Below are positions 1-64,000 of a stretch of DNA of 64,000 nt, piece by piece. Source of the DNA: Deuterostichococcus epilithicus (lineage: Eukaryota > Chlorophyta > Trebouxiophyceae > Prasiolales > Stichococcaceae). The number at the start of each line of letters is the position of its first letter. Position 1 is the first letter of the stretch. The notes beneath the pieces are model-generated. The model saw nothing but the letters and a program-made list of their open reading frames with translations, was not told where the DNA came from and searched no databases. Location of the stretch: assembly GCA_033439295.1 (NCBI GenBank), contig JAVTLE010000023.1, forward strand, positions 620,001-684,000, in the 5' to 3' direction. Position numbers and translations under genes: made by a program.

Positions 1-139
1 ATGTGCTGTGCCTGCAAGAGCTGTTGTGCCAGAGCACATACCAGTCTGCGCAGGTGGCGCATGAACACTTGCCAAGGCTCCTCGCCATGCCGCAGCATCT
101 AGGGAGCCCACATAGACCAATACCCCTATCTATCTCCAG

Positions 140-3100
140 GCGAACAAAGGCGACAGGCAATGTGCGAAGGACCGCTTTGCGCGGCCTTCGCTCGGCAAGT
201 CGCGGTTTGCACCGCCGGAGGCAGCACAGCCACAGGATGCCGGGGCGGCAAGCCAGGCACCTCAGCAGCAGCAAGCAAATGCTGAACCGCAGCAGCAGCA
301 GCGGCAGCATTCAGCCGCTGCGAACCGGCAGGTGCGCTTCATTGCGCCGCCAAGCAAGCTGCCGTCGCCGCCGGCGCCACAGGCCGCCGCAGCGGCGACA
401 GAAGCCGTCACGCCCATGTTCGGCGGCTTTCGGAGTCGCCTGCCGCGGCCCAGCAGGGCCACACCGGCGGCAGAAAAGGTCGCCGACAGTGGCAGCGCGG
501 CTCCGGCAGCACCACAACTTGCCGCGGCCACCCCGGAGACGCCTGCCGTCCTGCTGTGGCGGTCCTGCGGCGCCGCGGGCATGGTAACGCCGGGGCTGCA
601 ACAGCCGGCTACGGGCGAGCAAAGTTTCATGCTGTCGGCAGAGGCGCCCTCGTCGGCCGACAGCTCACTGGCCACAGGTGCATTTGTGGCTGTTCCGTTT
701 ATTTATATTTGAGAGAAATTGGGACGTGGGGTCAGATGTGCAGGATTGGCAACATGGAGCTCATGGTTTAGTTCGGCACTGCCAACTTGCTCACATTTTG
801 ATGTCTTCGACTGCAGTTGCATTCGGCGCATGCAAATGGCACTCAGTTCCTCCCTTTCCCTTCTTGAGGGAACAATCATTTCCTGCCGTCTCCCGTGCAG
901 GTGGCTGGTCCACTGAGGAGACGCCGCCGTTCGTGGGGCAGCTGCCGAGCCGCATCCCGCGCCTGGGGCCTGGCTACGTCCACGCCTCCGCGACCCAGCC
1001 GCGCATGTGGTTTGAGGTACAAAACCTGTGGCAACCATTGCAGCCACTTTGACTCAGTGGCTACTCCTCGCTGCAGCGTGCCTCAATGCAAGACAAAGCG
1101 GCAGGCTGCGGCTAGAGCTGGGGCTGCCATTGAGAGCGCAGGGCGCGCGGCTGCCTGCGCACAGCATGATTGCCCCAGTGCCGGAGACACACAGGGCAGC
1201 CGTCTGCATCCACCAGGCAGCTCTCTGAGCGTCAAAAGAGCTGCCCACGTAGCTGGGTTACAGCCGCACGGTGCTGCCAGGCTCACACACGGCTGGGAAA
1301 TTGGTCGGGTGATGCATGATCGCCTCGTTACTGCCCCAACCCTGAATGTAAAGTCCCTCCCGCAGGAAACACCGGAGGCCCCGCCGCCGCCGGATGCGCC
1401 ACTCGATGCCGCTGATGCCAATGCCGCGGCCGGTGAGCCCATCCACGACCCGCAGTCCCCGGGCGGCTCCTTCGCCTTTTCTTTTCGCGCCGACGGCGGC
1501 AACGCTGCCGGTGGTGCCAGCATCGGCCCACCGCTGAGCCGGCAGCAGCCGCCGCCCGCCCCCGAGATGACGTCTGCGCAGCTGGAGGCATGGCGGGAAG
1601 CCGACCGATACCTCGTTGACAACCCCCTGGCCGAGCGCGGCACGCCGCTCCCTGGTGCGGTTTTCAGAGTGACTGCCCAATCTGCAAGTCCCTGGACCGA
1701 TGTGAACCTTCAGCACCTGGAGATGGCACCTTGGCCGTCGTGCGCCTGGTGTGTTGCATGTGTGTGTGTGTGTGTGTGCGGACTCGGATGTACCAGAGCA
1801 CGTGTTGCCTGCACGGAATCCTGCAGTCCCTTTGATGGGTTTTCAAGCATTGTTGTCTGGATTCCGCATGCCGCGACACGCACGGTGCAGTGCCGTCACG
1901 CTCCAGTCGCGCTCCTCCGCAGGCGCAAACGGCGCCACGGCGGCAGTGCCCGCCCTCGGCGAGTGGTCGCCGTGCGACGACGCGGCGCTGCGGGCGGCGT
2001 CGGCAGCCGTTGGCGCTGAGCCGGCGACCCCCGCTCTGCTGGCACCCAGCTGCGGCGCTCACAGTGCAGAGGTGCGGCATCAGCTCTTAAGACCGCCAAA
2101 ATTTTAAGGGCTGCTCTTCCCAGCCTCCTGTCTCACTACAGCCTCACGATCGCCACAACACAGCTGTCGAACGATGGCCATGTGCAAACCTCGTGCAGGC
2201 GCAGCCTTGGAGGCTCTCCTCGTGTTTGGTGCATCTAGTGTCAATGCTCACCAGCCTGTTGTCGAATTATTAAACAAGCAATATGGATTCCTGCTGAACT
2301 GCAGCGCTCGGCGACGGCGCTGGGGCTGTTCAACCTGGAGGACTTCTCTTTTGGTGCGGCGCCGCCCAGCTTCAATGACTCCACCCCCGGCCTCATCCTG
2401 GACCGCTCTGCCGGGTCGCCGACCGTGCTGCGCGATGTCGAGGTGCACGCCCGGCACATCTTCTGCCCCCAACTTCGTGCAGCTCAGCCGTGCAGTGTGT
2501 TGCAGTGCACTGCTTTCGAGATTTGAGGCGTTTGCATCTCAGCACCCAGCGGCACCCTCAGTGCGCCACTCCACCAGAATGTTGTGAAGGCTGGAAGCGC
2601 AGGTGCTGCCACCGTCTGGGCATCCAACGCCTTCGGCAGGGCAGTGTCCACGACACTCGATTCGACCGCTGCAACCCATTCGCAGAATCTCGAACCACAA
2701 TGCCTCTTGGCCGCTCGTGTGGATTGCGCATGTCATTCACAGCGGCTGCTCGCCGCTCTTCCACAGGCGTGGTTTGCAATGGGCGCGTCGCCTTGCACGT
2801 CCACAGCACGCTTCCCGCGGCGCCCCGGGTCGCCGCCGCCGCGCCTGCGGCTGAGCCCCACCACCCCCCGGTTCCTGCCCAGCGCCGGCCTGCTGGCCAC
2901 TGGTGCGCAGCACCTCGAATCCGACCCTCTCAATGAATGTCTCCTTGCTTGCTCGAGGTGCTCCATGCTGTCTGGCTGTTTCTAGTCTTCCTGCCCACCA
3001 TCGGCCTGCTGGCTACCTGCGCGCTGCAGTCTGCGTCAGTAAGCCCATTGTGCTGCTGGCAGCTCTTGACAGATGCTTAGACCCACAGTCTTAAAGATCA

Positions 3101-6100
3101 GGGGCATCCCTCCCGGCTGGCAGGGGCACGCCTACATGATCTCCCTTGGGAGCCATCTTTCATTCACTTCTACTCCCGCAGACGAGTTCGACCCACAATG
3201 GTCGGCTGGCAGCGGCGCGCCTACCGTCATATCGCTGGGCTCCCCCGCGACGGAATCGGTGCACAGCTGTGGCAGCGGCGGCCGCCGCTTTGGCACGCCG
3301 CCCGGCTTCGTGCTGCCAACGCTCAAGGTGCTGATTCCTGCTTCTGCTGGTTTCTCGCTCCAGCAGAGGACACGGGATTCAACACATCAGAGTGCTGCTG
3401 GGTTACGTGGTCGATAGTGCAGGCTTGTGCGTGCCTGCTGCGTGCTGCTGCTACATAATGCCAGCTGCAGTGCCCAACTATACAATCCTCTGAGTACGAC
3501 ATGCTCATGCCTGTTCTTCTGTAACTGCAGCTGGCATGGGCCTGCTTACTGCACTGTGCAAGGGCCACGTGTATCACAGCAGCACGCAGCAATACGGGCA
3601 CAGCGAAATCGCTGGTGCTGTTCTGACTACTTTTTACTGTTTTTATTTTGCAAAAGGAGCTGACAGGCGCGGGGTCCGACTCGCTGCTGACGGCGGCCTC
3701 TGGCTGCTCGGCGGCGCGCGGGCTGCCGGCCAGCGCCTGCGGCGCACGCACCGGCGGTGGCGGTCACAGCCGCAGCGCGAGCGCCGGCACGGCAACGGTG
3801 CGCCTGACACCGCCGGTGTCGGCGGGGCAGCAGGAAGCAGATCCACTCTGCGCGTCGCCAGACTCCGACCAGGTGGGAAACAAAAAGGGTTAGAGCCCCG
3901 CTCCCACCTCTCCCTCAACTGTTTTTGACTGCCTCGCGGGCCATAGCGCTTCGGCCGCCTTCCTCAGTCCCCTGTGCCGCTTCACCCATCCGGAGGCCGC
4001 TGCAACCCATCGCTCCAGGTGCCGGCCTGGGCGCCAAAGCCTACAGGAACCCCGTCGGAAACTTGTGTTGCAGTGCATCTCTGAGTCTGTGCTTCCTCGG
4101 CCTGCAGGCGTGCAGCCCAGAGTCGGCAAGCGGTGAGCCGCAGGCGCCCCCGCCGCCGGCGGGCAGCGCCGCTAAACCCTACCTGTCCATGCTGCGCCAC
4201 CTGCGAGGCGACTTGTACGACTCTCCAAACACGGGGGCAGCTGCAGCCGCGCCCGACGCCGCCGCCGATAGCCCCGTCACGCCCAAGGCAACTGGTGGTG
4301 GCAGCGCAAGCAGCGGCGGCGGCATGCAGCAGCCGGCCTTCGTCGATAGCCCCACGGACGGCAGCCCGGGAGACAGCGCGGGCAGCCGCAGCGGCAGCTC
4401 CCAAGCCCACAGCCCTGACGGCTCGCCGGCAGCGGCCAGCAGCGCCTCCCCGTCAGGCAGCATCCCCGAGACCGTCCTCGCCTCCGCCGCAACCGGCAGC
4501 CCGGCCGCAGGGGCCGCGTGCAGCCCCGAGGCGACTGATGGCCAGGCCCCCGCTGCGACCGCCCCGCCTGGCGGCTGTGACCAGGCGGACAGGGGCGCTC
4601 CTGCGGAAACGCAAGCCGCCAATGGGGAGCCTGCTGACGGGGAAATGGCGGGCACAGGCGCGGGGAGCACTGACGCGGCGCCGGATGCCGCCGGGTCGCC
4701 ACCCAGGATGAAGACACAGCAAGTCGCTGGCCTGGGAGGTGCGACGCATGGCCGATCCCGAAAACCAAGCCTGAGCAGACCCGTCTTTGGGTGTTGCCCA
4801 CCTGCATGCTGCATCGCAACTTTCCGGTGTGCGCTGCTCGCTGCTGACGGCACTGCACATCGCCTGGCAAGTGGCCCTGTCAAAGCGTCGCATGGCATGA
4901 GGGGCAGCGGCCCCAGGGCATGCGCAGCAGCCCAGCCTTGGACATTGTGAAACGCTCCTAACACCTGCCGCAAGCCTGACCAGTAACCAACCCTTAAAGG
5001 GTTGTCAGATGAACAACCTGGATCACGCCGGGGTCTTTGTGATGTGCAGCAGCGGACGCGACGCCAGGTCGCGGCAGCCTGCAGTCGTGGATGGCGGCCA
5101 CAGGTCTCACGGACATCACCACGCCTGCGCAACGCGGGCTGCAGGTGAAGCTCCTTAAGGTCACAGTGCAGGTTGGTTATAGTGTTCCAGTCGTCCGGCT
5201 CACTGCTGCACTCGTGACTCCGCAGGCTGCCCGAGGGGCTGGCCGAAGTTGCGGAGAGCAGCTGACCCTTTTTGCATTCGGCTGTGAGGTCCCGTCATGT
5301 GGTCGGCCAGTGTGTACGGGCAGTCTTGATGACCTGACAGCCGACCAGAAGCCGCCATGCTGGCGGCAGAGCACACCTGTTCAAATCGCAGCATGGTTTG
5401 CCTGTGAACATGCACATGATATGTAATTTCCATTTAATACTCGAACCCGTATCTTATTAGCAGACGCACAGACGTAGATAGATGGACATGAAAACGTGCT
5501 GTGTACCCTGATCCAGGCGATGTGGGGCGCGGCCGGGGAGGTGCGTGCGCTGCGCTCTCTGGTCAAGCGCGTCGCGGCGTCGGAGCTGGAAATAGCAGCA
5601 GCAGAGGCAGACGAGGCCGCCGCGCACTGGGCAGCCATGGTGGGTGTTTAATGTGTGTGTAATTATCATTCATCGTGACAACATCCTGCATTCCCACACC
5701 TCAGGTGACTGGTCGCGCAGTGGGTCGCCACGGCGCGGCGTGCGGTGCACCGCAGGTTTCGACTGTGTCGTCCAGCGGTCTGGACTGTCATGGCTTGCGT
5801 TCGCCAGAGGGAGACTCGTAGCGCACGTGCTTCTTGCTTTTGCAGGTCGGAAGGGTGCGTCGTTCAGCAAATTGTTCCTTAAGGGGGTTGCAGTCGGCAA
5901 GGGGGTTGCAGTCGGCGTTCCCTGATGTGGGCGAACTGAAGCAGGCAGCTGTACTCTAAACCCTAAGATCCAAGTCCGAGTGTGTGTCCTCTCTCCTGTA
6001 GGTGGAGCACTTCGTGTCCCACGACAACGAGGGCTTGCTATCAGATGTGCGTGGGCCGCAGACACACAATGAGATATCTTCTCCCCCTCTCTTCAGCTAG

Positions 6101-9100
6101 AGCGGAGTGGAGCTTGGTGCTGGACGATGAGGGCTGGTCGTCGGTGTGCGATCACCTCAGGCAACTGAAAGCTTGGCATCGAATGAGGGCATGCCAGAGT
6201 CAAGGGGAACTTGGTTGTCTTGCACGCAGGTGGAGCAGAGCGAGGCAGTTGCGCATGACAACGAGGGGCTGCGCGCTGAGCTGGGCCGTGTGCGGGGCGA
6301 GCTTGCGGCACTCGCGCGGCAGCAGCAAGCGGAGGCGGCGGCGCGGGAGGCGGCGGCGGCCGCCGCCGCCGCGGAGCTGGCGTCCCTGCAGCGGCGCTCC
6401 GCCGAACTCGCCGCCGAGCACGAGGTGCGGTTGTGGTAAAACTTACTTTGGAGAAAAATAGTTCTAGTGTTGCATCAAAAATCACAGTTTAAAAATTGCA
6501 TCATAGAACATGGATGATGCATCGATTCACCAGGCTGCACAGAGAAGTTGCAAGCCTGGTTGAGGCAGCTCGAACGTCTCACGTGTGTCAGCGCATGGCC
6601 TCCGATGGGTTCCGGACAGGCACGGCAACTGCAGGAGCAGACGCGTCGGTCCTTCCCAGCCACATGCATGCCCCGAAAGGTGCATTGAATCGCATGTGTG
6701 CCTTCCGCTCGCAGGCGGAGACACAGGCGCTGTGCCGCGAGCTGGCGGCTGCCCGCCAGCGGCTGGCGGAGGCGGCCGCGGCGCATGACGCTGCCGGTGC
6801 AGCTTCGGGCGCGCAAGCAGGCGCGGACGCTGCCAGTTCGGCGCGTGCGGACGCCGCCTCTTGTGCCCGCGCCGCCGAGGTCAAGGCGGAGCTTCAGCGT
6901 GCCAAGTGAGTCCCCCTGCCGCGTTCCGTGCCCAGCTCCGCTGGCAAGACCTGACACCGTCGAGCTCGCGCGGCCAGTGTGTCATCCAGACGGGCTGAAC
7001 GTGCTGCCGGTAGCGCTTTGCTGCAAATGCATAGGCCCCAAGTGGAAGTGCCGCTGCAAGTGACAAGCGCAAATGCATTCGCTGCAAGTGGCCAGCCTGA
7101 ACGTGCAGCTGAGCACTTGACACAACCAGCTTGCGCGCCACCACCAGCCGCCACAGCCACCGCATCCAGAAGCTCGCTCTCAGAAGGCTGTCTACCCAGC
7201 TCGGCTCTGCCCATGATCCGGCGTCGACAGAGTGTAATGTAAGTTTTTCCTGCAGGGTGGACGTGGAGGCTCTGCGCGCAGCTGCGGAAGCGGCAGCGGC
7301 GGACGCATCCCGCCGCACCTCGCACATGGCCGCGCAGCTGGCGGCGGCGCGAGCGGCGGCAGCCAGGGCCGAAGAGGCCGCCGCCCGGGCGGTGGCGCGT
7401 CGCCAGGTGCAGCAGCTGCGGGAGTGGTTCTGTGGCAAGACCCGGCTGCATGGGCTGCAGGCAGGGGCGCCCGCCCGTGAGGGTCAGGGTTCAGGGCTGC
7501 ATCACCACTGCATGCCACTGCCAAGATATAGGCGCTCTGTGCAAGGCGTGCTTCAGCAACTGGTGTGGTGCACATGTTCATGCACCCAGGTGGTTTCTTT
7601 CGGAAATTAAGCTTTCCATCTGGCTGGCAGAGCAGCGTGCACCTTCAATTTCGACAGCTTCTGTTGCGTCTTGCACCAGGCCCAGCAGGAGCAGGCGACA
7701 GAGGCCCTGGCACTGGTGGCAGACAGCACGGCCACTGGGCAGAACGCTCCGGAGGCCAGCAGCCCTGGCGGGGAGGCCGACATGGTTGCCATCGAGGGAG
7801 ACGAGAACGCGTTGCTGCGGGCGCAGCTCGCAGCGGCGCTGCTGCAGCTGGCGGCGGCGACGCCAACCCGCGATTTGTCAGCGGATTCGATGTCCCTTGC
7901 CGCCACCAACTCCGCCGTGACGGCCGCCAACTCGTCGGCGACAGGGGCCCCGTCATCAGCCGCCGCCACGTGCGGCAGCGTCGACAGCTCAGCCGGCAGC
8001 GGCACTGGCGCCGAGGCGGGCAGCCCACCGCCGTCGGCGCTGCGGCCGTTCAGCCTGCGCCTGGCGTCGCCGCTGGGCGGCTTCTCGCCGCAGCCGGCTG
8101 GCGGGTTCGACTCCGACTGCGAGGTGCGACGTCGCTGCATGGGCTTTGGAAAAGTCAGGCACACAGATGACTTATATCTTTGTATCATACCGGGTTCCTC
8201 GCCTGATCAGGGGTCCTTCCGCTGTGGCCAGGAGCCCGGTGGGGAATCGTTATGGGTGGAAGGGCTGAATCCTTATGGACAGCGCTTTATCCAAGTCTGA
8301 CAGTCTGCCTGCAGCACGGACATTTCAGTCTGCATGTGGGTTCCGTTCAAGACTTGCAATGCGCGAGTGCAAGCGACGGCAAATGCTGCTTTTTCCTGTG
8401 CAGGGGTACTTCACCGCCGGTGAGGCCGACTGGGACGGCTGCAGCAGCGACGGCGAGGCTGCAGCCAGCCCTGGCAAGCTGCCGTTTGCCGGAGCGGGCA
8501 TTGCTGAAGCGCCAACGCCTGTCCCATGGACCTGCGGCAGAGACGCCTCCGACTCTGTGCCGCAGACGCCGCCGCGGTGCAGCGCAGACCACGGCCGCAA
8601 CTCCGACGATGATGCACACGCGGCAGCGGCCGAGGCGGCTGCAGCGGCGAGCCCGCAGCCCGCAGCAGCAGCCACGGCGTTGCCGGGGGCTGCGCCAGCG
8701 GACGAATCGTCCGCTTCCCTGGCCTGTCGCGAGGAGCTCGGCAGCGTTTCGCCGGAGGCTGCAGCAAGGCCCAGCCCCGCGGCCGTGACAGCCGAGAGTG
8801 CGCCTGCCAGCCCCGCTGCCGGACAGGTGGACAGCCCGGACGCTCAGTCAGCGGACAGCCCCGCAGCTGAGGCACCTGTCAGCCCAGCTTCAGGGTCACC
8901 AAGCAGCGTCGTGGCGGCCAGCGTGACAGTGGAGCCACCCACCAGCCCCGCGGCGTGCAGTCTGGCGGACAGCGTTTTTGCAGGCGCCAGCCTTGAGCCC
9001 TTGCCTGTGCTGCCGCCGCCCGCCGGTCTGGCAGCTGCCAAGCCCCTGGCGGCAGGCTCCCCCGGCCTGTGCATCTTGCCCTCGCCAACGCCGGCGGCCG

Positions 9101-12100
9101 GGATGAACGCTGCCGGCTCGTCTGCCGCCGGCGATGCGATGGTCCCGGAGACGCCTCCAGCTGGGCCGCCATCGCCAACGCTGGCCCCGCCGGCGGCCGC
9201 AGCAGCCAAGACGCCAGCCGAGCAGGCAGGGTCATCTGTCCCAGCATCGCCCGACCCGCTGCGGTCCCCAGTGACCATGGACACCTTTGCGCCGCGCGGT
9301 GACAGCCCCAGGACGGCAGGCAGCCCAGCCGACGGCAGCCCGCATGGCAGCTTTGGCTCGCGCCTCGACTTTGGCGCCGTCGCCTCGGATGTCGGCAGCC
9401 CGCTGGCGGCGTCACCGTTCAGCGACGGCGGCCCCAGCTGCAGCAGCCTGGCGAGCCCCAAACTCGTTGCGAACCTTTCCACCACGATACCATGCTCAGA
9501 CGGTGGTGGCAGCGACCTAGCCGCCTGGGGCAGCGCCGGCGCGCCAGGCAGTGACACGCCTGGTGGCTGCAGCGGCTACGCCAGCGGCTCTGCAGCGGGC
9601 AGCCCGGCCTCGCCGCGGCGGCTGGCGCTTGGCGGCGGCAGTCCAGACTCACATGCGGGCAGGATCGTGTCTCACGACCAGGGCGAGCTCGCCAGCATGT
9701 CGGCGTTCTGCATGTTCAGCAGCCCTGACGCCGCTGCGGTGACCAGCGGCGCGGCGGCGCCGCCNGAGCAGTGNAGCGCGGCTGCGCACGATGGCAGACT
9801 GCCAGGACGCGCCGCCGGCGGCCATCGCGCAGGAGCTGGCCACGGCGGCCGAGCCTGCCGCTGCGCCAGGTGATGTGTGTGGCAAGCTGCTCGAGGCCAA
9901 GGCACAGCCCAGCGCCGATGGGCAGCTAGCGGCAGCAGACGCCGGCGGCGGCGTCATGCCGGACGCCGTTGCGCAGCCGGAAGCCGCCGCGCTCGCTGCA
10001 GACGCCCCAGCGCAGCCTGAGCCGGCCTCGCTGGGTGCGGGCTCCCTGGCGCCGACGGCCACCACGCCGTGGGAGCCGCGGCCGGAGCTGGGCAGCGGCA
10101 TCGACTTTGCGGCGGCCGGCGGCACCGGCGGCGACTCTGTGAATTACGGTTTTAGCGTGGAGCCCAATGCCGGCGGCCCGCTGGCGACACCCGGCATCCC
10201 GGCGGTCCTGCCTCTGAGCCCAGGCTGCACGCCGGCCGGGCTCTTCGGCAGCCTCGCCTCTGCAACCGACTTGCCGCCGCCGGCTGCGAGCTCCCCGCAG
10301 GCCGAGGCCGCAGCGGCAGATGCCTCCGCGGCGCTGCAGGACGGCAGCCCTGCGCAGCTGCACCTGCTGCCGCCAGCGGAGGCCGGCGACTGCGGCGCCG
10401 GCGAGGTGTGTATGAGCTTGCGGACGCCAGAATGCCATGTGCTCAACCCCCCCTCACCCGCCACCAGCCGCGGCGGCCGCCGCGCTGCAGCAGATGCGCA
10501 GGACGCCGCAGAGCGCTGCTTGGACTGCGGCAGCCCAAGCGGCAGCCCTGCCACCGTATTCCCCGCCCCGGCGCCCGACTCCGGCCTGCCAGCGTCTCCG
10601 GCTCCCGGCGCGGCGCCTGCATCCCCCGCATCCAGCGCCGCTGCATTCCCTGGTTCCAACGCGCCAGTCACGCCGGAGGCGTCTTCGCCCGCCCGCCGGG
10701 AGCGCGGCGCGAGCGCAAGCCCCGGCGAAATCATCCGCAGGGTGTGCTTTTGTTGGCAGTTTGCTCCAGCTGGCTGCCTTTCCTGCAGTCGGCAGCCGGC
10801 TGCGTTTCCCGCCGTCGTGCGAGATGCTGAGCACACTGCACAAGACCTTGCAGCTAACTTGTGATGCTGCACCGGAAGATAGGCTGCAAATCTCACTGGG
10901 AGCTTTTGAGCCGCCAGCCTAAAGGTCGTGCTTGTCAGAACATGCCGCAGCAAGGTCGTGAATGATTTGGTTTGGATGAGCTCTGAGCAATTGCGCACGG
11001 TTACACACGTCCCACGCGCGGGTCTGACACCACTGTGTTGCATGCAACTGCGCAGCCGTTGGCATCGTGCTGGGATCGAGCAACACTCATGGGCATTTGT
11101 CGGTTTGCGCTGCAGGGTGGCGTGCTGGGCGCCATCAGGCATTTTGACCAGCAGGGCTTTGGCGCTGCGCCGCCGCCGCCGCCTCACCTGGCGCGACCCT
11201 TTTTCCCGCAGCCCGCCTTCCACGCTGCGCAGCAGCTGCCCGTGGAACTGGCGGCGACGCCCGCTCCTGGCAGGTGTGCATGTTCCTCTGGTCTTTGTGT
11301 CAAGCTTGCATGCTGCCTGGCTCTGAGCTTTTCCACGCTCAACGTGCACTGTCATGCTGCCTCTCTATGATCCAAGAGTTCAAGGTGCCGAACTGTGCAT
11401 TCTGTACTAAGACAGCTTTCCAAAAGCGCCCCCCGCGCAGGCAGCAGCGACCGCATGACATGCACCCGACAGGGCGACAGCTGTTGGTCTATGCACTGCA
11501 CCCTCAACCCCATCACTGCCTGTTACCACCAGAGCTTGCAACATCATAACGATCAAAATATCCTCGACATGGTGTCCTGTGCACGCAGGGGAGGCGGCGA
11601 GCGGCGCGGGGCGCTGACGCCGGTCTCGGCGCTGGCGGCCATCCTTCCCGGCGGCGCAGCTGGCGGCGACGGTGTCGCCCTGTTGGCCTCGCCGTCAGCG
11701 GGACCGCCCGCCGGCGACGCGCCGCGCACCGCGGGCGGCTGGGGCGGCATCACCGCGCGGCTGCAGAAGCTGCGAGCCGACCTCCAGGAGACGCAGGCTC
11801 GGCTGCACACCGCTGAGCAGGTCCGAGGCATCTCTGCTGCCTTCGATTGCAGTCGTCCAGGGTATGTTTGGCATCAGGTAGCAGCAAGTGTCATTCCCAC
11901 TGCTTCATGTCCCTCCAGGCCACTGAAATGCAAGGAAATTTGCAGGAAGCAACTGCACGGTGGGAGGTCTGCAAGTCCAAAGTGATGCCCGGGCCTGCTT
12001 GCAGATGAACTTTGGCGGCACGCCCAGCCCGCTGTCGACAGACTACACGACTGCCGAAGCGCTCACCCCCGACGGCGGCAGCCCCGAGCACAGCGCTGGC

Positions 12101-13257
12101 AGCCCCCCGCCCGACGCCGGCAGCCCCGGCGGCTGCGGCGCTGGCGCCGGCGAACCACATGGCGACGCCTTCGTCGGCGCCTTCAGCGTCACACCTGGCG
12201 GCACACCCCCTGTGCTGGGGCTGGGCTCCCCCATTGAGGACTCGTCCCCAGACCGCTCGCCGAGCCCGGTGGCGGGCCTGGTGGAGTCGCCGACCAAGAC
12301 CGCCGCCGCCGCCGCCGCCGCCTTTGCAGAGTCCCCCACCTTCAGCGGCAGTGCGCTCGACCCCTTCAGCCTGCTGGCCGGCGGCATCGCGTCCTGCCCC
12401 CTGGCAGCCGGCGCCGCAGACGCGGCGGCGGCATCGTCAGAGGAGGGGGATAGCGACGGCCGCAGCGTGGGGAGCTCGGNTCTGGGCGGCNGCGGCCGCC
12501 GCCCCGGCTGCGGGGCAGGCGTGCGGCGCGGGCGGCGGCGGCGCGCCGCGGCGCAGAGCCTGACGTTCGCTCCGCCCGCTGCTGTCCCCATCGATGCACA
12601 GGCGGTGCGTGTCCATGGCCTAGCACACCTTGAGGGCTTTTCATGAGAGACGTCGACGTCTTCCGCTCTGCCATGCCAGCCCAGACAGGCGCAGGGATGG
12701 TGGCGCCACTAACAGCGACTGACGTGCAGTTTGGATATTTCAGATTGTGCTCTGTCCCTGGGGCATCGATGACAAGCTGCTCTCGCACGAACACCCTCCA
12801 GGACAGGGTTCCATGCAATGCGCTGAAGCGCCTGTGGGCCATGCATGAGTAGAGACTCTGCCCCCCCCGAATGCAGGGCGCGGAAGCCACGGCGCAGCTG
12901 GTGGCGTGGGCAGCCGCCCGCATCAAGCCGCTCGCGGCGCTGGCCGCAGCCGCCGCTACCGGCCCGCTGGCCGAGCGGCCCACATTCGACCTAAGCGCCG
13001 CTGGCTGCGCCTCTTCCGCGGCGCCGGCGGGCGGGCGCGCCGCAGCTGCAGGACTTTTCCCAGAGGTGGAGGGGGAGGAGGCCGCTGGCTCGGCAGCCCG
13101 CTGCAATGCGGCCGGCGGCGACGAGGCTGTGGCTGATGCCGACGCTGCCGGCGGCGGCTGCACCCCCTGGCCGGCGGCGCAGCCACGGCCGAGCGCGCCC
13201 TACACCGTCGGGTGCGGCTTCGCCATCGCCTGGCCGAGTTTCCAGCCTGAGTGTTAG
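140..13257 (+). CDS. Large Ala/Ser/Pro-rich coiled-coil protein, 5' end outside window
   Basis: Family not recognised. Nineteen exons are supported by GT-AG sites and mostly matching phase: 140-677, 901-1016, 1366-1654, 1923-2071, 2305-2442, 2767-2902, 3182-3327, 3657-3872, 4108-4738, 5517-5639, 6230-6424, 6715-6905, 7256-7406, 7680-8123, 8404-10741, 11116-11273, 11589-11820, 12005-12604 and 12877-13257 (stop TAG). They encode about 2,390 residues. The first visible exon follows an acceptor, so the start lies upstream. One short exon is probably missed between 4738 and 5517, because the phases do not join. The middle exons (5517-8123) are Ala/Glu/Arg/Gln-rich heptad-like coiled coil (for example LRAELGRVRGELAALARQQQ); a second coiled coil lies in 11589-11820. 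The rest is disordered Ser/Pro/Ala/Gly with many SP and TP sites. Ambiguous bases at 9765 and 9774 coincide with a reading-frame change. A scaffold or cytoskeletal role is only a guess. Confidence 0.6.
1759..1776. repeat. (TG)9 microsatellite in an intron
   Basis: Nine perfect TG units in the intron between exons 1366-1654 and 1923-2071 of the large coiled-coil gene. No function is apparent. Confidence 0.95.
2986..3158 (+). repeat. Two exon-edge echoes in an intron of the coiled-coil gene
   Basis: Bases 2986-3026 resemble the end of the preceding exon (2871-2906), sharing TTCCTGCCCA and CGGCCTGCTGG. Bases 3111-3158 resemble the start of the following exon (3198-3244), sharing CGGCTGGCAG and CGCCTAC. 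The copies lie about 115 and 87 bp from their parents and are diverged. One is an echo of a donor-side edge and the other of an acceptor-side edge in the same intron. Confidence 0.65.
5881..5916. repeat. Perfect 18-bp tandem duplication
   Basis: AAGGGGGTTGCAGTCGGC occurs twice head to tail with no mismatch. It lies in the intron upstream of exon 6230-6424. The perfect identity indicates a very recent slippage event. Confidence 0.95.
6002..6150 (+). repeat. Two upstream echoes of coiled-coil exon 6230-6424
   Basis: The true exon begins after CAG at 6230 and encodes VEQSEAVAHDNEGL. At 6002, after a good TAG acceptor, a 45-base in-frame copy encodes VEHFVSHDNEGLLSD and ends at a possible GTGCGT donor. 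At 6097, after CTTCAG, a more decayed copy aligns only with small deletions. Spacings are 95 and 133 bp. The first copy could still be spliced as a 15-residue cassette; the second could not keep frame. Confidence 0.7.
9765..9774. other. Two ambiguous bases at a reading-frame switch
   Basis: N occurs at 9765 and 9774 inside the longest exon of the coiled-coil gene. The Ser/Pro/Ala-rich frame that runs from 8404 turns into Arg/Gly-rich text and a stop near 9873, while the expected composition resumes one frame over from about 9791 and continues to 10741. A base-calling error at this GC-rich spot is the simplest reading. A second pair of N at 12480 and 12491 sits in another Ala/Gly tract. Confidence 0.8.
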
Positions 13258-14065
13258 GCGTGGTTGCCTCGAACCTGCATTCACAGCTGTTTCAGGCATG
13301 CCTGGAACGTCCTCGTACCGTCAGCTGCAGCAGCACAAGCCTGCCGGGAAACCATGTGGCGGTGGGGAACGGGCCATGTCGCATCCCTGTGTCCAGCTTT
13401 TGCCAAGCGCTGTGCAGACCGCAGCGCGAATGGATAAATTATACAATCGTACTTACCAAAGCAAAACCGGTTTCCGCCACCATGCAGGCGGGAGCCGCCG
13501 CGGCTCGTGGATTACGAAAGTGAGACAGGCGACATTGAGGACCATTGAAGACTCCGGTAGCAGGCTTAAGCGTGGACACAGCTGCAGCGGGGTGGCACCA
13601 GGACCACCACCTGTGCGTGAATGCCGGCTGCACATGGCGGTGCTGCCTTTTTGAGCTCGCAAGGCCGGAATGGTTCCCGAGCACTGGAACGCATCGTGCA
13701 TCAATCTGCACACACGCCCACAAGGGGGAACACTGGCAGATATCTGCAAAGTTGCCGTCTGTTGCTGTGTTATGCCAGTAGTTTCTGCATGCACCAGGGC
13801 CACGCACTGTATCTAGGGCAGGAGCGCTGCTGACCCAGTGCGCTCTTGGGGTTATCACCACAGGCCTTCTTGTCGTTTCTCTTGGTGCTCTTGGTTCCAA
13901 CGATGTAAGTTCAAAGTGACAAAACAAGCAAACACAACATGAATCAAGAATCAAGGCCTAGAAACAATGCACCTCTTGAGCTCCATGCTCTACCCATCAA
14001 ATAGCCGGCTTTCATGCGCTGCCCGTCTGGTGCAGCTCACAGTGCTGCGCAGTCGAAGTTCGTCG
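13258..14065. other. Spacer between two convergent genes
   Basis: About 0.8 kb lies between the TAG of the large coiled-coil gene and the TGA of the PARP-like gene. It is lower in GC and presumably carries both 3' untranslated regions. I see no conserved coding sequence or structured RNA in it. Confidence 0.6.
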
Positions 14066-16236
14066 TCAGATTCGCACAATTTGTGGAGTGGCATCCTCTC
14101 TGTAGTGTACAAGCCAGGCCGGGCACACACACTCGCCCCTGTACACGACCGAGTGCACGTTGTGTTCTAGCCCCTGGATCTGCGAGACCCGCGCCAGGAT
14201 CATGGTATACTCTCGAACTGGTACAGGACTGCTTGTTGCTCCTGCATGGCTGCCGCCGCATGCTGCGGCGGCCAGCGCCTCCTTGTGCCGCGCATACGCC
14301 ACGCTCTGTATGGAGGTGGGCGAGAACCAGCAGCCCACTCTGCCGCAGACGCTCTTGGAGGGGTCAAAGCCGCCTGCACCCATCCAAATACATGCGCAAT
14401 GGCGACAGCTGTGGCCGATTGGAAGACGTTTTGGCGGTGCTGCTGGGCATAAGGAGGCAGGGCTCATCGACGCCATGCTTCAGCAGCCAGAACGCCTGCC
14501 ATATATGAAGGTGCCCCGTCGATCAGCCTAGCCTTCGTGCATTGGCGTGGCAAGGTAGCGAACCAGCTGCGCAGGGCATGAAAGGACCGCTTCATGTCAC
14601 CTGCGACGATGGCCGCGGCCGCTGCTGCAGAGGTGCCATGCCACATGAGGGTCCCGCTGCCGTACTCGTCCGTTTTCGGTGGATGCCAGCAGAGGCTTGA
14701 ACGTAGCCGCTCATCGGTTCTGATTTGGATCTTGGTCCCATCGAGATGCCTCGTGGTCACTGCAGCACATCACTCGCAAGCTTCAGTACAGCCTCTTCGA
14801 TTCGTGTCAGATGCGACAGCAGCATGCGACAGCAAAACCACAATTGCATTCCCTGCACGGGTCGCTCGCCTTGCTGATCCGGCGCAGGTTCCGTGGCAAG
14901 CTGGTTTCTTGGCAAGGTGTTTGCAGTGCGGGTCAGCGCAGGCCGGCAGCTGACGAGGCCCATGCTCAAGCACCCTCTGGGAGTCAGGCAGGGGGCTTGA
15001 GCACCTTTTCGCGCTTCCCTCCGATACCGGCTGAGCAGCGCTGGGTTGACCAGCCGCGTGATGCGTGTGACGCTCGGTCGCCAGGCGCTGTTGAAAGAAT
15101 CGCTGAAACGCTGATGCACAAAGTTCGCCTCCCGATATGCCGCCAGGAGCTCCTGCCGCATCTGCTGCCTGCGCCGGAAACCACCACCCCCATCATCCAT
15201 GCAGCCATGCAGAGTGCAAGGATGTAGTTTGTCAGGCTGCATCTTACAAGTACCCAGTATTTTGAGGCCGAGCTGCACAGGCCCAGCACAGCTCAAGGCG
15301 TGTTTGCTGCGCATTATGCCATTTGTGTGGCCGAAGTGGACGCACCTCGGCTTTCCACCAGTCCTGCAATCCTGTGCTCGCGCCTGCGCGTACAGCAGTG
15401 CTGCGCGGCCACAGCCAGGGCCCAGGGCATCCAATGCCTCCTCTGCTTCCTTCCTGCATGCAACATTCTGCTGGTTGACGGGCCAATCCGCTGCCCTCAT
15501 AACGTGTGTCCAATGGCATTGAAGCAGTTTGCATATCATCCTGGCAATTTAGGTGCTGCACTGCACAGTTCGGTACTTGAGCATACAATCCAACGGTACT
15601 TGAGCATACCAGCCGCCACAATGAACTAGTTCGCATCAGGAGATGGCGCTCCGGCGCGCTGCCGGTTTGAGGCTTTGCGGCCCAATGGCATGGATGCAGC
15701 GTATCACGTGTAAGAGGTGCAGATGTGCAAAGCTCTGTAGAGTGCGAAGGATGCTGCTGGGTTTCCGAGCCAGCAGCAGCATGTGGAGAGCTGCCACCAA
15801 AACTGACGCCGTCTGAACTAGAAGTAAGATTGTGCATCTGCTTCTTGCACATACTATGTAAGTCACAGCAAAAAGCAAGAGCATGCCTCGAGACGCCCGC
15901 ATTTAGCAGCGCAGCCGTCCACTCTGCGCGCGCCGCCTGAACCACATAGCCATTCCCCGCTCGCACCTGCTTCATCAGTAGCCAGGAGTATGTGATACCC
16001 GCATCATCACCGGCGGCAGTCTTGCGCACTCGTCGGATCGTCACAATGCAAGTCCGGGTGAGGCAATCGTGGCGTCCCACTCCAGATAACTCGGCGCGAG
16101 TGCAGGCATTCGTCGTTCGCACCAAGGCAGCCCACAGCACCGCCGCTGCACCGTCACCAGCATGGAGGTCCAAAGCAACCACGGCTTCTTCTCTGCATTG
16201 CACATACGCCCCGTGTATGCTTGCGATGAGTGCATC
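14066..16236 (-). CDS. PARP-like ADP-ribosyltransferase (catalytic domain; 5' end unresolved)
   Basis: Predicted to transfer ADP-ribose from NAD+. Three exons join in perfect phase: 15168-15005, 14759-14601 and 14373-14066, the last ending in TGA. In order they show the PARP entry segment (FVHQRFSDSFNSAW, then VTRITRLVNPALLSRYRRE), the NAD-binding histidine in MWHGTS, the tyrosine in SPTSIQSVAYA, and the closing strand SVVYRGECVCPAWLVHY. This order and these motifs are those of the PARP catalytic fold. The third triad position may be the Glu of GEC, but spacing is short, so mono-ADP-ribosylation or loss of activity is possible. A long exon at 16236-15967 (phase 0 at both ends, no stop) is probably part of the same gene; how it joins 15168 is not resolved. 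No zinc finger, WGR or macro domain was recognised. Confidence 0.7.
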
Positions 16237-17209
16237 CTGGAGGTGTACATGTGATGAAATCCCTATGTTTGCTCAGCGACCTGCCGTTAGCATTAGCCGG
16301 TGTCACACCTGGTGAGTCCCTGCTTCGTCATCTCGTGGATGGTTTGCTGATCCAACAGCGTGCTGGCCCCTGAGATATTGCAAGAACACGTCTTGGCGAC
16401 ATGGTGGGCAACAAAGTGTCGCAGGCGACGTTATCGTCGTTCATGCACACATACATACATGCGGTGCTGGCAACACCGCCCGGACTTCCCCGTCAACGTT
16501 GAGGGCGGATTGCCAGGGCTTGATGCTCATGAAATTCTCACCGGTGGCTTCGGAGTACAAAATTGTTTCTTCGGGTGCTGATGATGAGGTACCTCTGCGA
16601 GTAAGGGCAGTCTTTGCATCGGACTCCACGACGCTCGTGGCGTTCTGAGCCGAGCAGCTGCTGCCCATGCTGTCGAGTACAAGGCTTGCATCGCTGCTAC
16701 ATCGCGTCCTGTTGTGGCAAAACTTCGCAGCAGTTGTCCCCCGAACGATTGGAGCTATGCGTCTCCGAGACATGTCGAAACTGGAAACCCTGCCCTGTCA
16801 GCATGTAGAGACCAGGGCTCCAGCTGGAAGGTGGCAGTTCATTCGAAATTCGCATGAACAGCAAGCAGCAGAATTGCACAAAAGGCCGCCCCAAGCAGTT
16901 TTGGCAGCAGCAGTGCGTGGCGCGCTGCTGCCGCCGCTGCCGCCGGCTGCAGCGCCCGCTGATGCTTATCTGCGAGCTGCATCTCTTTCAGCAGGTGCCT
17001 TCGGCGTAGGAGTGAAGGCGGCCAGGGAAGCAGCTGTGTGGCCTGGTGTCTATCGCCCTCGTTCAGCCACTGCTACTGTTGGCCGTTGATGATGAACAGC
17101 TCCCCGCATCATTGATACTAGCCACTGGCGCGTGTTGAGCGGGCAGCAACCGTCTTGTTTCACCTTCGCCACTTTCTTCCTTCAACTGCTGCAGATCCTG
17201 AGCGATGTT
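16237..17209 (-). other. Unassigned stretch with possible 5' exons of the PARP-like gene
   Basis: A Ser-rich open segment at about 16690-16490 on the minus strand (containing VLDSMGSSCSAQN and SIKPWQSALNVDGE) and a short one near 16374-16313 (STLLDQQTIHEMTKQ) look codon-biased. Their phases do not link cleanly to exon 16236-15967. A GC-rich open patch on the plus strand at 16880-17089 is Ala-rich but has no neighbours to splice to. Confidence 0.3.
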
Positions 17210-18411
17210 TCAAGACTGCTCACTCGAATGGGCTCTGTTGGTGTATGCTGCCCAGCCACCATACTCGGTGATGTCAGTGATTCCTTCGCCACCCTGCAGT
17301 GACGGCACAATGGCAGTCAAGAAGGGGAGGCTGACACGAGCTTGATACATCAGGATAGCACGTCGGCAGCGCCTCGAGAGATTCAGAGCTTCTTCGGAGC
17401 TCAAGGGAAAGGTGTCATCACAGCACGGCAATGATACTGGGCGCAAAAGGCCACGCCCGCAATATTGGGCTTTGCAATAACGGAAGCTCTGCTTGGGGTC
17501 ACCACCGCGAGGTGCCTCACTGCTCCTCACCTGTGCTACGTGGCCCTCGCATATGAAACCCTTCACGGTGGATCCGTCTTCGAGATCCACAGAGCCAATG
17601 GCCAGCGGCGGCGGCACCTTTAATGATGCACCCACAAAGCTAGTTTTCAAGTGCCAGAAAACCTTGCCAAAGACAGAGTCTCTGAACATACTTGCAAGCT
17701 GAGTGCTCGGTGCATGGCAGTCGACTGTTCATTCCGATGCAGGGTGTCCGCACACACATGAATTGACATGACACAATAATGGGAGGATCACAGCAGCCAG
17801 GCTTCATCGCAAGTCCCTTACCTTGCTGATGAAGGCGCCCACATTCTCAAACGGCAGGTCAAAAACCTCCAGTGCAACCTGCGGGTCAGGTTCCCGCATA
17901 GACGTCGGCAGCCGCACCACCGTGCTTTGGGAGTCTAGCCCGTGTCGTGTTAACTTGCATTTAGAGCACGACTGCGCAGCCCCGTTCAAGCTTCTGCAAA
18001 CCAAGAGCAATCGATCTAAGATTTACGCTCACCGCCGCGCCACCGCTAAGTGTGCGGATCATGCCCGGCTTTGCCGGCGATGTGACAGGCGCCGACAGTG
18101 CATAAAGCCTGTAAACAGGCGCCTGCGCAGGATCGTCCACCTCTCAAGCTGCAGCTAAGCCTTGTGGGTGCACAAGGTGAGCGGCGGAAGCAGTGCTGCC
18201 GTTGCTACGACGTGAATCCACACAAGCGGGCACACAAACGGTAGATATGGTCACTGGTTCAGGAGGAGGATGGCGTGAGGCTTACGCTGTTGCACGCGCT
18301 CACGAAGCGGGCCTTCAGGTCCGTCAGCTGCGAGTGCAGCGGGTAGCCCCGCAGGTGGAGGCCGCACACAGCCAGGCGCAGCGATGTCGCCGCTGCTGCA
18401 TCAACAGCCAT
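17210..18411 (-). CDS. Stand-alone allophanate-hydrolase C-terminal-domain protein
   Basis: Four exons, all phase 0: 18411-18304, 17971-17822, 17617-17531 and 17293-17210 (TGA), giving 142 residues. The sequence matches the C-terminal domain of allophanate hydrolase and urea amidolyase from end to end: LRLAVCGLHLRGYPLHSQL at the start, the acidic strand VALEVFDLPFENVGAFI, then PPPLAIGSVDLEDGSTVKGF and DITEYGGWAAY near the end. The amidase half, with its Lys-Ser-Ser triad, is absent: 5' of the ATG there is only a 0.6-kb spacer and then another gene. In the full enzyme this domain acts on the product of the amidase step of allophanate breakdown. Here it may act as a separate subunit or have a new role. 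Start chosen: the ATG immediately before the conserved domain; an upstream non-conserved exon cannot be excluded. Confidence 0.75.
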
Positions 18412-18986
18412 CCAAGAGCCCGACCTGCTACGGACACGGTGGAGCCAGAGCTGTTATGCGGCGGGTGTGGTAGATGATACCCCTTTGATATGTGTGCACA
18501 GAGGCTGCACGGGTTGTCTAACGCTGGATATCGTCGCTTGCTGTGGATGGACTGACATGTGTAGTCTCTGCATGCAAAGGCACGAGCACCTTGCAAGGCT
18601 GCGCGACACGTCTCTTTGGCCTGATTACTGACCGCACTGGCGCCTATGTGGAGTTGTCACGATTTCGTGGACGCTCGACCTAGGCGACGATGCGCTCGGG
18701 CAACAACGATCCGCAAATGTGCGATGCAGGCTGTACGCGGTGGGCGAGACACCTCAGAGTAGGCGACACGGGCGACCCCACGTGGAAAAAGTTTGCATGC
18801 CACCGCTCGTTGAGCTCTGCACCAGCTCCAGATTCAGAAACGCAATGTTCCATTATGGGGATTGCACATGTGGCGGTCCCGCCAAACCCTCGTCAAACTT
18901 TTAAAGCATGGTACATAAGCATACAACATGGTGTACATAAGCATGAACATGAAAGTCTTTCTGACAGGCACTTCATTTCATGCGCA
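18412..18986. other. Spacer between two minus-strand genes
   Basis: It holds the 3' flank of the amine oxidase and the promoter side of the small allophanate-hydrolase-domain gene. A direct repeat lies near 18910-18955 (TACATAAGCAT twice). I see no coding exon in it. Confidence 0.5.
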
Positions 18987-21900
18987 TCAGTGCACGCCGA
19001 TTGCAGATTCATTTGCGGTGCCATTGGCGGTGCCGTTCCCGGCGGTGCCATTTGCCGCCGGCGCCCCATTCGCCTCCGCAGTGCCGCCGCAGGCGGCCTT
19101 GCTGCCGCAGCAGGTGCTGGCGGCATTGGGCGCATGTGGCACGTCCGTCGACGGGTTGATGTCGAAGAAGCCGTGCGGCTTGAGCGTGAAGCCCACATTC
19201 TCGACCTGCAATTTCGCAAAGAAACCGCGTTGACAATCAGCTAATGACCCCCGGCATTTTGAGGCATTAGCAAGGCAGCTGGGTTCTGCTGCCAGGGAGT
19301 CTCAGGCTGATGCAGCGATAAACTGCAGCTGACGGGACGGATCGCCATCGTCATCCCTGCCCGCTTGGGCGCTGCGGGCGGAAGGAAAGATTGACTTTCG
19401 CAGTGTGGAGCAAAACCGTATTTTCACACTCGCGCACCGGCATGACGGGGAAGTCCTCTGGGCGCGGCAGGTGCGACACGCCGAAGCAGTGGTAGATGAC
19501 GGGGTCGCTGCCGGGGCCCACGTCCCGATCCTGTTGAGGATGGTATAAGAGGGAGAAAGTCAAGGTGCTGCAGCAGCTGAAGCGTGCTGTGCGCCATTGC
19601 AGGCATACCTGCAGTGCGCTGTGGTGCTGCACGGCACAAACCAGACCAGTAGGGCGCTAATTCGTGCTCCAAGAAGCTTGCGCAGCCCCCACTGTGCCGT
19701 CCTCTGTCTGCATCGACATCGGCCGCAAGACGAGAGGATGCCAGATCGTGAGGCGACCCGACAGCACAGCACAGTAGCGCTTTTGGTTGCAACAAGCCGG
19801 GACCAGGTGCGGTGTGCACCTGCTGCGTCCATGCCGCCAGCCCGGAGCCGCCCCCCGACATGACTGTGTGGTCGCCTGCAACAGCACCCGGCACTATTCA
19901 GCGTTTAACGGATTTGGACGCTAGGCAGCATCGCTGACACAATCCTGGAGAAATGTGTGCCCGTCTGCACCCGTGATCCGTGCACCCAGCAGCCGGCACA
20001 ACACGCCTCCTGGGCTGTTGGACTGCACGCATGCAAGTGGGGCATGTCTCAGCCAAGGCGTTCCATACTGGCAGGCTACAAACTCATCGCAAAAGCGTTT
20101 TGCGTTGCGCACTCGATGGGAAGCGCTCGTCGTCGCGGTGCGGTGTGACCCACAGGTTCTTCTGCGCAAAGCCGCCCCGCAGCGCGATCATGCTGGTGGG
20201 CGCCGCCAGCAGCGTCGGAATGGCGCCAGGGACCAGCTTGTACGCCACCGGCTTGCCTGCGGCAAGGAGGAACGCATTTTCCTTTTGTGCAGTGATGTCC
20301 TGCGGTGGTACATGCATCGGGATGTCACCGTCGGAGCCGCGGCTTTGGGTCACGGGTTTGCCTGCGTCGTCAGATCTCCTCTGAGGCATTGTACAGCAAT
20401 TGAAAGGGGCAATCGCAACTGAGGGAAGGATCCAAAGTACCGCTGCCATGATGTATCCCTGCGCCTTTGAAGCGGCAGCACAAAGCAGCGTGTTATCAAG
20501 CCTCCAGACCGGCCCATTCGTCTGGGCCTTTGTTCAGACGCTCCATCTCGGCTCGCTTGGCAAGAGTGGCTCAGATCGAGACGCTGTAGAGGTGTAGATC
20601 AGCTGTGCAGTCACCTGTGCAGCCAGAGAAACACCTGTGACGGGGTGCCGCGATGTGGGGTTGCTGATCTTCCACACTCGCGCCGCCGCGGGGTTGGCCA
20701 GCCGCTGCGCCGCGGCCTCCGTTGGCAGCGGCGTCTCCTGCGCCCAGAAGCCGTTGCCGTGTGGGTTGTCCGGCCCCTCTGGCATCGCCACCAGATCCAC
20801 CTGCGTCGCGGTAGCAGATCGTAAGAGCCTCGATCGGTGAGATTTGAAATGGCAGGCATGATACCGTTCATAATGCAGGCTTCAGCGGTTGCCTGCATCA
20901 GCAGCAATGTGTCTAGCGTCCTGGAGTGGCGATCACACGTAAATCCCCTCCTCACCTGCCTAGTTACCCTGCAGCAACAGCAGCTGGCCCCCGCTGGCGA
21001 AGAAGTACTGGATGCTGTAGTATGACACAGGGGCTGAGCGCCGCACCTCGCTAATGGCGAGCCCTCTGCCACCCTCTGCGTCGTCGACCGCCATGTCGAG
21101 CCGCGCACAAAACATGTGCTGGTGCACCTGCGGCATGACAATGCCAGAGTTGGGCGCCCTCGAAATTGCTTTGCAGTAGTGATGCTGTAGATGAGACCAC
21201 TTGCCGTGTGCAGGAGTACTACAAGGAAAGAGAATGAAACGCAGACGACCCCGGCACCACCAGGCACGGGAGTTGCTGTTGCGGAGGCGCTGCACGCCTG
21301 TGCATAGGTGCGGAGGTTACACTGGGAACGTTTTCCTACTTGATCATGATCAAGTCGCAGTGATTATGCGAGAAGCTAGGGCGGACCTGTGCATTGACGC
21401 GCGGCGCGACCAGCGTGCCCCACTTGGGGCTGTCACCCTCGCCCGGCGACAGCAGGCTGGTACTGAGCTCTCCTGTCAGCTGGATGTTGTAGTGGATGCT
21501 GCCATCCTGCGCGGCAGAAGTCTTGAGCAATCTTCCTTCGTCTCCCTGCCATTTCATGGTAAGTCCAGCAGCAGACTGAGCATAGCAGTCAAACAGGCAG
21601 ACACGCACAGGTCCGCAGTCCTCCCAGCTCAAGATGCACACACCACACACAGAACTTGCAAAAGTTGCAGTTGAGCCGGAGCGGCCACCGCAGCTACGCC
21701 TGAAGCACACGCGCCTCGACCTTTCACACTGTTCAATCCAGCCGCGCGTATGGAAATGTGTCGTGGAGCGCGGAAGCGACTCGCCTGGGAAAAGGTCCAT
21801 ACGAACTTGTACTCGTAGTTGACCACTGTCGCCACAAAGCTTAGCACCAGCTGCCGGCTGCGGCGCACCTGCAGCGCATCGGATTGCACCTGGCTGGACA

Positions 21901-24900
21901 TAATCCACGACAGGAGCGCAGCAGCGCAACGACCGCCTGCCTGGCGAGCTTCAGGCCGCCTGGCTACTTGTGCAGGCTGGCAGGGCCTGACATTGCACTG
22001 ACACACATCAAACCCTCCAGCGCAACAAATAGGCAGAAAATCCAGGAAAGGTGACGACGCTCACCTCGGCGTGGCCGGTGCGGTACTCTGTGTGCTTCCA
22101 CAGCGTGCCGGCGTCCTCCTCGTGCAAGCACACCGCCTTCTTCAGCACCCACGGCTCGCCTACGCAGCAGCATGTAAGCTTGGCGCTGATGTTGGGTCCA
22201 TTCGCGTGGCAGTGCAGCCAGCGCAGGCACTGCTCACAGACGCATCGGCTGTCGCTTGGTCCTGAGCGCTGTCAAAGCGCAGCACAGTTGCACAGATTGC
22301 TGAAATGTTATTGGAACTGACGACTAAATGCCAAGCATGACATCTTTTGCTGATGAGCTGGATCAGAGACACTCGGACCTTTGGCGTTGACGAGGCTGGC
22401 GTCAAAGTAGTGAATGGTGCCGACGCAGTCGCATCCCAGCTCCAGGCTATTTGCGCAATTTCCAAGCCCGTAATCACCTGAAGAGCGCCCCAGTCTATCA
22501 GCCATGCGCCAGGGCTGTTTCAGAGATAGGCCGCAAAGTGCTGCGTGTGTTCGTTGGATACAACATAAGTGCTGGCAGCACTGCAGGCACGCCCAGTCAT
22601 TGAGCGAAAGGGGTTGTGAAGCTCACCTGTGTCCAGTGCGCACTTTCTCTCGAAAGGTGGGTTGGGGTCGCCATACCTGCCGCACAGCACAGTGGGCCTG
22701 TCGGTCGACATGACGGCACACTTCATACCTGTCCGCCCCGATGCGGGCTACGCAGATTCCTTGCTGGTCGAGCCAGCAGCCAGACTCCATGGGTGGCCAT
22801 GCGCGACACGCCGACGGCATCACGGAAGCAACCATGTCATGATGATGTTGTCACGAAAATCTTGGTGGAAAAAGAACAATAATTGCTCACGGAACGATCA
22901 TCTCCACCAGCGACGCGCGGTGCATGATGGGTCGCAGCCTGCCGCCATCCTCGTACCCGACGTCATGCAACACCAGCCCCTGAACAAGACGGGTCTGTTC
23001 AGTCGTGGTGCCGCGCCGTGAAGATGCGCTCGGCTTAGGGATGACAAACAGGGAAAAGGAAGTTGCACAGACTGCTGCCGCTAGGTTTGAGGCCAAACAA
23101 GCGCGCCAACGCACAGGCGGCTGGCTATATTGCATCAGATGCGTCTGAGACCGCTGCCGTCACCTCTTTGTAGTTGAAGCTGATGCGCATCTGCCACTTT
23201 TGCCAACTGACGTGGTTGCCGTCTACCTGTAAGGGGGGCAGCAGCGCCAGATCACGCCAATGTCTGAACCTCATTGCTTTGATCGAAGCAGCCTCAGTGA
23301 GTGGCCTTAGAAACAGGGGTTGCATCGCCTTCACGTCCAGGGGCACACATGTCATCAGCTTGAAGCGTTGCTGACGTCATCTGACACCTGCGAGCCTTCC
23401 ACAGCATGTTCAGGTACGCCAGCAGCTGCTGCTCCCGGCAGGCGCTCCTGGGTGGGCACTGTCAGAGCAAACCCTGAACCCTTCGACAGTGGAGGCCCAC
23501 CGTGAAGCTGGGGCCCTCCGGTTGCACGATGTCCAGGCGCTTGAGGCCGGTGCGCCAGGGCCGCTCCGCCCCCGCCAGGTCCCGGTGGTAGTTGCTGTCG
23601 GTGTCGGGCAGCGGCGGCAGCTGCTCCCCGTGCGGGGTGTCGATGTGCACCACCTGAGCGCATTGGCAACACGCGCTGTGTAGGAATTTGTGGGTTGATA
23701 CCTGCCATGGCCGACGGCACTGTGGCTGCTGCTGCCTGTGCTGCGCGTCAATGTGCACCTCTTGTGCACTGAGTGCAGGCGGAATGCCTTGTAGCTCCAT
23801 CAGGAGTTCGGGGTGAACTCTATGATTGGACGCCCTGTGACGGCGTGTGGCAAGAGCAGAGCCCAGACCCGGTACCAACCGTCAGATGGCAGCAGGCTGC
23901 TTATGGAAGCAGCGCCGATCTCATGGAACCAGTGCGCAATGCCATGACTTGCGCGCCACAACTTTGCACGATTCAATCTGCTGCCAACCGAACACTGCGG
24001 CGCGGCGGCGCAGAGGCTGCAACGATGCTAGAGGTGGCAGCCTGTGGTTCTCGACGCGGGTGCCTCGGCAGGGTCAAAAGTGGCAGCTTTCGGTCTTGTG
24101 CTTCACCTTCCGCGCGTTGAGGTCGATGACCGGCACAAAGTCCAGCGGCCGCGCATACGCATTGTCCGCCGGCTTTGCATGGTGATACATGAAGGTCTGG
24201 ATGAGCCGCATGCCGCTCGCGTCGCTGGGCGGCAGGTGCTGTGGCCATGGGAACAAATGTTGTCAGCAGAACTCAATGAGCTGACCGCTGGCAGGGCGTG
24301 CAGGTACACGAATCCCCTGAAATTCCAGCGCAGCCCAGCCCCTTTGGCGGCTGCCTTTGGCGACAGCCAGCGACTGCTTCTGAGTTGCTTCGCGGAACAG
24401 TGCTGTTCAGATCGACCACAGCAAGTCGCGGCTGCCTGTCCCCACGCATGTACCACTCTCCACGGTGACAAGCAGAGCCTGGCGATATTTTCAGTCACAA
24501 TAGCACTGCACGATGATGGTGCCAAGAGTCAGTCCCAAACCCTCATTCGGAAATGATAATGCACAGCCGCCACCTAGCCGAGGTCTGAGAGACATGAAAA
24601 TCTCAAGTCGTGGGGCAGCACTACTGTTGGGTGAGAAAGGGGCGCACCACGGACCAGGGGTCGCACACGACGAGCGACAGGTCGGTCATGCCGCGCGCGG
24701 CCAGAAGCTGCCGCACGCCGGCATCTGCCTTTGCTATCTCCTCTGCGTCGAAGCAGTCGTCCGGCGTCAGCATCGGCTGCACGCCCTTGACCTGCGTCAG
24801 TGCACCGCAAGCAGATCACATTTGCCTGCAGACATCCCTCCTATCAGTTCTGCCACCATCGTTCTTGGCAATTCCCGTGTCAAAGCAGTCGTTCGGCGTC

Positions 24901-25503
24901 ACCATCGGCTGCGCGCCCTTGGATAAAGATGTCAGACCGGACCGCATCTAAGCCATGCCTCAGAAAAGCCAGAACCACTTTGGTGGCAGGTCCAAGTTCC
25001 AACCTGTTTCCAGGAAGACACGGCGTGTTTGGCAAGGTCCACGATCGCTTCCGCAACATAATCCGACGGCGGCGCCTGCAGCACCAGCGCAGCGCGTCGC
25101 GGCGGCGCCGGCCCGCCGGCGCTGAAGGTCACCAGCTCCGCCTTCGCAGGCTCCTGGAGATGCACAGAGTTCACGCTTGCATTGCACCGATGCAGATGGT
25201 CGATTTGGCGGTTTTGTTGGGGACTGCGATGGTAGCCCCCTCCTCAACCTCGATCGGCTGCGAAGCACAGCCCTTGCTGCAGCAGGATTTCAACCTTTCA
25301 AAGTTGTATGCTTCCTTCCTTGCCCCTATGAAGCACGATTCTGAATAGGGCTGCATGATGCACGTCCCGTGTCGCCCGTTTACCTTCAGGCTGATCGAGT
25401 TGAACCGCAGAGGTTCCGGAGCCTTGCCATATGCTCGTGCGCACTCAGCTGCTGCTGAGATCTCCTCAATAGAGAGCGGGTCGAGGGGATGTGGCGACAC
25501 CAT
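18987..25503 (-). CDS. Primary (copper) amine oxidase, complete, 18 exons
   Basis: Oxidises primary amines to aldehyde, ammonia and H2O2 using copper and topaquinone. Exons, 5' to 3': 25503-25384, 25153-25004, 24791-24648, 24238-24107, 23653-23501, 23226-23164, 22979-22891, 22676-22627, 22477-22379, 22159-22065, 21868-21785, 21506-21387, 21127-21047, 20800-20635, 20256-20113, 19875-19820, 19530-19438 and 19205-18987, about 685 residues, as usual for the family. The ATG precedes HPLDPLSIEEI, the typical N2-domain start. Visible motifs are QPEGPSF, the catalytic-base segment CALDTGDYGLG, the topaquinone motif NYEY in exon 11, the copper histidines HQH in exon 13 and SHLPRPEDFPVMP in exon 17. 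The intron after exon 11 is GC-AG (GCGAGT donor). The C-terminus is Ala/Gly/Asn-rich without an SKL-type peroxisomal signal. The end of exon 3 may be 24651. Confidence 0.93.
20326..20372 (-). repeat. Upstream echo of amine-oxidase exon 20256-20113
   Basis: On the minus strand, CAG followed by GCAAACCCGTGACC repeats the real exon edge, CAG followed by GCAAGCCGGTGGCG, about 105-115 bp upstream. The encoded text GKPVTQ mirrors GKPVAY, then the similarity fades. Confidence 0.6.
23723..23765 (-). repeat. Upstream echo of amine-oxidase exon 23653-23501
   Basis: The true exon opens with VVHIDTPHGEQLPP; about 110 bp upstream the same frame reads EVHIDAQHRQQQPQ after an AG. The copy decays after about 45 bases and has no donor. 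Confidence 0.7.
24880..24935 (-). repeat. Near-identical upstream echo of amine-oxidase exon 24791-24648
   Basis: On the plus strand 24880-24921 (AAGCAGTCGTTCGGCGTCAC...) matches 24748-24789 (AAGCAGTCGTCCGGCGTCAG...) at all but a few positions, 132 bp away. It covers the coding start of exon 3 (GVQPMLTPDDCFD) but the acceptor end has diverged. This is one of the youngest echoes in the window. Confidence 0.85.
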
Positions 25504-26236
25504 TCCCGCTTATGTGCGTTTGAGCAATTTCGCGTCGCACACTTCCTCGCAGATGCGGATCGTTTATGCCTTTTTGATGTCAACTCCACTTTCCTTCCAA
25601 TGTGCAGTTTGAAGGCAATATTTCTTGGCTTGGGGAAGCCACGTGTGTTTCATGGGCCACGTGCAACCAAGGGATGCAGTTGGACTCGGGTACAGGTTGC
25701 GCCGCTTCGTTAATCGGCGGCCACAGGAACCTTTAGCCTGCAATCGTCGCCTGGATGCTTGGCTGAGGAGGATTGCGATAGCCACCCCCTGAATATGAGG
25801 TGCTATCAGGCGCAAGCTAGTGGTTGGCCTCATGTCAATACGTACCCAAATGTTACAGAGACGCTCGCTGCGCGGTGCGCGCCGGAGCTGCCGCAATTAT
25901 CATTCATTCGCATCCTTAACCTGCAGCTGCTGATAGCTTTATAACGCATGTCTCGAAAATCTCGAAATCAATAGGGTTGCCACTGCTGACCTGAGTCCCA
26001 ATTCCTAAACTAGTGCAGCAGCGGCGACATGCTCCACGACATCTACAATTCATTTGACATGTTATACATTTATGTAGCATGTAAAGTCGGTCATACTTCA
26101 CGCTCCTATCGACCACCATCATTCGTCACCATCACATCATGGCTGTCGTTCGCAGCAGTGGCGTGCAATAATTCTGACACTCTGGCACTTTGGCAGCGCC
26201 TGCTGGCGACTGACCACTGGCATAATCTATGGCCGA
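25504..26236. other. Spacer upstream of the amine oxidase
   Basis: It contains the promoter side of the amine oxidase and the 3' flank of the next minus-strand gene. The stretch is AT-richer than its surroundings. I see no exon with a conserved product. Confidence 0.5.
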
Positions 26237-27712
26237 TCAGCTGCCATTGCCGGGTTGTCGTGAGAACGAGGAGACGTCCAGGTTCACAGTCGTGCCAGAC
26301 AGTTGTGCATTGTCGTTGCTGGACGTCGACTTGGAATTGTTGCCAGCGTCCTCTGACGACGGCATGTCAGCGCTGTTGTCGGCGGCATCTGCATGCAATA
26401 CACAGCCGATCTCGCATGACCTCTCCAGGCACACACACTTACAAGTCGCGTCTGTGACAGGCGGAGAGGCTCAACGTGTGGTGCTGTCAGACATGTGACT
26501 GTGAGCTGTCCTTGGCACGACCCGTTCATCTCCATGTCAAGTCCAACACTAGGCCGTAGCTTTCTTTAGAACATACCTCTTGCAGCTGCTGGATCATGAC
26601 CTCCTTTTGGTGAATCTGGCAGCGGCGAGGAAATCCGCAGGCCGCACGCATACATGCCATCAGGCGCCTGGACCAGATATGCTGAGAGCTCTGGCTTTGC
26701 TGGCTTGAGGTCCGCCTCTGAGTCATCAGATGCATCAGCTCCACCTGCGGTTCCACGCCACCATCTTCCATGGTCAGCCTTATGTGCTCCATGTTCATCA
26801 TCCGACATCGAGCAATACATCGCAACCAGTGGGCTGGCGCCCGAGAGAGCGCAATGCATAAGCATGCTGCAACGCCTCCACAACAGTGCGTCAAAAACAT
26901 ACCCCGCGCACATGCTGGTGCACAGCTGTTTGTGCAGGCAGCTGGCAGCGACGACCTCGATCTCATGACAGCTTGCAGAAGGGACTGTCGGACAGGCAAT
27001 GCATGGCGTGGCACGAGAGTGGCATTGTGGCTGACTCTCGCTGTACCTGAGGCGGCTGAGCCCGTTCCGCTGGCCGCCGCGATGCGCACGCCCCGCTCCC
27101 GTCGCCAGCTTGACGTGAAATACGCCAGGCAGACGCCAACGGCCAGCAGCACCAGCAGGCTGCCGAAGATGGCACCAGCTGCATGCACAGTAGAAGCGTC
27201 CTTCAGGTCCAAGTGCCGCAGGTGTTGGACACAAACCAGTATTGGCATCGGCCTTCAGCGCGTCACAAGGCAATGGAGTCTCCTACTCCCCATTTCAAGC
27301 GCACGCTCACCCTTGCAACACAAAGCAGATCTGTCATGCACCATGAGCGTGTCGAGATATATGTTGGTATCACCACAGCAGCGTTGTGAACGAAGGGTTG
27401 ATTGCGCCCAACACTGATGATCCCGACTACATGAGAAACACTAACGGGGATGCTCGTCTCACCAACCCACACGGCAGGGCTGCCGCCGGTTGATGCTTGC
27501 GGTGCGCCACCGTTTGACGATACTTGGTCAATCAAGCCTGACACTCCCAGCAGCCTTCGTCCATAGGGAATTTCCAAGCGATTATGCTGCACACGCGCAG
27601 GCTTTGCAGCGGCAGCCGTCCACGTCTGCAGCTGCGGCGACCGCATTATTTGCATGGCCGCCCAGCCCTGCATCGGCGGGGGCCCCGCATGAGCAGGCAG
27701 CAGATAGTTCTT
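26237..27712 (-). CDS. Unrecognised single-pass membrane protein (C-terminal exons certain, 5' end open)
   Basis: Three 3' exons join in phase 1: 27178-27047, 26744-26577 and 26389-26237 (TGA). The first holds a clear membrane helix (GSLLVLLAVGVCLAYF) followed by basic SSWRRER, so the tail of about 110 residues is probably cytosolic. The tail is acidic and Ser/Asn-rich, with a short ordered patch (ELSAYLVQAPDGMYACGLRI). An upstream codon-biased segment beginning after an AG at 27712 (KNYLLPAHAGPPPMQGWA) may be the extracellular part, but its splicing to 27178 is unresolved. A further open segment near 27905-27785 could be the N-terminal side. No known domain was recognised. Confidence 0.45.
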
Positions 27713-28790
27713 CTGGGTAAGAAACACTGCTGACATTCAAGTGACACAAGTGGAACTCAGGCTGCGCAATAAACTGCACTGATCTCCCCTGCCTGAGCAA
27801 GACATGTTTCACCGATTCACCCTCCGTTGCCGCCAGCTGTGCTTTTTTGGCGGTGCGCGTGCGCGCGCATGGTGGGTCTCTACTGGTGCTTGACGGCTGG
27901 CTCAACCTCTGAAGGAATTATGAGGCAATACACTGTGACTTCCGGGAAACTTTACAGGTGTCTGTTCACCTGATGGTCCTTGGAGCTCTCCTGGATCTGA
28001 GTAGAGCTGTCACTTCGCCGCGTGTAAGCTGGAAATAAATTCTAGAGTGTTGAGGAACTCACTCGGAGGGCTTGACCGCGGTTCGTGCTTGCAAGCCGAG
28101 CTGCACCTCGTGTGCTAGCCGTGCCCTTTGCAACGCTGAAGCTTTACGACGGGCGTTGCTGCAAAGCACTGGCACACACCGTCTGAAGAGTAACGACTAG
28201 TCGCTCGGAAACTTGCTCCTGAGCGCTGTTGTGTTGTGCTCCTCGCTGCAGGCTGGACGGTTGGAGGAGTCACAAGCCTCATGTAAGATCTCTAGGAGAT
28301 CTTTGCTAGAAACCTGCCAGGAGGGGCATTATTGTGAGCCGGCCAGATATGAAGCTTGCATAAAGCCTTGTGCCTACAGTAAAGCCTTTTCCGCGCCGAT
28401 GCTTTGCGGCAGAGGCTGTCAGCTGCTTCTCTTCTGGTGACCGTCGCACACCCGCATACGGCGGCGGTTGGATGCCCGGCGCGGCTCACCACAAGCAGAG
28501 CTGGCCAATGTCAAAGGCTTCTTTACGACTTCATTCTACATGTCATGCAGCGAGCCAACCGAAAGCCCTACGAGTACAAGTATTATCCCCACGGTGATGG
28601 CGTGCCAAACTGTGCGCGTCTCTTCCAGCTCCATATTCCTTGCTCCATGCATGAACCGAGCATGCTAGGATGCTTAGAGTCACGTTTCCTGCCCTCTCGC
28701 CCCGTCACTGCATGTGTCTGGCCGCGCGGTCCAGGCAGAGCGCGCAGGAAATTTGAAACCGAGCACTCTCCGGGTCTCCCTCGCCCCTTC
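27713..28790. other. Stretch without a supported gene
   Basis: Probably the 5' region of the membrane-protein gene and the 3' flank of the methionine-salvage gene. Open frames here are short, without splice-linked neighbours or conserved motifs. Confidence 0.4.
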
Positions 28791-31700
28791 TCACTGCATC
28801 TCTAGCAGCTCTGCCATGCTGTAGATGATGCGTGGCGTTGGCAGCCCGGCCGCCGGCAGCAGCTTGTTGCCCGGCCGCACAGTCAGTGCCACCTGTGACG
28901 GCAGTAAAGTCTACGCCTGAAGTGATGATCATCACAGGCACGCCTCCTCCGCCGAGCTGCACTGCTGCGGCTTGATGAGGCGGTCCTCGGGGCGCCATTG
29001 GCACGACCTCGCCATGCAGGGTCGCCACTGTTGCAGCCCGCGACGCCAATACACCACAGGAATGACTGTGGAAGGCCGCTGCTGATGCCATGCATGTGCT
29101 GCTGGGAACCACGCTCATGCCGCCCCGGCGCTGCAGCAGTGCGCAGAACACGGCTGCGTTGTGTGCAGGGAGCCAACAGCTGTCTGTCCGTTCTTTCGAT
29201 CCTGGATGAGCACACCAGGGAAAGAGCGCATGCGACGACGGGGCGAGCCACCCCTTGGCATGCCAAATACCAAGCGGCAGCATACCCCTTCAGAGTTCTT
29301 GAAGGTTTTAGGGGTTCCCTACAACCTTAAACCCTAAACCCAGCAAACCCACCTGCCAGCCGGCGGCGATGGCCGCCTCCGCCTCGTGCACGTTGTCAGT
29401 GGCGAACAAGATGTCTCCCGGCGCGTCCACCCCGAGCGACAGGCCGATGTTCTCGTAGCTGCCTGCCTCCACCTGAGGGCACGGTCAGCAGGGTGTTAGG
29501 GTGGGTGCTGCATGCGCTATGCGTGCGGTTCGGCCTTGCAGCGGCGGCAACCTCTGCGTCTGCCTGCACACGCGGCCTGGGAACGCTGACTACCGCTCAC
29601 ACTCTGACGCGGCCAGTGTCAGGGGACACGCAGTCGAACTTGGGACTGAGTATCGCCTGCCAGTCTGATACAGCCACGCCTACATGCCAGGCGGCCAACC
29701 AGCTGGCCGCCACAAATGCAGGGGAGCCCCAGCAGCCCACGTCCATCGCATGTTGCCCCGCCACTGCTGACCAGACCAGGCGTGCTGCGGCGGCCTTGGG
29801 CGCGTGAGGCCGTCTGCACTTGTGGCATACGGAATGCCGAGGGAGCACATATGGCGCTTCCCCCTCACCTTCAGGCTGGAGCTGGAGCCGAGCGTGCCGC
29901 TGAGGCGCGGCTGCAAAGATGGAGTTGTAGTTCCACACGAACTGGTTGCCAAGGGAGAGCGGCTGGCAGCAAACCCTAGGCCCTAAATACGGCGCACCTT
30001 GGGCCCGGAGCTGGTGTCGAAGAAGCCGCTGAGGTGCGGCCGCAGATCGCCCTCCGCCGTGTGCCCAAACAAATCCCGCTGCGCAGCCCTGCGCCAGAGC
30101 TGCGACCAGGTTAGGCCAAGTATCTGAGAATCGAACGGTTCACGAGCTGTTCTGTTCGACTGCCCCCCGCTGTGCGCCGAACGGGGCCCGCTGCACAGCC
30201 CTGCGCATGATTTGCGACCGATTCATCAAGGATCGGACCATCCTCGAACGATCCAGGAGCTGTTCTGTTCGGTTGCCCCTCGCTGTGCGCCAAACGGGAC
30301 CCGCTGCACAGCCCTGCGCAAGATCTGCAAACGAATCATCAAGAATCGAACAGTTCACCAACGATCCACGAGCGGCGTTTTTTTTGGTGCCCCCCGCAGG
30401 TTGCCAAACGGGTCCTGCTGCACCGCCCCCTGCGCATCGGCAGGCGAGCCAGATGCAGCCTGTGTGTCAGCAGACAAGTGCCGCCTGGCCACGTCTTGTC
30501 ACGTCTTGCCATGACGAGCAGCTTTGTTCATTACAAATTCGCTGCGCACGGCCAGAACGCCAATGCCCGGCAGAGCGGTCGGATGCGGCGCTATCGAACC
30601 GACTGACCTGGAGCCGCTGGAGTAGATGTACGCTTTGATGCCCAGGCTGTGCCAGTGCGCCAGCGCCGGCGCAACGTCGCCATACAATTTGGCCTGCAGC
30701 GTGCCAGACGCAAAGCCGCCGTGCCAGATGTGGCCCTGCAGGGACGACCATCGCATCAGACATTCATGCAGCTGTGTGCAGCCAAAAACCTGCTCCTAGC
30801 CTGCGGTGCAATAAGGCGAAGCCGCCATGCCGCATGTGGCCCTGCACGAGCAGGTGCCATTTTGCATCGCGAGATGTATGGAAATGTGACCCTGCGGTGC
30901 AAGCATTGCATCATCAAGCGTCGCTGGCCGCATCTGACACGCCCGAGGCGGCATTGCTGTACCAAATGTGGCCCTCGGGGGCCAGCGCAGCCAATCCGGC
31001 TCTTAGGGTGGGCACCCCAGGCGCCCCTGATCCCATAGAAAACCACAAGTTTCAACTTCGCGGCGTGCACACCTGCAGGGCCTTTAGGGCGGTGGTCTTA
31101 CGGTCCGCAGCCATGTCCGCCTCTGCGGCGGCCACCACCGCGGCGACAATGGCCGCCCGGTCGCCGCCGGCTGCGGGCACTGAGCTGCTGTCCTGCGTTC
31201 CAAGCATGGTCCAACTGAACCGCTGGGGGCCTTCTACCGGGGAACTTGAAGATGCTGCATATGGTCGCCGTGCACTCAGGACGCGGGGCCAGGGATGCTG
31301 CAAGGTGCTGCACATGCAGCACTCTCATTGCGGCGGACTCCCAAAGCAAGTGGGGAAATGCGCACGCATGCAGCAGGCTCAATGTGCTGGTCTTGACGCA
31401 TGAGTTGTCTGCACGAGTCCATGAGGCACGATATGCAAGAGGTACGAGCACACACGGGCATCACACTGTTTGAGAATCCCTTGAGGAAGCTTGCAACAAT
31501 CACCCCACCTCCTCACGGAACAGCTGGATGTCCTTCTGCGTGTCGGCGGTGTCAAAGGTGGCTTCCAGGTGTGACCGCAGCCGCTGCGCTGCATACGGAA
31601 CCAGCACCTGCGCACAGGGAGCGCCGCTAAGGGAGCGATGTGTGTGAGACAAGGCAGCTGCCGTCGCAGTCGGGCCGTCATACAGGAGCGCTGATGAGGA

Positions 31701-34676
31701 CTCGACAGCGACCCGGCGCTCTCGGGCTGTTGCTGCGGAAGGCTCGGACCAGCAGGGCGATTGACTCCTGTGCCCCAACCGCCAGTTGTCCGGCATGTGC
31801 ATGTGGCCCCTGGCATTCGCCATGGCATGGAAGGCCGTGCGCACAGGAGCATTCGGGAGCATTCCATGCAGACTCCTCGACTGGCTGTGGGACTTCCCAG
31901 TCTTGGAGAATCTGCCCCCAAACGCCGAAGTATCGACCTCCTTGCCAATCGAGCACGATCGAATGACGGAAGACGGACTGCAGAAGCATCCTAAGTTGAC
32001 GAAAGAGATGGTCGCGACGGCGCCCTCAATATGTCCCATGGGAACTCCTCCCTTAATTTCCAACCGCCAGGGTCTCACCTTTGTGACATAGGAGATGGGT
32101 GCCACGGTGCCCTCAATGTCCAGCACGATGGCGGCCGGCAGCTTCGTCTTGGCCGTCTTGGCGCGCTTGGCAGCCGGCTCATCGCCGTCGGCTGCAGAGA
32201 GTGCAGGATGACATCAGTGCTGGATGGGTGGTGTCTGCACAAACTCACCTTTTCGCATCTGGTCCAGGCATCGACGGCGGTCCACACACATGGCAAAAAT
32301 GGTAAGTTGGGGGTGTGCCATCCCTGGCAGGCTGACCAGCAGCATGCAGTTTTGCACGGTGGCTGGCATGGAGCTCTAGCCGTGCCGGCTCAGCTGCAGC
32401 CATGCGCACGCTAGCAAACCGCAAAATGTGCAGCACAGGACATGCCAGCCAGCGCCCACCTGTGTGGCCGTTGGCCAGGGCCGGTGGCGGTAGCTTGGCT
32501 GCGGCAGGCGGCACAGCCACGTTGATGCCCAGGGACCGCAGCTTGATGGCCGATTCGAAGAGGTAGTCGTAGCACTCGGCCTGTAGGGTTTCGTACACCT
32601 CGCGTCACCTTTCAGAAGATTCAAACTTGACATCGGCAGCCGCCTCCTCGAGGCTTGCCCAAGACAGGCCCCAGCCGCTGGGAGAGAACAGGAGCGCCAG
32701 AGGATCTGGCGCAGCTCCCCTCAAAGCTCGTCAGAAGTGGAAGCTGCTGTCCAGACAGGTGCCTGCATGTGTGACGCACCGCCCCAGATCCCGAAAGTCG
32801 CAAGTCATCACTCGTGGCCAAGGCGGCCAACAGGGGATTCTACTTTGGATTTAGTATTTTCTAGCCCCATCATGCTGTTGGTTCCACCAACATTGCCCAC
32901 CTGCGACTTGGCTGCCACCCAGTTAGGGCCCCAGACGTAGATGCCGTGGCGCCGCACCAGCACCGCTTTCGTTTTGGGGTACGCCCTGATGGCGGCCTAC
33001 GCGCCCAGACGACCTATCTTTCAGACGTGCTTTGCAAGAATGCAACATACAGATACACCAGCGCCGGTGTCCATTGGGGGACAGGGCAGGTGCGGGTGAT
33101 GCATTAGCAAACGTGTGCCAGGCTACAACACTGCCTGAGACTGCAAGGGAAACGAGCGCCCAAAAACTTCTATTTGCAGCTACAAGCGCCCACCTGCAGC
33201 CGGTCGGTCAGCTCGCACTCGCGCGCCGTGTTCTCTATGATGGGCACCACGCAGTCATCGTAGAAGCCGTGTCCAGCAATGCCCTGCGGGTGTTTGGACG
33301 TAAGTAGGGATTCAGATGTTAACAAACGCCTGGGGGCGCATCTGGCTGCGATCCACATTTGCGTGCAAACTGCTGTAGCTGGACCTGCGCTCCGGCGGCT
33401 GTGGTGTCTCTATCTTTCGTCATCGCCCCTGCGGCATCAGAGCGCCGGCATGCGGCCCACTCCCTCGTACAAGCTTGAGAAACGCCCGGCAAGAGCCTGG
33501 ACAGCACTAAACGTGCTTCGACCTACTGCAGGCCCGGCTCCTTTGGGCGACAGCAGCGCATAGCCACATCTCGCTGGCTGTGGCGTCCCATCAGTCCAGT
33601 GAAGGCAGGCCAACGCCGCCACTTGGGAAAAATGCAGTGGGATGGAGCCACTTGGAGGAGCTGCGGTGGAACGCACCCACTTTTTGAGAATTGCAGTGGG
33701 GGATCCGCCCAGTCCACCTTGACCACCTCCAGCCGTGTGACTTGACCAGCGGCGGCACTTGGCCAGAAAATTTGGCTCAATGAATTGGCTCAGATAAGTG
33801 GCTCGTTTCCAAAATATTACCTTGATCATCTCCAGCTGCGTGACGTGGAACTCGGTGGCGCCCTCCTCCAGCATCGTGGCCAGCACCGCGTTGGTGGAGT
33901 GGCTGTGCAACACCGCGCCCGCGCCCCGCAGGTCGAACGCCTGGCGCGGCAGGAGGCGAAGCGCTTTGGGAATTCGGCTCATGCCCACTTGCCACCAACG
34001 GCTCGAAAGCCAGAGCGTTTTATAGCGTATTGGTGGAGTGACGACGCAAGGTCCAACGCCTGGCGCACGTCATACATGCACGCACGTGCAGTGCGGTCAG
34101 ACGCAGGGTATTCAGTGGGCGCCAGACAGGCGCACGCCGCGATGGCACCAACGCGTGAGCATACTCCAAACGCACTGCCTGCAGGCTGGCGGGAGCCAGC
34201 CTGTCCGATGATTGCTGCCGGGAATGGATGCACTGCCGATATTCACAGTGCATTGGTTGCAGGACTGTGACGAGCCGCACTCACCGACTGGAAGAGCGGC
34301 GCGCACTCCGTGAGTTTTGGCGCCTTGTACGGCGGCGGCCGTGGCGCTGGCGTCTCCTTCACATTGCCCGCAGCATCCAGCACAAACATGTCACTGGGCT
34401 GCATGCGCTCCTTGGGCACGCCTGCACATGAAAAACTCAGCTTGTGATGGTCCACCGGCGTTCGGTGTCAGCAGTGCCGTCGCATTGCTCAGCACCAATG
34501 CATGAGCAATGGCGTGCCGTTGCGTGGCGGACATACATCTCACCGCTGGGCGCCATGACGATGTCGTCACCCACTTTGATGCTCATGCCGCCGCCCGTTC
34601 CGCTGACCCATCCTTGAGTGTAGTACGTGGCACACAGCTCGCAGATGAGCTCCTTCGCCTCCTGGATGGTGGACAT
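28791..34676 (-). CDS. Bifunctional methylthioribulose-1-phosphate dehydratase / enolase-phosphatase E1
   Basis: Two consecutive steps of the methionine salvage (Yang) cycle in one chain, as in plants. Thirteen exons in consistent phase: 34676-34544, 34421-34285, 33940-33821, 33283-33194, 32996-32901, 32580-32460, 32191-32079, 31607-31509, 31192-31073, 30735-30608, 30088-29998, 29472-29353 and 28892-28791 (TGA); 489 residues, close to the plant fusion. N-terminal aldolase-class-II-like half: [24 protein letters not shown], zinc ligands HSHS and the later HGIYVWG. A short linker ([10 protein letters not shown]) leads to the HAD-type phosphatase half: [12 protein letters not shown] with the nucleophile Asp, [32 protein letters not shown] and the [11 protein letters not shown] motif. 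The ATG at 34676 is 14 residues before the conserved CATYYTQGW. It is head-to-head with the oxysterol-binding-protein gene. Confidence 0.95.
30088..30440 (-). repeat. Four-unit tandem array built from an exon's acceptor edge
   Basis: The real acceptor (GCGCAG then GGCTGCGCAGCGGGA at 30088 on the minus strand) is followed upstream by three degenerate copies centred near 30176-30206, 30290-30320 and 30402-30435, units of about 113-116 bp. Shared blocks on the plus strand include CCCGCTGCACAGCCCTGCGC and GAGCTGTTCTGTTCG. Copies carry an AG but not the downstream exon body. Confidence 0.85.
30818..30985 (-). repeat. Two upstream echoes of methionine-salvage exon 30735-30608
   Basis: The exon starts TGCAG then GGCCACATCTGGCACGGCGG. 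Copies at 30818-30850 (TGCAG then GGCCACATGCGGCATGGCGG) and 30944-30985 (GGGCCACATTTGGTA) lie about 110 and 240 bp upstream. The nearer one keeps acceptor and frame for about ten codons. Confidence 0.75.
31988..32035 (-). repeat. Downstream echo of exon 32191-32079
   Basis: The exon ends [13 protein letters not shown]. About 90 bp further on the minus strand the text [13 protein letters not shown] appears in the same frame. Here the donor-side edge is echoed, and the copied donor is altered. Confidence 0.75.
33715..34070 (-). repeat. Echoes on both sides of exon 33940-33821
   Basis: Upstream, 34070-34026 repeats the start of the exon (CGCCAG then GCGTTGGACCT against GCGTTCGACCT; also CACTCCACCAA) with an internal deletion. 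Downstream, 33765-33715 repeats its end (VTRLEVVKV against VTQLEMIKV). Copies are about 105-130 bp from their parents. Confidence 0.7.
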
Positions 34677-35203
34677 GCTGACCACAGATCGTTGATATAA
34701 ATGTCGCCGTAGTTGTCACAGAATGTTGTAGGAGAGTAGACTCTCGCGCAATACTGCGACCTTGCTGATGCGCGGCTGCTCAAGTTTCATTCAGTTTCTG
34801 CCGCACAACACCGTCGGATGCTGCAAATCTCGGGAGAGGCCACTGCCGACTGAATCAGTAAGAGCTGCTGCCTGAGCGGACAACACTCCGCGGATGATTC
34901 TGACGCAACATCACCTGCACATATGAGCAGCGCAAAGATGCTCTGCAATCTGCACGCCGATGCCACAGTCGCCACCGGCCTGAAGACTTGCAATCGCTTC
35001 CCTGTCGGGAGAGATGCGCAAGCTAGCGCAGCAGTATTGCCGTTTGCACTGCACTGCTATCGATCTTGCAGCTGCAACATCTCGTGCTCACTGATTCGCT
35101 CCTCCACCGCGCATTCGGCTCAGATTAAAACCGGAGAGTCGCTGGATGTGAAGTTCTCTTCCGGAGCAGAGATTCTCGGGTGCCAGGCGCGGCGCCTCGA
35201 GGC
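34677..35203. promoter_or_regulatory. Shared spacer between two divergent genes
   Basis: The 527 bp between the start codons of the methionine-salvage gene (minus) and the oxysterol-binding-protein gene (plus) must hold both promoters and 5' leaders. No TATA box at a convincing position or conserved operator was recognised. The stretch is less GC-rich than the flanking exons. Confidence 0.55.
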
Positions 35204-38200
35204 ATGAAAGCGCTCAAAAAGGGTATCCTGAAGCGCGTCTCAAATGATGACGTGCAAGTCCAGACAACAGCAGTGTCCGTACGCGATGATGGCGAGTGCT
35301 TCTTTGACGCACCCGAGGCGAGTTTCTGCAGGAGTCATGACAGCTCCAACGCTCATGGCGTCTTTCCTTAGTATGGCATTCATAGCGCACCAGCTCCTTC
35401 GATGTTGTGGATGGCGCATTTGAAACCACCGAACAGTTGCGAAACGATATCGAGACTCGCTTCCTTGGATTTCGTACAGGCGATGCTGCACGAGGACGCG
35501 CACGAGGAGGGCGGCCTGGGCTTCACGAACAAGGAGCTGCTGGCCTCGCAACGAGGGTGAGGCAATGCGTGCCAATCACCTGCCTTGGCCGGCGGGACAA
35601 AACGCACACCTCCCACCAATGAGCTTGCGCATGCATGATCGTGCGCGCAGGGCCATCGTGGACATCGCGAAGGACGTGGGGCGCAAGCTGCTGACCGGCA
35701 GCCTGAACCTCATCAACCTGTCGATGCCCGTGCGCATGTTCGAGGACCGCAGCTATCTCCAAAAGCTCGCAGATGTGTGGGTGTACCCCAGGTGCGAGGC
35801 AGGGCGCTGCAGCGCTAGGACTCTTGGCGTCTGGCTCGGTACAGGGTGTCAGCGCGGTGCACGTTCATGGGCGTCCTGCACTGCGGAGCGCCATGAGCAC
35901 GATTGTGGCCATGCCATGCTGCATTGCGCCGGGCGTACAGTCTCCACTGCGCATGTCAAGCCCAGAAGCAATCCAGATCAGCAAATGCGCTGCTGCAGAT
36001 GGTGTCTACACGTCAGCGCACAGGCTCTGGGGCATCGCCAGCATTCCAACAACTTTCATGCTCACCACAGCCGCAGTTTTGCCGTGCAGCGCGATTGTTA
36101 ACATCAGCCATATGTGCCAGGGGCAGGTCGAGTGGGCAGCAGTCCTGCTGTGCAACTTCGACCTTTGTCAACGAACAGATTCCTTCAAGATCAGATCTAG
36201 AGTTCTTTCTCCAACTAGAAGCTGGCATTCATATGCCTGCGGCAGGTTGTTAGAGCATGCGGTGGCGGCGCGGGACCCAGTGGAGCGGATGCAATGGGTC
36301 GTCACCTGGTTCGTGGCCGGCCTGCAGCATGTGTTTCAGGTGGGAGCATAGACTCATTCGGCATTGTAATCTTCGTAACAAGCCTCCTCCAAAAGTATAT
36401 CTGAAAGATGCACGGCTGCCGGACAGGCGCACGCGAGCGGGGAAGCTGCATGGCAGGCTACATCGATGCTGCAACAGCCAGAGAAGTCAGAAGTCTGTTT
36501 GACGGTGTCTGCAGTCGTGGAAGAAGCCGTTCAACCCGCTGCTGGGAGAAACGTGGCAGGCGGCGCAGGCCAACGGCGGCTGCCGCATATCCATGGAGCA
36601 GATCAGCCACCACCCGCCCATCTCGGCGTTCGAAATGATTGGCCCAGGTGGGTCGAGGCTGCTTTGCTTGCTCCTTTGAAGCGAACGCGCCAAGCGGCTC
36701 TGACGCACTTCCACTTGGCAGACGATCTTCCTACATCCCATCAATAAAACCATGCACCTGCTGAAGCAGGAGGTATTTGCGCCGCCAACCACCACCACCC
36801 AATAACGTTTCGTGCTGCAGCCACCACCACCCAATGGCATTGTCCGATGTGCTGCAGGTGGCGCATATGTGTTCTCTGGGCACTCGCAGCCGGACGTTAC
36901 CTTCAAGGCACAGGTCATCAAGACCACCGCCAAGGTGGGACGCTCCACTCACAGTGCACTGGTTGGGGCACTCCTGTAGCTTGCACATCGTCCAAGGTCC
37001 TCGGGCGGCATCCTTCCAAAGTAGAACGTGCACCCGTGCTGCACCTCAACATACACGTGCCCATGGCTGCAAGGCCGCAGCGGCCCAGCAAACCCGCCTT
37101 GGCACCCCTGGCGGGCGGCCCACGACAGCAGGGGGCAGCGCCTCAGCAGCTCAATGTCTAGGGCATTGCCATGGTGGTTTGCCCCAGGCTACGACGATCG
37201 GTGAGCCTAGATGAGCTGTTTGTATCATCCTGAAACCCTGAACAACGCTGCAGGGCTACCGCTGCATCACCTTCCAGGACGATGGCACGGAGATCGACAT
37301 CGTGTACCCTTCGTACTACATGCGGGGTGCGCACTTCTTCGCCAGAGCCTGACACGCCAAGCAATATCTGCGAGGCCTGACTGCGGGTTGGCTTCTTGGG
37401 GAGTGCTGCTCACGTCCACTAGGTGGGGACAGGGGTTTCATGCATGCGAGAGGCGCTGGCGTGCTGCACGCGTCTAAGTGACTGCTTACTCCACTGGACA
37501 GCAGGGTCCAACCACTGGGGCGGGTGCTGGCAGTACACCCTAGACCCTGAAACCGCACGCGGCATGGTGAAGCCAGGCGCTGCGCTCACGCAGGCATCCT
37601 GTATGCGGGGATGCCGCGGGGGACCTTGGGTGGCACGGTGACCACTGACCGCGGAGGCGTTTGCGCTTCGAAATTTCGGGGTTTGTTCACATCCGCAGGC
37701 ATGCTGTGTGCAGAGATGCCGCGGGAGACCTTGGGCGGCACAGTGACCATTGACGGCACAGTTGAGATTTCTGAATATCAGGAACGTCTACATCTGCAGG
37801 CATCCTGTATGCGGAGATGCCGCGGGGGGACATGGGCGGCACGGTCACCTTCCGGGACAGGAAGCACGACCTCTGCTGCGAGATCCACTTCGGCAAGGTG
37901 TGGCTCTGGGTCCTGGGTCCGGAATCTCTCTGGCCTCTCGTGCTGCACTCGGCTGCAAAGCAAGGAGGCAGATGCAGTCAGGCGCTGGCTTGTTGTTGCC
38001 GCCACCATCAGCAGAGTGCCGTCCCGGATGATGCGCCGTGCCGCGCCACTCACCTCGTCAACTTAACCCAGCAAAGCTAGGTTCCATCGGTTAGCTTCGT
38101 TTTGTGAATGTGCATCGGGAAATGCAATGTCACCCAGCTGCCCGAGTCAGCACTACCTGAGCCACAAGCCCTGCCTGACTCACCTTCTGACTTAGCACAC

Positions 38201-39967
38201 CTTGTGCCGCAGATCGAAGGCGCGCAGTCGAAGCTGCTGCAGCGAGCGGACTCGCTCATGGGCACTATCTTCCGGCTGCCTGGCGGCACTCAGGACGGCG
38301 ACTCCCATCCCTCAGTGCGCAGGCCTTCCCTGCCACAACTTGCAGGCCTCCCTCTTGCCACAGTTGTCGATCGCCAAAGGTGCCTCCTGGAAGAGAGACA
38401 AGGAGGGGGCCATTGCTGTGCAATTTTCCATGCCGATCACATCTGTTCAGTGTTCAGTTCAGTTATATGGACATCCCTTTCGAGGTTGGCAGATCTCGAC
38501 CTGCCGTGCACGGTTCTGTGTCAGCTCAGGAGCGCGAGTCGCACATGCTTCAGAAAGGCGATGAAGGATGTGGGAAAGGTGACATCAGGCGCTGACGCCC
38601 CCGCCGGGCCGCTCGTGCAGGCACAAGCGGCGGGCAGCAAGCTCTCCAGCATCAGCGGCCTGTTCCGCGGCAGCAGCACGGGCAGCGCTGACATGGCAAA
38701 GGCGACGCACGCGCCGGAGCCACTGTCGACGTGCGTCGGCAACTGGCTGTCGCACCTGGACTTTGATGGCGAACGGTGAGGCCTCTTTTCTGGGCTCAAA
38801 GGGTCATCAGCGCAGGTGTCGAACTCCGAGTCCTCCTGCTCGACGGTCGTCAGCGACCGGCCATCCCACCTGGACTACGACGGCGCGGTGTGAAGCCAGG
38901 CTGTGTGTCAGTATCAGTGTCAGCGACTGGCTATTCCTCCTGAACTTCGACGGCGCGCGGTGAAGCCGGGCTGTGTTCCAGTGTCGGTGTCCCGGTCAGA
39001 ATATGCTCTGTATCTGCCTGCACACCCTGCTGATCGCTCCCTGCTGCCCTTGGGCAGTGCGTGACTTGGCCATCAGCTCGCTGCCTGCCCCCTGCCGATC
39101 ATGCGTTCATCCAGTGAGCGGTGCCCTCTGCAGGACTGCTGATTTGCCCCCAGATCCAGCAGAGTTGGCATGCAGCAGCTGGCTCCGCAAGTTCCAGCAG
39201 GCTGTGGTGTGTCATTCTTTTGGTGTGTCATATTTCGTTATTAAAATGTCCTGACCCACAGTGTGGCGCGCTGGCGGTAGGCGCTTGTGGAGGAGGCCAG
39301 CTGTCTGGCTTATCTCTGCATAATTTTGGTCGCGGTGTCAGGTCTTGACCGCTCACTTGGTGGTCCCCGGGCGGGCGGACGCTGGCAAAGGCTGGCGGAG
39401 GAAGCCAGCTCCTGGATCCAGTGATGGTGTCATGTTTTGACCTGTTGCTCTGTTGCACACAGGCGGTGGACGCTGGCGGAGGAGCAGCCCGAGGTGTGGC
39501 AGCCGGTGCAAAACCCGCTGCCCAGCGACTGCCGGTGAGTCTTGATCGAGTTTGCAGGATCGCACACGCACTCCACAGCAGGCCTGATGCACCCTGCAAT
39601 GCACTGTCCGCATCGGTGTTGGCCACGATGCCGATCACGATGGCCAGGGATGCATCTGCGGTTGGCCGGGGCTGGTGAGAGAGGGGGCCCTGCCGCATGA
39701 AACCTGTTGCCTGCACACTCCAGCCACAACACAACAAACATAGCATGGCGGGCATTCACCTGCCGAGCTCGAAGATCACCACAAGCTGTGCGATCACTTG
39801 GTGCAAAGTCAAATGCCGCCATGATTTGCCGCCGCAGCTTCCGGCTGGACCTGGCGACTCTGAAGGAGGGGGACCAGGCGGGGGCGCAAGCGGCCAAGGA
39901 GGCGCTCGAAAACCGGCAGCGGCAGGACGCAAAGATACGCAAGGAGGCGGCAGGCATTGCCCACTGA
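35204..39967 (+). CDS. Oxysterol-binding-protein-related (ORP) lipid-transfer protein
   Basis: Binds and moves sterols or phosphoinositides between membranes. Exons: 35204-35317, 35480-35556, 35651-35791, 36246-36339, 36515-36647, 36858-36934, 37254-37326, 37800-37897, then less certain exons near 38209-38290 and 38340-38450, one ending at 38775, then 39463-39534 and 39838-39967 (TGA). Diagnostic text: INLSMPVRMFEDRSYLQKLAD, the family signature EQISHHPPISAF, AYVFSGHSQP, YPSYYMRGILYAEMP, GNWLSHLDFDGER and the closing helix RQRQDAKIRKEA. No PH domain precedes the ligand domain, as in short plant ORPs. Start: ATG of MKALKKGILKRVS, phase-matched to exon 2 through a GC-AG intron (GCGAGT donor at 35318). 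The coding segment between 37897 and 38600 is the weak part of the model. Confidence 0.88.
37594..37755 (+). repeat. Two full acceptor-bearing copies of ORP exon 37800-37897
   Basis: Copies start at 37594 (GILYAGMPRGTLGGTVT) and 37699 (GMLCAEMPRETLGGTVT); the functional exon starts at 37800 (GILYAEMPRGDMGGTVTF). Spacings are 105 and 101 bp. Each copy keeps CAG plus the phase-1 reading frame for about 18 codons but lacks the second half of the exon and a good donor. Confidence 0.9.
38839..38962 (+). repeat. Two downstream copies of the ORP exon end at 38775
   Basis: The exon ends VGNWLSHLDFDGER before GTGAGG. Copies ending near 38890 and 38962 read VSDRPSHLDYDGAV and VSDWLFLLNFDGAR, each followed by GTGAAGCC. 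Spacing is about 115 and 75 bp. The second copy even keeps a GTGAAG donor. Confidence 0.85.
39262..39420 (+). repeat. Two upstream echoes of ORP exon 39463-39534
   Basis: The exon opens GCGGTGGACGCTGGCGGAGGAGC. Related text occurs at 39371-39410 (GCGGACGCTGGC, then GGCTGGCGGAGGAAGCC) and more weakly at 39268-39300 (GCGCTGGCGG, then TGGAGGAGGCC), about 95 and 190 bp upstream. Confidence 0.55.
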
Positions 39968-40016
39968 CGCCGCTCCACTGGCGCAACCCTGTTGACGGCG
40001 GACTGGCCGGGCGTAT

Positions 40017-40076
40017 CAGCAGCGGCAGGATGCGAGACTAGGTGAGGAGGCGGCGGCCATCGCCCACTGAAGCCGC
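40017..40076 (+). repeat. Downstream echo of the ORP gene's last codons, stop included
   Basis: The CDS ends with CAGCGGCAGGACGCAAAG...GGCATTGCCCACTGACGCCGC. At 40017-40076 the text CAGCAGCGGCAGGATGCG...GCCATCGCCCACTGAAGCCGC follows, 109 bp later, in what should be the 3' untranslated region. Confidence 0.85.
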
Positions 40077-40968
40077 AAACCTCTGCCGCAACAGCAGCCG
40101 ACATCATCAATTGCCGTTGCCAGCTCGTGCGGCAGGGACCGTCTGGAGCTTGCCAGCGCTGTGCAGCCATACGGAGACGGCGAGGCTCGCTGATGCAGCT
40201 TGGCAAACCGGCGAACCTGCCAGCAAGGGACACTGACAGCACGCCGCGGGAGCGTCAGCGGCAGGGCCGCCGCCGTGTTTGCTGCGCAGATGGACTGGCC
40301 CGCCGCAGCTGCCACAGCCAAGTCAATATCATCGCAGCCAGACGCGGCTGTGGGGGCGGCTGCGGAATTGGACCCGCCCGCTGCGCGGCCACTGCCCAGG
40401 CTGCTGCGCGCAATTGGCAACGTGACAGCAGCGCTTGCTCGGCACTGACAGGGCTCGCGGCAGCATCGTGGTTCGTGGCAGGTATCAAAAAGGGGGAACA
40501 AGGCGGCTGCACGCGGCCACTAGACATTGTGTTAGAGTAACCCCGCGACGTCTGCAACGGGTGGCTGTGCCCCACTGCTTGCAGCTGTCATGGCGGAGGC
40601 GTTGCACGGGTTGGATACCGGAGCTGCAAAACAAGCACTGCCTGGCTGGGGATTTTGTACACTGAGGTTGCGGTCAGGTTGGTTTTCGCGCGGTTCTGTG
40701 CAGTGCATTGTGGCATAGCATTTGCTTCCCTGCGACTGTGGAGTTGAACCTGTTCACAGGACGGCATGTCCAGATGGAAGTGATCACCCAGACATGCAGT
40801 TCCTTCGCCAAATGTAAGAGACATCAGCTTCAGAAGCACCTATTCCTGCCAGCAGGGGAAGTGGGTGGCAGGCAACCAATGTAACCCAACCCCCTCTTCA
40901 TGCACCGCAAATTGTGAGAATTGTGTCGGTGCTGTGGATGTAGTAGGGTTGGCAGTGACCGGATCTTG

Positions 40969-41458
40969 GGACCGGTTACGGTTACCGATTACGGTTACCA
41001 CGGTTACTAACCGGTTTCTGCCAATTACCACGCCCTTTTGGCCCAAACTCATCGAAAATGGACTTGTCTCACCTCGCTGATCATTCCTGTCTGGTTTTCG
41101 AGCCTCTGAGGCAAGACTGCATGTTGCCAAATTTCTCGTGCGAATGACATCGAATTGACATCGAATGGCGTGGATGTGACAGGAATGGACCCCCAGATGG
41201 ACAACAAGGTGCAGCTGGTGGAGCGTAACCGTTCCGGGGGTAGAACAAATTGTTTCGGGAAGTGTTGCCGCTGTGTAGTGGCTCAGAATGCCAATCTCCC
41301 TGCGCCACTCCCCCGAGCCGCCGCCATACCCCCTGGCGGTAGCTAGAATTCACATAAGTTAGAATAAGGAACAGCTGGTAACCGGGAAGTAAGCGGATTT
41401 CCGGCCCCGGTTACCGGTTGCGGCTACCCGGTTAGAACCAACCCCGGTTACCGGTTGG
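40969..41458. repeat. Two patches of degenerate GGTTACCG repeats about 430 bp apart
   Basis: Left patch 40969-41020 and right patch 41376-41458 are each made of GGTTAC/GGTTAG/CCGGTTACC units. GGTTACC and its complement GGTAACC make the patches partly self-complementary, so they could be the decayed ends of a short non-autonomous element or a simple-sequence expansion. No target-site duplication could be assigned. Confidence 0.5.
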
Positions 41459-42059
41459 CTCTTGGCTGCCATACCCTAGGACGGCTCAGATAACATGTAT
41501 GCTTTCAGCAGACTCGGCTAGCAGCTAACCAAAACACAACGTCACGTCGGATTCGCGCCAGGTCCCCCATGGCACTACTAACGACGCCCACCGGCGCTTG
41601 ACTTCCAGGTTCTGATGGAGCTGGGTATGTTAGCCGGGGTATGAACGTTGCATGTACAATCAGTAGAACTGCTAAACATGAACTTAGAAGTACTTCGCAC
41701 AGAATGTCCATTTCCCTGGATATCCGGGCTGTTTCTTATTAGGGTGTTCACATAAAGATGCAGTGATACCGCGATTCGCTAATGCTGGGACGCGCTGAAA
41801 ATCCGTAAAACCGTAATGCTGTCACGGTTGTGTTCACACACGCGATTTTCCTGGCATCTACACTTCTACAGAATCTGACTTGGCAGCTTAATGCGATGAT
41901 GTCGATACGGCGACACGACGAACCGGCACAGTCAAGCGGCGGCACTGACCTGCGGCAGGCGTAGGCGGGCGTGCTGCTGCACGTGGCAGGCCTCGCTAAT
42001 CGCTGCCGGCAGCGCCAGCCCTGTTGGAGGATCCGTCCAGTGTGGGCAGTGTAATCAAT

Positions 42060-42179
42060 AGGTTTTGAACAACCGGTGTTATTAACGCGTTATTAACGGA
42101 TTTCAAACATCGGCCGTGTTGGAAAGTGTATGTTATTAACACCAGGGTGTTAATAACATCCTCACAGAGGTTTTGAACA
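42060..42179. repeat. AT-rich hairpin region flanked by 12-bp direct repeats
   Basis: AGGTTTTGAACA occurs at 42060-42071 and 42168-42179. Between them TGTTATTAAC-type text recurs, and 42131-42158 is a perfect inverted repeat (12-bp arms TGTTATTAACAC, 4-base loop CAGG). The 108-bp period matches the spacing of the exon-edge echoes. Confidence 0.8.
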
Positions 42180-42434
42180 CATACCCTCCCTCACACACCA
42201 AAAAAATACGGTGCTGGCACGGAGCTTGCACTGAGGAGTGATTGGGCTGCAGCACGATGCCCGCGCAGCTTGCTGACAGCATCTAGCCCCCCCCCGGGAA
42301 GGTGGCTGACTAACATCTGCATGGCACCAGCGAGCCTACGAGTCCGGTTGCAAGCAATTTCCAGCAAGATCTCTGACAAAGCACGAGGAGTTGCAGCGCG
42401 CCAGCACCAGCAAGACTGCTGTGACTGAGCCGCG

Positions 42435-44318
42435 ATGCAGCTGCCGTGCACAAGTAAACTCGCCGGATCGTCGATCCCAGCGGCTCCTCTTTTCAGCGGG
42501 TGCTCGTCCAGCTTCTCCTTTGTAAGAGCCGAGACGCAATGCATCGTATCTAGACGTCAGATCAATGGTCTGCAGCAGGTTGCGCGGCATGTGCAGCCAT
42601 TTATGAAGCGGGCATACGAGTGCAGCTGCTGCGCTCATGCAGGCTTCAGCCGGCACTTTAGAGGCGGTTTACTCAGGCGCGCAGCTCCGCTGCGAGCGGC
42701 GACGACAGTCATGGCGGCCGGCGCGGCAACGAAGACCGTGCTCGTACCCATCGGCACAGGAACGGAGGAGATCGAAGCGGTGCGGACTTGGGCACATGTC
42801 CCAGGCAATCGGATCAGTCCATGAGGTTGGCACCGGCTCCGGGCGTGTCGTTGCTGCAGCAGGACTTGCAACGCAGTGGCGCCGCACCCAGCAACAGGAG
42901 CCGTGTGCGGCGTACAGTCATCCAGCAGCGATGTCGCGGAGCGCTATATGCCAGGTTCGAAGTTCCAAACTCCAGGTGGTGATCATCGATGTGCTGCGGC
43001 GAGCCGGCGCAGAGGTGACGGTGGCCTCCGTGGAGGAATCGCTGGAGGTGGCCTGCTCGCGGGGCGTGAAGCTGGTGGCGGACACATCGATCGCCGAGGT
43101 GGCAGACGCCACATTCGACTGCATCGCCTGCCCAGTGAGCGCCTTCGTCCCTTCTTCGGTCTGTCCATAGTGATCTGGTTCCAGCCGTGGCGGTGAGGCC
43201 GGTGGTGGAGACGTCAGTCAGGGAGGTGGCAGATGCCAAGGTTGGCTACACCCCCTGCCCCATGAGCTGTTCCCGATGACCAATCATGGCGCGTGATCGT
43301 CGCACTGCTGAAGCGGCGCCGCATCTTGGATCGCCTGCATTGCAGCACATCCTTTGCACGGCCTGTGTGACGTGAGGTCCAAAACCGCCAAGTGCACTGC
43401 CGCAGCACCGCTGAGACGTGATCAATAGTGGGCGCACTCTTGCCTGCAGCGACTGCGGACGCTTCATTGAGACGGACCACGGCGAGCTCGGGAAGACAAG
43501 ACTTGAGGCAACCGCAGCTGTTGCCGCAGGGCGGCATGCTGGGCGCTGAGTCGCTGCGCGACAGCGCCCCGTGGCAGCAGCTGCTGGCAGCGCAGTCCAC
43601 CGGGGGCGGCTGCTGCCAGCAGCTTGCAGATGCTTCGCTCAAATGAGAGACGTGAAGGCTGGGGAAGCTGGTTCGATGCCGCCCAACTCATTTGTGCCGC
43701 AGGGCGGCATGCCAGGCGCCGAGCGACTGCGCGACAGCGCTCCCCTGCAGCGGCTGCTGGCGGCGCAAACAGCTGGCGGGCGGTTGGTTACCGCTATATG
43801 CGCCTCGCCGGCTGTGGTCTTGGAGTCGCAAGGCTTCCTTGCTGGCAGAAAGGCGACGTCGCACCCTGCGTTCCTTGATAAGCTATCAAACCGGAGGTCA
43901 GTTCCTGTAGGACGCAAGTCCTGGGACCATCAAGCCTAGACGCCAAGCAGCTGCGAGCGGCTGACAGTTCCTCATCAGAAGTCATATAAGCCTATGTGTG
44001 CAGCCTCCCTGCTAGCGCTTGGCACATTCTGCCGCCGAGCAGCGGGCGTCGGTGCCACCAGCTGGGCATGTTTGCCGCTCAAACTGCAGACTGCAGTTGG
44101 ACTGCAGAAGTTCAAAATGCATGCCTTCCATGCGGCGCCTCAATCAGTCCGTCTATCGCAGTGAGGAGCGGGTCGTGGTGGATGGTGCGGTCATCACCAG
44201 CCGCGGGCCAGGCACCTCCATCGAGTTTGCACTGGCACTTGTGAAGGCGCTGTTCGGGGCAGACAAGGCGGTGGAGGTGGCGGGACCAATGGTAGTGCAC
44301 GATGGCATTAGCTACTGA
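42435..44318 (+). CDS. DJ-1/PARK7-family protein
   Basis: Single-domain member of the DJ-1/PfpI superfamily, linked to oxidative-stress protection and carbonyl detoxification. Exons: 42435 (or 42711)-42779, 42976-43134, 43703-43896 and 44162-44318 (TGA), in matching phase. Motifs: TVLVPIGTGTEEIEAV with the conserved Glu, VVIIDVLRRAGAEVTVASVE, GGMPGAERLRDS, the reactive-cysteine elbow TAICASPAVVLES, and VITSRGPGTSIEFALALV. From the ATG at 42711 the protein is 192 residues; the in-frame ATG at 42435 adds 92 residues rich in Arg, Ser and Ala without acidic clusters, resembling a plastid or mitochondrial targeting peptide. Plant homologues carry two tandem domains; here only one is present. Confidence 0.9.
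43187..43266 (+). repeat. Downstream echo of DJ-1 exon 42976-43134
   Basis: The exon ends VKLVADTSIAEVADATFDCIACP before GTGAGC. About 125 bp later the text VRPVVETSVREVADAKVGYTPCP appears, again followed by ATGAGC. The copied donor has changed from GTGAGC to ATGAGC. Confidence 0.8.
43530..43609 (+). repeat. Intact-looking duplicate of the first half of DJ-1 exon 43703-43896
   Basis: After the acceptor GCCGCAG, 43530-43609 encodes GGMLGAESLRDSAPWQQLLA, matching GGMPGAERLRDSAPLQRLLA at 43703, 173 bp upstream. Acceptor and frame are kept; the second half with the reactive cysteine is missing. Confidence 0.85.
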
Positions 44319-44353
44319 CCAACGGGTTTCTGGGAATCGTCGAAGCCGGGAAC

Positions 44354-44422
44354 CTGTTTGGAGCAGACAACTCGGCGGAGGTGGCAGGGCAGAAAATGGT
44401 CCACAGCGGCATCACCTGCTGA
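44354..44422 (+). repeat. Downstream echo of the DJ-1 C-terminus with its own stop
   Basis: The protein ends LFGADKAVEVAGPMVVHDGISY. From 44354 the text LFGADNSAEVAGQKMVHSGITC and TGA follows, about 105 bp after the parent. It lies downstream of the true stop and would be read only if an intron joined it. Confidence 0.85.
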
Positions 44423-45125
44423 GCATGTCGACCAGTGTATGGGGAGCGAGTGCTCGTGCTTGCATGTTCAGCCAGCAGCAGGAGTGTGCGTCGTGGTTCA
44501 GCACTCTGGAAGCAGTACGGCTGTGGGATCCAGCAGGGTCAGGCAGGCGGAGAGTGTTGCTCTATGAGCCAGACCTGACTGGACCTCCCGGCGCAGCTTC
44601 GAGTTGCACGTATGGTTTCAATTGGTTCCAAGAATCTGTCAGACTGCGACTATCCCTGGAGTACCAACTATGTCCTGAATACCCCAGGTCAACGCTTGAG
44701 ATGAGTTTGCACACACCATCACGCCGCAAGTTGCTCTGCCGCTATTGATCAGGCCCGGTGCCCATCTGCCCTCGCGACCACGTTGCTTCGATCGCCGACC
44801 TGCAACAATCGCTGCCATAGTGCTGCCCGGTGGCAGCACATACAAACAGCGCCACTGCCGCCGTCTTGTGTAAGTCCGCACTCGGCGTGCCAGTGCAGGC
44901 TGGCCCTGTGCTGCCGCTGCACCGCGCTCCCCTGTGCAGCCAGCGGCTGCTCGGCTGCAGCGCCCAGTTGCAGCCTTGATCGCAGCCCCAGCCTCAGCTG
45001 CGTGCCACGACGAGAGCTGCTGCAGCATGACTGCATGCACCCGATGACAGACAGCCGCCTTAGGCACGGCAAGCTGCGTAGGGGGGAGAGCCGCAGTCCA
45101 ATTGGACTTGGTGACTTCCAGACCC
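44423..45125. other. Spacer between convergent DJ-1 and NDC1 genes
   Basis: About 0.7 kb carrying both 3' flanks. The stretch from 44880 to 45120 is GC-rich but has no frame consistent with a conserved protein. Confidence 0.5.
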
Positions 45126-48100
45126 TCAGCTGCGCCAGGAGGAGGGCGGCCGCCCCGACAGCGCCCCCTGCGCCGCCTTTAGGCCATCGCCTGCCAGCTG
45201 CTCCAGCCAGGCGGCGCCCACGCGCAGCCGCTGCTCGCCCGTCGGCTGCCGGTACCAGTAGGCCGCGCGCCGCAGAGCGCCCGCCAGCGGGCCTGCACAC
45301 GGCAGGACAGCTATCGAGGGAAAAAAACCAACAGTAACAAAAGCCTCTTCCTCTTTTCTGATGATCAAACTGGAGAAGGCAGCCACCAGACTGGACCTTG
45401 ACTCAGGTCACAGCACGGAGCGGCGCCCGCCAGCAGGCTTGCCAGCAGCAGAACATATGAGAGGGATCGGATGAGCATGCCGCGCGCCGCAGGGGGAATG
45501 CCAGGGGGCCGGAGCGCTGCAGGACAGGCAAGGGGTTCACAGCTGGTCAGGGTCTGCAGCAGACCAGGCCGTCTGGCGACGAACACATGGCGAGGACAGG
45601 TTGGAGCAGAGTTGGGTTTCGATCTGCCGACAGCTGGCAGCCGGGCTCGCGTCCACATGTCGCTGTGATGCTCTCGGTCACCTGCTTGTGCTGCCTAAGC
45701 CAGTATGACACCTGTGCGACATGCTGGGGGCTTCATCGGATAACATCGGGGGACTGCCTGGATGAGGGCCGGCAACCAGCAGGGTGTAGGAAGCGTGCGC
45801 ACCATCGAGCGTGATGCGGCGGCTGTCGTCCGAGGCGTCGACCTTCACGCCCGCGGCGCTGGCGAGGCTGCCGAGCAGCCCACCTTGCAGCACGCCGGCC
45901 AGTGGTGGCGGCAGCGGCAGTGGCAGCGTGACTGCGCCGTTGATGGCACCCAGCGACATCATGTCACCAAGGTGCTGGTACCTGCACAGGCGACCAAGAT
46001 CTTCGTGGCTCTCTTTTCGAAAACCACAACTTGACTCGAGGCATCGCATCGCCAAACGGAAGACGGCGGAGAGCAGGAATCTAAACCCTGAATCAAGGTC
46101 CACGGCGCCCAGCAGTGGCATGACACGAGTGGATGCCTCGAAGGGGCGGGCACTGAACGAACGGAAAGGCCTGCATCCGGCAAATTCTGCTGCTGCTAGT
46201 GTCGCTGCTCAGCAAGCGACTGCGTAGATACCTGGAGAGAGACCCTGAGGCGCAAATGTGATGTCCAATTCTGCTCGGACGCACGAGTCTCACCGGAATG
46301 GCAGCAGCGGGCGGCCGTTGATGGCGGCCCAGAGGTTCCATGCCACGTAGTCCGCCTGCTGGAATGCCACCTGCATTGCGGAAAACGTGAATTTGGGGTT
46401 CGAACTGTGGTAGAGACGAACCATGGATGAACCTGTTGTGCACCAGGACTAAAAGCAACGTGAAGGAGGCTGCAGTAGTGCTCGCTCTCAGACACTGCGA
46501 CGCCCGGCAAGCATGCTGGAGCCGGTCTTGCTGGAACATGCAGCAGGCTGGGCCGCCCTCCCATCCGAGCCGCCGATCCATGCTCAGTCGGGCAACTTTT
46601 GAGCAGCTGCGCCTGCGCAACAGCTTCGGGTGGGAGACCTCGGCCTGCCAGCTGGCCATAACTTCAAGGCGTCTCAAGTGCTGGCCATGGCAATTGAGCC
46701 CCCAAATTCACCCGACACAACTTCACCTGACAGAAGCTTCAAACCCTAAACCCCGACACACCTGCGCGGTGGCGGGCAGCGCGTCGGACGGCGGCACGTC
46801 GACGCCCGACACATCTCCCAGCGCAAAGACGCGGGAATGCGACACAACCCGCAGCGTGGCGTCCGTCTCCGTGGCACCCTGCACATCGCCATGACACCGC
46901 GAGCTCGAGAGCAGCTGCGATTTTTTGGCCCAGAAAAGCCGCAAATAATGATGACGTCTTGTGCCCGGCTGCCCGTTTAGCTTGGTGACACTCTGGTGAC
47001 ACTTGGTGACACTAGGTACAGGATGTTTTCAATCCATCCATGACTGCAGCATGTGTGCGGGCTGGGAGAGGTTCCATAAGCGGAGCAGACGTCGTCGAGT
47101 GACCACACCTTGCTGTTGAGTGGGAATGGCATCGACAGCCGCCCGCCCTTTTTCGCTGCATCATGACCATCGCTGCCCTTTGAGGAAGGCTGCGAGCCCG
47201 CAGTCCACAACACCAGGTCCGCTTGCAGCAGCTGCGCAGGACAACAAATTAGTATGCCAGCCGCCACCACACAACAGATAAAACCGAACATCCCGCTTCC
47301 TCACACAATAGTCCATCACCATGCTGTTGGAAGACCGCGCTAGCTCATCGTGGCAGGCGCGCATGCCGCCGAGTGCGCTGGTGGCCTCTTTGGCTGTGCA
47401 GATGCAGCGTCGTGGGCACGTGCGATGCGAGCCTTCGAAGGCAAACATAAGGAGGCAGAGGAAGGAATGCAGAGGAATAAATCACGACCACACCTGTTGC
47501 GAGCCGTCCTGCATCTTGAGGTAGACCATGCGTGGCGCGGTGTCCGGGACTCCCTCTTGCGGCTCGCCTCCCACCCGCTTAATGGCCGACACCTGACGGC
47601 ATCACATCAAACAGTGTGATCACGCCTTTGTGTCCCAGCCAGTCTAAAGACCCTCTGGACGAGAGGAGCAAGCCACCAAGGCGCTGGTGCCTCGCTGTTG
47701 TGCTGAGACTGGGGAGAATCTCGGCCCGGTTTTCAGTGTCGGTAGCAAGGGTGAGCAACAGAAATGCAGCAGGGGAGCGGCTTCAGGTGGAGGCCCTGAC
47801 TACTTGATGTTGGTTATCTTGACGTGTTGAGCATATTGTATACTGCAACCAGCAGTCAACTTGAGCTACCGCTACCGTGACGGTGAAGAGACCACTCACC
47901 ATGCCGTTGGTGACAACCGTGACGCCCTTGCCGCTGAGAACCGAGCGTGCTGCCGCACGCTGCCCCGGCGGGCTAGCCTCGAGAATGTCTGGGCCCCCCG
48001 CCACCAGCTTCACACGGCCACGCCCTGCCACAGTAGAGGTTGCACGCTGAAGGCGCGAATGGTTGTGCGGCTTGAGTGACGACGACCAGCCGACTGATGA

Positions 48101-50900
48101 TTACCCAAAATGGTCCTGCAGGAGCCACAGGAAGCCACCACGGCACAGATCGGCTAGGAAGGACCGGTACCTGCCAGCATCTCGGCGGCAACGCTGGCCA
48201 GCTCGATGCCGGCATAGCCGCCGCCCACGACCACGACCTCCGGTGAGCTGCCCGGTTGGCTCTGCAGCTCTGTCAGGCGCTGCTTCGCCTGCACACAACG
48301 AAATCATCTCGAAAATCATTACGAGAAGTAAATGATTGTTATAGCAACAGGACCCCGGACCTTTACTTTACTGTGAGATGCAGGAGCAGAATGCCTGCAT
48401 GGAAGTGCCGCACAGTCTTGAGCAGGAGCAACCTAGCACAGCGTCAAAGGTACACAGGCCCTGCAGAGGCCCCGCCCAGTCCAGCCCAGGCAGACGCTGT
48501 CCGGCATCACCATCGGCTACATGATCCACACCCTCGCAGCGTCAACAGTCGTGCAGGATTGGACTGCCGCAGCTGCGGCAACCCAAGCTTGACGTCCCAG
48601 CACTCAGTGACCGCCAAAATTGCCAATGAACGACGCTGGCTACATTTCCCACACCCCGACGGCATCGTTGTGGGTGCAGCAGTGGACTGCCAAAAAAAGA
48701 GAGAAAAATAACCCCAAGCTCCGTACCCACATCCGCTGCCTGTCTACACTACCAGCTCTGAGGGTTGGTCCCCAGGCTGACGGCGTGGGTGCTGAGTGCA
48801 GCCACCAGCTGCTTGAAGTGTCAGCAACCTCGACCAACAATTCTTGGCTACTGACGGCGCTGGCGTCATGTTGCTCACCCTGACGGCGTCGTCACAGGTG
48901 CAGGAGGGGAGCCAAGGCTGCAGAATCAACGTCCGGTGTAGCCACAAACAGCGTTGCCTGCCTGTTGACAGCATGACCGCTTGCCTTGACGGCGTCTTCG
49001 TAGGTGCAGAAGGGGACCGCCAGTTGCCGGGCGCCCGGGATGCCGAAGGTGCTGGTCTCAGCGCCCAGCGCCAGCACCAGCCAGTCGTACTCCACGTGCT
49101 GCCCGTTTGCCAGCGTGACCCGGCCGCCTGCGTGCAACAAGGGCAACTGTTCATAGTTTCCCATGCTAGTCACATGTGTCGAAACAGCTGGCAGCACTTG
49201 CCAGGCACACTTCACGAGCTGCCCGTTTGCCAGCGTCACTCGTTTGCTAGCATCACTCCTTTGCCAGCGTCAACCAGCGACCTACACATGGTGGCACAGC
49301 GCATTTCAACGGCCGGTTGCCTCGAAACACAGCCAGCTGCATGCTGTTGCACACGCACGCCGTTGCCTACTCGTCACCAGCATTGCCTCGTCACATGCCA
49401 AGGTGAGGATGCAAGGGGAGGATGCAGTTGTGCAAGCATTAAACTCTGCTGCGCTCCTCCAGCACTGTTGTGCTGCTGTCCAGCGGCACGCCGCACCTGT
49501 GGCGCTGCCGCCGTCGCTCAGCGGCTGGTCTGGCTCCACTGCATTCACGCTGCCCTGCACGGACAACAGGCCATCCAGAACATTCAGGGTCCAAGCCAAA
49601 GCCATTCAGCCGAATGCTGGTCCCTGGACCAATGCAAAGGCTTCTGGAGACACGCATGGCCGCAACGCACAGCTGGGTTTAGGGTTTAGGATGGCCCAGA
49701 CGCCACCTGGATGATCTTGCCGCACCACATCAGGGCCGTCGTGGGCACCTGGAGGAAGTTGATGTTGTAGGGTGCGAGCAGCTGCTGGAAGTAGGGCGCC
49801 ACCTCCCACGCCTGGGCAGTGCCCGCCACGAAGTCGTACAGCAACGGCTTGAACACAAACCTCTCGCTCTGGTCGATCAGCGTGACCTGCAGGCACCGCG
49901 GGAAGTGTGAGGCGGATGTAACAGGATGTACTGCCCTGATGCCTTCGAACTTCGTCTCGTCTGAAAACGAGGCAGGGTCGCTGTGACAAAGCAGCACGAC
50001 CTGCATGCGCAGTCATGAATTCGTGCGACATGAGAAGAGCAACTACAGCTCGTATTGCCGATTGGAGTCGAGGCCGGCAGCCAGCGGCGGTGCCCATGCC
50101 CATACTCCTTGCGGTCGACTTGTGACAGGTGTGCGGTGCATCGCAACGCAAGCACGAGGCCCAGCCCCCAGACAACCAATCACGAAAATCGAGGAGGTGG
50201 TGCTTGGACAGCACACTGGAGTTGGCAAACTGCTGCCCATGTTGGGACTGTGGGTGCGCGGGAGGCCCGCGGCGCCTCCCATGTGAGGAGTGTGCTCACC
50301 TGCGGCTTCGTGTTGTGCGGCCACAGCAGCTGGTCCAGTCGCACCGCGGTGTACAGTCCGCCAAAGCCGCCGCCTAGGATGCACACCCGCGGGCCGGGCC
50401 GTGGTGCGCTGCCTGCGCCGCCGCACAAGCTGCTTCCATCAGAGAAGGGCGCGAGCAATGATGCTTCAGGCACGGGGCAGAATCCACTGCGTTCTGGGTT
50501 CATTGCGAGACAGCTTTCGGTGTACCAATGCCGGCAGCCGCTGAGCCAGTGTTTGTGGCGTACGCAGCGGCGGCAGCGCCGCCAACGCCAGCGGCGCCAA
50601 TGCCGCCGCGCCCCTGTCGCCCTGTATGAGGTACCGAGCACACCTCGCGGCGTGTTGTCGAATGTCCAATCTAGCCGGTTGCAAGGCAGCTAGACTGCAG
50701 GCGCACAGCCATGCAACCAGCAGAGGACTGGCATACTGCCTGACCTGCCGCTCGGCTAAGCCAGTGCCCGCGCCTCGACTGCTGCCAGCTGGACGCCGGC
50801 GAGTTGTGCCGCGGGTCAGCTGGAATACTGCTGCTGTCGCACGACGCCTGGCAGCGGCACGCTGCAGCGCTGGCCGACGCCGGCGTGCGGCTTGCAGCAT
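45126..50900 (-). CDS. NDC1: Type II NAD(P)H dehydrogenase, NDC1 class
   Basis: FAD enzyme moving electrons from NAD(P)H to quinones such as plastoquinone and demethylphylloquinone. Exons: 50412-50300, 49886-about 49701, 49127-48985, 48288-48171, 48024-47900, 47592-47494, 47231-47109, 46878-46762, 46370-46294, 45981-about 45788 and 45292-45126 (TGA). Motifs: VCILGGGFGGLYTA for FAD, IEYDW-type VEYDWLVLALGAET, VVVVGGGYAGIELA for the nicotinamide cofactor, VFALGDVSG, PATAQVAFQQADY, INGRPLLPFR, YQHLGDMMSLG and AYWYRQPTGEQRLRVG at the end, in the family's order. An Arg/Ala-rich N-terminus starting at ATG 50900 (LQAARRRRPALQRAAARRR) looks like an organelle-targeting peptide, but its splicing to 50412 is unresolved, as is a small gap after exon 49886. 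The intron after 48985 uses a GCAAGC donor. Confidence 0.9.
48645..48925 (-). repeat. Three downstream echoes of NDC1 exon 49127-48985
   Basis: On the plus strand the exon end reads TTGACGGCGTCTTCGTAGGTGCAGAAGGGG from 48983. Related text occurs near 48882 (CTGACGGCGTCGTCACAGGTGCAGGAGGGG), 48778 (CTGACGGCGTGGGTGC) and 48655 (CCGACGGCATCGTTGTGGGTGCAG). Spacings are about 101, 104 and 123 bp, so one intron contains a graded series from well kept to faint. Confidence 0.8.
49208..49275 (-). repeat. Upstream echo of NDC1 exon 49127-48985
   Basis: The exon begins VTLANGQHVEYDWLVL; 118 bp upstream the same frame reads VTLANGQLVKCAWQVL. Plus-strand GAGCTGCCCGTTTGCCAGCG matches GTGCTGCCCGTTTGCCAGCG. 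A fainter third copy follows at about 49250-49275. Confidence 0.85.
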
Positions 50901-51664
50901 GCATGCGCATGGGCCAAGCCAGCGACCCCCTTAGCAGCGAGCCCTTGGAGGACCACATGTCGCACTATCCGATTGCAGCCACCTCTAGCATGCACAGCTT
51001 CGCTGTCAGAACTTTACTCGGTTGAACAGTGGAGGTTCCGACGGTGATGTCGGTCAGAGACGATGAGTGGATTGATGCGGCAGCTCAGCCGTGGTCCTGT
51101 GATGATGCTCGGAACCTGAAATGGAAATTGAACGTTGTGCTGCCACACGGAGCGCAACGATGCAAGCCGCGACGTCATCAAAAGCTGTTTTCCCCGTGTG
51201 TGTGTTATGCAGTGGTACACAGTGACTGTCTTGCTGCGTTTGCCAATGTCTGCCCATAATTCCAGCTTTTCTTACTTTTCCAGTCTGAACCACACACAGA
51301 ACTGGCTGCAGGCTCGCTTGAAGCGGGTGGTGAGCCGTTCACTGCTCGGTTCGGCCACCTGCACCTGCTGTGCAGCTCGACACCTGATCTGACCTCTCCA
51401 CACGTTTGCGTTTGCAAGACTTTCCCGATTTCTTCGACAATGGGTACTGGCTCCCAGACCTTTGCAATCCATTCGACAGGACACTGACCCAGAGGTCAGC
51501 TGGCGGCACGGCTGCGCTCCGCACGGAAGCCACCGCTTGCAGCGCTAGCCAGCGCACCACCAGCCGCAACCTCTATCTGACACGACCTACAGACGATATT
51601 GAAGCGCCCTGCAAGCACTGCGGCGCAGCAGAGTCGCGGTCCGGCGCGGCGACGCCGAGAAAGC
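50901..51664. promoter_or_regulatory. Shared spacer between divergent NDC1 and MOS2 genes
   Basis: About 760 bp between the proposed start codons. It is lower in GC than the exons and should hold two promoters and leaders, possibly with a leader intron. No specific element was recognised. Confidence 0.45.
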
Positions 51665-54600
51665 ATGACACAGGACGGCGGCGAACCGCCGCCGCCGAAA
51701 GCCGGCGGCCTCAGCTTCGGCGCCTTCAAAGGCCGTGCCAAGCCCAAGCTGGCGGTGTCGGAGGCGGAGCAGGCGCAGCGGCGGGAAGCAATAACCGGCA
51801 TCGGCGCTGCGGGCGTGATCTCTGCTGACGGCGCGCCGGCAGCGACCGGGCCGCGGGTCATCCCCAAGCAGGCGGACAGCTTCGTGGTGGGCGTAGGCCG
51901 GACGCAGCAGCAGCAGCAGCCGGATGGCCGCGGTACTGGCAAGCCGCGTTTCATACCCGAGCACGATGACGGCACCGTAGGCACTGTTGACGAGAAATTC
52001 GAGGTGCAGTTTTTGGGATCTGAATTGCACAAAGCTGTGCTTGTGAGATACGGCTAGACCGTGCTGCTGCGCCAGCTTCTTGTGAAGGCAACATGTCTGA
52101 ATTGTACTCTGGATGCCATTGCTTTCTGGTCTCCTTTTCTGCTGTTCCCAGTGTCAGAGTGAACCATCTGTTTGTGCTTCACAGGTGGCAGCGGAAGCGG
52201 CAGTCGACACCTCGATAGTGTACGGCCTCAACCTGCAGCCGCGGAGGGACCGCAGCGGCGAACCCATGTCGGAGTCTGCCGCCGCGCGCGCCGCGGAGGA
52301 TGGCCCTGGCGAGGCGGCGCAGCAGAATGGGAACGGGAACGGGGCCGGCGAGCTCTCGGTCACCAGCCGCGACTGGGAAACCAGAGCCTTCAAGGTGCGG
52401 CTGCAGCTCGTTGGCAGGCTCGAACGCAACTTCAACTGCGGTCCGCTGCCTGTTGGGGTGGACTCTGGGCATGTCTGGCTGCACGTGCGCAGACGGTTGG
52501 AAGGGTTTCGATGCATCTGCAGCGGGTTGACGAGGCCGATTGAATTTGGATGGCAATTCCGAGTCGCCAGACTTGCTGCCTCGCAGGAGGACGTGGCCAG
52601 GCTGCCTGACGAGGCGGACGCTGCCGCATATGAAGCGATGCCGATAGAGGAGTTTGGAGCCGCAATGCTGCGAGGCATGGGCTGGACGGAGGGGCAGGGC
52701 GTGGGGCGCCGCAAGAGCGGCCCCGCCAAGCCCTTCCAGTACGTGCAGCGCCCGCACCGGCTGGGCCTGGGCGCCGAGCCTGCCAAGCCCGAGGTGGGGG
52801 CCGGAAAGTAGGGTTTGGGTGCCCGTGCTCGCTGCTGAGCAATGGCGGCGCTCAAGCGAGATGAAGGCGTCGCTCTGGCCATTGTCGCCGGCACAATCAT
52901 GGGTAACCGACTTCGAGCCTGCGTGCAGAACAAATGGACGTGCCTGTAAAGCTGGCCCCGAGCATCAGACGCCTGCCGTTACGGCATGGCATGTGCCACC
53001 ACATTCAGGAGCAGCCGGCGACCAGGAAGCCGTTGAGGGACACCGCTGGATTTCTCGTGTCTGCCACTGAAACTTTGCTGCGAATGCATAAATGGCTCAA
53101 TCTCCAGGAGAGCAACCGACAGCACATCAAGCCGTGAGAGGTACTGCAGCAGTTCACAATGCTGGTTATGCAGCTGTAAGTGTTTCAACCCGCAGGAGAG
53201 CAGCCGGCGACACATCAAGCCGGGGGAGTCGCGGGAAGCGAGACAGGACAAGGTGTACATTGATGCGGAGGGGCGGCAGCGCCACGTCATGACTCTGGAC
53301 GACAAGCTGGTGGGAGAACGGTTTCTGTTGCAATGGTGATTCTGATGAATTCAAGCTTGAAGTAAGCAGGACAGGGCGCGGCGCCACACCCTTCATTACC
53401 CTGGTTGAGGTTCGGGCTGGTGGGTTTCGGGATTGACGATGGGTTCTGCATTGTTTTGGGTCACTAGGTGAACACAAGTCGAAATTTCAAAGGCAACATC
53501 AGCTGAAGATCGAACCTGTCGAAGGCTGCCGGTCTGCTGTTGGACTACGCCAGACATTTGCGTCTGTATACGGACATATGCCTAGCGGTCGTGGTGCATG
53601 ACAGATCCGGTATCTGGATCAGGAAACCTTGAAAGTGGGCCGCTGAGCTTGCATGGCGGGTATGTGGCCGAACCTGCCGCTATAATTGCGGTGCGGCAAC
53701 CTTCGCCACAGTCAGAAGCTCGATACCTCACACGAAAAACAAGGCATCTCGTGCTCTGACAGCCTGGCGCTTTGCTGCACGCAGGTGCCTTCGCCAGCTG
53801 CTGGTTTCTGCAAATACTGAACGGCAATTGTTTTTAAATAAAATTAAGTCCTGGCCCTCCTGCCCCCAGGTGGATCGACAGCTGCTGGGCGTGCACCCAG
53901 GCAAAACGATGCACCTGCTGTCCGGCCGCCATGAGGGCCTCACCTGCGAGGTGCGCTCCCATTCCGGCGTGTGACTGCCTGCGCATTGTCGTCCAGCTGG
54001 TGTAAGGGCGGCCATTGAGCAGGCTGGGTTTGACTTCGAGCAGCTGGCTGGCTTTGGCCGCAAGCCGTGGGCGACTCCTGCGTGTTTTCATGCCAAGCTG
54101 CAGGCGAACCCTGCAGTTGGTTGCGACGTCATGCTTCGAGAGGGCGGCAGCCTGCTCCCCACCTGCCAGCAACATCTCAGCCAGATGTGTGCAGCAATAT
54201 GCGCCGGCCGCCCCCTGCCCTGCTGTCAGCCCAATGATGCCCAAAACAAGTAATTCTGCTGTTCGAATCTCTGCTGTTCACGGCCTGCTATGATGCCTCT
54301 CCCAGGTGCTGGCGCTGGAGCCGAAAGTGGCGGGGCGCTCCGACAAGGCCACGGTGCGGCTGCATCCCTCTGGCCAGGCGGTCAGCGTGCGCTGCGCTGA
54401 GCTGGGCGAGAAGCATGAGGCGGACGCTGCAAAGCGGGACAGGGCGGCGGCAGCGGAGGAGAAGCGGCAGCGGAGGAAGGAGAAACGCAATGGTGGCGGC
54501 GACGGCGGCGGACGCGACGGCTCCGGCTGGGATGGCTCCGGCCGGGACGGTTCCGGGCGGGACTCTGGCGCCGACACCGCGAAGCGGCGACGGCAGGACG

Positions 54601-56226
54601 GCGGCGGCGCGGCGGAGCGGGATTCGGGTCCACAGGTGCCTGCCGCAGTGTCAGCTTGCAGTCGGTGCTTCGTACTGTACAAAGCTTGGCGGGCCACCAA
54701 CACACTAAGAGGACGCTCCTGTGGCCAGTACCGCCCTGCAGTGCCAGAGACCTGTTGCAATGACGCAACAGGCCAGCTTGCCCTTGCTTCTGACGAATGC
54801 ACCCAACAGCACAGACGGCATCCGGCCGTCCGACTTGTTCCCGTGTTGCCGCACCGCCTGAGACGCTCGCCCGCTCATCCTTCGCAAGGCATTCGCTGCA
54901 GGAGAGGCGGCAGGCAAACGGCGCGGCGGCCGCGGCGCGGGACACTGATGCCGCAGCGCCAGCCGCAGGCGGCGAGCGCGGCTGGCTGCTGCCACACATT
55001 CGTGTGCGCATCATCGACAAGACCCTGGCCCAGGTTCGCCATCCGGCCTGTCATCCCCTGCGCATGGCGGCTGCGCATGCGTCCGCGCGCAGACGATGGT
55101 GCTCGTGCTGCGCTGCCGCCCCAGCGCATGGGGATGTTGCCATGTGTTGCAGATCCCTGTGCGCTGGCGTGTGGAGCTGGAGGGCTGAGGAAGCATCTGC
55201 ATGCGCATGTGCTTCTTCCTGCGCCATGTGCCCTGTGCACACCTCGTGCCGAACTGAAGCTGCAAAGTCGGTAGGGCCAGGCTGGGCTAGCATGCCCGAA
55301 TTTGGCGCCTCTCGCCTGTTGCACATCTGTCAGCTGTCTCGGCATTCAACAGCTCACCCTGGACTTATCAAGTTCAAGCTTGATCACCCAGTCCGTGTGC
55401 CGCTGCAGGGCCGCCTGTACCTGGAGGAGGCCGCAATCCCGCATCCCACAGTCCACTCAATGATACGAACATTGTATGTGACCCAACAGGAGGGTCGTTG
55501 CGCTGCCGCAGGGCCGCCTGTATCTGAAGAAGGCGACCATCGTGGACGTGGCGCAGCCCACGGTGTGCGATGTAGTTGTTGATGACCCCCGGCAGCGCGT
55601 CAACGGCGTGGCGCAGCGGCAGCTCGAGTCCATCGTGCCAAAGGCCAATGGCGCCAGGGTGAGACTTTGAGAGCCCCGCAACGAGGCAAGTGAACGGCAG
55701 GTGTGGGAGAGCTTCCGAGGCTGCTTGCGGCGGCGTTGTGCCAGGCGCCCTCGAAGCGGCCTTGAAGGCTCAGTGTGCGGGAGTACTAGAGCCTCCCCGC
55801 GTGAGCGGCAACATGCACCATGAGCATTATGTTGGGCGAAGATCACACATTCCGGCAGAAGCATTGAGCACACCAGCTCGGGTGCAGGATTGGAATCGGA
55901 CTCACTCATCAGATACCATGACGGCTGACCTCATCTACTGCGACCCTCAGGATGGCAGGGGGATCGTCACTTGGCAGAGCTTGGCTCAGGATGTTGCATC
56001 GGTTTGCAACGCGTGTGAGGATAGCAGACAGCAGCTTTACTGTGATCACTGTTGCCTGCAGGTGATTTTCCTGGCAGGGCAGCACCGGGGGCAGCGCGCC
56101 AAGCTGCTGCACCGCAATGTCAAGGCCAGCGCGGCAGCAGTCCAGCTGTTGGCTGACTACGAGGTCGTCAAGGTTGCCTTTGACGACATTGCAGAATATG
56201 TAGGAGATGCGCACGAGGAGGAATAG
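51665..56226 (+). CDS. MOS2: MOS2/GPKOW-type G-patch and KOW RNA-binding protein, complete
   Basis: Nuclear spliceosome-associated protein (plant MOS2, human GPKOW). Nine exons, every intron phase 0: 51665-52003, 52185-52394, 52587-52793, 53196-53309, 53870-53950, 54306-54635, 54902-55033, 55512-55658 and 56062-56226 (TAG); 574 residues. The N-terminus GGLSFGAFKGRAKPKL resembles the basic family start. The G-patch lies in exon 3 (IEEFGAAMLRGMGWTEGQGV, then FQYVQRPHRLGLGAEP), and the first KOW in exon 5 (KTMHLLSGRHEGLTCE). A charged RS/RD-like linker in exon 6 (KRQRRKEKR, GRDGSGRDGSGRD) is followed by WLLPHIRVRIIDK and the second KOW-like unit (VIFLAGQHRGQRAKLLHRN). The 3' half is duplicated at 61866-63500. 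Confidence 0.95.
53008..53140 (+). repeat. Two upstream echoes of MOS2 exon 53196-53309
   Basis: The exon starts CAG then GAGAGCAGCCGGCGACACATC. Copies: 53008 (CAG then GAGCAGCCGGCGACCAGG) and 53108 (CAG then GAGAGCAACCGACAGCACATC), spaced 100 and 88 bp. The nearer copy encodes ESNRQHIKP before a stop. Confidence 0.85.
55411..55470 (+). repeat. Upstream echo of MOS2 exon 55512-55658
   Basis: GCTGCAG then GGCCGCCTGTACCTGGAGGA occurs exactly 101 bp before the functional acceptor (GCCGCAG then GGCCGCCTGTATCTGAAGAA). The copy keeps acceptor and frame for about nine codons (GRLYLEEAAI), then has a deletion. Its variants match the duplicated locus at 62809 better than they match the functional exon. 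Confidence 0.9.
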
Positions 56227-56604
56227 GCATCAGTGGATGTGTACCGTGTGTCAAACACTATTGAACCATCAAATTGAGGTATGCGAATGCTGCTTTGCTT
56301 TCCATGATACATAGATCGCCGAGCAAAGATTGGCAGCGCCGCTGAGAACTATAAATCATGAGGCTACAGCTCGATGATGCGGCAGAGCAAGGACCTGCTG
56401 TGTTCGACTTGCGTTGCCATTTCGAAATATCGAGAGAATGCTGTGGATATGGAAAGGGCACGCATACGACATCCAGAAACAATATCTATTCGAGTTATAA
56501 GCAATTCTGTGGTACCGTGACGAAGCCTACCACAGCAGCGCATGGCCCATGCTCACCCTTTCGTCCCACTCCAGTATCTGCTCAGCCAGATGGGTCAAGT
56601 CAGT
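56227..56604. other. Spacer between convergent MOS2 and surface-protein genes
   Basis: A 378-bp intergenic stretch with both 3' flanks. A diverged copy of it is present at about 63501-63865 as part of the segmental duplication. Confidence 0.7.
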
Positions 56605-59600
56605 TCAAGCCGGTGTCATCAGGATAGTGAAGGTTAGCATCACTGCTCCCCACAGCAGAAGCAAGCCTCTAAAGTCGCTTGAAAGATATGCCACTTGCGG
56701 GGCATCGGCAGGCGCCATCGTCGGTTGGTCCGCCACATTCTCGACAGCTGGTGGAGGTAGCGTCAGCTGCGATGAGGATGCTGCCAGCGGCGCTGCCACC
56801 GGGGGTGGCATGTTGTCGCCCATCAAGTGGCTGGTGCAAAAGTGCACAAGAAGGGTCAATATATGCTCAAGCTGCTAGAAATGCTATCAAAGATTGCTTG
56901 ACCGCCATTCCACAATCGAGTCGCATGGTTCAATTGTGCACACTGTTGCAGGCAAGAGGAAAATGAAATACCTGGCTTTTGCATTGCGGCCTACCAGCAC
57001 CAGCTGCAGTCGGGCACTAGTGGCGTTCCCGTTGGCATTGGCAAGCCCAATGCTGCCGCAAAAGGGGCCAGCTCCACCGGCCTGCAAGGTGACCACCTGT
57101 GCACCCGCAAGCAAGACGTGGCAGAAAGCAGCTTTGCTGGATGCAGCTCGCTTTGTTCATCCGGCCTACACCAGCACCGGTGTTGCCTCCCAGCCATGAG
57201 CAATGCATGACTAGATGAAATGCACTGAAAAAGCCTATGCATTGAAATATCACGAGCTTGCCTGATCTTTGTTGGAGAAGGTAGCACCGGTGCCGAATGC
57301 GCCCGGGCCCTGAGGGATCGGCGGAACGCCAAATGCACCTGTAACATGTCAATACAGCACGCGGATGGAATAATACGACGACCATCACCTCTCGGATTCG
57401 AGCAAAACAACTTGCAAGGGATTCTCCCACTGCTTCCAAGAGTTGAGGCATTTCAAAACAAGAGATGTGCACCAGCACCTGGATCCACAGCAAATGGAGT
57501 GCCCCGCAGATCGATCTGTCCAAGCCCTGGCTTGGCGCCGCTGCCAGCGCAGCTGCCGACCACCGCGTATGGCAAGCCGGCCTCTTGCACGAATGCCGTT
57601 CCGCCGCCATTGCTGCGTGCGAACGCTTGATCCCCGCAGTCCACCACCAAATTCTCCGGGTCCAATCGAATCTGCAGCCGATTGCAGAGTTGTATCACAC
57701 TTGAGGTCGTGAGACTCGCATGACGATATGTAAGCAGCGACAACAGCGGTCACACCGAGAGTCCTAGCACAGCGAGAATCGAGTGGCTCAATCAACCCAA
57801 AACAGCCAGATGCCCTTGACTCATAGCATATTCGCAGGGACATTGAGAGGGCTGACTTGTGGCACCTTTCTGAAGCGGATCTTTGCCGGTCGAACGTTGT
57901 TCCTAGTTCCATCGCCCCACGCAAAGACATTCGACATTTTTGTGAATGATGCAGAAAACTTCCTTTCGAAACGCCGCAGAGTGATGTACTCTCGTGGCGT
58001 CCGTGTCGTCATGCCGCCGCAATACACGGACACATTTTGTGCTGCCGGCCCAATAGAAATTGTGTATTGTCTGTCCTTGCCATCGTTGGCGCCGTTTTGG
58101 GCTTGGACATCGCTACAGTTAGCCGGAGGCGGCTTTGGACCGCTGGCGGGAATGCCGGGCAGCAAAACTATCTTCAATAGATAGGTTTTGTTTTCGCCCG
58201 TGACATCGAAAGAGTTGGGGTAAAAACCTCCACAGTTTCCGCTGGCTTGTAGCGCAACCACCTGGCAGCACACCACCGCCGTCTGGGTGTCGGAAAACAC
58301 GCCCATAGAGGTGGCGGCTGCTGCAACCCCCTTTCAGGGCAGATGCTCGAGCCTCCAAGTCAGGGTTGGGAGTGTGAGCGCGCCTGGTTGTTGCTGGAGT
58401 AAAGTGCTCCGAAGCCGTATCTGCAGCCAAGGTAGGCACATGCACTCGAATGATTTTGATGAGCACTTTCTAGTGATGAGCATGGCAAGATCACAACAAC
58501 GAGCAATCAGACGCAGCTGGACCGAAAGACTGCACGTACGGCTGGTAGGAATAACTGGGATCGATGCCATTGACTGTGTCCGGGTACGCAGAGGGGTCGA
58601 CAGCAAAAGGGGTGCCTGCATGATCAGCAACGAGCGTTATGCACACTGGAGCTGATTTGCCAAGTATGCGTTGATCAACATGCCAACATTGAGTGCGCGA
58701 TGTTGCCCGAGTACACAGATGACGCACCTCGCAGATCAATGTTCCCAGACCCAGTGTTATTTTGTTGACAGCCACCAACTTCGCCAAAGGGTTTGAATCG
58801 ATTTGGGTCAGGTGGATCAGTGCCGAGTGCTGTGGTCCCATTGTTGCTTTTTGAGAAGGTCTTGTCGCGGATATATATTGTGAGAGCCGTTATGTTTATT
58901 CGAACCTGGCAGGGTTCCGCAAGGGAAAAACAGGTATCACTGGAGGTGTACACATCAAATCAAGCAGTACAAGGACTGCATGCTGCCATGCGAACAGTGC
59001 TTGGTATTTTGAAGCGCAAAAGGTCTAGCAGGTCAAAAGGGATGCACCTTCGTATAGTACGTCACAAGGGGCTTGATGGCGACAGGATTTTTGGCGTCCG
59101 TGCCGGTGCTGCAGTCAGGGGGCACACCATAAATGCCGCAAATCCGTCAGCCTGCCTTCTTCGAGAGGGCGAGAGACTGAAACAACAAAACAATGGTGTC
59201 GTGGCACGCACCCCCACGATGCAAAATTGTAGAGGCGCGGCTCTGAGAACCCGCTCTTTGAGAACCCGCTCTCGACATGGTGCAGCGTCAGGTACTCTTG
59301 TGGCGTGGCTGAGCGCATGCCAGCGCAATATATGGAGACACGTTGTTGCAATGGCCCACACGCCAACAGGTACTCCTTGTCCTCGGTGCTGCCCCTGGCT
59401 TTTGCCGATGCGCACGAGGACACGGGCTCATCTGCACAGGATCAGGCGAACCCAGCAGGCTGTATCAGCCGCTATGCTGACCACGACATCAAAGAGGACA
59501 GCGAGAAAAGGATGCAGAGTCCGTTCGATGGCATTCATTGTGTTTGCTTGGTGCCTATTGCAGCGTTTTCCCACTTCGTTTCACAATGATGATAGCATTG

Positions 59601-60029
59601 CAGCAGCACTTTATAAATTACATGGAGGTGGTGGGCGACAGCCACCTGTGCTGTTCATCTGCACTAGCTTGCGGCTGGTGATGTTCCATAGTGATGTGTG
59701 CCCAGCAGCTTTTGTCAGACCTGATCCATATGTAAGCACAGCGCACCTTAGACCCGGTGCTCAGACAGCAGCGCAGCGCATGCCAGGAGCGGCCGCAACT
59801 ATGAGTGGCTGTGAGTGCGTGCTGCAATACGGTGTGAGCGCTGGCCGGCACCATGCCCAGGAGCACCGGCAGCACCACTCAAGAATCAGGAACGTGAAGT
59901 CACAGAGACAGCACCTTGGTCGACTGGGCGGGACGTTGGTTCATGGGATGGATCAGCGACCAATGATGCGCGTGCCGCCACAGCCAATGCCAAAACAAAC
60001 AGAGTTGTGATCCCCCAGCGGCGCATCAT
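56605..60029 (-). CDS. Secreted, C-terminally anchored modular surface protein
   Basis: Unrecognised family. Exons: 60029-59915, 59431-59212, 58939-58728, 58615-about 58498, about 58306-57866, 57671-57479, 57338-57262, 57096-56972 and 56830-56605 (stop); about 575 residues. The ATG-ATG start opens a clear signal peptide (MMRRWGITTLFVLALAVAARA). The C-terminus is a hydrophobic segment at the very end (GLLLLWGAVMLTFTILM), suggesting a tail or GPI-type anchor. Modules recur: 'C-x-YCAGM..TPQEYLTL..' (exon 2) and 'YCGGMTTRTPREYITL' (exon 5); FSKSNNGTTA and FARSNGGGTA; IDLRG twice, continued by TPFAVDP twice. Many NxT/S sites (NNGT, NITA, NVS) fit glycosylation. Exon 7 ends at a GC donor (GCAAGC). 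The join between exons 4 and 5 is not resolved. A cell-wall or surface role is inferred. Confidence 0.75.
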
Positions 60030-61024
60030 AAGCCCCGCCCGCCGCCTGCGGACGCAAGAAGGGTTGCAACATCACCTGCGTGGCATGGCAACTATGCCGT
60101 CGAGATGGAGAAGCTTCCGAAGGCATACACGCACGGCAGCAATGTTGCTGCCCCACATGTGCATGCATGTGCACAAGGAAGGAGCAGGGCGCCATCCTTG
60201 GCAGGCGGTTGCTGGTCAACATTCGGCATTCCACTTGAAACCATTAAACGTTGAGCAAAGCGTCCACCGAGGGTTTTGTTGGCTTGGTGTGAGGCTGTGA
60301 CTGGGTTGTGAACCGGGTCATTGGTGCAATCATGGCTGCGCGTGCAACCTCTGATTGCACTCGTAACATCCGTGCCGCCACCCCGAGCAGTTGACGCTCT
60401 CTGGGGGGTTTACGGTCCGAAAAACATACCCGCCCCGTACAAAGTAGTCTAGGCGACGAGGTCCATGATTGGCTGGCGGCAGCTGATGGAATGTACTTCG
60501 GTTGCTTGCCGCTGCGACACGCATGCATACCGCCGCCTGAATTCGTGTTTTCTGCTGAATTCACTCACCTGGGTGTTGTGTACGGAAGGCTGCTCAGCCG
60601 GGCACGTGAAAGGCTATTCCACACCGATCCCAGCCTCACTGTCTGCTCGCTGACACCGCTGCATCCTGGATCTTCAAAAGAGTTGAGATTTGCAAATTTG
60701 ACGCCTTCTGCAGTTCTGCACCCACGGGAAGCGGCAGGATTCCCAATGGCAGACTTGTCAGACAAGCACGTGGGTTTCCCACCCTCCTAGCGAGGTCGTG
60801 CCCGCTCATTTTGGGCAGAACTGCACTGGAATAGCAATCAACGGTCACACACAGCCCACGAGCCCAGGTCACGCTGCTGCGGGGCCGTTCGCTTCTGTCC
60901 CCTTCTGATCATCTGCCTGCCCCGGTCATACTGCAGCCCAGCACCAATTTGAGTGGGGGACACCGGCGTCCCCCATTCGCAACAGACAGGCTGAACATCA
61001 TGTCGAGGAATGGCAGTGGTTGAC
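60030..61024. other. Stretch without a supported gene
   Basis: Promoter side of the surface-protein gene and 3' flank of the basic-protein gene. A Cys-containing minus-strand open segment near 60480-60340 (VNCSGWRHGCYEC) is the only suggestive piece and has no splice partner. Confidence 0.4.
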
Positions 61025-61755
61025 CTAGCTCTGCGACCAGCAGTCGGCGTCGAGACAGCAGGACGATGGTGCCGACGCAGCTATCGATTGCTGCTGGCGC
61101 TGAGGCCTGCGCATTGGTCGTCCAGGGCGAACTGGAGGTTGGTCCATTGTTGGTGGCACCTGCGTGTCAGAGACTGGCAGCAAGGTGGTCTGGTCAAATC
61201 GGGCAGGGGCAGGGGCCCCCGCCGGGGTCGCTTGCTTGTTCTCACGGCGCTGTGCAGTCACTCACCAGAAAGGACAGCGGAGATGCAGCGGCAGAGTTTT
61301 GGGGCAGTGGTATAGAGGGACTCTCCTGTACTAGCGTTGCAGTTGGCCTGCGGGTGCGGGTCTTCCTGCGCTTTGTTTGCTGGTCGTTGGCGGTGTCCAA
61401 TGCCCTAGTGGCGTCCCGCTTGGGGCCAGCGCTACCGCCGCCCACGTCTGAAATCGATGCCGCCGCCTCTGCAGCTCTGCTGCTGGGCGTGCGGCGCCTT
61501 GTGCCTCGCCGCAGGGCCACTTTGTGGCCCTGACTGTTGTCCCTTGACTCCTGCGGAGGCTGGATGGTGTCAGCAGCCCTGTCACTGGTCTGCGGTGGCT
61601 CAGGTTTCAGACGTTTGAGCCTGTCATGCAGTGGGGCGGCGGCTCCATCCCCCGGACCACTGTCCTTCACCGCCTCCTTGCCGTCAGAGGCCGCGCCATT
61701 CAGGTACCTGGCAGGTTGCGAGCACTTGCATTTTGGGTGCTCCTGTGCAGAGGAG
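61025..61755 (-). CDS. Basic, low-complexity (probably nuclear) protein, 5' end missing
   Basis: An open stretch from an AG acceptor at about 61755 to about 61270 encodes KCKCSQPARYLNG followed by a Pro/Ser/Arg-rich disordered region with a strong nuclear-localisation-like cluster (QTKRRKTRTRR). A GTGAGT donor follows at 61268; a second open segment (61246-61025) ends in a stop, but the intervening sequence is too short for a normal intron, so the 3' structure is unsure. No start codon is visible, and the region upstream is occupied, on the other strand, by the duplicated MOS2 block. The duplication may have removed the 5' end. Confidence 0.4.
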
Positions 61756-61865
61756 CGCCCAAAATGCCTGTGTCAGGCAGGGCTTGAGCGCCAGCATTCG
61801 TTGCCCCGGCACCTTGCTGTGCAGCAGGCTGCCATGGTGTGGCATCGTGGATGTCAGTCTCCACC

Positions 61866-63500
61866 CTGAAGCGGGACAGGGCGGCGGCGACGGCGGAGGA
61901 GAACCGGCAGCGGAGGAAGGGGAAATGCGACGGCGGCGCCGGCGGCGGGAACAGCTCCGGCCGAAATGATTCCGGCCGGGACGGCTCCAGTCGGGGCTCT
62001 GGCGCTGACACCGCCAAGTGGCGACGGCAGGACGGCGGCGGCGCGGCGGAGCGAGACGCGGATCCACAGGTGCATGCCGCAGTCAGTGCTTCGCACTGTA
62101 TAGAGCTGGGCGGGCCGCCAACACTAGGACGACGCTATCTCCCTTGCCCGATACCGCCCTGCATTGCCAGACAACAGTTGCAACGAGACAAAAGGCCAGG
62201 CTGCCCTTGCTTTTGATGGAGCCACCGGCTGTCCAACCGATTCCGTGTTGCCGTACCGCCTGGGTCGCTCATCCTCAGATCCTTTGCATGGCCCTCGCTG
62301 CAGGGGAGGCGGCCGGCGATTGGCGCGGCGGCCGCGACGCGGGACACCGATGCCGTGGCGCCGGCCGTAGGCGGCCAATGCGGCTGGTTGCTGCCGCACA
62401 TCGGCGTGCGCATCATCGACAAGACCCCGGCACAGGTCTGTCATTCGATCTGCCGCCCTCTGCGCATTGCGGCTGCGCATGCGCCTGCGTGCATTCGATG
62501 GCGCTGAGCCGCATTGCCGCCTCAGTGCTCAGCACGCAGGGAGGTGGCTGTGTGTAGCGGCAACCTGTGCGCTGATTTGTGGAGCTGAGTGGCTGGGGAA
62601 GCATCTGCATGCGCATGCGCTTCATCCTGCGCCTTGGGCATCCCTTTTGCCGGATCAGAGCCGCAAAGTCGGCAGAGCCAGGCAGGGCTCGCGCGATCGG
62701 GCGCCTCCCGCCTGCCATTGCGCACTCTGTCAGCTGGCGCGACATCAGATTGTCAACCCTGGACTCATTGATTTCCCACTTGATCACCCAATTCTCGTGC
62801 CGCTGCAGGGCCGCCTGTACCTGGAGAAGGCGGCAATCGTGGACCTGGCGCATCCCACGGTGTGCGATGTAGTTGTTGACGATCCCTGGCAGCATGTCAA
62901 TGGCGTGGCGCAGCGGCAGCTCGAGTCCATCGTGCCAAAGGCCAATGGCGCCAGGGTGAGATATTGAGAGCCCCGCAAAGAAGCGATTGGTCGGCAGGGG
63001 TGGAGAGCTTCCGAGGCTGCTGCGACGGCGCTGTGCCAAGTACCGTCGCAGCGGCCTCAGAGGCTCTATGCAGGAATGCTAGAGCCGCCCCGTGCAAGTG
63101 GCAATGTGCACCATGAACTTCATGTCGGGCGCAAACCGTACAGTGGCACTGAGCACATCAGCCCGGCTCCAGAGTTGGAATTGGATTTCCACGCATCAGA
63201 TACCACGACATTGGCCTCATCTGCCGCAGTCCTCAGGATGGCAGGGGATCGTCACTTGGCAGAGCATGGCTCGATGTCGCGCCGGTCCGCATGCGTGTGA
63301 GCGTAGCTGCAGCGGCTGTACCCTGATCACTGTTGCCTGCAGGTGATCTTCTTGGCAGGGGAGCATGGTAGGCAGCGCGCCAAGCTGCTGCACCGCAATG
63401 TCAAGGCCGGCGCGGCGGCAATGCAGCTATGAGGTCGTCAAGGTTGCCTTTGACGACATTGCCATAAATGTGGGGAATGCGCACAAGGAGGAGTACTCGT
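61866..63500 (+). pseudogene. Truncated duplicate of MOS2 exons 6-9
   Basis: Homology to the MOS2 gene begins abruptly inside exon 6 (54429). Copied exons 61866-62069, 62304-62435, 62809-62955 and from 63343 keep the splice sites, and exons 7 and 8 keep the exact lengths (132 and 147 bp). Exon 8 is roughly 90 percent identical by eye. The G-patch and first KOW are absent. The last exon has an 11-bp deletion creating a stop after AAMQL and has lost the original stop. Introns are also related. It is most likely a non-functional fragment, although exons 6-8 remain open. Confidence 0.88.
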
Positions 63501-63865
63501 CAGTGGATCTCTCGTGTGTCCAACACCTCCTTAACAACTATAGATATCGAATCTAGGTATGCAAGCGCTGCTTCGGGTCTATGGCCGGGCAAAAGTTCGG
63601 CAGCGCCGCTCGGAACCATATTTCTACCTGCACAACTCACACACAGCAGCTCCTTGCCGCATGATTGAGCTGCGGTACTTGAACTCGAAAAGTGAAAGTA
63701 TGCTGAGGACGGAAAGGGCATCCGCACAATATGCGGTAACATATGTTCTGGGATGGAAAGAGAATTTTTTGATTCCAACTGCAGCTTCTTGCAGCAGCCG
63801 CATGGCCAGTGCTCACACGCTTTCTCACACACTTGAATCTTCTCAACTGAACGAATCAGGTCAGC

Positions 63866-64000
63866 TCAATTACAAGTCGGTCTCAACAGAATTGTAAAGG
63901 TCAGCACTACCACTCCCCACACCAGAAGCACACGTTTGCAGCTTCTTGTAAGACAAGCCACTTGCGGGGTATTGGCAGGTGCCATTGTTGGTTGGTCCGC
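63866..64000 (-). CDS. 3' end of a second copy of the surface-protein gene (runs off the window)
   Basis: On the minus strand DQPTMAPANTPQVA and VVVLTFTILLRPTCN (stop at 63868-63866) match the last exon of the surface protein at 56605 (DQPTMAPADAPQVA, AVMLTFTILMTPA). The frame is open to the window edge. It follows the MOS2 fragment in the same tail-to-tail order, so the whole 3' junction was copied as one block. Confidence 0.8.
   Translation of the reverse strand, partial: ADQPTMAPANTPQVACLTRSCKRVLLVWGVVVLTFTILLRPTCN

Follow-up and report, generated by a model that had tools for sequence, protein, structure and literature searches.

Worn copies of exon edges about 105 bases away in the introns of a green alga, most likely left by old tandem duplications

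In a 64,000-nucleotide stretch of contig JAVTLE010000023.1 from Deuterostichococcus epilithicus (here called the window), about a fifth of the introns keep worn copies of an adjoining exon edge, or echoes, at a distance of about 105 bases. These echoes are most likely fossils of tandem duplications. Intron growth is attributed mostly to transposons and small indels; fossils of boundary-spanning duplications of near-constant length in about one-fifth of introns would offer a countable and datable source of such growth, and the preference for one unit length would point to a physical ruler in replication or repair. The echoes also carry a warning for gene finders, since the gene model used here took two of them for exons. 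A preliminary description of the window had reported such copies, and the observation is genuine in its essentials, but it had been overstated.

Excess, orientation and spacing of the copies

The gene models made in this analysis contain 103 introns, and 198 exon edges were probed against the adjacent intron, including those of two short predicted exons later taken for echoes. Against 100 dinucleotide shuffles of the introns, the comparison that the preliminary description had proposed, 17 of the 198 edges had a direct copy in the adjacent intron (p<=0.0101), with 2 expected; with other introns as the null, 18/198 edges passed, and 16/198 passed under both. When the probes were reverse-complemented, the same test passed a single edge. 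As first described, direct copies occur on the acceptor side, on the donor side and past stop codons in the 3' flank, singly or in series, and the original figure of about thirty was a fair one (27 exon-intron alignments, from 22 edges). The assertion that most introns carry them was not borne out: at the threshold used here, copies were found in 18 of the 97 introns shorter than 1 kb, and a sensitive test put the excess at 10-17% of 168 edges. One copy-bearing intron, along with much background, comes from a low-complexity gene within the first 13.5 kb.

The distance between an edge and its copy, the lag, has a marked peak. Eighteen edges reached p<=0.02 in both tests, 13 with lags of 87-132 and 5 with lags of 173-217. 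Strong pairs (score >=30, low-complexity pairs removed, region beyond 13.6 kb, lags 30-600, pairs within a series counted several times) comprised 29 in direct orientation, distributed as 14 at lags 100-119, 4 at 120-139, 2 at 80-99 and 9 elsewhere, which places 20/29 within 80-139, and one inverted pair. Exon-intron pairs scoring >=27 occurred at 35.7 per million cells at lags of 100-120 (11 pairs) and at 0 to 0.5 per bin at lags of 240-600 (1 pair). First-order lags (n=20) span 87-146 with a median of 107, and the stop-codon edges of two loci, with lags of 103 and 104, behave as intron edges do. Further copies lie near two or three times the first lag (226 and 340 with 113; 206 with 101; 330 with 106; 189 with 88), while other series fall off these multiples (184 with 114, 154 with 120, 217 with 146). 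Neither helical (10-11 bp) nor 3-bp phasing was detected among the 20 lags tested, from which the lag of 173 at locus 43522 was excluded.

The strong-pair and pair-density tests gave a sharp peak; with wide and overlapping lag bands, another test spread the excess across every band, 60-85 through 210-235. The sharpness of the lag therefore rests on the list of edge lags, the strong-pair counts and the pair-density test. The autocorrelation suggested at the outset, computed base by base within the window with lag bins summed, gave no exon-intron signal at lags of 85-130, the method being too diluted to use, and a weak intron-intron excess at 100-115 (0.0025, se 0.0009, echo-bearing introns included).

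Individual loci

Near the start of the window, on the forward strand, a donor-side edge at 2872-2902 is copied at 2988-3028 (locus 2872..3028, lag 116, 33/41 identical, p 0.01), and in the same intron the acceptor-side edge 3203-3224 is copied at 3114-3135 (lag 89, 20/22 identical, p 0.01). The loci between 23 and 35 kb lie on the reverse strand. An acceptor-side edge of an amine oxidase exon (locus 23616..23767) has its copy at 23724-23767 (lag 108, identity 0.77 over 44 bp). At the acceptor-side edge of locus 24747..24921, the copy near 24880 formerly termed nearly identical (24879-24921) is 39/43 identical at lag 132 and is the best-kept single copy of at least 40 bp. A donor-side edge at 29995-30044 is copied at 29866-29915 (locus 29866..30044, lag 129, 0.76 over 50 bp); within this copy, the gene model had placed an exon at 29869-29910, which was relabelled intronic. 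The acceptor-side edge 30075-30107 has a full-unit array of about 113 bp (locus 30075..30437) with copies at lags of 113, 226 and 340, for which TRF reported, on 30131-30437, a period of 113, 2.7 copies and 79% matches.

Four further edges on this strand have single copies: the acceptor-side edge of locus 30710..30846 (copy 30816-30846, lag 106, 27/31 identical), the donor-side edges 32084-32117 (copy 31997-32030, lag 87, 0.79 over 34 bp) and 33819-33847 (copy 33716-33744, lag 103, 0.83 over 29 bp), and the acceptor-side edge of locus 33930..34066, whose copy at 34049-34066 is weak and short (lag 119, 17/18 identical).

The second full-unit array, on the forward strand, precedes the acceptor-side edge of an OSBP exon starting at 37800 (locus 37589..37849), with two upstream copies at lags of 101 and 206 and 76% identity over 161 gapped columns. 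A later OSBP exon is copied from its donor-side edge (locus 38726..38991) at lags of 114 (0.72 over 58) and 184 (0.76 over 49); these two copies match each other at 0.82 over 73 at a lag of 70, the period that TRF reports. An acceptor-side edge at 39451-39484 (forward strand) is copied at 39262-39295 (lag 189, 0.76 over 34 bp), and the OSBP stop-codon edge (locus 39916..40076, forward) has a copy in the 3' flank at 40019-40076 (lag 103, 0.79 over 58 bp). Three forward-strand loci follow: a donor-side edge of a DJ-1/PfpI exon (locus 43066..43267; copy 43193-43267, lag 127, 0.72 over 75 bp), an entire 65-bp exon with its acceptor (locus 43522..43767; copy 43695-43767, lag 173, 0.84 over 73 bp) and the stop-codon edge of the DJ-1/PfpI gene (locus 44250..44425; copy 44354-44425, lag 104, 0.71 over 72 bp).

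On the reverse strand again, the acceptor-side edge of locus 45257..45527 has copies at lags of 146 and 217 (0.79 over 33 and 0.76 over 54 bp), the donor-side edge 48979-49016 has one at 48873-48910 (lag 106, 0.82 over 38 bp) with a weaker member at lag 330, and the acceptor-side edge of locus 49072..49242 has one at 49192-49242 (lag 120, 0.82 over 51 bp). Two forward-strand acceptor-side edges complete the set: that of a G-patch gene exon starting at 53196 (locus 53089..53228; copy 53089-53140, lag 88, 0.77 over 52 bp) and 55494-55541 (copy 55391-55438, lag 103, 0.77 over 48 bp), the latter single-copy in a paralogous segment.

Decay, age and competing explanations

That segment, 61869..64000 on the forward strand, is paralogous to 54432-56733 (BLASTN 75.6% over 1025 and 73.9% over 1260 columns) and is without the 103-bp unit. 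In the roughly 2.1 kb of paralogous alignment, the sole gap longer than 27 bp measures 103 bp and coincides with the 55391..55541 echo; a one-unit length difference from homologous sequence was thus found at one locus, the only comparable one. Echo-bearing introns are also longer, with a median of 472 (n=18) as against 272 (n=79), a difference that holds for the 17 beyond 13.6 kb under length weighting (p=0.013).

The copies decay much like neutral DNA. Transitions and transversions number 151/91 in copies and 241/143 in paralog introns, and differences fall at 15, 19 and 26% on codon positions 1, 2 and 3, the pattern that an unconstrained copy should show when its parent is constrained. Two new stops were seen versus 3.8 expected. 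On the other side, copy GC is exon-like (0.681; introns 0.575), and changed codons were silent in 0.31 of cases versus 0.23 for random change (sd 0.03), an excess that we ascribe to silent change in the parent exon. Repeat-induced mutation, considered separately, left no sign, the ratio of transitions to transversions being that of the paralog introns and copy GC that of the parents.

We give roughly an even chance to the explanation that the echoes go back to tandem duplications whose preferred unit was about 105 bp and which spanned exon edges and lengthened introns, mostly long ago, the process having since been nearly silent. A duplicated unit would happen to cover an intron-exon boundary or that between a stop codon and the 3' flank, and the gene would keep using whichever boundary copy preserves the protein. 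The other copy of the exon edge would end inside the intron or flank, the intron growing by one unit and the copy decaying neutrally, and further events would yield series. In simulations, most visible events would date back some 0.35-0.55 neutral substitutions per site along each lineage, with near silence since, so that purely intronic duplicates would have faded while coding edges still show. The initial proposal had been recurrent tandem duplication in units preferentially near 100 bp, and it is supported by the lag peak, the scarcity of inverted copies, the copies near two and three times the lag in some introns, the two arrays and the 103-bp indel.

Comparing edge repeats with intron-only repeats tests whether duplication acts everywhere alike or is linked to exons. 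At most loci similarity ends at the edge or within 19 bp past it, and outside the two full-unit arrays (30075-30437 and 37589-37849) intron-side similarity past the seed reached p<=0.1 at 1/19 edges (Fisher 0.74). In echo-free introns (121 probes), intron-intron repeats at the echo lag were not in excess. The exonic reach of copies was at most 73 bp across the 22 edges, where simulation puts 13-28% above 75, and no pair of at least 40 bp above 91% identity exists in the window at lags of 40-260. The age simulations use assumed exon rates and are calibrated on one paralog pair; in them, intron-only duplicates were detected in at most 5% of cases at ages 0.32 and 0.40, and edge duplicates in 29 and 9%. 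Constant-rate duplication with neutral decay is rejected by simulation on flank similarity, 13/18 events showing none in the remainder of the unit as against 16% expected (P 1.7e-7). The earlier idea of a uniform process made visible only by coding constraint accordingly fails in its constant-rate form, given also the echo-free introns and the lack of well-preserved pairs, but survives if the events are mostly old and the process has since nearly stopped. For simulated ages of 0.35-0.45 the lost flanks have P 0.044, and well-kept seeds jointly with lost flanks P 0.008; an ancient, now quiet wave of duplication would fit the data marginally.

These same results lend some weight to an unlikely but serious alternative, that a copy of the exon edge alone (some 11-73 bp of exon with at most 19 bp of splice signal) was placed about 105 bp off, with unrelated filler between, for example by repair templated from the exon or transcript. 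The abrupt end of similarity, the echo-free introns and a seed identity too high given the lost flanks would all follow. However, the lag varies less than the length of the copied tract, as a contiguous unit would explain but a copy plus filler would not. At two loci the copies plainly form full-unit arrays, one of which (37689, z 0.1) escaped the flank test, so that limited power accounts in part for the lost flanks. Splice sites are not needed, since stop-codon edges show the same behaviour, and inverted copies are almost absent, although templated repair might give the same lack. We find it doubtful that the lineage has or had a mutational process that singles out exon edges and copies them to a set distance of about 105 bp, the intron gaining one unit per event; were it so, intron growth would be driven from exon boundaries by a molecular ruler.

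It is more improbable that the tandem duplications are very old and that gene conversion, with the exon as donor, renewed the exon-edge patch within the echo while the rest decayed. Identity is indeed patchy along the unit, as at the 24747 locus, where a 43-bp patch is 91% identical between flanks of about 55-60% as judged by eye. In a green alga, gene conversion can involve tracts as short as these; a literature search of partial coverage returned nothing on the point. Direct signs of conversion are absent, and conversion should refresh intron parts too, which is seen mainly in the arrays.

A role for the echoes as alternative exons or splicing decoys maintained by selection is very unlikely. 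Two are open, have splice sites and were called exons, patches outlast their flanks, and silent changes are somewhat over-represented; against this stand the codon-position pattern, new stops near expectation, lags without 3-bp phase and a paralog that does without one echo. The coding constraint expected of alternative or mutually exclusive exons was not observed beyond the mild silent excess already ascribed to the parent. Chance similarity, low complexity or assembly artefact is scarcely credible: the first 13.5 kb are GC-rich and repetitive with many background pairs, but the lag peak and the contrast of direct and inverted pairs hold without that stretch and without low-complexity pairs, and copies differing by 10-30% would be unlike a duplicated assembly stretch.

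Comparison with known systems

Short tandem duplications reportedly arise from the repair of staggered nicks or breaks, as Vaughn and Bennetzen in 2014 and Schiml in 2016 are said to have described, and these, like the present ones, are direct tandem units measuring from tens to hundreds of bp. We know of no preferred unit of about 105 bp, or restriction to edges, for duplications of that origin, and a literature search of partial coverage found, among the entries listed, no description of the present pattern with its fixed unit and its frequency. Pattern searches for relatives covered contigs of viral and prokaryote genomes for the OSBP protein and viral contigs for a portion of the aldolase-domain protein; they gave 1, 14 and 1 matches, none of which encoded a relative.

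Introners (PMC9860276) likewise add sequence to eukaryote introns, but as dispersed copies; the pairs here are local, apart from one segmental duplication, and a self-search of the window found no dispersed family in unrelated introns. In AGGT-type intron gain, too, tandem duplication puts exonic sequence inside an intron, and that account (PMC3443670) has the spliced-out stretch run from the original to the duplicated AGGT, the new intron equalling the unit in length. Here the introns with lags of about 105 bp measure 212-702 bp, which is 1.6 to 6.6 times the shortest lag of each and not one unit, and this route is rejected.

A single boundary-spanning duplication is already known from a potato RdRp gene (PMC4974935), where the tandemly duplicated stretch reaches from the 3' part of an intron into the beginning of the exon, parental splice signals are reused, and a figure legend mentions a tandem duplication of 83 bp within the first intron. 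There one event created a new intron, whereas in the window many events of near-constant lag would have lengthened existing ones.

Gene models and gene content

All exon and intron boundaries derive from a two-strand gene model, self-trained in Python, which converged in this eukaryotic, intron-rich DNA on six gene chains with 103 introns and zero internal stops. All seven submitted model pieces, none of them from the Ala-rich gene in the opening 13.5 kb, gave Pfam matches: an oxysterol-binding protein (OSBP), a DJ-1/PfpI protein, a pyridine nucleotide-disulphide oxidoreductase, a G-patch protein, a class II aldolase domain fused to a haloacid dehalogenase (HAD) domain (29353-34676, minus strand), a copper amine oxidase and, in the same model chain as the latter, an allophanate hydrolase C-terminal domain (about 17531-18327, minus strand). 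The aldolase/HAD fusion resembles the plant methionine-salvage dehydratase/enolase-phosphatase fusion. The model joins the fusion, the amine oxidase and the allophanate hydrolase in one chain; they are probably separate genes. The Ala/Ser/Pro/Gly-rich gene model (1-13548, plus strand; ~2,370 residues, 25 exons) starts beyond the window edge and includes N bases. A full-length 5S rRNA match (80.7 bits) sits between protein genes at 41534-41652, minus strand, and a 5.7-kb stretch modelled as a single long intron (56173-61871) has zero entries in the list of repeat pairs at lags 40-260. Searches with the OSBP protein in viral and prokaryote genome contigs, and with part of the aldolase-domain protein in viral contigs, turned up no relative.

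The short exons predicted at 29869-29910 and 55409-55450 are echoes, worn direct copies of an exon edge. Both were relabelled intronic because the residues they insert resemble a repeat of the adjoining exon edge, which these families are not known to have, and 55409-55450 also because its paralog reads through without it. The 198-edge test, lag spectrum and pair list described below use the original models, before relabelling.

Excess and spacing of exon-edge copies

In the edge test, up to 70 bp of each exon edge was aligned to the adjacent intron (introns 60-2500 bp, exons at least 30 bp; 198 edges). At p<=0.0101, 17 of 198 edges stood out against 100 dinucleotide shuffles and 18 of 198 against other introns, 16 of them in both tests, with 2 expected; reverse-complement probes gave one edge. 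The excess over dinucleotide-shuffled introns on which the preliminary description depended is therefore present, and it is not equal at all lags, exon-intron pairs being concentrated at lag 100-120. The accompanying claim that most introns carry echoes was too strong, since 18 of 97 introns shorter than 1 kb do so at the threshold used. Among 168 edges, a test limited to lags 85-135 found an excess of 10% at p<=0.017 and of 17% at p<=0.2. Wide overlapping bands gave 25 of 168 edges for lag 85-110 at p<=0.017 (expected 2.9), and also 11 to 20 edges in every other band from 60-85 through 210-235, because probe length and second copies are common to the bands.

Eighteen edges reached p<=0.02 in both tests; the lag is 87-132 in 13 of them and 173-217 in the other five. 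Ungapped direct pairs scoring at least 30, taken beyond 13.6 kb with low-complexity pairs removed, number 29, a series being counted once for each of its pairs: 2 at lags below 80, 20 at 80-139 (14 at 100-119), 5 at 140-239 and 2 at 240-600. Inverted pairs over the same distances number one. At lag 100-120 the density of exon-intron pairs scoring at least 27 is 35.7 per million comparable positions (11 pairs), against 0 to 0.5 for lags 240-600 (1 pair). Intron-intron pairs of that score reach 4.6 at lag 100-120, and all three (30131, 30274, 37589) lie within exon-anchored series; with a cut-off of 22 they reach 7.6-7.8 at lags 100-140 (10 pairs) versus 1.3-2.8 at 240-600, an excess of a kind that the lag 85-135 repeat test puts in echo-bearing introns. 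Twenty hand-listed first-order lags, without the 173 of locus 43522, have a median of 107 (quartiles 103 and 119) and neither a 3-bp nor a 10-11-bp phase. Some introns hold further copies at about double or triple the lag (226 and 340; 206; 330; 189), while other series are not multiples of the first (184 with 114, 154 with 120, 217 with 146).

Anatomy of the copies and a paralogous segment

Anatomy was studied in 27 exon-intron alignments (score at least 27, lags 60-240), after removal of pairs before position 2000 and of pairs without a clear exon on exactly one side. These alignments trace to 22 edges. Of the edges, 21 have a copy within lag 175, two of them being stop-codon edges, and one has a lag-189 copy only. 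The similar tract, or seed, comprises 11-73 bp of exon and 0-19 bp of intron. Transitions/transversions are 151/91 in copies versus 241/143 in paralog introns, and GC is 0.681 in copies, 0.679 in parents and 0.575 in introns. Echo-bearing introns have a median length of 472 bp (n=18) versus 272 bp for the other introns (n=79; Mann-Whitney 2.5e-6), and a length-weighted test of 17 echo-bearing introns beyond 13.6 kb gave p=0.013.

Self-alignment of the window revealed a segmental duplication in which 54432-56733 is repeated at 61869-64000, ~7.4 kb downstream. It partially covers the 3' part of the G-patch gene, presumably including a KOW part. The second copy looks like a pseudogene fragment, because it begins within an exon and lacks 11 bp of the last exon. 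The paralogs differ at 14.9% of exon positions and 25.1% elsewhere, with 39 gaps. The sole gap above 27 bp, of 103 bp, falls on the unit containing the echo 55391-55541, which therefore corresponds to the gain or loss of a single unit. In that alignment, inspected by eye, the paralog's exon start has 2/40 mismatches to the echo and 6/40 to the used exon start. These numbers, though too small for a decision, would suit a history in which the duplication is the older event and the paralog later lost one unit.

Origin of the copies and comparison with known systems

The best reading, to which we give intermediate credence, is mostly old tandem duplication whose preferred unit is close to 105 bp. 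It is preferred because the lag is constant, suggesting such a unit, because stop-codon edges share that lag though splicing plays no part there, and because whole units can be seen in two arrays and in the paralog indel. Such duplications, most of them old, would produce the echoes. If a contiguous ~105-bp unit was copied, however, the part outside the seed must be a copy too, and it is mostly unrecognisable. It is recognisable at 30075-30437 (minus strand, a 113-bp array) and 37589-37849 (plus strand, OSBP gene), with hints at 43522 (z 2.9), at 44250 in the DJ-1/PfpI gene (z 2.2) and at 55391 (z 2.3). Outside the two arrays, intron-side similarity past the seed reached p<=0.1 in 1 of 19 edges (Fisher 0.74); exon-side similarity did so in 3 of 20, both arrays counted (Fisher 0.18). 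The flank test is imperfect: 37689, within the OSBP array and plain by BLAST, scored only z 1.5 and 0.1 in two runs. That copying is specific to exon edges, the flanks never having been copied, seems unlikely to us.

Boundary-spanning duplications were simulated under neutral decay, with indels of about the size and frequency seen between the paralogs, and with assumed exon rates of 0.2-0.5 of neutral; the calibration rests on one paralog pair, as the whole analysis does on one 64-kb window and self-made gene models. Ages uniform over 0-0.55 substitutions per site are rejected: 16% of detected events would lack flank similarity (observed 13 of 18; P 1.7e-7) and 40% would have seeds above 80 bp (observed none; P 1e-4). 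At ages 0.35-0.45 and 0.40-0.55, P is 0.044 and 0.079 for lost flanks, and 0.5 and 0.72 for seed length. A well-kept seed combined with a lost flank is still unlikely (P 0.008 for ages 0.35-0.45); an exon-edge patch refreshed by gene conversion we consider improbable. That the copies are under selection appears very improbable: parent/copy differences at codon positions 1, 2 and 3 (15.2, 19.0 and 25.5%) fit a copy free of constraint whose parent changes mainly at silent sites, new stops number 2 versus 3.8 expected, and the surplus of silent changes among changed codons (31% versus 23%, sd 3, under random change) is ascribed to the parent.

In echo-free introns (121 probes; power not simulated), intron-intron repeats at lag 85-135 are not in excess; in echo-bearing introns (74 probes) the excess is 6 to 29%, varying with cut-off. 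In simulation, intron-only duplicates aged at least 0.32 are nearly undetectable (5% or less), so an old wave accounts for their absence, whereas a steady process does not.

The AGGT model of intron gain was rejected, because the length of an echo-bearing intron is 1.6 to 6.6 times the shortest lag found in it. Among the matches listed in a literature search, the pattern of fixed-lag exon-edge copies is not described. In a potato gene, a tandem duplication that spans the border between intron and exon reused the parental splice signals (PMC4974935), and tandem genomic duplication is one listed mechanism of intron gain, supported in vivo (PMC3443670). On the best reading, the echoes share with the potato case an event type already known, boundary-spanning tandem duplication; from both described cases the window differs in its many events, in their nearly constant lag and in their outcome, longer introns instead of new ones.
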